DNA of 64,000 bases from Dillenia suffruticosa (Eukaryota > Streptophyta > Magnoliopsida > Dilleniales > Dilleniaceae): NCBI GenBank assembly GCA_033439265.1, contig JAVTVX010000030.1, positions 3,598,501-3,662,500 of the forward strand, written 5' to 3'. The notes below the pieces were generated by a model. That model ran no database searches, was not told the origin of the DNA, and saw nothing but the letters and a program-made list of their open reading frames with translations. A program made the position numbers and the translations under genes. Below, one piece after another: positions 1-64,000 of the stretch (positions are counted from its first letter, which is position 1; every line of letters starts with the position of its first letter).

Positions 1-760
1 ACAACAGCTCGAGCTCAATCGAAGTCATCTTGAGGAGAAGCGAAGACAAATTGAGCAAATCAAAGGACTCTATTCAAGTGATGTGCGCAATTCTAGTCAT
101 TCTAGTGGCCAACATCCGACAATTGACGGGTTAAGGTTTTTCTGGAGAAAGGCTTATATGACCCTCTTGGCTGTACTCATTTTTGGATTTGGTGTTATCA
201 TGCTAGTCTCTTGCCTTAGAATCTTGTGTCATGACTCATCACCGACTGCCCAGGACAACAATCCCCCACCAAGCAAAATTGCCCCCTAATTGATGGCTAA
301 TAGCTTTCTGGGTCTTTTATTTTTGTAGCGTTGGTAATTAAAATAGAGCGAGAAATTTGGATTTTGAATGTTGAAGTTTCACTATGAAATGGTAATGGTT
401 TCCATCTTTTCTGTAATTTAAGTGGTTCCAATGAAGTAAACAATTTTTTAGGAAGAGAAAAGTATCAACTTATGGCATTGGATGTATCCAAACCTGATAG
501 CACCTTGTTTAGGGCTAGATCTGGGATTGGGTGGCCACCAAATGCTCACCACATGAAACAAGTACTCCTCCTTGACCAGTTAGGGACCCATTCCAATAAT
601 GCACCACGGTGCAGAACCAGTATGCAGCTCTGCATTCATGCATGTGGAGAAAGACTTTGATATGTTTATGTCAGTGTGCATGTGTGTGTGTGTGTGTTTT
701 TTTTTTTTTTTGTACGTGTGACGCACATGTGTGAGAGAGATATTCTGTAACAACAAATAG
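1..760 (+). repeat. Tandem duplication, left copy
   Basis: Matches 2420-3170: end of the membrane-protein gene, the 3' flank (GGCATTGGATGTATCCAAACC and so on) and a TG-rich tract. The copies differ by scattered bases and small gaps. The left end is off the window. Confidence 0.85.
2..289 (+). CDS. Membrane-protein family copy A1, 3' part only
   Basis: Open frame from the window edge to a TAA stop; the 5' part lies outside. The visible 95 residues begin in the charged linker (QQLEL, then EEKRRQIEQIKG), pass a Ser/His-rich stretch (NSSHSSGQH), and end in one strong membrane segment (AYMTLLAVLIFGFGVIMLVSC) followed by a short Cys-containing tail and PPPSKIAP. It is nearly identical to the C-terminal half of the gene at 2143, and the 3' flank is shared to about position 760, so the two are tandem duplicates about 2.4 kb apart. 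Its tail is 12 residues longer than that of its neighbour, which carries a TAG where this copy has CAG. The function is unknown to me. I infer a membrane protein with a single C-terminal span plus more spans upstream, by analogy with the complete copies. Confidence 0.8.
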   Translation, partial: QQLELNRSHLEEKRRQIEQIKGLYSSDVRNSSHSSGQHPTIDGLRFFWRKAYMTLLAVLIFGFGVIMLVSCLRILCHDSSPTAQDNNPPPSKIAP

Positions 761-2105
761 TTGACCTAGTATGATCTAGTATGATGGGTATTAGTTCTCT
801 TAAACTTCAATTTGTCAACTTGCACTCACTTCCTGCACTTATGCATGTAGCATAAGTGAATGAAGACGAGGTGTTTTGTTGTTGTTGCGCCAGTATTGAA
901 TCATCAATTCAAAACTATATTTAGTTCACTCCAACTCTAATTTTTTCTGTAAAGAAAAGTAATTAAAGTATCAATAATTGTAAAAAAGTTAAAATGATTA
1001 CAAAATTTTAGCTTCTTGAAATTGCTTGAGCATCCAATGAATTAGTCCTCGAATTTCCACAAAAAAAGGTAATCAAAAGTGAAAAGTCAATTAGCCAATA
1101 AGTTTTGGCTCAAGTGTTACATTTCCCCCTCCCCATGTAATAGAATCAAAATCAATTATCATAAAAATGTGCAATAATGTGGAAATATTATGTAACGATA
1201 CCCATAACATTCTCCAAATGTCTACATGCAAGATATTACGTACATAGAAGTTTAGCTTTCCATGATGTTTGAGTTTTCCTAGTTTTAACACTTTTTTTTG
1301 GGGGGGGGGGAATGCAAAAAAGCAAAAAAATTAGGTTATAAATTAAAAGCATAAAAAGAAATAGCAAAAGTCTCTATCATGTATTATTTTGTATTCGTCT
1401 AAAGTTCAAAAATACAAGGTTTAGATTGTACCGCATGTCATCTCTCGTTCAACATACCATACATTCACATTTCCTTCCTCGTTTACATCCTAAAGATAAA
1501 AAATCGAGGGGCCCAAAAAAGTTAACTTGATATTTCATGTGATTGATCGTATTTTGACAGATTATAAATTAGAGGGTCGGAATAGATTAAATAAGTTTAG
1601 AACTAAATAAATTGATTTTTTTTTTAAAGTTCATATCGATAAATTTTAATTCTTCTTGTTACTTGATTTTATATGTTTTTTTGTTGCTAATTTAAAAATT
1701 ATTCAAATTTAAAATATTTTAATTTTTATCAATTTTTCAAATAAATGCTAAACGCCCTCATGACCATTTGAATTGAGAGAAGCAAGGAAAATTGATGAAT
1801 GGTTTATCTCATACGCATAACAATTCTTCGTAAAACATCGCCTTGCCCGTCGATATAAGATTGACTATTAACTTTTATAAGGTTATCCTATTTTCTAAGC
1901 CTTTAGAAAGTAAACAAAATTTTCTATTTTTCATGTCCACACACCAAGAGATATGTTTTAGCACTCCAGAAATAACCCAGAAATTGTTGTACAAACTCCC
2001 AAGTCTTCGCAGTCAGCAGCCCATATCCTGAGAGAGAGAAAGAGAGAGATAGAGAGAGGCATAATCCTTAAATACACAAGACTTTGCACTCGACAACCCC
2101 GATTA

Positions 2106-2109
<4 letters not shown>
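761..2109. other. Gene-free spacer
   Basis: AT-rich with poly-T and a G-run (1301-1311). Nothing coding recognised. A leader for copy A2 must lie in its last 100-200 bases, where GAGAGA tracts begin (2031-2057). Confidence 0.6.

Positions 2110-2142
<33 letters not shown>
2110..2142 (+). repeat. GA microsatellite touching the ATG of copy A2
   Basis: 33 bases of GA immediately followed by ATG. It would form the 3' end of the leader; GA tracts are also binding sites of plant BPC (GAGA) factors. Confidence 0.9.
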
Positions 2143-2146
<4 letters not shown>

Positions 2147-2685
2147 GGCGTGATACTCAACCAATAAATTTAGCTCAACTAGAGAAAGAAAAAGCGGAGC
2201 TAGATGCAATAAACGAGAAACAAGAAAAGAGAGTGAACGAATCAGAGAAGAAAATCATAAAGCTAGCTAACTTCTACGTAGTCTTCCAAGGAGTGATTCT
2301 CACAGCACTCTCACAAGCTCAGAAGCTCCGATGCAACGACTGGTGGATCCCATTCTCTCTCTCCTTGGCCGCCTCCGTCACCAACTTCATTGCCTTATGT
2401 CACTCTATACCCAAGTACCTAAAAACACGACAGCAGCTCGAGCTCATTCGAAGTGATCTTGAGGAGAAGCGAAGATCAATTGAGCACATCAAAGGATCGA
2501 TCTCTTCAAGTTATGCGCACAATTCTAGTCATTCTAGTGGCCAACATCAGAGGATTGACATGGTAAGGTTTTTCTGGAGAAAGGCTTATATGACTCTCTT
2601 GGCTGTGCTTATTTTTGGATTTGGTGTTGTCATGCTAGTCTCTTGCCGTAGAATCTTGTGTCATGACTCATCACCGACTGCCTAG
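2143..2685 (+). CDS. Membrane-protein family copy A2 (180 aa, function unknown)
   Basis: Complete intronless frame. The ATG follows directly on a 33-base GA tract. Residues 10-40 are highly charged and predicted coiled coil, with the family motif EKQEKRV near 25-31. Segment 1 (about 41-60) contains FQG. The motif WWIPF is at 67-71 and opens segment 2 (to about 90). A charged linker (95-120) and a Ser/His stretch follow, and a last membrane segment (about 147-168) ends in SC with another Cys at 173. This layout recurs in five other genes of the window. No known domain is recognised. The linker and N-terminus could pair as coiled coils, perhaps for self-assembly, but that is inference. Compared with the copy at 2-289, a CAG to TAG change shortens the tail by 12 residues. 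The rest of the frame is clean, so I treat the gene as functional. Confidence 0.85.
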
Positions 2686-3170
2686 GACAACAATCCCCCA
2701 CCAAGCAAAATTGCTCCCTAATTGATGGTTTATAGCTCTCTGGGTCTTTTATTTGTGTAGTGTAGGTAATTAAAATTGAGCCAGAAATTTGGATTTTGAA
2801 TGTTGAAGTTTCACTATGAAATGGTAATGGTTTCCATCTTTTCTGTAATTTAAGTAGTTCCAAGGAAGTAAGCAATTTTTTAGGAAGACAAAAGTATCGA
2901 CTTATGGCATTGGATGTATCCAAACCAGATAGCTCCTTGTTTAGGGCTAGATATGGGATTGGGTGGCCAAATGCTCACCACATGAAACATGTACCTCTCA
3001 TTGACCAAATAGGGACCCATTCCAATAATGCACCACGGTGCAAAACCAGTATACAGCTCTGCATTCATGCATGTGGAGAAAGACTTTGAAATGTTTTTGT
3101 GCGTGTTGTGTGTGTGTGTGTGTTTTTATTTTTTTTATGCGTGTCGTGTTCGTGTGAGAGAGATATTCGC
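2420..3170 (+). repeat. Tandem duplication, right copy
   Basis: Counterpart of 1-760. The shared 3' flank contains a short open frame in both copies (472-660 and 2904-3089); its agreement comes from the duplication and is not evidence of coding. Confidence 0.85.
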
Positions 3171-3392
3171 TAACAATGAATGGTTGATCTAGTAGGAGGA
3201 GAAATTAAGTTTGTAAATCAAATTTTAGATTAGACACTTAAAAATAAAAAAAAAAAACATGATACAAAAATCATCTTTAAATAGGAATCCTCGTACGCTC
3301 GAATCAGATTAATCATAATATAATTTTAGATATCAATTACGGTAAAAATAAAAAAAAAATGGAGATCCTATCATTTGGATTCCAACTGCTTA

Positions 3393-4263
3393 CACTACAA
3401 AAAAAACAGGGTTTTTACGACGAAATTTAACGACAAATTTTTTTTGTTACTATTTCGTGACAAATTTAACTACGAAAACTTTTTTCATCGCTATTTGCAA
3501 CAAAATTTGCAATAAAAAAATAGTCGTAACTAATTTAGTGACGACTGGAAATTCGTCACTAATTTTGCGACGAATTCCGAATTCGTTGCTAATTTTGCGA
3601 TGAATTCCGAAATTCGTCGCTAAATTTAAAAAATAATTAAATTAAATAAAATATTAATATATATTTATTAAATAGTAAATTAATTTAGCGACAAATTTTG
3701 AAATTCGTTGCAAAATTTTGCGACGAATTTGAATTTGTTGCAAATTTAGCGACGAATTTCGGAATTCATCGCTAATTTTACGACGAATTTCAGAATTCGT
3801 CGCTAAATTTGAAAAATAATTTAATAAAATAAAATATTAATATATATTTATTAAATAATAAATTAATTTAGCGACGAATTCAATTGGTCGTAAAATTAGC
3901 AACGAATTTCGAAATTCGTCGCTAAATTTGAAAACATTAAATTAAATAAAATAAAATATTAATTTATTGCTAAATTTAATGACGGATTTAGTGACGAATT
4001 TATATCTGTCGCTAATTTAGCGAGCAATTTTTTTCGTTCCTAAATTAGCGATGGATAATTTTTCATCGCTAAATTTGCGACGGATTTAGCGAAAAAAAAT
4101 TATCCGTCACTAAATTTAGCGACGAATTTTTAATTTTTATCGCTAAAGTTTTGCGACACGTTATTAGCGATGAAAAATTTTTCGTCGCTAACGTTTTTAA
4201 CGACGAATTTTTATTAAATTTTCTTCATTAAATTTGTGACTAAAAGATTGTTTTTTTGTAGTG
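3393..4263. mobile_element. Non-autonomous CACTA (En/Spm-like) element, 871 bp, complete ends
   Basis: Starts CACTACAAAAAAAAC and ends GTTTTTTTGTAGTG, a terminal inverted repeat of about 13 bases, flanked on both sides by TTA (3390-3392 and 4264-4266), the 3-base target duplication typical of CACTA elements. There is no coding capacity. The interior is a patchwork of short palindromic units built on TTAGCGACGAATT and its complement, with two to three longer AT-rich tandem units (near 3613, 3799 and 3918). It could fold into extended hairpins. Such sub-terminal arrays are normally transposase binding sites. Confidence 0.85.
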
Positions 4264-4266
4264 TTA

Positions 4267-6724
4267 TTCAATTATTTTAGCTGACTAAAAAAAATAATGG
4301 ACTTTCATATTTTTCTTGCAAGCGTGGAGTTAGGTTAGAAAATTCCAAGAAACCAAAAACCAATAGATGGCCTTTGGGGCTTTGACTAATTGACAAAAGA
4401 CAACTTTCCAATTTGAAAGAAACCGACGAAGCTTCGAGCACGCGGGTTATGCAAATTACCAGGTCATTTCACGCACCTCGCCTTGAGGATGACTCTTTTT
4501 AATGACCTTTTCTTTTGTTTGACTTTTGTATTTTCTTTAGTTTCGACATTAATTTCATAAATTGAAAATTTTATTTATTTTTTTATAGTGGTGAAGATTT
4601 TGTAATTGTTTATTTCTTATTCCTTTTTCCTTTTTCTTTCTTTTTTTTTTTTAAATTTTTCTCTCGATTAGGAAATTGAATTGGCAAGAGTCAAAATCGA
4701 AGAAAAAGATAAGGAAAAAAAATTGAAATAGATTAGATATTAAGAATTTTTTGTCTAATTCTTTTTTTTTTTTCCTTTCTACGCTAATTAGAATTGGTAA
4801 ATATAAAAGGTGAGACTATTGTCCCAAGAAATAGATTACACAAGAGTCATAATCTTTCATATGTTGCAAGATATGGATTAGAACATTGTCCAAATAATTA
4901 TATATGTATTTAGATTTGAATTTTTTTTTAAAGAAAATGAGACTACTGGATAAAAATGAAGAAAAAAGGGAAATTGAGAAATATTGTATACTATTTAATA
5001 TGTAATATATATATATAGAAAATTATATTCATATAGCATAATTTTTAACAAATATCGCTCTCAATATTATTTCAATATACAGTAAATTTTGTCTTAACAT
5101 AACAATGAATATTATGTTACCAAAATTATATTAATTAAAAAATAAAAATAATGAGAGTTACAAATTATTTATATATTTATTAGAGTAGAGGGGAAATTTA
5201 ATATTATTTTTTGGTTTTCACCGTCGGTATTCAGATTTTATCTGATTAATCCGGTTCGAGCACTGTAGGGCCCATTTTAGAGGTTGGCTCTCCTAAATCA
5301 TTTTTTGTTATTCTCATGCCTCGAATTCGAAATCTCTGATTAAGGGATAGGGTGTCTTTAACCATTTAACGCAAAGAAGTTTGATGAAAATTAATATTAT
5401 TGTTTATTTAGGAGAAACAGTATTAAGAAATGAAGGCCAAAGAGTTTTAGCTCAGATGACACCTTCCTCCTCCCTCGTATAATATGCTCGAGCGTATGCA
5501 CAAAAAAAAAACAATATTAAGAAATGAAGGGAGTTTATGAATTTTTTCAAAAAGTCAGGTAATTGCCCCTTTCGCCCCCCTTGGCTCCGCCCCTAGATTG
5601 AATTCCGGCTCATCTCCATTCCCTTTTGAAACTATTTCTCAAGCAATGCAACCGATAAGTTATTAAAGGGTTTGTGTGAGTAATAGAATTCTCAGTAGGA
5701 TTGTAACCGTTAAATTGTTATCCAGTGTAATAGAATTGTAAGTTATACTGTGATTGTAGAATGAACATTGTATACCAACCGAAAGTTGGTCATCATATAC
5801 CTAATTCAATAACAACTCTATAAATATAAATACTTATGCATATTGTAGAATGAATATCGTATATCAATAGACAGTTAATCTAGTAAAAAATACGATAAAT
5901 CTTTTAATCAAGATTCAATTTGAATCTTGAAAATGAAAAGAATTATATTGGGATAGATCCTCTCTATAAAGGTCCGACAATAGATCGAGTCGAATTAGTT
6001 GAAATTTAATTTCGAATAGATCGATCAAGAACTAGAAAAAAAAAATGAACATTGTATTTACTTTAGAATATTGTTTCATTGTCACATAAATATCTTTTCA
6101 AGAAAATCAAGAAGATCTTTCTATGAACAAGTATAAAACGAAAAGGTCATAAGAAAATTCCTGGATCACCCCGTTAGAATGTGGAGAAGAGTCATGACCT
6201 CCGCGTTTCCCTCAGTAAATCAAAGTATGGATGTGTTACGATCCAAAAACTAAATTTTAACATGATTATTTTATACATAAACATATGCTTTAAGAGGACT
6301 AAAATCATAGAATTGGGATTGGCCAAGCCTCTCTCTCTCTCTTCCCTTGATCTGGTTGTATGTAGTGTTCTATGTTTTGGTCACTACATTTTTTCAATGT
6401 ATTATAGTTTTTGTGTGTGCAAGAGCTAAATAAATTTGTTATATATCCCATCTTAGCATCACTGACCCTTATACAAACCCACATCTCTAAACATTGTATT
6501 GCTCATTTCTCCATATTACCCCAATAGTAGTTTCAAAGAAATTGGCCAATTGCCTGGAAAAAAAAAAAAACAAAAAAAAAAAAGACCTTGTCACTTTCTA
6601 GACCCTGGCGTCTTCGAAGACATGGTCAACTATGCCAATTTCGGAGAACCTTAGTTTAGTATCTAGAGCTATTATATATCTTAATTCTGAACCTAGGTTT
6701 CCAACGCAAAACTAAGATCCATCA

Positions 6725-6728
<4 letters not shown>
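4267..6728. other. Gene-free AT-rich spacer
   Basis: Contains dispersed repeat copy 1, poly-A/T tracts and an AAGAAATGAAGG direct repeat (5432 and 5519). No coding pattern recognised. Confidence 0.55.
5205..5375 (+). repeat. Short dispersed repeat, copy 1 (SINE-like)
   Basis: Order of blocks: CGGTATTCAGATTTTATC, GATTAATCCGGTTCGAG, CCCATTTTAGAGGTTGG, CTCGAATTCGAAATCTCTG, GATTAAGGGATAGGGTGTC. The same blocks in the same order and orientation recur near 10.2, 16.7, 35.6 and 55.4 kb. Confidence 0.55.

Positions 6729-6788
<60 letters not shown>
6729..6788 (+). repeat. GA microsatellite touching the ATG of copy A3
   Basis: 60 bases of AG immediately followed by ATG, the same arrangement as in copy A2 although the coding regions have diverged. 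Confidence 0.9.
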
Positions 6789-6793
<5 letters not shown>

Positions 6794-7364
6794 TAGAAAT
6801 CAAGCTGATCGTGATCTAGAAAGGAATCAAGATGTATCCAAGCTGGAGAAAGAGAGGGACAAACTAGAAGAGAAATGTGAGAAACAAGAAAAGAGAGTAC
6901 AACAATTCCAAGCCATGATCATACAATTGTCCAACTTCTACATAGTGTTCCAAGGAGTAATTCTCACAGTGGTCTCCCAAGCCCAAACCCTAACGTGCGA
7001 AGACTGGTGGATCCCTTTCCTTCTTTCCCTTACCGGCACCATCGTCAGCTTCGCTGCCCTTGGCCACGCTATCATCAAGTACTTGAAAACCAGGAGACAC
7101 TACGAGGGATATCGGAACGACATACAGGAAAAAACGAGGAGAATTGAAGAAGACGCTCACCTGACTGGCAAACCAAGTGCCCCAGAACCTAGTGGGAAAA
7201 TAGATGAGTATAGGTTTTTTTGGAGGGCCTTTTTCTTGGTACTCATGGCCGTCTTTATTCTTGGTTTTGGTGTTGTTATAATGATTGCTTGTAGAACAGT
7301 CTTGTGTAGATCAAAATGTAATGCCGATAACTCATGCAACAAGTCTGGATCTGAGTCCCCATAG
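6789..7364 (+). CDS. Membrane-protein family copy A3 (191 aa, function unknown)
   Basis: Complete intronless frame whose ATG abuts a 60-base GA tract. It has the same order of parts as the copy at 2143: a long charged helix (residues 8-47, with EKQEKRV at 31-37), segment 1 with FQG (about 50-66), DWWIPF at 72-77 opening segment 2 (to about 96), a charged linker with KTRR and EKTRRIEED, then FFWRAFF and a last membrane segment (about 146-168). The tail is longer and Cys-rich (Cys at 168, 173, 177 and 183), which suggests lipidation or disulfides; that is inference. It is clearly more distant from the tandem pair than they are from each other, so it is an older duplicate. A TATA-like stretch (attatatatc) lies about 55 bases before the GA tract. 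Confidence 0.85.
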
Positions 7365-10300
7365 GACAGCCTAATGGTCACAAGTAGTCTGGATCTGAGT
7401 AGAAGTTATGTAATAGTATTTGATTACTTTATACTATGTTATTTTGGCATATAATACAGTTCTTTTTCTCTCTCTCTCTCTCTCTCTCAATTCTATAAAA
7501 GTATTTGTATATTGAAAATATTAAAAATCAACTAATACATTGAAATAAAGTAATGAAGAATGATATTTCATCTATTAACCATAGTAAATTAATTTATATC
7601 TTGATTTATTTTATATTTTTGGAATCATTCACCGTCCTTTATTAAATTTTTTTTTTTATAAACACTTCACAGCATCTGTATTATACATATTTCCATGTAT
7701 CGAATGAATTTTAGACACATAGAAAGTGTCTTAAAAATGTCTGTTTTGAAAATGAAATATTAAAATGTATAATGTTATCTGAAAATATGTGTAACACAGA
7801 CACAATTTATTTATAAAATTATTGATAATACTGTTACTAGTCCCCCAACCCGCAACTTCTCCATCACTATTTTGAGGCTGCTTATGCCCAAAACAGCAGA
7901 AGAAACACAAGATAAAACAAAAGACTTCTGGGCGGTTTCAACCCACTGGATTGGCCCCCCAAACAAACAAAAGGAGGGAACGATTACAGTGACAAGTAGG
8001 GCAAAAAAAAAAACAAAACAAAACAAAAAACAAAATCAAAATCAAAAACTGTGGGTGCCGTGAAAAAAAAAGTGAGAAGGAGAAGAAAGAAAAAATTGGA
8101 AACCAACAAAATTTGGGAGAAAGTTGATAGGGAAAGGGTTTGATCGGACAGCAAAATGAATTTCGATCTTAATGAAACTTTAACAGGAGATTTCTCTGGA
8201 CAAACCCAGTTCATCTTGGTGTTCTGATTTTCAGTTTGTCTCCATTTGGTAATATCCTTTTAAACTCTCTTCAGTTGAAAGTTGATATTTTAAGAGAAAT
8301 TATTTTGATTGATGAATTTATTGTTGGTCGTGATATTACCGTTGTAAAAGTCTGGATGTCTCAGATGGACTGTGTATTCACATTATTGGAATAGTGAAGA
8401 TTGTTTGACTGGATTAGATCCAAAATTTTTAGTGTTTTTGTGTATTTATTTTTCAGTTATTTACACCGAAATCATTCCAGGAAGATCCCACCTGTTTTTT
8501 TCTTTTGTGTTTGAGAGAAGGAAAACTTTTTGTGTTAATCTCTTTTTTTTTCTCTCTCTCTCTCTTTTTAAGGACACAGGTAGAGATATAGAGACTAAGT
8601 ATTTAATATGCACAATAATCTTGAATATATAAATATAAAAAATAATCGTCGTGTTTTAAGAAAAAGGCGCTAGGGTTATCTTTATAAATGAAAATTTTAA
8701 TAAATAACTTTATCAAAATAAATAATTTAGTATATTTTTAAATTTAATATAACTGTGTTTTGAGTATTTAAATTAGCGCAATCAATAATATTAGTCGAAT
8801 ATTAAATCATAATAAAATAATTCAATACTTATCATATAATTACCAACATTTTCAAAATGGATAGCCGTTTAATTAACTCCTAATAAGATATATGTGAAAG
8901 GTTGTCTTCAAAGAAGAACCCCAAAGGCTATCTCCAAAAAATGTGTCAAATAATGAAATATCGATGTGGTATTAAATAACCTAAGTGAAGAGCAATAAAC
9001 AAACATTCTAAAGATCAAAATTTCATATTTTTCTTTTTTATTTAAATATTGTTGTTTCTTTAAAGAAGAGAGAGGAGAGAGAAGAAGAAAGTTATAGGCT
9101 TGCCGGTGTTGAAATGGTTCAATGCATATGAGAAATGTAAATTCTTTTTTAATATTTTTATGACATTGTCTTGATTTTTAAAATAAAAATTGTGAACTCA
9201 ACCCTTATTATGCCTTTTTATCACCTTTTTTGATATATATTTTTATCAAGAAAAATGTGAAATAAGAATAATAACCTTTATTATCCTTTTTTAGTATTTT
9301 TCCTTCAAAAAAAGGAACAAGATGGGGAAGCCAAACTGTTTCGAACCAAAATGGACTACGAACTTCAATCCTATCATACTCACAATTCACGTCGAGGTTA
9401 GTCTCTTCTAGGGCCAAACCGGTGGACGAATTTGAATTTAGTCGAATGCCAATTCTGAAGAATGGCCAAGACTAATGATTGCACATCAGTGTTATACTGT
9501 TGTGTACGAAGAAATTGAGTGTTTGAAGAACTTCGACAAAAACCCGACTCGAATCAAATTCAATAAAATTTAAAATGATTACTAAATATTATTCTTGAGT
9601 AAAAAATAATATTAATTTTGACACCTCTTATAAATATCTATTAAATAATTTCAAACTCTTATTATTTTAATCTTTTTGTTAATTTAATTTTGATAACACA
9701 ACATTTATATAATATCCATTACTATGGCAATACAATATTTATTGTATATTAAGACAATATCAAACTCATCTTTGTTATATAAATACGATTCCATATGTAT
9801 ATGTTACATACTAACTAATATCTCTCTTTTCTCTTCATTTTTAAAATAATAGTCTCTATTTTTAAAATTAAAAAATATAATAAAATATCTAATTATTAGT
9901 ACAAATCTTTATATTTTCAATAACAGAGGGAATTTTATATTTTTAAAACCTTTATCACCTATTTATTTTCTTTTCTCACAAATTTCTCTCTTTTTTCTTA
10001 TTTGATTTTTAAATAAAGCTTTTAATTAAAGGAAAATATAAAATTCTATTTACTAAGTTTAAATTTTAATATTTTATATTTTAGATAATTATATTTTTAT
10101 ATTTACTAATATATATTTTGCCCCTAAAGTCAAATTTCGGTTCTCGGGATATTATTTTCTATAGAAGTATAATGAATATTTAAATGCTTTAAGATTACTT
10201 TTTTTTTAATTTTTTTTGTTTCCATTTTCCATCATTGGTATTTAAAATTATATTTCGACTAATTCGGTTCGAGCGTCTGCGAGAGCCCTATTTGAGGAGT

Positions 10301-11903
10301 GGTTTTCCCAATATAATTTTTTCATTCTTAAATTTTAAACTTGAGACTTGATTAAGAAATATAACACTCTTTCCACTAGACTGATTATCTATTGGTGAAT
10401 TACTTTTCTTATTAACAATATGACACAATTGGAAAAATGGTGGTCAAGTTTGATAAGTCAAAACCCTAAGCCATGTAAGAAAATCCGAAATAATACTCAA
10501 ATTGAATTAGTTAGATAAGTTAAACGTAGCAAAATATCAAAAAATTAAAAATTAAAAATAAAAGTCGACCACAAAGAAGGGACTAAAGTGTTTAAATAAC
10601 CCTACGACCTTAAGCAAACAAAATAGGAAAGAAACTATTAAAGAAATAGCAAAAATAAAAATAAATCCGTTGCCATCTCGAATGTCTGTATATGTGAGAC
10701 TTGCGCTGCAGCAGTTTGCCCATCAACACCGCAACACCATTTTGCTGATGAGACCCCTTTCTCTTCTGCTTGGTTGCGTGCCCGTTTTCCTTATTGTTTA
10801 AACCCTCCTCTTTTGTTGACAATACGATGATATGATGGGTCAAATTAGATAATATTTTTGAATAATTAATTTATAAATTATTGTATATGCTGAATGGATG
10901 ATGTATATTGGTAGAATAGCATCCGAGATTTTATCTTTATAAAATTAACTTTTTTCTTTAAAAAAAAAATTGAGTATTAACACTCGCAGCCTTGCACCGA
11001 TTAATTAAGCCACGAAGAGGACTAGAAATTTTGAAATTTGAGAATGAAAAACCGATGCATGTAATAAATGGTCTCCGATAGATTTGTTTGGAATTATAGC
11101 TCAACTCGAATCATTTTCTTTTTTAAAAGTATTTTGAATTTGAATTTTTTTATATATAAAAAAAGATTATAAATTTAAAGGAACAATGAAAAAATATAAA
11201 TATGTTATTAATAACACATTTTTTATTTAGTATAAGAATATTAAATTCTTTTAACCAAATTCTCAAATTTAAGTATTGATAATAGAAAAATAGGTATCGG
11301 AGATCTTGCCAATAGATCTTATGGTTAAATCAAATCGGATAAATCAGAATTAATAAATTGATTATCAGATATAAGTTTGTCAAATAAAAACAAAAGATAT
11401 TTAATAGTATTCAAAATGTCAAAGAGCTGCAAGGGGCCAATTGACAAGTTGGAAAAAGCTGAGCTCGTTGGGACATTTCTCGTCTGCATCATCTTCACTT
11501 TCACGAGTTAGAGATTGCATGGTATAAATTTTATATAAGGGTTCAAACTAATTTAGATCAAATGATCATATGCTTGATTTGAAATCCTTGCATATAATAA
11601 AGGTATTGGATTCAAGATTTACTACATATATATTTACATGCATATGTACACATACACAAAACCTGTTTAGTGTAAATAATAAGGATCGAATGATGCATTT
11701 TGTTCCACAAAGGTTTGGATGAAAAACATAATTTGTCTAAGCTAATTGACACTATTATGCATATTATTATTGGCCAATAGGCTATAATCTTCGTGATTTA
11801 AGTGAGAACATTGGTAGTTCTTTACACAGATACATCCTTTAACAAACTAGATCAAAGCTCATTTACAACAATTTTTGAGATAATACACATTGTATCGATT
11901 AAA
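7365..11903. other. Gene-free AT-rich spacer
   Basis: After the 3' end of copy A3 there is a CT tract (7470-7488) and long AT-rich DNA with dispersed repeat copy 2. A less AT-rich island at 7840-8260 and another at 10660-10800 have no frame I can support. The 11400-11530 stretch reads IDKLEKAELVGTFLVCIIFT on the + strand, a membrane-like string, but with no start or continuation. Confidence 0.5.
10205..10385 (+). repeat. Short dispersed repeat, copy 2
   Basis: ATTGGTATTTAAAATTATAT, GACTAATTCGGTTCGAG, GAGCCCTATTTGAGGAGTGG, GAGACTTGATTAAGAAATAT, and a CCACTAGACTG end. Confidence 0.55.
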
Positions 11904-13350
11904 CGACAAGGGTTTTTATTCGCACAGTAGTTCACAAGCAGTACACGTCTCCTAATTTAGAGGTCGATGGTGCTCGAATCAGCCATTGGGATGATGTTAT
12001 CGCAGAGTAAGGCATAACAAGCATAAAGCATGATCACTGCAAATGCGAGCAAAACACCTGAAATGAAGTAAATGTAAGTGTATCGCTCAAACCATATCTT
12101 GGCCAAGTTGACCTCGTCCTGGCCTGCTCCACATAAAATGTGCCTAGTGAATTGGTACTCCAGGCAGTTCAAATCCTGTTTGGCGCGCATACTGACAAAT
12201 TGATTGATGACATGACACAGAGATATTCCAAAAATTAGAGAAATAAGAAGTGAGAGCATAAAGGGCATCCACCAGTGAATGAGTTTCCCCAAAGTGGAAT
12301 AAGAGATGGCATTGAGAAGGATGAGTTGAAATGCTAAGTAAGCAATGGTGACATAGGTTCCCTTCTTCTGAATGGCATTGACACGCTTTTCCAATAGATT
12401 GTTTATAACAGTGAACGCCTGATATAAAGTTCCAAGGTACTCTGCCATGGTAGCTTGTTCCTCTTTCTCGTGTGTAGGGCTGTGCCAAAACATAATGAAT
12501 CAAAGGAGGTAATAATTGAATTATATACAATTAAATAAAAGACAAATAGAGGAAGCTAAGATAAGACTAAATTCATTGTCACCACGGTAACAGCTATATT
12601 TAAGATAAGACTAAATTCATGGTCAGCTGAATTTAATTGCTCGATTCAGATTTGAAAGCCCAGAATACCTTCACTAAAAGAACAATAAGCGCCAAGCTAA
12701 AGTGCTGCAAGTATTCTCCATGCAAAGCACATCATTTTACAAACTTCAAAATACCTTGTGGCTTATCAATACCTGTGTTCTGTACGCTTGGTGAATAGCC
12801 TATCCCTATCTATTCCACATAAGGTACTAACTAACAAGATTATAATGCATCATCCATCTTACAGCCTTTTTTATTTACTCAATTGGTATCTGCCAATTCG
12901 TTTTTGTTTGGTTTTTAAGAATTCTATGCTTCAAATAAGTAAGCACCCCCAACCAAAGTAAACCCTAAATTTGAAGTAGGTGAAGCTGATCATCCGACCT
13001 TTATAATAAGTTTCTGCTCCTATCCTCAAACCCTGACCCAACAATATGTCCGCATCCAACAAGCATATCACAGTCGCTCCAAAAGTATTATGTGAAATTT
13101 CTTGGCCCCGTTGAGGTAAAGATCTCCATAGAATGCAGTGAGTTACTCAAAAGTTTCTTCCAAGACTCCTCCCCCACCCCACCCCCAAAATAAAAATGTT
13201 CTCTTTATTAGTAGAAGGTTTGAAAAGTCATTTAAGAGATGTTTATCCCTCAGGGTGTATATTATAATATCTCCACATAACCTTAGACTACAATTAGCTC
13301 CAAGTTGATGGATAATACTATATGCAACAGCTATAACTCACTCAAAATGC
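11904..13350. repeat. Segmental duplication S1, left copy
   Basis: Matches 48636-50080 in the same orientation: gene, its 5' flank and about 0.9 kb of intron. The match stops at GCAACAGCTATAAC. Confidence 0.8.
11957..12448 (-). CDS. Membrane-protein family copy B1 (163 aa)
   Basis: Complete intronless frame on the - strand. I chose the ATG at 12448 because it sits in ACCATGG and because the near-identical copy at 48693-49184 has a stop just upstream in the same frame; here the frame stays open to an upstream ATG at 12493 (15 extra residues). Features in order: short N-terminal helix with LEKRV (19-23), segment 1 with FQ at 40-41, WWMPF at 59-63 opening segment 2 (to about 85), linker with MRAKQDLN, a loop around GAGQDEV, segment 3 (about 123-148) ending in LYACYALLC, and a short tail DSSTIDL. 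It is distant from the A copies, but the motifs and their spacing match. The function is unknown. A likely 5' untranslated exon lies near 14361-14418. Its protein differs from the 48.7 kb copy at about 25 of 163 residues. Confidence 0.8.
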   Translation of the reverse strand: MAEYLGTLYQAFTVINNLLEKRVNAIQKKGTYVTIAYLAFQLILLNAISYSTLGKLIHWWMPFMLSLLISLIFGISLCHVINQFVSMRAKQDLNCLEYQFTRHILCGAGQDEVNLAKIWFERYTYIYFISGVLLAFAVIMLYACYALLCDNIIPMADSSTIDL

Positions 13351-14360
13351 AAGTCAAAATCTCAATACATAAACTTAATTCAGCTCAGATTTGATAGGAT
13401 CTTACATGCGCTGACTTCAAGCTGTTAACTGAAATCCCGACATCAACCAGAGCAGACGTAACATTCTTGGAGCAGAACCAAATGTATGGCTTCATTAATC
13501 CAAAAACTACTGGTTTATGATGTATTACTTCTCTGTTTAAATTCAGTCCTATTCTCCTATGCTGCAAGCATCCCCAGATGGAAGATACTTTATGAACCAA
13601 CCATCCATGATACAATCATAACAAGTATATGTGTTGACAGGGCACTGCTGACGGTTCTTTTCTCTAACCAATACTAGAATGATCAAAGGAAATGAAAACT
13701 ATCAGAAACTAGATATGGCTTCCCTTATCATTGTTTTCCTCGTCACATTTTCTAAGCTAATAGCCTTTCTACACTTTCCTCTGAACAATAAGGCTGCAAC
13801 TTCAAAATTAGGCATGAGATACCTTTATTTGGCACAAACAAAGGATTATGATCTTTGGCCTAAGCCCAACCTAAACCCATTTGTCATTCCAAAAAGAACC
13901 ACATACTCGCATGAGCAATTCAAATGATGACATCTAATGTCTAAGAGAACAACAAATATAGAGCATACTGCATACATATTAGAAAAGAGATAAGAAAATT
14001 CAATAAAACCATACAAATAACATAATTTTACACTCGCATCAAACATCATCCATTCCACACACCAAGAACCAGTAATGCGTATCAAGAGCAAGTAGTCAAA
14101 ACAAGGAATCAAAACATTAAAAGCAATATCCAGCCCTCTTGCAAAATGGAATCAGGAACTCGTTCCCATATATCAAAAAGACTAGAAAAATCTGCAACCA
14201 AGTAGTCCCTGTAAATAAATTTATGAAGCAGAGTAATATTCAACATGCTACATATTCATTCGCCCATTCCGCCATGCACTTTGTAGAGACACCAAGAAAT
14301 TGATTAGAGAGAATACATGTGCATATGAGAGAGAGAGAGAAGATCCAGAGCAGACATTAC
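12500..14360. other. Probable 5' intron of the 12 kb gene
   Basis: The left 0.85 kb is shared with the 49.2-50.08 kb segment. The right part is unique and has no coding pattern on either strand. Confidence 0.45.
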
Positions 14361-14453
14361 CAGATTTATTGAGAATTCGGATGCTGACCGTGCAAAGGAT
14401 TTCTCCGGTGGGATTTCTGTATAGATTTGGCGAGCGCAAGCCTTTTATAATAA
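14361..14453 (-). promoter_or_regulatory. Likely promoter and 5' untranslated exon for the 11957-12448 gene
   Basis: Read on the - strand, there is a good TATA box (TTATTATAAAAGG, 14441-14453) followed by about 80 bases that end at a plausible splice donor, AATCTG then GTAATGTC (donor after 14361). A CT tract follows in the putative intron. The next coding start downstream on this strand is the gene ending at 11957, which gives an intron of about 1.9 kb. The assignment is inference from position and splice signals only. Confidence 0.4.
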
Positions 14454-14539
14454 GGTCCAAACTTGAAGGATGTCGACACACTTGGTAGGCAATTACTTCC
14501 CTCTGATTATATAATAATTTTTTAGCTTTCGTGTTTTGG

Positions 14540-14920
14540 AAAATTCAGCGTCTCCGAGTGCAAGCCTGTCATAAGACTCCAAAACCTGGAAGCCGTCGAA
14601 ATACTTGATGGTGATTGCCTTCTTCTCTCTTATATGATGTTCGGTTTGGTAGGTGAGGGGTTCTTTTCTTTCCTTCCTCTTTGTTTTTTGGGGGGGTGGT
14701 GGGAGGGGTTAAGAAGTTTGACTAGGAACAGCCTTGTAAATTTGTCTCCACCTATTGTTAAAGTTTTACAGCTTATTTTACTCTCATAATATTTTTACAT
14801 TTCTTATTTTAAGAAAAACATTTTGCGTTATAAGTTATAAATCTAATAAAATTTTATAACTTCGATCCTTAAAAAGGTCCGACGATTGGTCTAAATATTA
14901 TAAATATTTGATAACAATAA
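14540..14920. repeat. Local duplication, left copy
   Basis: Matches 15880-16175 (blocks CCGTCGAAATACTTG, GACTAGGAAC, TTTACTCTCATAATAT). The copia scrap and AAT repeat lie between the two copies. Confidence 0.7.
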
Positions 14921-15199
14921 ATAACAAAATATAACTAATTTAAAAGAAAAGAAAGAGAGAATTGAAAACAGAAAATATAGAAATTTTTATCACATTTGCT
15001 TGTCTCATCATATTACATAGAGCCTTGTTTATAGGGAAAATGCAAATGACACTTCTATTTTGGTCATTTAATTATTTAAACTACTATCTTCACTATGTGT
15101 GTCTATTATTTCTATTATTTCTACTATCCACCATTATTATACAAAACACCCCTTGGATGACCATAACATAAAGAACATGTCTCATCAAAACAAGACTAG

Positions 15200-15200
<1 letters not shown>

Positions 15201-15270
<70 letters not shown>
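15201..15270. repeat. AAT microsatellite
   Basis: About 23 units of TAA in perfect phase. Confidence 0.95.
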
Positions 15271-15289
15271 CAAAAGAAAAAGAGCACAC

Positions 15290-15620
15290 TGCTCTTTGCG
15301 TTTACTTCCTTTGTTGTAATAATTTCTTCAAATCTTTAAACCCATGCATTGTGATTCTATTCACCAATTTCTCAAAAGTTGCAGTAATATCTTAGTAAAT
15401 AAATGTGTCAAATTATTACTTGATCAAATTTCTTGTACATCAATATCATATTGCCTTTAAAGATCATAAATAAAGAAAAAATTTTGATAATATGAGTTTG
15501 ATTCTATATTCTTTGATATATCCTCCTTTGAATTGAACTATGCAAGCTCTATTATCTTTATACAATGTGGGTTGGTATTCATTTTTCCAGATGCTAAATC
15601 ACAATTTTCTCATATATGAT
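15290..15620 (-). mobile_element. Ty1/copia fossil scrap, RNase H end, antisense
   Basis: Read on the - strand: NEYQPTLYKDNRACIVQFK, then GGYIK, and FEKLVNRITMHGFKDLKKLL near the end. This is the C-terminus of a copia polyprotein, of a family different from the 18-28 kb copies. It is a broken short remnant, lying between two copies of a local duplication and next to an AAT microsatellite. Confidence 0.6.
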
Positions 15621-15879
15621 GAATCAATGATCTTAACCATACACATTTTTGACTTGTCTCATGAATGACCAATATTCTTCAACATGATTTGGAAAAGTGG
15701 ATGTTATAGGTTATTTTATAGAAGACCAAGATAGAGCTTTGATGATGTTATAGCTTATTCATTTTTGACTTAACCATACACATTAATGTTCGGGTTTTGG
15801 TGATGGTGATTGCTTTCTTCTATTTTATTTGATGTTCTGCTATATCATAGGCTATTTTATATATATAATGATCGGGTTG

Positions 15880-16175
15880 TGGCCATAAGGCTCCAAAACT
15901 CGGCAGCTGTCGAAATACTTGAAAGTGATTGCTGGGTGCTTTCTTTCCTTCTTTTGGGAAGAGAGGGGGGGGTCTTAGATAAGAAGTTTTGACTAGGAAC
16001 GACCTTGTAAATTTTTCTCCACCCATTTTTAAAGTTTTACCACTTATTTTACTCTCATAATATATTTTACATTTCTTATTTTAAGAATAACATTCTACGT
16101 TATGAATTATAAATCTAAAACTTTATAGCTTCGGCCCTTAAAAATGTTCAACGATCGGTCTAAATATCTTATATT
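15880..16175. repeat. Local duplication, right copy
   Basis: Counterpart of 14540-14920, with G-rich tract differences. Confidence 0.7.
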
Positions 16176-16604
16176 TACAAAACGTTTTTTTTATATTTGA
16201 GAAGATTTTAAACAGTTTTGAAATCAATTTCTTAAAAATCGAAATCTATTTTCAAAATTTGATTTTATTATTTTTTTGAATCCGAATAAAAATCATAATA
16301 TTTAAATAATTTTGATCCATTCTATTAATATTTAAAGAAATAAACCTCATAACTTTTCCAAATTTTTACACTTTTTTCTTTTTAAAAGTGTTTGGTAAAT
16401 AATCTTTTCCTTTCGAAATTTAAGGTGAGTTGAATGGCGTCCTAACGGTGACACAGGCAAAGAGAGGCAAGAGGATAAAAAATTATGAATAATACAAAAG
16501 GAGGCATGATTTATAATTCAATTGTTTATGGGATAAAGATAAAAAGAAAAAATATGACACTTTTTTATTTAAAAATGAAAATCACATGCCCAATCGTCCT
16601 GGCT

Positions 16605-17165
16605 TAAGAAAGAAAATGGGGATAACATATCTATAATTTATATTATTTATAAATGATGATATAAATTTTAGCAAGCACTTATGACTTGACGTCAAGTGTC
16701 AATTGATAATATGTAACATCCAATCACAATGGTATTGGTTTTTTTTAATCGATCGATATTTAAAATTTATTTGATTAATTCGATCTGAATAATATAAAAT
16801 TTATTAAAAAATTAATTTTTTTAAATCTTATTTTTTAATTTTTATAATTTGAATTTAAAATTTATAATTAAAGAACTATAGCATTTTATCATTATATTTT
16901 AAATAAAAGAATGAGAATAAAATATCTATTATTTATAAATAATGACATCATTTTTTATTATTTATAATTTTTAGCAATGGTCCAAGCAAGAGAATCAGGA
17001 TAAATCAATTGACGATATGTCACGTCAAATCACTGCCCAACGGTCCAAGTCTAAGCAAGAGAGTAAGAATAAAATATCTATTATTTATAAATAATAAAAT
17101 CATTCATATTATTTATAATTTTTAGTGACTACTTATGAATTGACGTCAGGTTTCATCTTTGAAAA
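16605..17165. repeat. Three diverged copies of a 110-150 base unit with TGACGTCA
   Basis: Blocks ATAAAATATCTATTATTTAT and TAATTTTTAG recur near 16620, 16920 and 17065. The first and last units keep a TTGACGTCA core (16686 and 17142), in the first as the palindrome ACTTGACGTCAAGT. Confidence 0.6.
16735..16880 (+). repeat. Short dispersed repeat, copy 3 (decayed)
   Basis: Keeps GATATTTAAAATTTATTTGA and TTAATTCGATCTGAA; the second half is worn. Confidence 0.35.
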
Positions 17166-17559
17166 ATTCCATAGTTTATGGGGATAAATAAAAAAAAAAA
17201 ATGACATTTTCTCATTTGAAAAAGACAATATGTGCCGGCAAATCACATACCCAATGGACCTGGTCTAAGCGAGAGAATGAGCTCATGCTTGATTACCGCA
17301 GAGAGAGAGTATACCACTCACATCACTTGCTAAAATCTGTTTTCCAGAAAAGGTGGGGGTGGGCTAACCCAAGAAATTGTTAAAACAACGGCGGAAAACG
17401 AAATTACAAGAAGATAAAAGGTGCAAGATTTAAGTGATTTTGATTTAAGTTTTAATTTAGTACACATGTAATATGTATGGAACATTAGCTTGTTAAAATT
17501 AAGTTTTTTATCAGCTAGGGTGTTAAGTTAGGGTGACATATTGGTCTTATGGATTTGGC

Positions 17560-17995
17560 CTTATGGTGCTAGGTTTTAAGGGTCAAGTAGCTTTAGAGAG
17601 TTTATGCATTGCCTTAAGATCACCGGTTCGGCTTTTTGGAGAGGGTTGTTACGAGTTCAGGAGACTCTTGCTGGGGACATAAGATGGTAGTTAGGAAGTG
17701 GTTCAGATATCAAATTCTGGACGGATAGATGGGTAGAGGTAGAACCTCTGAACCAATGGTTACAAATGGATCAACCGGGAAAGTCACTGCATATAAGGGT
17801 TAGTCAATTTATTACTTTTGATCAGCAATGGGACTTTCCTCAGCTAGAGGAGTTACTCCCAAGGGTGATTGTGGAGGAGGTTAGAGTTATCATGATTCTC
17901 CGAAACCCAAAATCTCGTGTTATAGTTTGCTGGTCAGGTAATTCATCTAGTACATTCTCTGTTTGGTCTGCTTACCACTTGGCAGTGAATAATTC
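17560..17995 (+). mobile_element. LINE fragment, C-terminal part of the RT polyprotein
   Basis: On the + strand, reading through WFRYQILDGWVEV-like text (KFWTDRW type motif near 17710), then WLQMDQPGKSL, FDQQWDFPQLEELLPRVIVE and FSVWSAYHLAVNN. This order (trp-rich W..G, LLP..I, FSVxSAYHLA) is the segment after reverse transcriptase in plant L1-type LINEs. It is a fragment only, with no 5' part and no poly(A). It ends abruptly at 17995, where copia-type sequence begins. Confidence 0.65.
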
Positions 17996-20560
17996 TATAG
18001 AGATAAGAGTTTATAATCCACGAAAAAAAAAATCGGATCTAAAAACTGTGAGTAGATACTTAGTCGGTTATATCAAAATGTCCAAAGGATACCGATTTTA
18101 TTGTCTATCATACTATACTAAATTTATGGAATCTAGAAATATTAGATTTCTAGAAAATTATTTGGTTAGTGTAAGGAATAACTTTTGAGAGTTAACTTTT
18201 GAAAAAAATCCATCAAGTATTCTATCAATTTCAAGTATCAATTTAGTTATCGTCCAAAATGACATTCAAGTGTCTATAGACACAAATCAGGGTACGGATG
18301 ACAAACCAAGAAATTCTATAAACAGTTGACCAAGATCAAATTGGTCAACATGCTCTTACGGAGAATGTTGAACCTATATTAAGAAAATCTATTTGAAAAA
18401 AAAATATCAGCTATACTTTGATAATTATACGATATACTTTCAAAAGTCTGATTATAACGTTGGAGTCGTAGAGGATCCAAAAACGTTTTCACAAGTCATG
18501 AATTTTAAGAACTCGAATTTATAGCTAAATACCATGAAAGATGAGATGGACTCCATTCATGGAGTCTGAAATCTTATAGAGTTGCTAGATGGGGTAAAAT
18601 CTATCAGATGTAAATGGATTTTCAAAATTAAGATAGACTCATCGGATAATATCGAGAAATATAAGTCAAACTCGTTGATAAAAGGTTCATCCAAAAGGAA
18701 AAAATTGACTATTCGAAAACATTTTCTTTGGTATCTAAGAAAGATTCTCTTTGTATTATTTTGACACTTATTGTATATTTTAACCTAAAATTATAACAAA
18801 TGGATATGAAAATGGGATTTCCTTAAAGGGAACTAGAGGAAGAGCTTTACATTCATCAAGCTGAAGGATTCTTCTCTAGTGGTAATGGGCATTTGATGTG
18901 TAAGTTTAAAAAATCTATATATAGATTGAAACAAATCTCCCGCCAATAATATTTGAAATTATACAATATGGTTACTTCATTTGATTTTGAAAAGAATATT
19001 GTAAATCCATGCATATCTCTCAACGTTAGTGGGGGTAGATTTTATTTTCTTATCCTATATGTGAATGACATATTACTTGCCACCAATGATAAGGGGTGTT
19101 ATATGAGGTGAAACAGTTTCTCTCTAAAAACTTTCAGATAAAGGATTTAGATGATATATCTTATATTATCGACATAAAAATATATCGAGATAGATTTTAT
19201 AAAATTTTAGAACTATTTCAAGAAATCTATATCAACAAGTATTTAATAGATACAAAATAGAAAACTGTTTACCAAATATAATTTCGATTGTCAAATGGGA
19301 TAGGTTCAATTTAGATCAATGCTCTAAGATAGGTTTGGAAATGGAATAGATGGTTAACATCCCATATGTTTCCGTTATTGGAAGTTTCATGTATGTATAG
19401 ATTAGTACAAGACTTAATATAACGCATGTTGTAGGGATGTTAGGTAGATATCAAAATAATCCGAATTTAGAATATTGGAAGGCTGCAAATAATGCGTTAA
19501 GGTATCTATAAGGCACCAAGAAATACATGTTTACACGTAGAAGAACTGACAGTCTAGAAGTAGTCGGGTACTCAGATTCGGATTTTCCTGACTGTATTAA
19601 TTCTCGAAAATTAACGTCAGGTTACATCTTCATGATAGCTAGTGAAGCTATATCGTGGGGAAGTGCTAAACAAACATTGACTACAACCTCCACTATAAAA
19701 GCTGAGTTCGTGATGTGTTTTGATATTACGTCACACACTGTGTGGTTTGAGAATTTCATATCCGGGTTTAGAGTTTTAGATTCTGTACCTAAACCATTAT
19801 ATATATTTTGTACTAATTCAGTTACTATATTTTTTGTTAAAAATAATAAAAGTGATAGTCGAAATAAGTATATCGATATAAAATACCTAACCATCAATGA
19901 AAGAGTATTGGAAAATAAAGTTGTAATCCAAAACATTAATAATGATTGTATGTTGACCAATTTCTTAACCAAAGGCATGCTACCAAATACATTCAAAGAT
20001 CATGTTGTAAATATAAACTTATTGTTTTATTTAAATGAAATTCAAAATTAAATTTTTTTAATAAACTTATGCATATATTGTTATCTTTAAATAAATTTAT
20101 CAAATTTGGATCTCGAAAAAGGTCAAATGAGAGAATATTATGATTTTGTTTAATTCAAATCTCATGAGTTATTGAATTCAAAATGAAATTAATGAGAAAA
20201 ATATAACTGAAAAAAGATTAATTGCGATAAAAATAGAAGGAATTTAAATTATGATACATTTGATCGAATTTTGGTATTCTATTCAAATTTCTACATAATT
20301 AATCTTATTTTTCCGTTTTTAATATTTAATTGAATTTTCATAATATTCAATAATAATTTAAGATAACAATTACAGGGTTTTAATGACTTTTTTATGACTG
20401 AGAACTTATATAAACTTCCTTATAGTGTATTGGGTCTCTAAGTTCAAATTTTTAAATTTCACACCATCTATTGAATAAAATTAAGGGTTTAAAAGATTTG
20501 TGTATGTCCTAAGGACCATTTTAATGCTATCATAATTGTTGGAGCATTCAACCTTTTTCG
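17996..20560 (+). mobile_element. Ty1/copia fossil, 3' half with 3' LTR
   Basis: Begins in the end of the integrase region (RVYNPRKKK, YKGYRFYCLSYYTKF-like) and continues through reverse transcriptase to RNase H (YSDSDFPDCINSRKLTSGYI, AISWGSAKQT near 19560-19690). A likely LTR starts about 20136 after a purine-rich stretch. It is the same family as the copy at 21279-28075. The 5' half is absent, and the coding part is broken many times. It is old. Confidence 0.75.
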
Positions 20561-21278
20561 AATTATTTTTATTTGTGTTCGATTATTATTATATTAGGTG
20601 TGTAATATAATATTACATGATACACATGTAATATTCGTACTGGCTTGTTTCCTGGCATGTTGGTACAGAGAGATGATCACAGACCAGGCACTACTTGAAA
20701 TGGTCCAAATTTGTTGAAGTTTTGGTGCTGGGTTGGTTGTGTTATAGCCGAAAATTTATGGCGGTGCTAGGTTCAGCATCTAGGTTGCACTAGGTTCCAA
20801 GCTTTCCGAAATGGATTGAAGTGGGTTCAGGTTGAGCTTAGGCCATACATCGTAACCATTTGTTTAGGCCAACTGCCAAGCAAATTTTCTCTCTCTCATT
20901 CGTAGAATGGTTTAGTGAAAATAACGCTATTAGTACATTCTAAAGACACTGTAGAAATGCTATTTGGGTAAAATTATGATAAGGAAAAAAAATTGCTGGG
21001 GAAGACATATCATGCTTCCGATACTTTCCATTTTCTTTGATCATTCTAGTTTGGTCACAAGGAAGGGCTGTCAGCACTGCCCTGTCAATGCATATACTTT
21101 GTCACGATTGTGTCATATATGATCACTACTTGCCTGTTGTTTTAAAGGATCTACCATCTCGGAATACTTGCTTGCAATATTTACTATTATTATAATACAA
21201 TAATTTTAGTTGTACAATATTTATACAATATTTTTCCAATATTTACTATTATTGTAATACAATTTTTATTGTATTTTT
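20561..21278. other. Spacer between the two copia fossils
   Basis: About 700 bases, partly GC-richer (20640-20880), with short AT repeats at its right end. Not recognised. Confidence 0.5.
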
Positions 21279-21807
21279 AGTTAGAAATTTTTAAAACTCA
21301 AATCTCATGAATAGGTTAATGTATTCAAAATAAAATTAATAGGAAAAATATAATTGAAAAAAAATTAAATATGATAAAGAAATAAAGGGATTTGAATTGG
21401 TAGATATTTGACCGGATTTTAGTGTTTCATTCAAATTTTTATACAATTAATCTTATTTTTCTATTTTGAATATTTAATTGAATTCTCATAATATACAACA
21501 ATAATTTAGAATGACAATTATAGAGTTTTAAAAACTCTTTGATGGTTGAGAAACTAAATAAACCCCCTCCTAATGTATTGGGTCCCTAATTCTAAATTTT
21601 TAAACTCCACACCATCTATTAAATGAAATTGAGGGTTTAAAAAACTTGTACACATCATAATGATTATTTTAGTAATGTTGCGGTCGCCAGAAATGAAAGA
21701 GAGAAGTATGGCCGAAGATAACCCTAAATCTCCTTCTCACTTCTGTTTTAATTTTGGCTCAATTTTTATGTTAAAAGTATGTATTAGATTTGTCATGCAT
21801 TCCATCA
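21279..21807 (+). repeat. 5' LTR of the 21.3-28.1 kb copia fossil
   Basis: About 530 bases matching 27563-28075 along its length, including CCAATACATTAGG-like and GACACTTCTC-like blocks. It ends CCATCA directly before the primer site. A related block at about 20136-20545 is the LTR of the neighbouring copy. Confidence 0.75.
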
Positions 21808-24800
21808 TTTGATATTAGAGTTAATTTTGTCTTTGTCTGTATTTTTTCGATAAATTTAAAAAATAAAATTCTGATTTTTTTTATAATTGGCCTAAAATAA
21901 TTATTTTTCTGAAAAACAAAGATCCAAAATAGATCGGGTATGAGGTTTCACTCAATCAAGTGTTTTCTGAATTTAAGATGCAGCAATTTTGAAGTTTTCC
22001 CATACTTTTCCGGTATGCAATTCCGTCCGAATGAACAGGATCCTGGTCAGGACCCTCGTACATTTTTCGGGTGAAGACGGAACTGTTTTTTCTTAAAATA
22101 GTAATGGTCTAAGTATCAAAAGTCTTGTCCACGTGTGTCAACAGCGCACGTGAATTCAAAGAGAATAAAGTTTTGTCCACCTGTGTCCAAGAGTGAAGTT
22201 CTGCGTTGAAATATAAATGCTCATTTTTTTTTGTTGTCCTGGAATTTTCATAATTTCACGGTTTTCTCAAAATTCTTAACCTGTTATAATCCCATCCTTG
22301 TAACAATTTTAAAAGAGCCTAATAAAATTTTAAAATGTTACAATTTGGTTCTTGAGACTGTAAAATTAATTCTCTAGATTAAAAAAAAATCCGAAAAAAA
22401 TTCTAATTTTTTATTTCGGAGAATGATATTTGAAAATTTTGCATAAACTTAATTTTATAATAAATTTTTGTACATAAGAAAGTGTACAAAATTATTAAAA
22501 TATTTTTTGAGACAACAAATTTTCAAAAATTCTCCAAAATTTTATACCTTTTAAGCCCAAATTTTGAAAAAAAATCCTGTAGAAAATTAATTTGGGCATA
22601 ATTTTATACATAAAAGGAGGTACAAAATTAATAAAATGTATTAAGTAATTTGATTGCATTTTTATTAAAATTTTATGCATTTTGAAATGAGAAAATTAAT
22701 TAACAAATTATCGTTATGATCAATATAATTTCTAAAATTAATTAGGGTTTAGACACAGTAGCCACAATTAAATAAGAAATTATATATAAAAATATGATCA
22801 CATTAGGAAAAAAATAAATTTGTCATGAAAATTATTTTTTTGTAATGAATTTTATCCTACAAGAATTTTGTTACATAAAAAATAATAAAATAGCAGATAA
22901 GATATCAAAATAGTTATTTTCAATACTAATCTACTTAATTAAAATCCTTTTTCTACATAATATTATAAATACGGTTAATTTAGTATATGTCTAGATTGGT
23001 TCTGCCAAAAAACGGGAATAAGTCAAAGGTTGGCTGGTTTTTAAGTGATCTCATATGATCCACCACCTATTTGGGAACTTACCTGGTATACTAAAAAAAA
23101 ATCATCGGTTAAGTAAAAAATGATAAAGTGATAAAGAAAACACTAACTATTGGTAATTTCTCAATTAATCCACATGTATTGGATAATGATCAATTTTTAA
23201 TAAATTTTATCATAAAATCAAATAAATCTAATAGAATTAGAAATTTAGCATACAGACAATTTTTATGTTATCGATTTATTTTCATATGTTTACATTGGTA
23301 GACATATATTAATGTCTCACATATAATTAATAAACATATTTATTTATTTTACAGTATTCCAAATTATAAATTTAAAATTCGATTTTCCAAATTTAAATGG
23401 AGAGAATTATAAGGAATTGAGGGAAATGGTATATCTCCATTTGGGCTGCTTAGACATTGACCTTATTTTACGGAAGGACAAGCCACTTTCGATGATCGAT
23501 ACCACTCTATAAATGAAAAAACTCTTTATGAAAAATAAGAGCGATCTAATCGCTTGAGTACCATGTTCATAAAGAGTAAAAATTCAGTTGGTATCCGTGA
23601 CTTAGTCAACTAACATACCAATATCCGTGCTCTTCTTAAGATTATAAATCAGTAATTTATGGTATCAGAGAAATCTTTAGTCAGTACTATTATTATGCAA
23701 TTCTCTTTCATGAGGCTCACTACTATTTATGGTGTGCACGATACGACATTGCAGTTCAATTAAAGAACCTATAGGTTGAGATATCCGAGTTTTTTTATCA
23801 TACACTTTATTCTGAACTCTCTCTCTCAACCCTACGGATCTTTTAACATCTTCTACAATGCACGTAAGGAGAAATAGTTTATCAATGAATTGATGGCCAT
23901 ATAAATGCTGAAGGAAAAAAGGTTGCTAATGGAGATGAAACAAAGTTCTGATAGTGCACATATAGTAGTACAAGGAAAGAAGAAAGATAAGTTCAAACCA
24001 AACCAAAAGGGCACAAAATTAAAAGTGAATATAAAGAAAGAGTCAAAGTGTTTTTCTACAAAAAGAAGGGACACATGAAGTACAAGCGGTGGCTTGAAAA
24101 TAAAGGTACGAGAATCTCATTAGTTTGTTATAAATCTTGCATGACTGAGATTTCTCATGACAAATGATAATTTGACTCTAGTTGTACCATCCATATTACG
24201 AATATATTGCAGGGCTTATAAAACCTAAAGAAGTCAGTGGATTGTGAGCAACTCATCTATTCGGACAATAGGATGGGTTCACAAGTAAAGGCCATTGGAG
24301 ATAGCGAGCTCATATTGGCAAGGGGCATAACTTGAAATTGGAGAAAGTATTTTATGTATCTAAGTTTTCAAGAAAGTTAATTTTCGTTTCAAAACTTATA
24401 CAATTCAATTACGCTTTCAAATTTATTAATAAAATGATATTATTTTATAGTTCAAATGTCGTTGGTTATAATTAATTATTAAATGGATTATATACTATTA
24501 CTTTATAAGATAATATTTGTATGAATGTAACACATACAGAGGTTAAAAGAAATGTCATTAAGGAAAATTCTTCCATATTGTGGTACCGGAGATTTGGACA
24601 CATCTCCATAAAGAGAATAAAAAAGTTAGTAAAGAATGAAGTACTTGATACTTTAAAATTTACTAATTTTGAGACTTGTGTAGACTATATTAAGAGAAAG
24701 CAAACTAACAAAGCTAAAAAATGTGCTAGGAAAATCTCAGAATTGTTAGAGATTATACATATGGATATCTATACTCCAGGTGCAGACTCGTATGGTCGTA

Positions 24801-27562
24801 GTTATTTCATCTTATTTATAGATAACTATTCTCGATATATGTATCTCTATATCTTTTGACATAAGGACAAGACATTGGATGCATTTAAAATTTTTAAGAT
24901 GGAAGTAGAGAAACAATGCGATAAGTAAATAAAAATTGTGAGGTGAGATAAATGTGAAGAATACTATAGAAGATATATAGAGGATGGACAAACACCATAT
25001 CCATTTGCTAACTTCTTTCAGAAAAATAAGATTGTTGTCCAATACACCATACCTGATTCACTTTACCAGAATGGGGTAACTGAAAAAAAAAATAAAATCT
25101 TACTTGATATTGTTAGGAGCATGATAGTTAGCTCCAAATTGTATAAATTCTTGTGCACTGAATCTCTCAAGAGGGTAGTTTATATTCTAAACAAAGTTTC
25201 TAATCAAGACAGTAGTCAAAACTCATTTCAAGTTATTTAAAAGTTGAAAACCTAGTTTAAGACATGTATGCATTTGGGATTGTCCTGCAAAGATAAGGGT
25301 TTACAACCCACGAGAAAAAAAAACTGGATCAAGGATCGTGAGTGAATACTTTATCGGTTATGCCGAAAAGTTCAAAAGATACTGGTTTTATTATCTATCC
25401 CACCACAATAGATTTGTGGAATCTAAAAATATTAGATTTTTAAAGAATAACCCGATTAGTGGGAGGAATAACTTTCAAAAATTAACTTCTAAAAAGAACC
25501 CATCAAATATCTCATCAAGTTCAAGATCGAGTTAGTTATCTTCCAAAATGATCCTCAAGTGCATATGGACACAAATTGGGGTATGGGTAATAATTAAGAA
25601 ATTCCACAAATAGCTGATCAATATCAAATTGGTCAACGTTCTCCTACGGAAAATGTTGAACCTACATTAAGGAAATCTACTCGAGAAAAAAAATCAGCTA
25701 TACCTAATAACTATGTGGTATACTTTCAAAAGTGTGACTATAATGTCGAAACTATAGCAAATCCAAAAACGTTTTCACAAACCATGAATTCTAAGGACTC
25801 AAACTTCTGACTGAATGCTATGAAGGATGAGATGGACTCCATGAGGAGCAACAGTCTTGGATCTTGTAGAGTTGTTAGATGGGATAAACCCATCGGATGT
25901 AAATAGATTTTCAAGACTAAAACTGACTTATTAGACAATATTGAAAAATACAAAACTAGACTTATTGCTAAAGAGTTTACCTAAAGGGAAGAAATTGACT
26001 ACCCAGAAACATTTTTTCTGATATCTAAGAAAGATTTTTGCATCATTATAGCACTTGATGCATATTTCGATCTAAAATTGCAATAAATGAATATAAAAAT
26101 AGCTTTCCTTAATGGGAAACTAGAGGAAGAGGTTTTCATATGTCAACCTGAAGGATTCTCCTCTAGTAGTAGTAAGCATTTGGTGTACAATCTCAAGAAA
26201 TCATATGCGGGCTGAAACAAGTCTTCTGTTGATAGTATTTGAAATTCCATAATATAATCAATTCATTCGATTTTGAAGAGAATATTGTGGATGAATGCAT
26301 ATACCTCAAGATCAGTAGGAACATATTCTATTTCCTTGTCCTCATGTGGATAATATACTATTTGTCACCAATGATAAGAGAATACTGTATGAGGTAAAAT
26401 AGTTCATCTCTAAAAACTTTGAGATGAAAGATTCATATGATATATCTTATATCATCGGTATCAAAATAAATCGAGATAAATTTCATAAGATTTTGAAACT
26501 ATTTCAAGAGACTTATATCAACAAAGTGTTTAAAAAATACAGAATAGAGAACTATTCACCAAGTATAATTTCGATTGTCAAATGAGATAGTTTCAATTTG
26601 TACCAATACCCTAAGCAGATTTGGAAAAGGAACAGATGGCCAATATCTCATATGGTTCCGTTGTTGAAAATCTTATGTATACACAAGTCTGTACAATACC
26701 TAATATAGCGCACACTATGTAGATGTTAAGTAGATATCAAAGTAATCTGGGTTTGAAACATTGGAAGGTTGTAAAGAAGCTATTGAGATATCTATAAGGC
26801 ACAAAGAAACATATGCTTACATACAGAAAAACCGATAGTTTAGAATTAGTCGAATACTCGGATTCGAATTTTGTCGTTATTTTGATTTCCGAAAATCAAC
26901 ATCGAGTTATATTTTCTTGATGGCCGGCGGAGCTGTATCGTGGAGGAGTGTTAAGCAGACATTGACTGCGACCTCCCCTATGGAAGCTGAGTTTGTAGCG
27001 TATTTTGAGACTACGTCACATGTGGTGTGGCTCAAAAATTTCATATTCGAGTTTAAGGTTTTAGATTCTGTATCTAAACCATTATTTGTATTTTGTGATA
27101 ATTCAGTTGTTATATTTTTTGTTAAGAATAATAAAAGTGGTAGTTGAAATAAGTATATCGACATAAAATACTTAACCATTAGGGAAAGAGTGTTGGAAAA
27201 TAAAGTTATAATCAAACATATTAACACTAATTGTATGTTGGTCGATTTTTTAACCAAAGGCATGTCACTAAGTAAGTTCAGGGATTATGTTATAAATATG
27301 AGCTTATTATTTTATTTAAATGAAACTCAAAGTTGAATTTTCTCAAATGAAGTTGTGCACATGTTATTGTCTTAAGATAAATTTGTCAAGTTTAGATCTC
27401 GAATAAACGTAATCATAAGATTAAAAAATAGAATACATTACAGCACACGGAAGATAATACTCACTTTTAAAGGATTTATCGCCGTGACCTATATACTCTC
27501 TTTTCATACAGAATTGAGCTGGTTTTGATTTCAAGTCGGCTTGTTGGGGTCAAGTGAAAAAA

Positions 27563-28075
27563 TGTTAGGAATTTTTAAAATTTAAATATCATGAATGGGT
27601 TAATGCATTCAAAATGAAATTAATGGGGAAAATATAGTAAAAAAAAGATTAAATGTGACAAAGAAACGAAGGGATTTAAATTGGAATGCATTTGACCAAA
27701 TTTTTATGTCACAATCAAATCTCTGCACAATTAGTTTTGTTTTTCCGATATTTAATTGAATTCTCATAATATTCAACAATAATTTATAGTGACAATTATA
27801 GGGTTTTAATAGTTTTTTTATAATTGAGAGTCTATACAAACCCCCTCCTAATGCATTAGATCCCCAAGTCCAAATTTCTAAACTCTACACCATCTATTTG
27901 GTGAAATTGAGAGATTAGAAAATTTGTGCACATTCTAAGGATTATTTTAGTAGTGTTGCAGTCGTCGAAAGTGAAAGAGAGAAGTATGACCAAAGGTAAC
28001 CCTAAATCCCCTGTTCGTTTATACTTTAATTTTGGCTCAATTTTTACATTAGAAGCATGTATTTGATTTGTCAGC
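27563..28075 (+). repeat. 3' LTR of the 21.3-28.1 kb copia fossil
   Basis: Starts TGTTAGGAATTTTT after GTCAAGTGAAAAAA. It is similar throughout to 21279-21807 and ends near GATTTGTCA. Confidence 0.75.
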
Positions 28076-28082
28076 GCAAATG

Positions 28083-28330
28083 TTAGAGAATATATTTGTT
28101 ATCAACAAGGTTAGATATTCTGCTTATATAAATACAACCCTCTTATACTATTTATTATATACAATATTTTTCTTTTTCTTAACATGATACCAGTGTTCCA
28201 GTTTTTTGATTTTAAATGGCAAAAATTCTGAGTTGTCACCTTGTTTCCGATTTTGAATAGCCAAAATTCTGAGCCATCACCTTCTCCAAATACCCCTGCT
28301 TTCTGCATATTGATTTCCATATATCTAACC
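28083..28330 (+). mobile_element. Truncated LTR and leader of another copia element
   Basis: A short stretch TGTTAGAGAATATATTTG to TTCTTTTTCTTAACA (28085-28182) is followed by a primer-site-like TGATACCAGTG, the usual copia arrangement. The part after it holds two copies of a block with AAAATTCTGAG and TCACCTT. It directly abuts the 3' LTR of the larger fossil. Only the end of an element remains. Confidence 0.4.
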
Positions 28331-30780
28331 ACTTTCGCTCCATTGTTGCTTCCACCGTATACATCTTATACTTTGTGCTATGCTTTCTAAGCTTTGCCAT
28401 GACTCTCTGCTTTTTGTTTGCTCTGTTTCCTCATATTTGTTATCCGGCTTTTTTGGCTCTTTCTCAAGTGTCTACGTATGTGGGCTACTCTTTTGCCCTT
28501 TTATTTGCTGTCTACCTGTCTAGCTGACTATTTGGTCCTCACATCTGCTCACTCTTTCCTTGCTTTTGCCATTCGGCATTTTAGGCTCTTGGCTCTCCTA
28601 TTTGTGCACCTAGCTGGCCTTTTGTTATCTAGCTCTCTTACAGGTGTATTTCTACTTGACCTTCTACTATCTTGCTCTCTTATCTATTGTCCACCCACCC
28701 CGACTCTCTTATTTGCTCAAGTTGATCTCAAGTTCACCTGCTTGAGTTTGAGGGAAATATTAATATAATTTTAGTAACACAATTTTCATTATTATAGTAA
28801 TACAGTATTTATTATATATTGAGAGCATATTTGCTTACACCATCTTCACTATTGCTAGGGTCAGACACCAGGTACCATTTATTACGTACCGAAGAAGATA
28901 TAATATTTCTCAATTATCTTTGTTTCTAGACACAATGAAGGTATATATTTACTTCTACAACAAAAGTGTTGCGTATACTCTGGTTGATGCAGGTACTTCG
29001 GATAAGACTAGCACACATAAGACCCCACCAGCCAAGTTGGATGCTATTGTAGTTTCAGTTCTGATTCTACTTCCAAAATGGGTGAACCAAGCAAAATGGA
29101 CTCATCAACCCCGATTTTGATTCTCGTTTTAACCAGTTCAGTTCCAGTTCGAAGTGAACTAGTAGTCAGGGCAGTAATGTGTGGTTTGGACTCCAATTCT
29201 ACACGGAGAACAAGAATCAAACCATTCACACCAGTTCAACGTTGGTTTTGACTGGTTTAGTTCCGGTTTGAACTGAACCGAAGATTAGGTCTAGCACTAA
29301 TGTGTGCGACATGAAAGAAAGACCTTGATTTGTAGGGACAGAACCACTCTCACGTTGTATTAAATTATAGAGGTCCTGTAGTGGGTCACATTTGTTGTTC
29401 ACTGGCCTACAATATAACAATATGATTATGGTATTCGTCTATGCTCTATTCAATTTCAAACCCACTGAACCAGAGCCAAAAACCTGTAGCTTTGACAACC
29501 CACAGGAACATTGAGCCAAGATACATTAGGACCCTACCAAAATCACAGTTGCCCAGCTTTCAAAGGGAAAGAATATTTTCAGAAGAAACTTTTATTGAAG
29601 TGGGGTTTGCTAAATTGCTTATTTTGATTTGTTAAATTGAACTTCTTTTATTTAATGTGTTTCGTTTATTTATTAGACTCCCTTGCACTATGCGCAAGTG
29701 AGAGAGAAAACCAGAAAAAGAAGAGAGAGAGAGAGTGTGCGCGTGCGCCATGCGCTCGCACTTTCCGAACATTGTTTTAAAGGGGGGTGGCATCGGGTCT
29801 GTCTTTTTCCTCCAACTTTTGATTCGATACCGTCTTTCACCGCTCTCTGTCTCCCTCATCCCCCTCTTTTTCTCTCTTCTCGAGGAGGACAAGCGTAAAG
29901 ACAGGTTGCAACAGCTGTAATTTTTGGTCTTTTTTCAATAAGTTGTAACGGCTGCCACAAAGACAGCTGCCAATGACATCTTCCTTTCAACCTCGTGTAG
30001 TTTCTCAAAGAAAATTGCTCCTCTAATCGTATGTTACTTGAATGCGGTAAATAAAGGCTCTCCTGTTCTCTGTTACATAAAGAACTTGGAAATCTAAAGT
30101 CCCCCGTCCCAGGATAAAGGGCATCAAAACCAAAACTTTAATTCAACAAGGAAAAACATGAGAATTTGTGGGAGGGAGATCCAATAACATCAATCATATG
30201 ATCCATACCTAAATCCAGTAATGAATAAGATGCACTTGACAAATAAAGACAGAATTCATAATCCCTAGCAATACCAAACACAATTGTCAGCATCCATTAA
30301 TTTATCTAACACAAGCTCCGGCCCACAGCACAAAAAACAGAGAGAGAGAGAGAGAGAGAGAATTTACCAGATCAAAAATTTGAAAATTAGTGAGGTCGCT
30401 TTCCGGTATGAATAATCCCTTCAAGTCGTGGTCCAAAGATATAGAATACATTTGAAACAGAAATTATAAACAATAACTAACTAGCAACCATTCACACAAG
30501 TGCTAGGAAAGATTTGATTTACCTCTCGTGGTTGATGTCACCAGCCCTAATTGCAATTTATCATCTTTAACCATTTACACACAGCCACATGCTCTATTAT
30601 GTAATTCATCGCAACTAAACCAGTCAAAATCATCAACAAAAAATAGTCTTCCAGTCAAAATCATCAACAGAAAATAGTCTTAGTAACAGTCTGAGGCACA
30701 AAAGGATGAAGCAAACATAAGGTTACATAATACACATACACCATATCACCCAATAATTCAGTGCCCTTACCAGATGTATG
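28331..30780. other. Gene-free region
   Basis: A pyrimidine-rich stretch (28400-28760), the direct repeat at 29060, a GC-richer island with a GAGAGA/GTGCGCGTGCGC tract (29690-29900), and a GA tract (30341-30360). At 30361, 30524 and 30769 there are splice-donor-like sites on the - strand that could serve 3' untranslated exons of the 30.8 kb gene. Confidence 0.4.
29060..29290. repeat. Direct repeat pair with palindromic core
   Basis: GGTTTAGTTCCGGTTTGAAC and a relative (CAGTTCAGTTCCAGTTCGAA region near 29130) recur about 120 bases apart with shared flanks (TTTTGA before, AATGTGTG after). No gene. Confidence 0.5.
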
Positions 30781-30787
30781 GTGCTTG

Positions 30788-31297
30788 CTATCCATCCACC
30801 CTACAGGGAATGGAGAAACATGCATACAGCATCACAGCTGAGGCAACCACCACACAGACCATGATGAAGATCGAGAATAACTCCCCGTACCACACTGCTT
30901 GATAATCTCTGTTCAGTTCTGGTTGAACACCTTCTCGATCACCCAAGTTCTCTTGCCCTTCTAGAATCTCAGAAATCCTTCGTCCAACAAACTCATACTC
31001 CACATGGATCATTTTAAGTTGGTATCTGGCCTTCGCATGTTGATTGAGGACAAATGGGAGGATCAATATGTGAAAAAGAGAGTTCAAGAGGGAAATCCCA
31101 AATGGCACCCACCAGATTCCACAAGTGAGAGCTGTCGATCGGGTGATGGAAAAGAAAATCAAGCTCTGGAAGATCAGGAAGAATGAAACGTGACGATAAG
31201 TTCTTTCAAACTGCGCATGGACTCGCTTTTGCTGCTTGTCAATTAATGACGTTAACTCTTGTTGCTGCTCCCTAAGCTGGTCAATCACTCTCACCAT
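30788..31297 (-). CDS. Membrane-protein family copy C (169 aa), most divergent
   Basis: Complete frame on the - strand. The ATG is at 31297, with no better upstream start in frame. Order of parts: N-terminal charged helix rich in Gln with DKQQKRV (20-26), segment 1 with FQ at 43-44, WWVPF at 62-66 opening segment 2 (to about 85), linker with HAKARYQLK and a YEFVGRRISEILEGQ helix, an acidic loop, and segment 3 (about 140-160) ending in VMLYACFSIPC. KQxKRV, FQ, WWxPF and the final xMLxAC place it with the other copies although the rest has diverged. The stop lies about 18 bases before a strong splice donor (CATCTG then GTAAGG at about 30769), so the transcript may have an intron in its 3' untranslated part. 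A likely 5' exon is at 35060. The function is unknown to me. Confidence 0.75.
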   Translation of the reverse strand: MVRVIDQLREQQQELTSLIDKQQKRVHAQFERTYRHVSFFLIFQSLIFFSITRSTALTCGIWWVPFGISLLNSLFHILILPFVLNQHAKARYQLKMIHVEYEFVGRRISEILEGQENLGDREGVQPELNRDYQAVWYGELFSIFIMVCVVVASAVMLYACFSIPCRVDG

Positions 31298-32659
31298 TGC
31301 TTCATATGAATGTAAACACTAACCTTTGTTGCCTTTCTTGGAGAAAAAACTGTTTAAAAAAATGCAAATCATACCTCCAAAACTAACAAAAGGCAAATGA
31401 CACAGGATGAACTATAAAAGGAAGAAATGACAAGAACTCGTAAGAACCCACAATACATGATAATAGAAGTTGAATATTTCAAGCAATCATGAATGACTAG
31501 AAAAGCATGGCATGTTCATTTGCTCAATATATAGGTTGTCAAAACAGCATATAATTACAGTCACTACCATCATTTTAATATATACTCACTGTTGGTGTTG
31601 GCACTTTTGTCAATAACACAAGTCTAAGTTGTATCATATTCTACTTTTATTGTTCTTTTGACCTTAACACCGAAAGTGTGGTACATCTCAAACACATCCA
31701 AAACATATGCAACAGCATAGTAGTTGTATAGATGCAAAATACGGAACATTAAATTAAATTAAATTAAATTTATTGTAACTGAGGACAGAATCAGAATATT
31801 GCGGACTACTAAATGAAAAAGAAGGAAAAGAGCTTCACATAAAGGTCTAAAAGTGGAAAGTGGAGCTTCCTAGAGAATATATGGCAAAAACCATTTTAGG
31901 ACACAGCCCCTATGAGAAAACGAAACCAACATCCACACCATAACCTTGCACCAGACTTTGCTAAATCAAATAATAATACAGCTATTTATACAAGCTCTAA
32001 AAAGTCAACCCTTAACAAGAAGAAAAACTTGATACCACGACTTTGAACATAGATTAATATAATCCTCCTGATGTCATGTATGAGCCCCATCTATAAGCCA
32101 ACTAGTCTATCCCAGCATATAATTATTAATTATTCAGCACACACTTGGACCACATAGAAGAAAAGTAGTCGTTAACGGATTTAGAAATTTTAAGAAGTAT
32201 AGTATGCCTGAACCCTCCTTGGCTTCACCTCTAGCAGTCATCCATATGTTGTTAGTGATCAACAGGCATAAAAAGCTCAAAAACGACAAGATCAGCAGAG
32301 TAAATTTTAAGCTCACTCTCATACATCAAAAGACACAAATGGGTACAGTTGCAGTTGATTCTAACCAACAATTTCCAAGCAAATGAGAAAGAAAAATAGA
32401 GTATACAAACAAAAAATATACACAATAGTTTCACACTATATAAACATTATACAAATGACTGATATGAAACTCACATAACAAACCCTAATGAATGAAATGA
32501 AAGGGCATCTCGTTTAAATCTAAATGCTATAAAAAATGTTTACCAAACAGGATAAGAAATACCATAGAAGACTAATAAAATAATCCAGATAAAATATAAT
32601 ATTGCGGGCGTGAGACATAGCAATGCCAAATAGTAAGATAGCCAATAGAAGAAAAAGAC

Positions 32660-32961
32660 TGAGTAAAACAAGTTCTTAGTATATGTATCAAGATTCCATG
32701 AATGATACCACTATTGACAGTGAGTAAAACAAGTTCTTACTATACATATCAAAAATCTATAAATAATACCACTTCTGACAGTGAGTAAAACAAGTTCTTA
32801 TTAGTATATATCAAGATCCCACAAACAATACCACTACTGACAATGAGTAAAATAAGTTCTTAGTTTATATCAAGACCCCACGAACAATACCACTACTGAC
32901 AATGAGTAAAACAAGTTCTTAGTATATATATCAAGACTCTGCGAATGATACCACTACTGAA
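32660..32961. repeat. 60-base minisatellite, five units
   Basis: Units of 58-61 bases each starting TGAGTAAAACAAGTTCTTA and ending ATACCACTACTGACA. The units differ from each other by about 10-20 percent. In the probable 5' intron of the 30.8 kb gene. Confidence 0.9.
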
Positions 32962-33386
32962 GCGGCTTAACGACTAACTACACCCTCTTACATGCAAATT
33001 TAGTACAACAGGGCACCACCAATTTCATTATAATACTACCAACATTACATCGAAGAATATATAAGCTGCAATTTCTGCATTGCCGTTGCCAGAAGCAACA
33101 CCTAATAGAGGACCTATCAAAGCTTAACTTAAAAGGCTACTTTTGAGAAAGCATTAATCAAACTTTCTCCATTAACGTGCTATTAATCCAACAAATAACA
33201 CAAATTAAAACAAGACAAGCCATGAAGCATTGATCAAATCTACTCATTCCTAAGTGCCCGATGTCCTAATAGTTAAGGAAGTGAAATTCTTAAATATTAG
33301 TGAATACCGTATGTCACTTCTATGTTTCCTTTGTATGGAGCAAACCCTCATAGATGTGATTAGATACAAAAAAAGGGAGGTTTGCG

Positions 33387-33482
33387 ATGGTTTTTAAATC
33401 TTTTCTACTAGGTAATCGCATGAAGATAATCAATTTGGTTGTTGTGGTCGGACTCTATTATGGGTTTCTGACCACATTCTCC
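33387..33482 (+). pseudogene. ycf1: Plastid ycf1 5' fragment
   Basis: Reads [10 protein letters not shown] then [20 protein letters not shown], the start of chloroplast YCF1 (TIC214). Five codons typical of plastid copies are missing after LLGN. It is preceded by the usual GGGAGGTTT leader. It runs directly into rpl16. Confidence 0.85.
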
Positions 33483-33600
33483 GAATATTGGGTAGTTGTC
33501 GTAAAACTAGGACGAATACTTTTTGAAATGGGCAGAGTGCCAGAAAATACAGCAAGAAAAGCCATTTCAATAGCGGCATAAAAAATGCCTATACTAGAAT
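33483..33600 (+). pseudogene. rpl16: Plastid rpl16 3' fragment
   Basis: Reads [19 protein letters not shown] then [13 protein letters not shown], a stop, and KMPI. This is the end of plastid ribosomal protein L16. It is in frame with the ycf1 piece by chance, giving a false 64-residue frame. Confidence 0.8.
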
Positions 33601-33757
33601 ATAATGAAATAGAACCAATTTGAGGTTCCCTATGAAATGAGGCATGGAATGGAGCCACTACGAAAAAGTTCCGGGGGTTACGAAGAAAGTTTCAAGCTCA
33701 TATTGGTCATGGGTTGAGAACGGGAATAGAACTCTGTGAGATCTAATCTCCCGGTGT

Positions 33758-33824
33758 TCCTCAGTAGCTCAGTGGTAAGAGTGGTCCGCTTGATTGGTCC
33801 TAGGTTCAAATCCTATTTGGGGAG
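33758..33824 (+). pseudogene. trnN-GUU: Plastid trnN-GUU pseudogene
   Basis: TCCTCAGTAGCTCAGTGGT start and a matching acceptor stem TTTGGGGAG end. The anticodon arm has lost about six bases, including the GUU anticodon, and an extra A follows GTGGT. It cannot be a working tRNA. Confidence 0.85.
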
Positions 33825-33864
33825 ATTTGATTGATTCTGAATTCTTTAGTTCAGAATGAAAGGG

Positions 33865-34048
33865 CTCCTAGGAATAAGAGACATAAGGCTAAAGAGAGAG
33901 CCAAAAAAAAGGATCTTTCGTGTATAATCTTGCGTAATCTCGAATGTTATCAGTCCCGGTGTGTAGACCAAATAATACAATGCAAGCAAAAGTTCCTAGA
34001 TTCATGGAGATATAGAATAGCATATAAGTCATTATGCTTGCATATCCA
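33865..34048 (-). pseudogene. ndhB: Plastid ndhB exon 2 fragment
   Basis: On the - strand: [40 protein letters not shown] and LYTKDPFF, the middle of NDH subunit 2. It is truncated at both ends. Confidence 0.85.
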
Positions 34049-34090
34049 TTACATGAGATTTTCACCTCATATGGCTCCTCGAGGGCCACA
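34049..34090 (-). pseudogene. Group II intron domain V-like remnant
   Basis: On the - strand: GAGCCATATGAGGTGAAAAT followed by CTCATGTA, the conserved hairpin at the end of plastid group II introns. It joins directly to ndhB at a place that is not its normal splice junction, another sign of fragment joining. Confidence 0.55.
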
Positions 34091-34574
34091 AAAAAATCTA
34101 AACAGTTTTTATCTTGATATGTTTGTAGATAGATTCAAAATCTATTAGAAAGTCCTAAACAGACTAGAATCCGCAATATTATATGATAAGTATTCTCTGA
34201 TATTCGATAGGATGATAGAAAGATTATATATTTGATTTCTTTCTACCATCTATCTATTAGTGTATAAAGAGAAAGTTTGCATTGTATAGAAATATGTAAA
34301 ATATAGGTTTAATATAGATCAATCTATAATATACATCTTCATATATCTATTCATAGATAGATATCAACTACATATATACCGTACTCCCCATGGGTCCAAT
34401 CCAAAGTATGCTCCTATTCACCGATTAAAGAAATAACTATTAGGAATGAAATAATCCTTTACATTTTTTCTTTCGTATACTTATAGTTATCGGTAATATC
34501 GTTAGTTATTTCATTATGATAGTTTTTGCTATTACATGGATTATACTTATTTCCACAAATATCTCAACGATTCC

Positions 34575-34675
34575 CGCTCGTTAATACATAGAGTCCAATA
34601 AGCATATCTTGCGTTGGTAACGAAATGGGATCCCCAATAGCCGGAGACGAGATTCATATGAGAAAACATAAGTAA
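34575..34675 (-). pseudogene. rpoC1: Plastid rpoC1 fragment
   Basis: On the - strand: LMFSHMNLVS then, after a one-base loss, AIGDPISLPTQDMLIGLYVL. This is the conserved region of the plastid RNA polymerase beta' subunit. Short and broken. Confidence 0.8.
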
Positions 34676-35059
34676 ATACAACGGATCATGCCCAACAGAT
34701 TCCTTTATCTGTCTAAGGTTATATCCCAAATATTTATTTTAAGAACCCTAACATTAATTTTCTTTTATCAGCACAAACACCGACGTATCATGCGACGGAT
34801 CAATCGCACTTATGGATTAATACACTCAAAATCATTCATGTATTTCACAGGAATGAGTTAAATTGTTTAACGAGATCTAAATGCCGAATGGCAGACACAG
34901 AGCATAGAAAACGCACCGATCAACTTGTAAGCACTAATGAAGAGACATATCATGCGATTAATGATATCTGAACCATAAAGAAACATCAAAAACCGAAAGA
35001 AAATAACAAAAAACTTGCAGATTAAAACAAAGAGAAGTAGACTAGGGCTAGTCAAACAC

Positions 35060-35180
35060 CTGATTTGAGGAAATCCCGAGAGAGAGAGAAAGAGATGTAG
35101 AGTGTGAGGAAAGTTTCCGCCGTTTAAGAAAGGCATGGTGGTGATGCCAAAAATAAAATAAAATAAAATGGCATGGTATT
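35060..35180 (-). promoter_or_regulatory. Likely promoter and 5' untranslated exon for the 30788-31297 gene
   Basis: On the - strand, a TATA-like run (TTTTATTTTATTTTATTT, about 35155-35172) is followed by a CT-rich leader containing CTCTCTCTC and a donor, AAATCAG then GTGTTTGA (donor after 35060). The next coding frame on this strand starts at 31297. If correct, the 3.7 kb intron contains both the plastid DNA insertion and the 60-base minisatellite. Inference from signals only. Confidence 0.4.
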
Positions 35181-35564
35181 CTATATGGTTCAGCTTGTCG
35201 GGCAGTCGGGTGTCTACCTCGGGGGCCCATTTCATTGGTTATCGCGATGCCCATCTCTGCCGGGAGACGAGTTTTGAGCATGGGCCTCTCGGGCATTTCG
35301 GTATGGGCCTAAGTGAGTTTTTTTTTTTTTCCTTTCTTTTTATGTTTGACTTATCGGTATTTTGTAACTAATTTATTGATCTGGCTTAATCTAACTTGAA
35401 TTAACTATCATATCTATTAAGAGAAAAACTCTTTCAGTTTCTGTTTTCTATTTTTAAAACTTAAAATCAATAATTTGATTAAGAGAATTTAGTATTTTTA
35501 TCACCAGACTAACAAACCATTAGCGGACCTAAGTGAGTTGGACAAAGAAAGTTTTTTCTTTTTG

Positions 35565-35720
35565 TTATTTGACCACCGACATCTAAAAACTTGACTAAGT
35601 TGATTTGAGTAGATTTAGGCCTAATCTAGGAGGTCAGCTCTTTTGACATTTATTTTTCTATTTCTAAAATTCAAATTCGAGTTCTTAATTAAGGGAATCT
35701 ATTGTCCCACCTGTAGATCC
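35565..35720 (+). repeat. Short dispersed repeat, copy 4
   Basis: CCACCGACATCTAAAAACTTG, GGAGGTCAGCTCTTTTGACA and TTCGAGTTCTTAATTAAGGG. Confidence 0.4.
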
Positions 35721-35984
35721 AGTATTCGTTGATCAAAGAAGGTATAATAAAATGAAGAAAATCAAGCTTCAGGTTCAACCTCCAACATTACTATATATAC
35801 TGAATTTACGGTAGAAGATAATACAAAAGTATTGTCCCACGTTAGCATTTCCAAACTTTTTATGGATGGAAATTCAATCTCTATTGAGGCCTCCTCAGGG
35901 TCAAAATTGGAGTTTAAGTACAAATACTGTTTACGGAATATCTTATTTTTCTTTTGGTTACAGGGATGGGGCGGAAAGCTAACC

Positions 35985-38742
35985 TCTAAAGGAAGCTAAG
36001 TGAACTGGTACAAATACCTCTCCAAAGGACATCCCTTATCCAAAATACAAAGAAAACATCTCGATGTACGACTACAAAGAAGGAACTGATCTTGCCGAAG
36101 AAATTTTTTCCTTAAAACCTCACACCAAAGAGCTGGATCTCCTAAGATTAATTTCCAACCTAGTTTTGCCAAGAGTGTTTAATTCATATCACGGAAGCTC
36201 CGAATACCCAAACCTCCATGCTCCTTTGGTTGAAAAACCAAACCCCATATAATAGCATGAGGTCTACGATTATCCTCTGATCCTCCCCATAGAAATTGTC
36301 TCTGAATTCGGTCAAGGTAAGCACATATATGCTGAGGAAGCCATGTTGTTTGCATAAAAAAAGCAGGAATGGTAGAATTGACAGTTTGATTAAGTGTTCA
36401 TCGCCCGACAGTTCTCGGTGTATTGGCTTTCCAACCGGCCATCTTGTTTTGAATCCTCTCAATCAAGTAATGGTAATGCTCTCTCCAAAGTCTACCATGA
36501 ATAATAGGAGCTCCAAGATAAACCCCCAAGTCCTCCATAAGAAGAAATTGACATCTCGAAGCCAAACAGCTCTTCAGAGCTAACGGAGCTGGGAAATAAA
36601 CAGGTTGGATTTCCTTGGATTGATCATTAGACCACTCATATCACCGAACTCCCGCAAACAATCCAGAATTGTGTCCATCATCTCTGGCTTTGCATCCGCG
36701 AATAACATAAGGTCATCTAAAGGTCCAAGGATTCAACATCCACCACCATTGCAGTAAGTCCACTGTCCTGGCCAACTGAGCAACCACGTGCATTTCCTTG
36801 TTTGTTTTCCTCTTACGAAGACAGGAGCTGACCTCCCTTCTCCATATGCTGATTCCTCGCCGGTGATAAACCTCACTCCCCTGGGATACTGGTTGGCATT
36901 TTCCTAACTGACGTGTCGGAGTTCCCCGCAACACCTAGCCCTGTTGTTTTTTTGTCAGAAGACCATGAGTGGGGAAGCTTCTTCCAGGATGTACGAATGG
37001 AGTTCCATCGAAACCCCTCTTCCCCCATCACTGGTCGACGAGGGAGAGTCCAATTGCATAGGAGCTTCCAAGGCAGTGCCGTCCTGGCCCAGAACAGGGG
37101 AAGAATCAAGGTCCTCCGTGAGCAAAATCTCACTCGCACCTGCGATAGAAAGCCGTTGTGAGGAGTCTGGTCGGCGGGAAGACAACCTCCGTCCTTCTAA
37201 GTTACGATGAGCAAAAGGATACCCAGAGGCTTCGTCACAGAGACGCCCTTTGTTGGAGAAGCAGCAGCCGCGGGTTCTACTTCTTGACCTGGCCGGGTCA
37301 AGCTATCAGTCAAGCGGGGCGCACTAATGGTTCTTAGAGCCGGATCGGACATCTCATGAGCTGAACCTATTGAAATTGTGGACTTCGGATTGGAAAATTA
37401 AGTGGGACTGGGCCACTTGCACTCCTGGGCGGCCTCCGGCCCATATCTCTCCAATGATCTAGCTGTGCTTGCTTCTTTTGAAGATCCGGTCCAGCATTCT
37501 GAGTTCCTTGGTGTTTCCCGCCCCTGAAGGTCAACCGAAGAAATCTCTCCACAATTTCCGCCGGAATCTTCAACTCCCTTAATCACAACAGACCTCACCA
37601 TCCGTGATTTCCGCGAGTTGATTGAAGCGGTCACGCAATTTCTCCCCGGCCGGAATCTCAACTCCGGCCACTCTAGAGCCTCTCCTTCTCGGGCGCCTCT
37701 GAACTTGCATCCAAGGCCCGAAGCCTTCTGGCACCAGTGAACCAGCAGAAGTTTGAGCAATAGAAGACTTCTGAGGGAGATTCCGAGTGCCCTCATTACT
37801 CCTATTAGCCAAAGCATCCTCCATACCTTTCCGACATTACTCTTTCACATGGCCAACATGTCCACATTCAAAACACATCACATGCAAACCCTCGTATTTC
37901 ACACTTTGTACCCGTTTTCTGATGCGAACTTTCGGAACCAGGGGTTTCAAGAGATCCAATTCTACATAGATGCATGCATACTTGCCATGCAAAGCCATGG
38001 CTGTGTTCACATCGATTTTTAGAGGTCGACCCAATTCCTTCCCTACTCGATACAAAATATCCTCATCGAATTATTCGATCGGCAACCCGGGCAAGAGGAT
38101 GCACACAGCAGTTCTTCTAATTGCTTTCTCCGAAGGAACGAAATCAGGTCGCCATTTCATTACGACAGAATAATGGTCCTGGATCACCCATGGACCCTCA
38201 GTGAGAGCCCTGCAATAATCGTGCTGGGAAGAGAGCTTAGCTAGATAGAACCATCCCCCATGTCATAAGTCAAGTTCCCCTTCTATTCTCCACAGCACCA
38301 GAATCTTTGAGCGAAGAAATTGGTAGCCAATAGACTTTCCCCACAATTTAACTATCACAGATCGCTTACATCGGCGTCGAAGCAGACGCATCTGCTCATC
38401 AGAAACTGGAATTGCAGGGATTGTGGCATCATCACAGTCTTCCTCCATTCCTTCCTCCTCATCCTCTTCACCCTCAAGTTCATCCTCAGAGTCCGACGGC
38501 AGCAAGCCTTCTGTCATAACCGGCGTCGGGTCTCGACCGAGAAGAGCGTGGCTTTGAAACTCCGTTGGAAGGCCGGCCGCTCCTCCCCATCATTCCCTTT
38601 TGTCTTTTTGAAGCTTCTCTGAAATTGGCTTTCGTCTTCTGTTGTACGCGGGCGGTCTTCGTCGTCATCACCAGAAACAAGAGTAGTTGAATTAGGGGGA
38701 CCGTGGGTCCCTGTGAGTGACATGTTTTGTCTTTTCTCTTAA

Positions 38743-38795
<53 letters not shown>

Positions 38796-38830
38796 ACACA
38801 CAGAATGCAAGTATGCTGATCGACCATGTT
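35985..38830 (-). mobile_element. L1-type LINE, internally deleted
   Basis: On the - strand, ORF1 starts at 38723 (MSLTGTHGPPNSTT) and continues in shifted frames: an acidic stretch, then the DUF4283-type part (QMRLLRRRCKRSVIVKLWGK, ending in LPGLPIE then a stop), GRPLKIDVNTAMALHGKYAC, VKYEGLHVMCFECGHVGHVK (a zf-CCHC_4 knuckle followed by a stop), and FGPWMQVQRRPRRRG. At about 36720 it passes straight into the reverse-transcriptase core LDDLMLFADAKPEMMD, then MAGWKANT-like text and LWCEVLRK. The endonuclease and the first part of RT are missing. Several stops and frameshifts make it inactive. A CT tract (38742-38790) lies at its 5' end. Confidence 0.8.
38742..38790. repeat. CT microsatellite at the LINE 5' end
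   Basis: About 49 bases of CT just upstream (on the - strand) of the LINE ORF1 start. Confidence 0.9.
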
Positions 38831-40733
38831 ATTATTTAATACTGTTTACAGGATATCAATCACCATGAGACGGTAAGATTCTTAGTATCAAACAATGTTA
38901 ACAACATGCTATGCTGCCATTAAGACGTTACAAATTATAAAAAAAAAAAAAAAAAAAAAAGTATAAATACATAACATCTACATATATAAAATAGAATGAT
39001 CAAAAACAAGAACAACAAAGATCAAGAAGACGCTAGCCATTTTTTGGGGCTACTCGGCTCATGTTATGTCTCCATAAAGATTGGACCACAACTCATTCTA
39101 AAGAATGTCAAGCATGCAGAAGGTATAAACTAGCCCATGCGAAAACTTATGATTGGTGGGTGTTGCATAACTAACCCTGTTTTTCTGGCTTCTCTTTGCT
39201 CTTCTTCTTTAGGGTTTTTTTTTTTTTTTCTTTTCTTTTCATGATTAGAAAGATCACAGAAGCACGACTAAAGGCTGATGTAAGTCCACCATGTAAATGC
39301 GGGCAGAGTGCAAACAGGGCGATGCTGCGTCATCCTGTGGTGCCCTTAGTGAAGCTGAGCGATAATGTTTTTGTTTTGTCATTATGTGAACTTTCTATCA
39401 TGTAGACTAAATATAAAACGATAAATTCGGAATAAGAATACAGTTGTACTTTCTTTGACAAAAAGATTAAGGGCCTTTTTGCATGCCTCATTGCATTAAG
39501 AAGACAGTTGAACCATGAACCATTCACAAGCCTTGGATCCCACTAGCTGGAGCAAGGGTGAAGGTTAAACATAAAAAATGTATGTTTTCTTTTCTTTCTT
39601 CTATTTTTATTTTATTTGAGAGAGGTAATTCGTTCACAATTACATAAGCATCCTTAATCTCGATAGAAGCCCTTACAAACTACAAAAGATTGGACCACAG
39701 AATGAAGCCATCCCGCAACCCCACCTACACCAAAGGGCTCCTAAAGTCCAAAATATATTCGATGAGTACCCAATTTCAGTACTAACCAGGGCTATGCCCA
39801 TCAGTCAGTCCCTTAGTTATGTCATATTTAGGTAAATAAAGAAAGGGAAATAAATTTATACATTTGCATTCAATTTATCATTTAATATTTGCATTGTTTA
39901 AAATAGTATTGAATTTTGTTATAAAAGTAATCTATTTTTTTTATATAAATCACTAATATCCGATAATTAAATTAAACTCGACTCAATCCGATTGAAATCA
40001 AATTGAATCTTAAAAGGTAAATATCTCCCTATGCACGTTGAATCTGAAACCTCACTTAAAGGTACAAATATTCAGCCACCAAACTAACAATAAAATATAT
40101 AATAAAATGTTAAATAAAAATGATCAAATAAAAAATATATAATAAAATGTCTCCTCTCCCTACCCAGTATCGTAGATGTGTATTAAAGTAGGATTCATGT
40201 TTTGCAGACACAAACCCAAGATATGAACTAGGCAAATAAAAGTTTGAAAAGAGATGTTTCCAACTCATCATAATCAAAAGCTTTTTCTACATCAATATGA
40301 TAAAGTAGATCCAGACCCTTGGCAAATCAGGTGTACAAAATTAACAACACAAATCTTACAATCCAGCCAACTTCATTTAGCATCAATTCCAAATTCTTTG
40401 ATTTTGATATTGTGCCTTGTGTAGTATGCAAGTCTCAACAAAATATTGACATCCCTATGAAAGAAATTAAGACCAAAATAGAAGAAAAGAAAAGCATTCT
40501 ACCAATTGAGGAAAACCTGGATGGCAGCCGGCAAGGAATCAACTTCTCCATCTGGTTCTCTCTCTCTCTCTTCAATTATTACAAAATAATGTTTACTCAC
40601 TAAGCCTATTAGTACAAATAATGATTATATGTTGAAAAGAAGCAAAACACTGACATTTGTTTACGGTGAGATAATAAAAACTCACTTGAACAGCTTGGCA
40701 GGCATAATACAGCTTCCACTGATTAAAATACAC
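38831..40733. other. Gene-free region downstream of the RF2-like gene
   Basis: A poly-A run (38939-38960), an unrecognised moderately GC-rich stretch (39270-39370), and the possible LINE scrap at 40225. The last part must contain the 3' untranslated region of the RF2-like gene. Confidence 0.45.
40225..40330 (-). mobile_element. Possible LINE reverse-transcriptase scrap
   Basis: Read on the - strand: LLYHIDVEKAFDYDELETSL, close to the RT motif in which plant LINEs read KxDxEKAYDxVxW. It is only about 100 bases and flanked by nothing recognisable. Confidence 0.35.
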
Positions 40734-43129
40734 TCATCTTCTTCTATTGTCTCGATAAGGTCCCTCACTCTCTTGATCCTTCAAAAAGCCTAGAAAAGCA
40801 AGAAAGCCAAAAAAGAAGAAGCCACCGGTCCAACCACCACCACCACCCCCTCCGCCACCACCACCATCACCATCATCACGTGGTGGAAATCCAGTCCCTC
40901 CATCATCAAGCTCCGGAGACTTCTCCTCACCTAGTGTTCATTTACCATTTGAAATTATCACATAGCAGGAAAGGTTTAACAAAGGGTAAAAGAAAATCCC
41001 ATGAGAGACCCATAGAAAAGGGGAGGCTACACAGACCATGCAATTTCAGTAATACACAAAACAAGCTTCCAGACATTTGAGCATCAGCTAAATAGCATAC
41101 AGAAAATTTAAATAAGAAGTATAGCACCCACTCATCTCACACATTTTCCAATTAGTAGCATTCCTTTGTATAGCAAGCCCTAAAACAGATTGGATATGTA
41201 CAACTTTAAGCATCGATATATTATTCCTATAGGGGCAAAACGCACATTACAGTTTTACATCCTTGAAATCTGGTCCAAACTAATCAAATTCTGTAAATGT
41301 TCAAAAAGCGTTGAGTGTCATTGTGCTTACAGAGCAGAACTGATATCCCCATCACATAATTGTTATTCAGCCTGAAACAATAAACTATCATCAAAAGACA
41401 ACATCGTTCTTTTGACCTGAGATTTCCTGATGTCTAATTTTGGGATGGCAACATGATGAAGTATGTAGTTAGTCTTCCCACCTGTCCCAAAGGCCCATAC
41501 TTTTAGAAGGGGGAATTGACAAACACTTCACCATCCCACATACATTCCTTGAATTTGTGTATTATCCCGAGCCTCAATTACATGTAATAGGTTAGGATTC
41601 TCAAAAGACCCCAGCACACTTCAACCTTGTATTTTTGATCTCAAATTCAAATGCATGAAGGTGGATATCCAGAAGAACTTTAGATTGTTACCTTTAATAG
41701 GAGCAATGGTAATTGTTGATGATTGCCGTTCAACTGTTTGGGTCTGCTCCGCACCACATCTTGCATTCTGCAAATAAGGCAAAATAGATCAGTATATTAA
41801 GGAAATTTCGACAAAATGGAGGTTGGCTTCTAAATATTACAAGGGGATCCACTTAATACTTGTTGACCCTTCATGTAGGAGATTAGCATGGTGAATATAT
41901 CTCATGTTCCTTATGCCTTTAAGATTGGTCTTGAGCCCATATCTTCTTTCTCATGTTTGTTTTGTTAACAAAAGTTGATTTTCCTTTTGAAAAATGCAAA
42001 CAGAGTCAACGTGCTTACCATCCTTGGACACTGTTGAGGATTTCACCTTTTTTCTTATAGAAAAAAAAAAGAAGGAAAAGAAAGATTCTTTAAATAGAAA
42101 CAGGAAGGGCACCGGAATGCAAGCATAGATGATTTTTTATTTTAAGATTAGCATGTCCAAAAAGGATATTATTTGTGCTAATAATACTATAATTTCCTAA
42201 GATATTTTTTAAGCAAAAGAAAAGTGTGGCTTAAAATGGAACGAGAAATCATAACTTAGAGGGCAAGGCGTCCTCTAAAGCTTAGGTAACTGCATGTCTT
42301 TTTGGCATCTCCCAAAGAGTCCCCTCAAGAGGTTCAAGCGCATACCCTGTATCTGAACTAAGTCGTTTAAGTCAACACTAAGGAAATCCTCAAGGTTATC
42401 TGTGAAGAGAATATTCGCCAAAAATGTTATACCCCGTATTCCATTCAGCCCAAGAGGCTAAACAATGGACACGTAAATGGCTACATTAGATGCTATTTTG
42501 GACAATAAAGTCTTTTGTTTCTCCTTTTGTGCATACGTTAAAGGGGAAGCAGAAAGTTTCAGGGGAAGGGGGGACTGCATACTACTATGCTAGTCTCCTC
42601 ATATGCAAGAAGTTGCTAGGTTTCATTTTGAAGTGTCGATCCTCTATAGGCTACAATTTCAACAGATTGTGGAAACTCCTTATCACGATATGATGCATAA
42701 GTAGAGCAGATACAACAAACAAGGCAAAACTTACCAATGCAGCTGCACATATTACAGAAGTAGACTTTGCATGAAGACGTATAATGCTTTTTACTTTAAC
42801 TGGAGGAAATTGAGAACCAAGCCCCACTGGACCAGATCTACAAAGAATCATACGCATCCCACCGTGCTTATTTCTTCCCACTGTATCAATCCACAGCAAT
42901 GCATATGGACCAATTAGTCAACACAAAAAGTGAATTATATCTGAAGCAGGAAGCAGGCAAGAGAATTACAGAAATAGTACTCAAATATACAATTCTTAAT
43001 ATATTAGCAAATCAAGTCACTGGAAATAAAGCCACCATACCTATTGGCAATTTAACTGGTGCAGAAATAGTACTTCCAGTAAACGAAGACATGCCAACAA
43101 AAGTTGGAGGCACCTGAAGTTTGAAGTTT
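40734..43129 (-). CDS. Glycine-rich RF2-like gene, four coding exons recognised
   Basis: Exons on the - strand: 43041-43129, 42735-42880, 41692-41767 and 40734-40930. All have AG acceptors and GT donors, and the reading phase is continuous across them. The product reads LQVPPTFVGMSSFTGST, APVKLPI, then RNKHGGMRMILCRSGPVG, AKSTSVICAAAL, NARCGAEQTQTVERQ, LDDGGTGFPPRDD, a run of 11 glycines, then GWTGGFFFFGFLAFLGFLK and the end ESEGPYRDNRRR with a TGA stop. From memory this pattern matches plant proteins annotated FERTILITY RESTORER RF2 (a mitochondrial glycine-rich family, named from rice). The hydrophobic Gly/Phe segment near the end could span or insert in a membrane. The first exon shown starts mid-codon (phase from an upstream exon). 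No upstream coding exon is visible, so translation either starts at the ATG of MSSFTG or at an exon I missed. The name rests on recall, the gene structure on the sequence. Confidence 0.7.
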
Positions 43130-45339
43130 CTGCGAAAAATGGTTAAAAAAATATAGAAATTACTTATAGTTAACATAACTATGAATGCAATTGTTGTATA
43201 ATTTCATTGTAAGATTGAAAAAGAAGACATGAAGATACCATCATGATAAAGAATTGGAACAGGAAATTGCTAAGCAAAAAAAAAAAGGAACAAAAAAAAA
43301 GAAAAGAAAAAAAAAGTTGATACCTCCACATTGTCAAGTCTGCATTTTAGGAAACTTGAAGATTAACCACAACAAGGCCTAATCAATTATTGCATGGAGT
43401 GTTTTGAGGAAGATGTTGCTTACAGGATAAAAGAGTATGCATGAAGTAAAGAAGTGCATCTAGACTCAGTGTTGAGTGATTATACACTTCCAACTAAAAT
43501 AAAAGGGATATTTTACACACAAAAAAAAAGCCATAACTTATTCAATAATCTATCTGGGATTAATGGAGGCCACATCCCAACAATATATAACAAAATTGAA
43601 GTGCACCTGCAATAAAGAAAGGGAGAAAGGGAACAATCCCTAGCTCTCAAAAACCCTAATTGGCAAAAGATATCAACATATACAAAGGTAAATGTGAAAA
43701 GAAGAGAATTCTAAGATGGATGAGTATGGTCACAAGCAGATATAAAAAGTTGACAGGAAATGAATACATCAAAAAAAAAAAAAAGGTGCACAAGAAATGG
43801 AGAGGGGGGGAAAGGTGGTTTGATCAAGTAGGGAGAAACTCTTAATGCCCTAATACAAAAAACAATGTTGTCCAAGGTGGTTCTAGAACTACCCCAGCAC
43901 TTTGAAGGGCCTCAAGTGAGGTGCCCTAAGAAAGACACTTGCATTTTGCCCCTCTACACTAAGGCACCAGGTGAGCAGGTGAGCACTTTCTACTTTGGGT
44001 CTAAGTATGTCACCTTTTCATTTTTTTTTTTTTCTTCTTCTTCTTTTTCTTTGTTTCCCTTTTTTAATCCAAGAGAATTTTACATTGTCGTGATACTTTG
44101 GCTTGGCCAACTACTCTTTTTATACTATAGGCTACTTCTAGCTACCATAGCGGCCCTTCCACTTTAATGTACTTATAGTTTGTATGGGTACTGAATAAAT
44201 ATGTCAAACAAAAGAGAATTACTAGCACATGGGAAGAGAGGCCGAATGGCAAGGCAAGGCCATACACTTGTTTGGCTATCTATCTCCCCCATGACTTTTC
44301 TTCATGTTTCTTGAGTCTCCACTTTCTTTTGTTGCAAGCTTGAGATTTAGGTAGATTGAGATATATAACATGAAAATTTTTTCAAAGTACATTTGTTAAT
44401 GTTCAGGGGAGAAAGTAAGACATGAGAAAAAGAAATGTCTCCCACCTACCCAAGTTGTGGACAAAGAAAAATCACAAAGTATTTAGATCAAGACCTACAA
44501 GGAAGAGATCCAGAATACCAAGTGAGGAATCCAATGAATATACATACATATATACACACACACAAAAGAGCGCACAGCACAAACAACAACAACAACAACA
44601 ACGACGAACTGAGGCTTAATCCCAAATAGAGAGAGAGAGAGAGAGAGAGAGTAGGTGGGAAAAGAGGGGATCTCGGAAGGAAAACCCTACAAAGAACCCC
44701 CTCATAATATTTAATGTTGCGCAGCTATAACTCAAAACGCTTCCATGTACTCAACAATTATTGTTGTGGAAGGCGATATTAAGGGCTGCGCTTGAGAGAG
44801 AAATTAATTTGCGTTAATGTTATTACTTCCACGAAATGGAGACATGTTGTCACATGTTTTACTAATGGTATTGCCTATATGATGAGATATAACATTTTCT
44901 ATTAAATGAATTGTGGATATCTTTGTTTTTGAGAACCTTAACTATATTCACTTTGGACAACTAAGTATTCTTAAAGAAGCACTTCAATTCACTCAGGCAA
45001 GCGCCTATCATGAAATGAGCACCTTTGGGCAATAGAGGTTCCTAACACTTAATGGCACAGTCTTTGACATACTAAACAGAAACACCAACATACACATTGA
45101 AGGCGCTCTAAAAACAATGCCAGGGTAAAACACAAAATGTTAAGACTCTTAAATTGAATTGCTGATCCACATCACATCCCCCTTAGAGTAAAAGGCTCAG
45201 AGAGATGGCAAAAAATTAAGAGCTCTAAACTAAACATTACGTAAAAGGGTCAGAGATACCAGGGTCTCTAGAATCCATAGAAAGAATAGTAAGATTTCTT
45301 TTCCCGGAAAATAATTAAAACCATAGCTGGAAGGATTAG

Positions 45340-45610
45340 GTTCCTCATTGCCATGCAACAGCTTGAACTCCTCTAAGGCCACAACTCAAAGCAGAATGTA
45401 CACACCCTTTGAAGGCACCCAAGTTGCATGAAGCCAAGAGTAAAGATGACTCCCATAAACGAATTGGTCATGAACAATGGAGAAACAAATGGTCAACATC
45501 CTCTAGCTCCCTAATACACAGAAGGCACCGGTATACAAAAGTGATACCCCTTTTTTGAAGACTTTTTTTTGGTTTAAGATTCTTCTCTTAGTTGATTCCC
45601 AAGCAAGAAG
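45340..45610 (-). mobile_element. LINE scrap (zf-RVT end) in the RF2-like 5' intron
   Basis: Read on the - strand: LRELEDVDHLFLHCS followed after a stop by PIRLWESSLLLASCNLGAFK. The VDHLFLHC block is the Cys/His end of plant L1-type RT polyproteins. It was present before the local duplication, since the same scrap is at about 50995-51235. Confidence 0.55.
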
Positions 45611-46372
45611 AAGTCACCTTTTTTGTTTGACTGGGAGTGAGGTAGAGGTTTTCCAAATTGATTTCTATCCTTCCGTGTCCATCATTACGTCTGTCAGAAC
45701 TTCATATAGTTTCTTTCATTTTAATTAGTACAGAAAACCTATACTTACGCTTTATGCAAGCCACATTATCTATCCTTGCTAGCAGAGATAAATATATTTT
45801 ATAAAGACCCAATATTTACCCTCTATGTGACTAAGAAACAAAGTATGCACAAAAACAGCAATCAACTATAAAACTTCAGTCACACAGCAAATGAGATGGG
45901 TAGTAAGATTAAATATCTGGGTGCAATTCTATGGAATTAAAAATGAAAAAAAGAAAAAGAAAAAAGAAAGGAAGCAAACGGGAAGTTATAAATTCAACAT
46001 AAACTCAAAAAAACAACCAAGTAATGTGTATTTTGTATACAATGCATTTTATATTTCTTAAAACCATTTGGGTCACTATAAAACATTAATTTCATACGGC
46101 CGAACAGAAATTTCTCCGTTCAATAAACAATCTTAGGCCAATATAGAAAAGAAAAACAGAGAAATTATTTATGGCAAGTGATTTAACATGACAAACAAAT
46201 AAACACAAAGCAAACAAAGATGAGAGGAAGAACCAGTAGAACAATATTGCCCATTAATGCGCATTACTATCTCCAGTTCAAAGTTCAAATTCCTTTAATT
46301 TCCAGCAAAGATTAAACTCTATACGTAAAATCGAACCAAATTAACAAAAACTAGAAATTCAATTTCACATAC

Positions 46373-46665
46373 CTAAAACAGATCTGAGAATTAAGATCAA
46401 ACTGGGAAAGAATTCTGGTCTAGATTCAGCAATTCGAAACCCTGGCTTGAGGGGGAGAGAGGGACAGCACAGAGAGAGAGAGAGAGAAAGATGCACAGAG
46501 TGACTGTCTTATCTGAGAGGAATACGAGAAGCCACGACCGATGCCTGACGGGGGAAGCGTGGGAGAGGCTAGGTTTTTGAGAACTTTGTCCGGAGCGATC
46601 GATTGGGCAAATGCAAATTTGATCGGATTGTTCCGACCATTAAAAAAATAAATAAATAAATAGAG
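46373..46665 (-). promoter_or_regulatory. Likely promoter and 5' untranslated exon of the RF2-like gene
   Basis: On the - strand, a TATA-like CTATTTATTTATTTA run is followed by a leader with a CT tract and by a donor TTTTAG then GTATGTGAAAT (exon end at 46373). The next acceptor-bounded coding exon on this strand is at 43129. Joining them leaves an in-frame stop in the leader, so the leader would be untranslated and the first usable ATG would be that of MSSFTG. The assignment is inference; the same segment exists again at 52.05-52.34 kb. Confidence 0.45.
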
Positions 46666-46744
46666 GAAAAACGAGGTCGGTTTGGACCTTAATATTCCCA
46701 TCCGTTTAATCCGAACCGGGCCGGTGGTTGTGGTCGATGACGGG

Positions 46745-47016
46745 TCGGATGTTACCTGACATTAGTTGCACATTTCAAATGCAACGGTCAAGTGTAACTA
46801 TCTGAAATAACTGAAATAGTTAAACTAAATTATAAAACTACAAGATTGATTAGCATAGTTAAGTTGGTTGAATAACCAATCCACAAGGAAATGAGATTTG
46901 TGATATTTTTCTTTTCTTTCTCTGTTTCTCTCTCCCTCTGTTTCTAATTCTTTTCTCCCCCTAACCCCTCTCTCTTCTTCTCTCCTTCTCCACTGCTTTC
47001 TCTCTCTTAATACATT
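46745..47016 (+). repeat. Partial copy of the compact element's LTR
   Basis: Matches the first about 270 bases of the LTRs at 52412 and 53650. It begins after the same flank (GACGGGTCGGA) as the 52.4 kb LTR and then jumps to sequence like that at 54360-54405. So it is the duplicated counterpart with the rest of the element lost, not an independent insertion. Confidence 0.6.
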
Positions 47017-47070
47017 AAATTGATTAATATTTATATAAAAAAATTTTAAATTTTATATGTTAAATTAAAC

Positions 47071-47760
47071 TTATACCTAATGTTAAAAGCAATTCAATTT
47101 TTTTTTTTTTTACACTGAGATTTGAACTTGAGAATATCGGGGTAGAAAAGAGAAATTGTGACCACTAAACTGTTTCTTGGAGACTACAAGCAATTCAATT
47201 TACAACCAAATTTATACAACTAGATACAAAATGTTGGCATAGTTTTTCTAAATTCAAAGAGTTTGGACTCCGAGTGACATGTGGTTAACAGCATGATCTA
47301 ATGTGCAAAAAATGGAAAGTTTGAAAACTTGGTTGGTTGTATAGTTATGGGACTGATTTTACCAAGTGCAGCATGCACCTCACCCAAGAAACTTGTGATA
47401 CTTTCTGCTGGCATATGGAGACAGTGACCTGCTGAAGATTTTCCGAGCATCTAAGCAGTATTTTATTTATTTTATTTTATCTATTTTTTATCTTGCCTTA
47501 TGTTTCACGGGGGCCAGGTAATAGTAGGCCTTTGGAAATTTAAGGGACGAAATATTTTAGACGAAGTCTACTCTCAAGGATCCACTTGCTTTGATGAGGT
47601 ATCCATGAATTCTTTCAGAGTTCCAACGAATTGTAAAAAATTCTGAAATTTCACATTCTAATTGGAACCTAAATTTTTTCGTATTGTTTTATTGTGCAGC
47701 ACTGAGGACCTGAAAGCATCTGGAAAAGCTGCTGGGGCCTTTCATCTTTTGAGTACAATA
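47071..47760 (+). pseudogene. Broken copy of the ABIL1-type gene (intron 1 piece fused to exon 6-7)
   Basis: Positions about 47188-47560 match ABIL1 intron 1 at 59659-60036 closely. At 47561 the sequence jumps to the end of exon 6 (KSTLKDPLALM, exon end 47598), then a 101-base intron with GT and AG, then the next exon from 47700 (TEDLKASGKAAGAFHLL). So about 3.9 kb between intron 1 and exon 6 is missing in this copy, with only a few shared bases (AGA) at the join. No start, and exons 1-5 are absent, so it cannot encode an ABIL protein. It usefully shows what the next exon of the intact gene beyond the window should look like. A SINE sits at its left end. Confidence 0.8.
47087..47201 (-). mobile_element. 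Short tRNA-like SINE with 14-base target duplication
   Basis: An 87-base insert (47101-47187) is flanked by two copies of AAGCAATTCAATTT (47087-47100 and 47188-47201). On the - strand it starts GTAGTCTCCAAG, carries a box-A-like CAGTTTAGTGGTC and a box-B-like CAAGTTCAAATCTC, and ends in poly(A). The ABIL1 intron at 59659-59672 has the same site once and without the insert, which is an empty site. It is very short for a plant SINE, so it may be 5' truncated. Confidence 0.75.
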
Positions 47761-48635
47761 CCACGTTGTATATTCTTGTGCTGTATATGGGTGTTGCAAC
47801 TTCCATGGATCATATTATTACTATCTAGTGCCTTAAAATTGTTCACCTGTTGATGTGGAGGAGAGTGCAAGGACAAAAGCCTCTGCAGGCCAAGCTCAGG
47901 TGCCAAGTGGAAGTCCTGTATCCAGTGCAATTATGCAAAATTTTGGGGTCTCATGGAGGGTAATGTCCAAATCAACAAAAAGACAAAAATGCCCATCCTT
48001 CTTTTGATTTCTGTGATTTTGTTTTTATTTTTTTGGAGGTTTCCTCTCTGCTTTGTTAGTTTCTTACCCCTTTTTGCTTGCACTTTCATCACTTTTCTTC
48101 CACTGAAGGGCTTTTCAACAATGAGATAAATTTATTTCAAACTGCTTGCTGAACCGTTGCTGTCAAAATGAGGTCTTTTATGTTATTCTTCTTTCATCTC
48201 ATTCTGTGATGGTCTAGCCTGGAAATGCATTCTGATCTTTGCTTAACCAGAAAAAAAATGGAAAATTAGTGAATAGTTTTTTCCCCCTTTCTTCTGATAG
48301 TGAAGATTTAAATGCCATGGTAGTACAAGATGAGTATTAAAGAAATTGTAAAGGAAAGTTCAGAAAATCAGTGGACAAGAGTGGTAGAAATTGAAATCTT
48401 GCCAACAACTATTGGCTGATACTTCAAAATCTATAAAACAACATTCCAATGCCAGAAGTTATAACCACAAATGATCGACTGACTTATAACTACATTTATA
48501 CCTCTTGTACTTAAAATTCTGACCAAAAAAGAACCAGTACTATGTATCTCGTGTGCTGCTAGCAACAAATGATCGACTGACTTATAACTACATTTATACT
48601 AGTAACACTGTTTGTAAGAAAATTAAATGACCAAA
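47761..48635. other. Gene-free spacer with a 40-base direct repeat
   Basis: ACAAATGATCGACTGACTTA followed by TAACTACATTTATAC occurs at about 48470 and 48563. The remainder is not recognised. Confidence 0.55.
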
Positions 48636-48692
48636 AATGACAAGGGTTTTTATTCACACATAGTAGTTCACAAGCAGGACACATATCCTAAT

Positions 48693-49184
48693 TTAGAGGT
48701 CGATGGCGCTCGAATCAGCCACTGGGATGATGATATCGCAGACTAAGGCATAACAAGCATAAAGCATGATCACTGCAAATGCGAGCAAAACACTTGAAAT
48801 GAAGTAAATGTAAGTGTATCGCTCAAACCATATCTTGGCCAAGTTGACCTCGTCCTGGCCTGCTCCACGTAAAATGCGCCTAGTGAATTGGTACTTCAGG
48901 AGGTTCAAATCCTGTTTGGCGCGCATACTGACGAACTGATTGATGACATCACTGAGATATATTCCAAAAATTAGAGAAATAAGAAGGGAGAGCATAAAGG
49001 GCAACCACCAGTTAATGGGTTTCACTGAAGTGGAATGAGAGATGGAATTGAGAAGGATGAGTTGAAAGGCTAAGTAAGCAATGGTGATATAGGTTCCCTT
49101 CTTCACAATGGCATTGACACGCTTTCCCAGCCGATTGTTTATATCAGTGAACTCCTGATATAAAGTTCCAAGGTACTCTGCCAT
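48693..49184 (-). CDS. Membrane-protein family copy B2 (163 aa)
   Basis: Complete intronless frame on the - strand, ATG in ACCATGG. It has the same length and layout as the gene at 11957-12448: helix with GKRV, FQ at 40-41, WWLPF at 59-63, linker MRAKQDLN, GAGQDEV, segment 3 ending in LYACYALVC, tail DSSAIDL. A clean acceptor (TTATGTTTTAG before CACAGCCC) lies about 30 bases before the ATG, and the likely first exon is at 52048-52340. Most differences from the 12 kb copy change an amino acid and fall in the N-terminal helix, the loop before WW, and the region after segment 2, while segment 3 is almost unchanged. The gene sits at the left of a chimeric duplicated block (see 48636-52700). The frame is intact in spite of the rearrangement, which suggests it is still used. 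Confidence 0.8.
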   Translation of the reverse strand: MAEYLGTLYQEFTDINNRLGKRVNAIVKKGTYITIAYLAFQLILLNSISHSTSVKPINWWLPFMLSLLISLIFGIYLSDVINQFVSMRAKQDLNLLKYQFTRRILRGAGQDEVNLAKIWFERYTYIYFISSVLLAFAVIMLYACYALVCDIIIPVADSSAIDL

Positions 49185-50265
49185 GGTAGCTTGTTCCTCT
49201 TTCTCGTGTGTAGGGCTGTGCTAAAACATAATGAATCGATGAAGGTAATAATTGAATTATATACAATTAAATAAAAGACAAATAGAGGAAGCTAAGATAA
49301 GACTAAATTTATTGTCACTACGGTAACAGCTATGTATCTCTTGCTGGCATATGGTTAGCTGAGTTTAATTGCTCAATTCAGATCTGAGAGCCCAGAATAC
49401 CTTCACTAAAACAACAATAAGTGCCAAGCTAAAGTCCTGCAAGTATTCTCCATGCAAAGCACATCATTTTTCAAATTTCAAAGTACCGTGAGGCTTATAG
49501 ATAACTGTGTTCTGTACACTTGGTGAATAACCTATCCCTATCTATTCCACATGAGGTACAGACTAACAAGATAATAATGCATCATCCATCTTACAGCCTT
49601 TTTCATTTACTCAGTTGCTATCTTCCAATTTGTTTTTGTTTGGTTTTTAAGAATTCTATGCTTCAAATAAGTAAACACCCCAAATCAAAGTAAACCCTAA
49701 ATTTGAAGCAGGTGAAGCTGATCATCCCACCTTTATAATAAGTTTCTGCGCCTATCCTCAAACCCTTACCTAATAAAATGTCCGCATCCAACAAGCATAT
49801 CACAGTCACTACCTCAAAAAGTATTATGTGAAATTTCTTGGTCCCGTTGAAGTAAAGAAGATCTCCATAGAGTAAATTCAAACACAACTCAAAAGTTTCT
49901 TCCCAGACTCCTACCCCAGCCTACCCTCAAAATAAAAATGTGCTCTTTATTAGCAGAAGGTTTGAAAAGACATTTAAGAGATGTTTAGCCCCCAGGGTCT
50001 ATAATATAATATCTCCACATAACCTAAGACTACAATTAGCTCCAATCTGATGGATACTTCTATATATATGCAACAGCTATAACCCACCTACTCAAGTTGT
50101 GGACAAAGAAAAATAACAAAGTATTTAGATCAAGACCTACAAGGAAGAGATCCAGAATATCAAGCGAGGAGTCCAATGAATATGCATACATATATATATA
50201 TATACACACAAAAGAGCGCACAACACAAACAACAACAACAACAAAAACAAGGCTTAATCCCAAAT

Positions 50266-50308
<43 letters not shown>

Positions 50309-50994
50309 GTGGGAAAAGAGGGGATCTTGGAAGGAAAACCCTACAAAGAACCCCCTCATAATATTTAATGATGCGCAGCTATAACTCAAAATGCTTCCAT
50401 GTACTCAACAATTATTGTTGTGGAAGGCAATCTTAAGGGCTGGGAGAGAAATTAATTTGCATTAATGTTATTACTTCCACGAAATGGAGACATGTTGTCA
50501 CATGTTTTACTAATAGTATTGCCTATATGATGAGATATAACATTTACTATTAAATTAATTGTGGATATCTTTGTTTTTGAGAACCTTAACTATATTCACT
50601 TTGGACAACTAAATATTCTTAAAGAAGCACTTCAATTCACTCAGGCAAGCACCTATCATGAAATGAGCACCTTTGGGCAACAGAGGTTCATAACACTAAA
50701 AGGCACAGTCTTTGACATGCTAAACAGAAACACCAACGTACACATTGAAGGCACTCTAAAATCAATGCCAGGGTAAAACACAATATGTTAAGACTTTTAA
50801 ATTGAACTGCTGATCCACATCATACCCCCCTTAGAGTAAAAGGCTCAGAGAGATGGCAAAAAATTAAGAGTTCTAAACTAAATATTGGGTAAAAAGGTCA
50901 GAGATACCAGGGTCTCTAGAATCCATAGAAAGAATAGTAAGATTTCTTTTCCCCAAAAATAATTCAAACCATAGCTGGAAGGATTAGGTTCCTC

Positions 50995-51235
50995 ACTGCC
51001 ATGCAACAGCTTGAACTCCTCTAAGGCCACAACTCAATGTAGAATGTACACACCCTTTGAAGGCACCCAAGTTGCATGAAGCCAAGAGTAAAGATGACTC
51101 CCATAAACGAATTGGTCATGGACAATAAAGAAACAAATGGTCAACATCCTCTAGCACCCTTTTACACAAAAGGCACCAGGATACAAGAGTGATCCCCCCT
51201 TTTGAAGACGTTTTTTGGTTTAAGATTCTTCTCTT
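50995..51235 (-). mobile_element. Second copy of the LINE scrap
   Basis: Same VDHLFLHC-type stretch as at 45340-45610, carried along by the segmental duplication rather than by a separate insertion. Confidence 0.5.
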
Positions 51236-52047
51236 AGTTGATTCCCAAGCAAGAAGAAGTCACCTTTTTTGTTTGACTAGGAGCGAGGTAGAGGTTTTCC
51301 AAATTGATTTCTATCCTTCCATGTCCATCATTACGTCTGTCAGAACTTCATAGAGTTTCTTTCATTTTAATTAGTACAGAAAACCTATACTTACCCTCTA
51401 TGCAAGCCACATAATCTATCCTTGCTAGCAGAGAAGAATATTTTATAAAGACCCAATATTTACCCTCTATGTGACTAAGAAACAAAGTATGCACAAAAAC
51501 AGCAATCAACTATAAACCTTAAGTCACACAGCAAATGAGATAGGTGGTAACATTAAATATCTGGATGCAATTCTATGGAATTAAAAATGAAAAAAAAGGG
51601 AAAAAGAAAAAAGGAAGGAAGCAAACGGGAAGTTACAAATTCAAGATAAACTAAAATAAAATAAAATAAAATAAAATAAAAAAATAAACAGCCAAGTAAT
51701 GTGCATTTTGTATACAATGCATTTTATATTTCTTAAAACCATTTGGGTCACTATAAAACATTAATTTCATACGGCCGAACAGAAATTTCTCCGTTCAATA
51801 AACAATCTTAGGCCAATATAGAAAAGGAAAACAGAGAAATTATTTATGGCAAGTGATTTAACATGACAAACAAATAAACACAAAGCAAACAAAGAGGACA
51901 GGAAGAACCAGTAGAACAATATTGCCCATGAATGCGCATTACTATCTCCAGTTCAAAGTTGAAATTCCTTTAATTTCCAGCAAAGATTAAACTCAATACG
52001 TAAAATCGAACCAAATTCACAAAAAATAGAAATTCAATTTCACATAC

Positions 52048-52340
52048 CTAAAACAATCTGAGATTTAAGATCAAACTGGGGAAGAATTCTAGTCTAGATT
52101 CACTAATTCGAAACCCTAGCTGGAGGGGGAGAGAGGGAAAGCACAAAGAGAGAGATGCACGGAGGGACTGTCTTTTCTGAGAGGAATATGAGAAGCCACA
52201 ACCGATGCCTGACGGGGGAAGCGTGGGAGAGGCTAGGTTTTGAGCACTTTGTCCGGAGCGATCGATAGGGCAATGCAAATTTGATTGGATTGTTCCGACC
52301 ATTAAAAAAATAAATAAATAAATAGAGGAAAAACAAGGTC
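52048..52340 (-). promoter_or_regulatory. Duplicated promoter and 5' untranslated exon, now upstream of the 48.7 kb gene
   Basis: Near-identical copy of 46373-46665. On the - strand there is a CTATTTATTTATTTA TATA-like run, then a leader with CTCTCTCT, and a donor TTTTAG then GTATGTGAAAT (exon end at 52048). The next gene downstream on this strand is the 163-residue membrane protein at 49184, preceded by a good acceptor, so I infer that this exon splices to it. In the other copy the next downstream exon is that of the RF2-like gene. Confidence 0.45.
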
Positions 52341-52411
52341 GGTTTGGACCTAAATATTCCCATCCGTTTAATCCGAACCGGGCCGGGGGGCGTAGTTGAT
52401 GACGGGTCGGA

Positions 52412-54160
52412 TGTAACAACTTGACATTGGTTGGACATTTCAAATGCAACTGTTAAATGTAAGAAATAATTAAAGTAATTAAACTAAACTATAATAACAA
52501 GATTGATTAGATTAGATAGGTTGGTTGAATAACCAATCCACAAGGCAATGAGATTTGTGATATTCTCATTTTCTTTCTCTGTCTAATTCTTTTCTCCCTC
52601 TAACTTCCCTCTCTTCTTCTCCCCCTCTCCACTGCTCTCTCTCTTTTTCTATCTCCCTCTTCTTTCTTTCCTATTTTTCCACCTTCTTTCTAATTCTTTC
52701 TTAAGCCATTCATTTTCCCCACTCAGCAGTCGACTGGATTTGGAGTACAGCCTTCTCGATTAACTAATTAAGGACAGTGATCAACCTTCAAAGCTCCACA
52801 GTTGACCGGTTGAAGTAACCATTCGACTAGCAAGATCGCAGAGGCTATGACAAGTTGGTATCGAAGCTCATGTTTTTCGATGAATTTTGAAAAAGTGACA
52901 AATGACATCTGGTATGAAACTATCACCTAAATCAGAAAAAATTATTTCCGATTGATATAAAGAATGGAATAATTTAACCAGATAATTGATGAATACAATC
53001 AAAAGCTAAATGTTTTTATGGCCAGAATTGACGATAAATTTAATATCATTATAAACATACTAAACAAAGACAATTCTGAACACCAAATTGTTACTTCTTC
53101 AAAAGCTGATAATTTAATTCAGAAGTTGTCGATTATCAACTCTCAAAGCAAGACCATTGAAACCGTTGAACCTATGAAGAAGCTTAGGACTCTTGTATAT
53201 AGTTATCTTTCAACTTTAGTTGCAGTTGATTAAGCACCTTTGTTTGCAAATACTGTTAATACTACTTGTTCAGGAAATAGTGAAGATAATGCATCAAAAC
53301 CATTTAGACCAAGTATTCATAACTTTCCTTGAATTCCAGCAATTTCTTGCATCATCAAATTGCTACATATAAGGAAGCCCAGTCAAAATCCAGCTTCTGC
53401 CCTGTATTTTCTATATTCACAGGGAAAAATTCTTCACCAAGAAAAGTTTTTCCTAATCTCACTCATCTCTATTTTCCTCCCAACTACTTTCTCTGTAACT
53501 CAAATCAAATATATTATTTAATTTCATCACCTTATTTCTCAATACAAATGCAAGTTTCGGTATAAAAATTCAAAAATTTTATAAAATCTCAAATTTTTTT
53601 GATTTTTTTCATCCTTGATAACAATGATGCTTTTAATGGAGGAAAAAATTGTAACAACCTGACATTAGTTCAGCATTTCAAATGCAACGGTTAAGTATCA
53701 CTAACTAAAATAGTTGAAATAGTTAAACCAAACTATAATAATAAAATTAATTAGAGTAGTTAACTTGGTTGAATAATCAATCCACAAAGTGCATAAATAA
53801 TCAGCTGTAATCTGGAATGAGCAGGCAATGAGATTTGTGATGTTCTCCCCTTCCATCTATGTTTTTCTCTCCCTTTGTTTCTGATCCTTTTCTCCTTCTA
53901 ACCCCTCTCTATTCTTCTCTCCCTCTATGCTGCTTTCTTTCTCTTCTTTCTTTCCTATTTTCCAACCTTCTTTCTAATTCTTTCTTTAGCCATATTCATT
54001 TCTCCCGCTCAGCAGCCGATCAGATTTGGAGTATAGCCAACCACCACCCCCTTCTCGGTTGATTGATTAAGGACAGTGGTCAGCCATCAAAGCTCCACAG
54101 TTGACTGGTTGAAGTAACCATTCAATTGGCAAGATCACAGAGGCAGTTTGGCCCAAGTCT
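52412..54160 (+). mobile_element. Compact LTR retroelement without recognisable genes (TRIM/LARD-like)
   Basis: The left LTR, about 52412-52852, starts TGTAACAACTTGACATTGG and ends in CA. It is followed by a primer-site-like TTGGTATCGAAGC. The interior of about 800 bases has no recognisable gag or pol. The purine tract AATGGAGGAAAAAA lies just before the right LTR (53650 to about 54160, starting TGTAACAACCTGACATTAG). The LTRs share long blocks but also carry small insertions, so the element is not recent. A small open frame inside (53018-53233) matches nothing I know. Confidence 0.65.
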
Positions 54161-55349
54161 AGGATTGGCTATTAGGCTAGTTTTTTAGCACAGTCCAATC
54201 CAGCTCTCTCCCTCTCTTCTTCTTCTTCTTCTTCTTTTAGGGTTAGAGGCAGTACATACGGTATGCAAAATATGAGATTACGAGATTATCTGATAAATAG
54301 AAAGAAACTTTTTAATACAAATATTTTTATTTTTTAAAATATTTCTTAATTTTGAAATATCTCAATACGTTAAATTGATTAATATTTATATAAAAAATCT
54401 TATATTTTTATATTTACAAATTTTTTGTATTTAATAAATTATTTACTTATTTAATTATAATTTTTTATTTTATATTATTTGTCTTATGCTTAATAATTAC
54501 ATATTTGATCATTTTAGATTTTCATTATAAAATATGATTATTCTATTATTTTTATAAAATAATTAATATTATATAAAAATTTGTATATTTTTATATTTAC
54601 GTGTTTTCTCATATATTCATTTTTTGTATTTTTATAAAATATAATTTTTCTATATCATTTTATAACTATTTACGTTTTTCATCCGACTTAAATTACAAAC
54701 AAAATATTGTATCCTCAAATTTTTTGATGAGTTCAATGTCATAAAGTTGATACAATATGCAAAAATACCTTCCTATACTTTAGATCACTTTGTAAAATAC
54801 CTTCCTCAACTTTCTGCGGTAAATTATCTTGTCCTTTGAATTAAGTAAAATGGATCCTTCCTTAGATATTCTTTGCTGCTTTCTTTTGTACTCTTTTTTT
54901 TTTTTTTATTACATAAGAGTCGTGAAATTATGAAAATATATATGTCTATAAAAATTTAAATATTAAATTAAAAAAAAAATATTTCAATAAAAACTCTTTA
55001 TCACTCGGTATCTTTACAAAAACTTCTCTTCTACTCTCTTATACTTTCCATGCTTATCGCTCGGGTTATCATTGATTGTGCCAAGGACTGGTACCAAGCT
55101 TATGAGCCATTTGGAGAAGGAATCCACAATCTAACATGTAACAAGAGAGAAACAAAATTCCTTTCAAATAAATTCAAAACAACTTCCCAATTAACAGATA
55201 TGTTCCTCTTTCTCTTCTTTGCACAGATCAGATTTTTTCTCCCTTCACATTCGAGATTTTATTGGAAAAACAAATTTCCCAAAGAATTTCATGAAATTTA
55301 TTTAGATTTTGATTCGCTCATTTTAAGAGGGAGATCTATTTCCATTGAT

Positions 55350-55515
55350 TTTTTTTTTTCATCATCGGTATTCGAGTTTTATCCGATTAATTCAATTTGA
55401 ATATTATGAGACCTATTTTAAGTATTGGTTCTTTCAAATCTTTTTTTATCATTCTCAAAACTTAAACTCAAGAGTTCTGTTGAGTAAATAGAGTGTCCGA
55501 TCACTTAACCTAAAA
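55350..55515 (+). repeat. Short dispersed repeat, copy 5
   Basis: CATCGGTATTCGAGTTTTAT, CCGATTAATTCAATTTGAA, GAGACCTATTTTAAGTATTG and the end CCGATCACTTAACC. Confidence 0.5.
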
Positions 55516-55665
55516 AAATTAATTCTATTTCCATTGATCGGTCCCTAAAGATTTTGTCTAACCATGCATCGATATAGTGCATCATTCTCATCCACTATTA
55601 AGGGAGAGATTGAGTGGCTTTGATTCATAGCAGTCAAAGGTTGCTTGGTGTGAATCTATGGGTTG

Positions 55666-55776
<111 letters not shown>

Positions 55777-57475
55777 GAGATTAGAGAAGACAAAAGTTAA
55801 ATATTGTAATCTATGATTGATTATTATAATCTTCTCTTATATATTCAAGTATCTTTTTATTTATACTATAAAAAATTTGAAATATACGATATTCATCCTA
55901 AAAATAGATAGCATTGAAATGAACTAGATAAGGTTGAGAGGTTTACAAACAATTTTAATAATATTTTTTGAACTCAGATTTCAATCAAGTTAAGCCAGTG
56001 TTTTGTATATGTAATTTTAGAAGAAGTTTAAATGGAAAGAGAAGACAAAAGCGTCCAAAAAAATGGTTCTGTCCAAACCTGCTAAAAAATAAGTAAATGA
56101 GATACCGCTTAATACACACGAACATAAGGCTCTTATGTAATAGATAATTAGTCTAATAAGATGAGATATTATAATTTTTTAATCAAATCTTGAATTTAAA
56201 ATTTAAAAATAAAAAACATTATATTAAAAAAATCATTTTTTAAATAAAATTCTTATAAATATTTGAATCATTATAATATAGATTTAAATATCAATAATAA
56301 TAAAAAAAAAAGAGTTCTAAAAAGATAATTAATTGATCATAATCTCGACTCTAATCCTAATACCCAAAGGCCAAGTCAATAAGATTAATGGGTCATCATC
56401 CCCGATTAGGAAGGGAACCCCAACAGGATGGACCATCAAGAGTCCAGAGCATGGTCGGCTCTAATCCAACCATGAATGGGGTTTTGGCTGGTTTAAGCTA
56501 TTTGTAAGCCGTTGGAATCTCCATTCGCACGACCTACCCAGCTCTGGCTTGAATCAAACACAATCAATTGGCTAATTAATGTCTCTACTACCCAGGAATA
56601 TTGTGGGGTCCTGTCCCATATCTTATCGGGTACATAGAAGAAAGGGCAATGCATGTGACGTGTTTGGCACAATAAAAAATGAAAATTGTGCTCTTCTCCC
56701 AAAATCGAATGCGGCTCAAATGGTTTATTTGATTGAGTTATTATTATTATTATTTTTTTATTTTTACTAATTAAAAATGGGTGATAGTGGGGGTAATTGT
56801 TACTTTTATGATGGTAGAAATTTCAATCACTTGCCATTATATATATGGTAAAAAATTTATCAATAAATATAATAACTCACAAATAATATAAATATCGACA
56901 AATTTTATATATATTGAAAATCATTTTAATGTATTTTAAAAATCAACCTTTCTGTTTTATATAAGAAAATTTATATTTTTATCATTTAAATTAAAATTAA
57001 AATATATTACTATAAAACTCTCGATCAGTGTATGATAAGTCATAATTATATTCATTAAAAACTTTAATTTGGTAATCTTTGTAATAATATTTAAAATGCA
57101 ATGAGACACTCCTTAAAATTTCTAACAAAATTATATATCTAATTTTAAAAATTACCTCTGAATTTTTTTTTTACTTTATTAAAAATGATAACATTATTGT
57201 AAAAATTATAACTTTGCGTATATTTTATTTTTTTTCCCGATTCGCCCCATCTTAATTCTCGTTTCATGCACCCCTGAAAGGGGTATAATGGTCCATACGA
57301 AAACAATCGGCTGCAATTAGAAAGGGACAATTCCCGTCGGGTTTTAAAATTGCACCAGCAGAGGGGAAGTGTGCGCAAATGGCAGGCCAACTACCGCTGC
57401 AATAAATACTGTCTTTTTCACTTGTAATTAACTCCAAAACCGCACTTCCCCCAACCCCAACTTTTCTTATTCCTC

Positions 57476-57477
57476 AC

Positions 57478-57522
<45 letters not shown>
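57476..57522 (+). repeat. CT microsatellite in the ABIL1 leader or promoter
   Basis: About 47 bases of CT with two interruptions, 108 bases before the ATG at 57631. CT-rich leaders are common in plant genes. Confidence 0.85.
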
Positions 57523-57523
<1 letters not shown>

Positions 57524-57630
57524 CTCTCACCAAAAACCTAACATTTAACAATCATGAACTAATCTTACATAATTTAATCCAAACTTATTAACTCATTCTT
57601 GACAGCCATTTTCAATCATCGAAGAGAGAG

Positions 57631-58377
57631 ATGGTGGATTTGGAGCAGTCGAGGACGGAGAATCCGATGACATTCGATGAAGTCTCCATGGAAAGGAGCA
57701 AGAGCTTCGTCAAAGCCTTGCAGGTTTTTTTGTTCCCAGTCTTTCCTGGAGTTGATCTCATCTTGCTGTTCTCAGATCTAGTTTTCATTAGTCTCTTCTT
57801 GACTGTTTGATTTATCCTTAGTTTAATATTTTTGTGTCTGCTGATGTTGTCTTTGTGTGACTTAAATTTGAGTGAATTTTGTCTAATCCTAGAAAATGTT
57901 TCAGTTCCTTGCAAATCGTCAATTTTCCTACGTTCAACGTGTAAGTCAAGGGTTTGTTTGGATGAGGAAATGTTTTTGGATAGCAACGGTCGGATAAAAG
58001 CATATCCGTTAATATATTTCAGATAGTTACCGATGATTTATTCATTTATTTTTATTTTTGTTTTAGTTTAGTTTATTTTATTTATTTATATAATTTTCTT
58101 TATTCTTTATTATTTTTCATTATTTTTTTTAATTATTATTTTTCTATCTTTTCTAAATTTGTTTGTGATCGACAATTTGTTGACGTTGTTATATATCCAC
58201 CGCCACCAAAAAGAAATGAAATGTAAATCAAGCTCATCAAGACATATTTGGGCACATACACTTGGTTTTTTTCCATGTCAAAAAAAAACTATAATCCAAA
58301 AGTTATAAATCGAGCACCTTTGTTTGCATAAGAGTTGACAGATTAAATCAAGTTGAGCAATTTATTTGGATCCAATC

Positions 58378-58430
<53 letters not shown>

Positions 58431-61400
58431 TTCTAGACTTACAAGTTAAATTGAGATAAGTCTTACACTCAACACAATCAACCAAAGCCGCATCAAATGA
58501 AAACCCAGTTCGAGGACCCAACAAACATCAGGAGCATCCACAACAACATTAGAATTATTTATCATTGTCTTTCGCTTTTTCTTCTTCTTTGTTTTCTTCT
58601 TCCCTTTCTTATTTTCCCAATCAGCAGAGACCTCATAATGGCAAGTAATGAAACCTGAGTAGTATAACTTCATCATTGGTGCTGAAAACTAGACGAGAGT
58701 ATTCTAAAAAGGATTTGGTGCTCACCAAATTGAGTGAGAGAGAGAGAGAGAGAGAGAGAGTGCAATAGCAATGGATTGAAGAGTGAGCACCAAATTGGGT
58801 ACGAAAGCTGCAATTGAAATTGCTAGGGGTTGAAGAGTGAGCATCAAATTGAAGAGAGATAGAATGGAGAGAGAGAACCAAATTAGGGAGAGAGAGAGGG
58901 AGAGCGATGGAAGCTTTCTAGAGGCACTGTGTTTTCCAAAATGTGGAAAACTTTGGAGAAGCTCAAACTTTGCCAAAGATAGTTATAATTGGGAAGAAGG
59001 AAAATTCATTTTCTTTTTTCCATTTTGGAAAATATTGCATTTGAACATAAACTTCCTTTCAAGTATATTCAAAGTCCCCCCCCCCCCCAGTTTTCTTAGA
59101 AAATTGGAGCAATACTCTGTTTTTGAGCAGCCCTTGAATTGTTGGGAAAGTCCTTTTAGCTTTCCTAGGTTGTAACACCATTAATGTTGGAAGTCCTTCG
59201 TTGAGGATAACTCAATGGCTCATTTGTGCAATATTGGTAGCACAATACTGTAACTAGAAAGTCATTATTGAAGAAAATAGGGGTAGTGATGGTTTACGGT
59301 CATGGTTACAGTTCCTTGCCGCATCTTGCAAAATCCTTCTAAGCTTTTGCAAAGTTGTAATTCTGTTGATGTTGGATGTGCCCAGTTGTGGATGATAAAC
59401 TTTCAATTGCCTAATTGTGTGCAATTGCTCTAACAGTATCACCAATTTGAGTGGGACTAGTGTCGAAAATTGGGGCTACTTTCATGATAGTTCAAGGTTG
59501 CAATTATTAGATTACTCAAACCCCTTCAGTGCTATCTGTTGGGTACCCAAGATGTGATATTTCAGAAGCAATTGAAGCTATAAGGATAGCAAGAGAAGAC
59601 ATTAGCAAAGAAAGATGGGGAAAAGAACGCAAAACTAGGGAACCCATACCAAATGTTATAAGCAATTCAATTTACAACAAAATTTGTACAACTAGATACA
59701 AAATGGTGGCATAATTTTTCAAAATTCAAAAAGTTTGGACTCCGAGTGACATGTGGTTAACAGCATGATCTAATGTACAAAAAATGGAATGTTTGAAAAA
59801 TTGGTTGGTTGTATAGTTATGGGACTGATTTTACTAAGTGCAGCATGTACCTCTAATCACCCAAGAAACTTGTGATACTTTCTGCTAGCATATGGACACA
59901 GTGACCAGCTGAAGATTTTCTGAGCATCTAAGCTGTTTTTTATTTATTTTATTTTATCGATTTTTTATCTTGCCTTATATGTCACAGGGGCCAAGTAATA
60001 GTAGGCCCTTGGAAATTTAAGGGACGGAATATTTTAGAGCTGGGAGGCTGCCAAAGCATGCTCCTTATCCCCCACCACTTCCTAGCTAGCCAGTGATTCT
60101 GCAGCCAATGAATTGCATGAAGTTTTTTTTTTTGTTGGGGGGGGGGGGGGAAGGGATTCTTTAGGCGGAGGCATAATAGCAACCAGTGAACCTTTCTGCT
60201 GGAATTGTTTTCTTTGGTTGTTCTTAGAGATATGGAGCTTGGATTGCATATACAAAAGTGATGGAAAACTTTCTGATGTCATTTTTCAACCTTTCCACTG
60301 TAGAGCCTGTTATAGGATATATAAAAAACCTAGAGTTTGTGACTCTTTATCTGGGAAAATTGGGGGTTATGCTGACAGAGCAGGTTATGCTGACAGTTTC
60401 TTGGACACAATTTGCTGCGGGAGTATATGTTGTCACTAAACTTTTTTTCTTTTATTTTTTGGGCTTATAGGGGTTGTAGCTGACAGAATGTTTTGCTATG
60501 ATAATGAAAGATCTCACATGCATTGAAAGTTAATTTAGTTTTTGAACGTCTGTGCATTAGCTCAATTTTCATTTCACCTCCTCGATCGATGTGTTAGATT
60601 TTGTGATGTCTTTCTATTTTCTTCCCAGTTGCTCCGCGTTTGTGCTTTTAGTAGTTTTCTTTATTTCTTTTGGTGCCTATGATTGTCTACTATTGCGATT
60701 TGATCCCACATTCTAATTGTGCTATTGTTGATGACCTTTATGAGTATTTTTGTAATCTGAGAACAAAGCAAGTCTGATAAGTTAGAGAAGTTTGTAAGCA
60801 TAATAATATTCGGATCAGGGTCTACCAACGCTGATTATGTCAGGTTATTCTCTTGGAAACAGCAGTATCTCAGTAATGTTCCTTTTACACGCTTGCACCA
60901 GTTTGATACAGGACTTAAAACCTTTGGTTTGAACAAATAATTCATTGCTGTTGTAATTTTTGTTTCTTTCCCTTTCCTCTTCGTGGAGATTCTTGAAACA
61001 ATAAATGTCACCCTTCTTTCAATAAGGATTCCAGGACAGCAGTACTGAATATCAATTAATTGGATGGTTATTTCAGGAGCTCAAAAATCTAAGACCTCAG
61101 CTTTATTCTGCTGCAGAATACTGTGAAAAATCTTATCTTAATAGCGAGCAGAAACAGATGTAAGTTTACTTCGTAATTGTTTTTCACCTGCTGGAGATCC
61201 ATGAGAAATCATATACAGAAATAATTTGTTCTTTTGAACTTGCACTGAACCACCTAACCAATTCTTCTGGGCCAGATCACTAGTGGAGCTGAAATTTCAT
61301 TAATGTTTTCCCGTCTCTTTCCTCTTCGTATACATTCTATAATAGTCCTGCAAAGCGAAATTAGCTCATGAGTTAGAAGCAAGTCCCATGTAATAGAACA

Positions 61401-64000
61401 AGGGTGTTACAAGTCATTGAATTGCTGCTAAGGTTATATGGTTGTATGTTCTTTCACAGAACAACATATGTACATTGGAAATAATTGCAATAGTTGCTTG
61501 CCTGGAAGAAAAATAAAATCATAATTAGCACCGCATGATGGTCCCTCTTTCTATTCATTCTTCATTTGTGAGAAATAGATTGTTATGTGTTTGCTCTATC
61601 TAAAAAGTGGTTGTTATATGTTTGACTATTCCAATCATTTCTTGGGCACTGCTAAGGTAGAATGTCTTGAAGAGCTGCATCGGTCATGAGTTCAGGCTCC
61701 TTGTATGATATTAATGTCAAAATGTATATGATATGCGCAATGGCATAAAAGCGGAATTGCTGTTAACTTGGTGGCCCTTAAGCTAAATACTTTTGCTTGT
61801 ACTGTAGATTCACAAAGTGTATAATGCATAGAGGTTTTAACTGTCATGCTTCTGCTTGCAAATTCATGTGTTGTTTGTGTCAGGGTGCTTGATAACCTGA
61901 AAGATTATGCTGTAAGAGCCCTTGTCAATGCTGTTGATCATCTTGGGACAGTTGCATATAAATTAACCGATCTCCTTGAGCAACAAGCATCAGATGTCTC
62001 AACAATGGAGCTAAAGGTTTCTTGCCTAAATCAGGTAATGTTTTGCACTTGGTTTGACTAATTTATTATCCTTGAGTGCTATGGTATGGCTAAAATTGGA
62101 ACTTGCTTTTATTTTCAGCAACTACTCACGTGCCAAATATACATGGATAAAGAGGGTCATAGAGAACAGCAGCTACTAGCTTTCATCCCAAGACATCACA
62201 AGCACTACATTTTACCTAGTAAGAATGAAGAGTTTTTAGTCTTCTAACTGCCCATCAATATGATAAGTTCTAACCATTTTCACTTTTTCTACTTTTCTTT
62301 CTCTTTTGTTCCATTGTATTTCCCTCCAAGCTAGATTCAATTAGCAAAAAGGTTCATTTTAGTCCACACGTACAGATAGATGCTCCGCAAAATCAAATCC
62401 AAGGAAGGCCTCATCTTCATCCTTCAGGTGCTTAATTTTGTTGTGACATTTTCTTGGTTTTTCTATTTTTGGTTGGAGATTTTGGTCTTAAGACTATTTT
62501 TGGCCATGCATGTGGACCGGTCGGGTTGTCGAAACCCTCAAATTAATATTGATTTCTCCAATGCAACAAACTGTTAACAGGTCGAATCCCAAGGGAACTA
62601 GTTAATTCAATCTCTTAGTTAATGTAAAAAAATTTAAGTTGGGGTTTTCCAAACAAATTGCTAAAATAAAATTTGTCGAATAAAAATTAATAACCTAAAA
62701 ATAAGAAACAAATCAACAATGAAAAATACTAAAATTTAAGGAAGAAATTCAATTTATCAAACTCTGATCCAAAGGTTCGTATATTCGATTGTCTTATTGA
62801 TCATTGGTTGAAAATATTATTCTTGCAATTCAAGCATTTAACATTAGATCTATTAGGATAGCCATAATAAATCTTGCATTTTCCTAAAATAATTGACCAA
62901 ACTCCGCATCCAATCAAAACTTATCATTAATCGACTCGGCACGATAGCGTTCCATATCAAATAATGACAACATTAAGTTCTGTGAAAACAGTTAAACCAA
63001 AATATAAATAATCAGGATAGCCGTACAATTATTCGATTTTGTTCCATCGATTCCTTAGGTTAAAATGAATATCGGCAACGACCCATAAACATAAATAACC
63101 TATTTGCTACTATTACCATTCATTTATGACAATTACAGATCACTGAAATCCTAAATGCAGTAGAAAAATTGATATTGAATTAAATTGTCAAATTAATCAA
63201 TACCAATCTTTCATAAAAATAAATCAAGAATCGACAAATATTTGAATTAAAAGGCAAGAAATTGAATTAAGAACATAACCTCACAATGAAGAACAATCAA
63301 TTAAAGTTCCCCTTGAATCAGAATAAAGAAACTAGCCACTCATGGTGGCCATGTTCTTGAGAATAAACAAAAGAAAGAATAAAAGAAAAAACAATGTTCT
63401 TCAAAGAAAAAGAAAAAAAAAATAAAACCTAAACCTAAACCTAAAAAGAGATTAATATAGCCGTCACAACACTTGTAAATGTATATATGAATAGTGCCGT
63501 GAACAGTAACGTGAATAGTGCCTTCTAGGGTTAATGAGGAGAGTCCTTCTTTTAATGCTATAGGTCTCCAAGATTTTTCCAAAATAATAGGAAAAAGATC
63601 CACCAAAATAGGAAAATTTAGAAATTTTACTCCTAACAATAATTTTTACTTAATGTAAAAATTCCTAAAATAAAATCTTCCACCTTTTGATGCTTCTTCC
63701 TTTCTTTTGTAGGCCCAATTGATATCTTGAACTATTTAGTTCCAAAAATGTTTCTTTAATCCCATTTTGATCCAATCTCCATTTTTTATCCCTAAAAATA
63801 AAAAGGCCATAAAAACAATTATTAGAGTACTAATCAATCCAAAATCAAATCATAATATCAACAATAAAAATGACAATTTGTGCATTATCATGGAATAATA
63901 CATTTGTTGTTTTATGCATTAAATTCAGGTACACCTGCATCAAAAACACTTTCCTGGCACTTAGCTTCAGAGACGAAGTCTACTCTTAAGGATCCACTTG
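57631..64000 (+). CDS. ABIL1: ABIL1-type gene (SCAR/WAVE complex ABI subunit), 5' six exons
   Basis: Exons at 57631-57723, 61077-61159, 61884-62034, 62119-62218, 62335-62427 and 63929-64000 (continuing outside). All splice sites are GT/AG and phases agree. The product begins MVDLEQSRTENPMTFDEVSM, then ERSKSFVKALQELKNLRPQL, YSAAEYCEKSYL, VLDNLKDYAVRALVNAVDHL, YKLTDLLEQQASDVSTMELK, FIPRHHKHYILP, KKVHFSPHVQ and SGTPASKTLSWHLASETKS. This is the conserved N-terminal helical region of plant ABI-1-like (ABIL) proteins, which join SCAR/WAVE to activate ARP2/3 actin nucleation at the plasma membrane. The HYILP and LSWHLASETK blocks fit the ABIL1 subgroup, from memory. Intron 1 is 3.35 kb and rich in GA and other repeats; intron 5 is 1.5 kb. 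A 47-base CT tract lies about 110 bases before the ATG. The C-terminal part is off the window. Confidence 0.92.
58384..58427 (+). repeat. GA microsatellite in ABIL1 intron 1
   Basis: 44 bases of GA. Confidence 0.9.
58718..58870 (+). repeat. Short tandem units in ABIL1 intron 1
   Basis: A unit GTGAGCACCAAATTG with nearby GATTGAAGA recurs three times, mixed with GA tracts. Confidence 0.6.

What the first reader, a model, noticed from the sequence alone, without database searches (positions are those of the whole stretch)
1..49184. A local family of small coiled-coil membrane proteins with no function I can name
Seen: six genes (2-289, 2143-2685, 6789-7364, 11957-12448, 30788-31297, 48693-49184) share K(Q/E)xKRV or LxKRV in an N-terminal helix, FQ in the first hydrophobic segment, WW(I/M/V/L)PF opening the second, a charged linker, and a last segment ending in (M/L)xxC. 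They are intronless in the coding part and 163-191 aa. The N-terminal and linker helices are strongly charged, so they could form coiled coils beside the membrane. Known: I recall only unnamed plant proteins of this type. Inference: an expanding plant-specific family, possibly oligomeric, perhaps in stress or membrane organisation; nothing in the window fixes the role.
Basis: partly seen in the sequence, partly recalled or inferred. Interest (0 to 1): 0.75.

Follow-up and report, generated by a model that had tools for sequence, protein, structure and literature searches.

The report
Tandem plant family of small membrane proteins
Six genes in this plant DNA belong to a large, unnamed family of small proteins that probably sit in a membrane with three helices; the same genome holds about a hundred relatives with open reading frames, mostly in clusters, and their role is not known.

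Summary
They align far above chance.

The window is part of a 596-Mb plant genome. Searching it turned a local family into a large one: 97 different open frames (4 cut short at the C-terminus), 90 of them in ten clusters, plus fragments. No family model reached a cut-off that was shown, and no solved sequence or fold matched convincingly. Plant proteomes could not be searched, so "plant-specific" is untested.

Anatomy: a charged N-terminal helix runs into TM1; after a tight turn, TM2 runs into a second charged helix; TM3 follows. TM1 carries a near-invariant polar residue. A turn cysteine and one after TM3 tend to be kept or lost together, which hints at a disulfide, though not significantly once kinship is allowed for. 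The fast-growing clade is weakly constrained (dN/dS 0.61); a distant clade is conserved (about 0.2).

Most likely role: a membrane hairpin whose stalk binds paralogue-specific cytosolic partners. Passive expansion is the main rival. SLATT membership, self-incompatibility receptor and NLR linkage gained no support.

The parts
2..289 (+). family gene 1, 3' part only (95 codons and stop); starts upstream of the window
   Evidence: complete ORF in L116
2143..2685 (+). family gene 2, 180 aa, single exon
   Evidence: GA tract directly before the ATG
2155..2268 (+). gene 2: charged N-terminal stalk helix (residues 5-42)
   Evidence: AF2 helix H5-58; periodicity peaks at 103 and at 140 degrees over 93 members
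2269..2316 (+). gene 2: TM1 (residues 43-58) with near-invariant polar residue Q49 (codon 2287-2289)
   Evidence: Q 89, H 4, E 2, L 2 of 97 members
2332..2334 (+). gene 2: Cys64 in the TM1-TM2 turn
   Evidence: a Cys in the turn in 79 of 93 members not cut short
2341..2418 (+). gene 2: WWIPF motif and TM2 (residues 67-92), Ser74 near-invariant
   Evidence: AF2 helix H68-122
2419..2508 (+). gene 2: charged linker helix (residues 93-122), no heptad periodicity found
2581..2661 (+). gene 2: TM3 (residues 147-167) with Cys168 (2644-2646) and Cys173 (2659-2661) at its end
   Evidence: dN/dS of TM3 0.37, lowest point estimate of the seven regions; Cys counts; bases read
6789..7364 (+). family gene 3, 191 aa
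11957..12448 (-). family gene 4, 163 aa (178 aa if the ATG at 12493 is used)
   Evidence: lies in a 1.44-kb block, 11901-13341, repeated at 48635-50087
30788..31297 (-). family gene 5, 169 aa
   Evidence: 88% identical relatives on C19
48693..49184 (-). family gene 6, 163 aa, 85% identical to gene 4
   Evidence: second AF2 model, same three helices

Best explanation
The genes encode small three-helix membrane proteins. SHOWN: common ancestry, single open frames, hydrophobic segments in the places of three TMs, a predicted layout of three long helices, weak purifying selection on the family as a whole with the lowest dN/dS in TM3 and the C-terminus. INFERRED: the N-terminus and the linker face the cytosol (charge bias); the continuous helices stalk-TM1 and TM2-linker form an antiparallel hairpin that reaches into the cytosol; TM3 may be stapled to the hairpin's lumenal or apoplastic turn by a disulfide between the turn Cys and the last Cys; the polar residue in TM1 and the WWxPF/Ser74 part of TM2 hold a shared membrane core together, possibly an oligomer. 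The stalk and linker, with the higher dN/dS estimates, would set which cytosolic partner, or which sister protein, each copy binds. The family would thus be a set of membrane-anchored adaptors or scaffolds with a shared core and a changeable stalk, multiplied by tandem duplication. Which pathway they serve is not shown.
For: Family and census. Single exon: an in-frame stop lies within 300 nt upstream of the chosen ATG in 94 of 95 ORFs, with a purine at -3 in 79 of 95. Helices: AF2 models of two paralogues about 28% identical both give three long helices (H5-58, H68-122, H137-176; H2-50, H56-106, H115-152), mean pLDDT 73 and 72. Topology: mean K+R 7.4 in the N-helix and 8.8 in the linker against 1.1 in the turn and 0.8 in the C-tail (the segments differ in length). 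Periodicity of the N-helix near 103 degrees. Disulfide: of 93 members not cut short, 78 of 79 with the turn Cys have the last Cys, against 6 of 14 without it; both distant pairs keep these two Cys, and one of them lacks Cys168. Selection: 36 independent pairs, dN/dS 0.61 (0.50-0.75); TM3 0.37, C-term 0.39, N-helix 0.66, linker 0.80. Polar TM1 residue Q/H/E in 95 of 97.
Against: No oligomer, localisation, expression or partner data. AF2 confidence is moderate (pTM 0.51 and 0.47), and no coordinates were available to measure the Cys-Cys distance. The Cys co-loss is not significant once kinship is allowed for (8 independent pairs, on average 3.4 concordant, 0 discordant, median p 0.125), and in the column control of the same call a non-Cys column, R111, is tied to the turn Cys as strongly (p 1.4e-5) as the single Cys173 column (p 2.8e-5), so kinship alone can give such p values. 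Six members lack the turn Cys and keep the last one, two of them in this window (genes 4 and 6). The N-helix has a non-heptad peak at 140 degrees at least as strong (z 16.7) as the heptad one (z 14.2), and both z-scores are inflated by kinship; the linker has no heptad signal. Regional confidence limits overlap in part, and amino-acid differences between sister copies are fairly even along the protein (0.12-0.22 per ten residues). Window pairs 4/6 and 1/2 have dN/dS 0.94 each, so these copies may be drifting.
Confidence: 0.37

Rival explanations
1. Passive expansion. The clusters grow by unequal crossing-over; a few copies do the ancestral job and most tandem copies are redundant and drifting, with little function of their own.
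For: dN/dS near or above 1 in a number of young pairs, 0.94 for both window pairs; about 14 broken or fragmentary copies among the fetched loci beside 4 frames cut short and further broken hits; two further relatives of the distant clade are broken (C17, C20); nonsynonymous:synonymous changes 1089:469 in the expanded clade against 46:55 in the distant clade, p 1.3e-6.
Against: Pooled dN/dS is below 1 (0.61, 0.50-0.75) with TM3 at 0.37 (0.25-0.53); motifs survive among members only 21-30% identical to gene 2; 93 frames remain that are not cut short; the gene 4/6 pair has no gap in 492 aligned coding positions against 18 gap positions in the 5' flank.
Confidence: 0.29
2. Membrane-permeabilising executor: the helix-TM-TM-helix unit works like the predicted SLATT pore-forming effectors of bacterial conflict systems, with the stalk as sensor and the TM1 polar residue lining a pore. 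Works-like only; membership is not claimed.
For: Sub-threshold SLATT_1 match of gene 2 over TM1-TM2-linker (17.8 bits, E 0.0035); at E <= 0.01 SLATT_1 in 2 and SLATT_5 in 1 of 95 members; NCBIfam SLATT_1 E 0.06 and PADLOC PycTM E 0.0056 in one of 6 members each; same order of helix, TM, short turn, TM, helix.
Against: Gene 2 scores below the SLATT_1 cut-off of 26.3 bits, and other, unrelated families score alike; the SLATT_1 model's best place in the whole genome is E 1.9 and not a family gene; the consensus shows no SLATT match up to E 1; a third conserved TM; no NB-ARC match among the 124 scored (of 349 candidates) lies in a family cluster.
Confidence: 0.12
3. Atypical ligand receptors like the self-incompatibility proteins PrpS (Papaver) or SE (Ipomoea): small lineage-specific multi-TM proteins that answer secreted cysteine-rich proteins.
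For: Similar size, several TMs, no kinase; review PMC13033167 describes PrpS as about 20 kDa with multiple predicted TMs and no homologues outside Papaveraceae (passages and abstract seen).
Against: The TM1-TM2 turn is short in 90 of 97 members (10-12 residues between two reference positions), whereas PrpS has a predicted 35-residue extracellular loop; the turn is not clearly hypervariable (dN/dS 0.77, 0.48-1.40; C-term 0.39); none of the 88 matches to the S1 ligand family PF05938 lies inside a family cluster.
Confidence: 0.06

Closest known systems
SLATT domains (Pfam PF18181 and relatives; predicted 2TM pore-forming effectors)
   Same: helix, TM, short turn, TM, helix; weak local sequence match
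   Different: score below cut-off, third conserved TM with paired Cys, tandem clusters in a plant; nucleotide-signal partners were not looked for
PrpS / SE atypical receptors of plant self-incompatibility
   Same: small, multi-TM, no kinase
   Different: short turn instead of a 35-residue loop, no S1-ligand genes in the clusters, higher dN/dS estimates in the charged parts taken to be cytosolic; no sequence comparison could be made
8xMP (PF24838) and 2TM (PF13239), Pfam membrane families
   Same: weak match across TM1-TM2-linker (gene 3 to 8xMP: E 0.029; consensus to 2TM: E 0.0042)
   Different: below cut-off (14.6 of 30 bits; 17.5 of 24.8 bits)

Membership tests
SLATT (PF18181) | sequence score at or above Pfam's cut-off (26.3 bits) | tested here: not met
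   17.8 bits for gene 2; best place genome-wide 17.1 bits, not a family gene; bits of the other members with E <= 0.01 were not shown
SLATT (PF18181) | two-TM hairpin flanked by helices | tested here: inconclusive
   the hairpin unit is predicted but with a third TM; fold searches cannot settle it
SLATT (PF18181) | genomic link to nucleotide-signalling genes | not tested
   described for prokaryotes (PMC7159879 passages); not searched for in this genome
PrpS/SE-type atypical receptors | small protein with several TMs | tested here: met
   163-191 aa in the window, three hydrophobic segments, TM1 the weakest
PrpS/SE-type atypical receptors | linkage to the secreted ligand gene (S1 family PF05938 for PrpS) | tested here: not met
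   0 of 88 PF05938 matches in the family clusters
PrpS/SE-type atypical receptors | long extracellular loop (35 residues predicted in PrpS1) | tested here: not met
   short turn in 90 of 97 members
PrpS/SE-type atypical receptors | sequence homology to PrpS or SE | not testable with these tools
   no plant protein collection at hand
8xMP (PF24838) | score at or above cut-off (30 bits) | tested here: not met
   14.6 bits for gene 3

The most novel reading that the evidence does not exclude
An undescribed plant family of disulfide-stapled three-helix membrane proteins that assemble through their stalks into conducting or permeabilising oligomers (polar Q/H ring in TM1), kept as a roughly hundred-member, fast-turning-over repertoire for recognition or conflict, beside a slow-evolving ancestral clade.
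Probability: 0.1. Interest if true: 0.8.

Novelty: new variant of a known kind. Interest (0 to 1): 0.37.

Why it matters
A family of about a hundred open genes in one plant genome that matched no Pfam model convincingly (24,736 models) is a sizeable annotation gap. The slow-evolving clade (dN/dS about 0.2) gives a few genes on which function can be tested with less redundancy, and the Cys pair, the polar TM1 residue and the stalk suggest simple mutants. Large, young, clustered families are often tied to immunity or reproduction (general knowledge), but that link is not a result here.

Tried and rejected

Rows dropped: 4 members cut short left out of the Cys counts; 35 of the 36 sister pairs used (the distant-clade pair was left out); 2 exact duplicates and incomplete frames left out of the 95-member set; pairs for dN/dS were limited to dS 0.02-0.5 with each sequence used once.

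Full report
CHECK. The six genes are present as described, with one correction: the last three are on the minus strand (plus-strand translations of those stretches hold stops). Gene 1 is only the 3' part of a gene that begins before the window; its complete frame was read in the genome. tblastn inside the window links the three groups at about E 3e-8 to 3e-17 among complete genes, so the shared motifs are not chance. Genes 4 and 6 lie in a 1.44-kb block repeated at 90% identity (11901-13341 and 48635-50087), and genes 1 and 2 are a tandem pair.

SCALE. The window is G000:C30:3598501-3662500 of a 596-Mb genome in 37 contigs. Gene 2 as query gives 112 matches (150 of 154 candidates scored), gene 6 gives 102 and gene 5 gives 92, many of them shared. 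One hundred regions were fetched; a profile search of their frames and of the window's finds a family match in every one. 95 different frames of at least 145 aa, with a usable start and stop and covering most of the profile, remained after removing 2 exact duplicates; two more came from C26 and C24. Four of these 97 are cut short at the C-terminus (one search shows them; left out). Of the 97, 90 lie in ten clusters: C10 at 8.65-9.13 Mb (17), 12.61-12.69 (10), 24.58-24.59 (3) and 28.67-28.98 (20), C29 (10), C5 (10), C19 (7), C30 with the window (6), C2 (5), C37 (2); seven are single. About 14 more copies in the fetched loci are broken or fragmentary. These are lower bounds, as the tool says of large families, and a census with the more distant query P0005 did not complete.

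HISTORY. In the tree (97 rows, 63 of 94 inner branches well supported) each window group except gene 3 has its nearest kin outside the window's own cluster on C19 at 19.05-19.15 Mb; C5 pairs with C2, C29 with C37, and C10 8.7 Mb with C10 28.8 Mb. Some duplications are very young: two C19 pairs differ by no synonymous change. A distant clade of four genes (L087/L088 and L109/L110) branches far from the rest (starred branch, length 2.14); the tool warns that where it attaches may be a long-branch artefact.

SELECTION. Over 36 independent pairs the pooled dN/dS is 0.61 (0.50-0.75 by bootstrap of pairs): TM3 0.37 (0.25-0.53), C-term 0.39 (0.26-0.62), TM1 0.57 (0.36-0.94), TM2 0.58 (0.43-0.80), N-helix 0.66 (0.49-0.89), turn 0.77 (0.48-1.40), linker 0.80 (0.59-1.05). 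The distant pairs give 0.22 and 0.18. Nonsynonymous:synonymous changes are 1089:469 in the expanded pairs against 46:55 in the distant pairs, Fisher p 1.3e-6 (counts rounded, the one distant pair subtracted from the pooled total). The window pairs 1/2 and 4/6 are at 0.94 each, so for these copies constraint is not shown.

ANATOMY. Two AF2 models from window-only alignments agree on three long helices, at moderate confidence (pLDDT 73 and 72, pTM 0.51 and 0.47). Charges are concentrated in the N-helix and linker and scarce in the turn and tail, which by the positive-inside rule (general knowledge) puts the N-terminus and linker in the cytosol and the turn and C-tail outside. Hydropathy supports TM2 (80 of 97 above 1.6) and TM3 (95 of 96), less clearly TM1 (33 of 97; median 1.49), which carries a conserved Gln. 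Of ten angles tried, the N-helix peaks at 103 degrees (heptad-like, z 14.2) and at 140 degrees (not heptad, z 16.7); the linker has no peak near 103. The z-scores are inflated because the members are related. Near-invariant: Glu28 (88 of 97), Gln/His/Glu49 (95 of 97), Pro70 (88 of 97), Ser74 (94 of 96 with a residue).

CYSTEINES. Of 93 members not cut short, 79 have a Cys in the turn; 78 of these have the last Cys, against 6 of the 14 without it (Fisher p 2.5e-7). The same test for Cys168 gives p 0.016. Against the reading: in the column control the unrelated position R111 is tied to the turn Cys as strongly (p 1.4e-5) as the single Cys173 column (p 2.8e-5), and the independent-pairs test, which allows for kinship, has on average 3.4 concordant and 0 discordant of 8 and cannot reach significance (median p 0.125) (all). 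The staple between the turn Cys and Cys173 is therefore a hypothesis and not a result. Genes 4 and 6 of this window lack the turn Cys.

WHAT IT IS NOT, AS FAR AS TESTED. No family in Pfam or NCBIfam passes a shown cut-off; PADLOC and PHROGs give only weak matches. The most suggestive weak match is SLATT_1 (17.8 bits against a cut-off of 26.3), but the SLATT_1 model run over the whole genome does not pick family genes. No NB-ARC match among 124 scored of 349 candidates and none of 88 S1-ligand matches lies in a family cluster. Structure searches return long helical bundles and hairpins of many kinds without a significant match. The collections of prokaryotes, viruses, phages and plasmids gave no relative at the settings used.

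MECHANISM. I commit to a membrane hairpin, perhaps stapled, with a cytosolic, changeable stalk, acting as an adaptor or scaffold (0.37). Passive expansion with most copies redundant is the strongest rival (0.29). A pore-like executor (0.12) and an atypical receptor (0.06) are not excluded.

LITERATURE. PMC13033167: abstract, outline and passages. PMC7159879: passages. All other papers: listings only. Statements that nothing was found in print rest alone, in an open-licence library. The positive-inside rule and the habit of clustered young families in immunity and reproduction are recalled knowledge.

Noticed in passing
window 17691-20120 and 24509-27406 (+): Two decayed Copia-type retrotransposon copies (type is my reading), 77% identical over 2.1 kb; GAG-pre-integrase and retroviral SH3-like domains pass Pfam's cut-off.
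   Followed up: partly
window 36182-38070 (-): Open stretches that look like a decayed LINE (my reading); a zinc-knuckle match is below Pfam's cut-off.
   Followed up: partly
window 44441-47008 and 50083-52647: A 2.6-kb direct duplication at 90% identity in which I recognised no gene; its second copy adjoins the repeated block that holds gene 6.
   Followed up: no
window 33758-33824 (+): tRNA match by Rfam (35.5 bits) that ARAGORN did not report.
   Followed up: no
window 32660-32960: Tandem array of a 61-bp unit, 5 copies.
   Followed up: no
window 3518-4213: Stretch with several overlapping inverted self-matches, perhaps a foldback element.
   Followed up: no
window 2110-2142 and 55671-55773: GA tracts: one directly before the ATG of gene 2, one of 51.5 units elsewhere. 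A GA/CT run of at least 6 units lies within 150 nt upstream of the chosen ATG in 23 of 95 family ORFs.
   Followed up: partly
window 61825-62058 (+): Open 78-aa stretch that reminds me of a plant Abl-interactor-like exon (recalled); Pfam gives no match, and its search in the genome did not complete.
   Followed up: partly
L102-L107 on C10 (8.8 and 28.8 Mb): A subclade carries about 20 extra residues between TM1 and TM2 (6 of 97 members have 31-34 instead of 10-14 counted residues).
   Followed up: partly
G000 C19 19051808-19084450: A gene-5-type and a gene-4-type copy recur as a unit every 13.6-15 kb, three times, with nearly identical copies (the gene-4-type copy of the middle unit is a fragment): a very recent local amplification.
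   Followed up: partly
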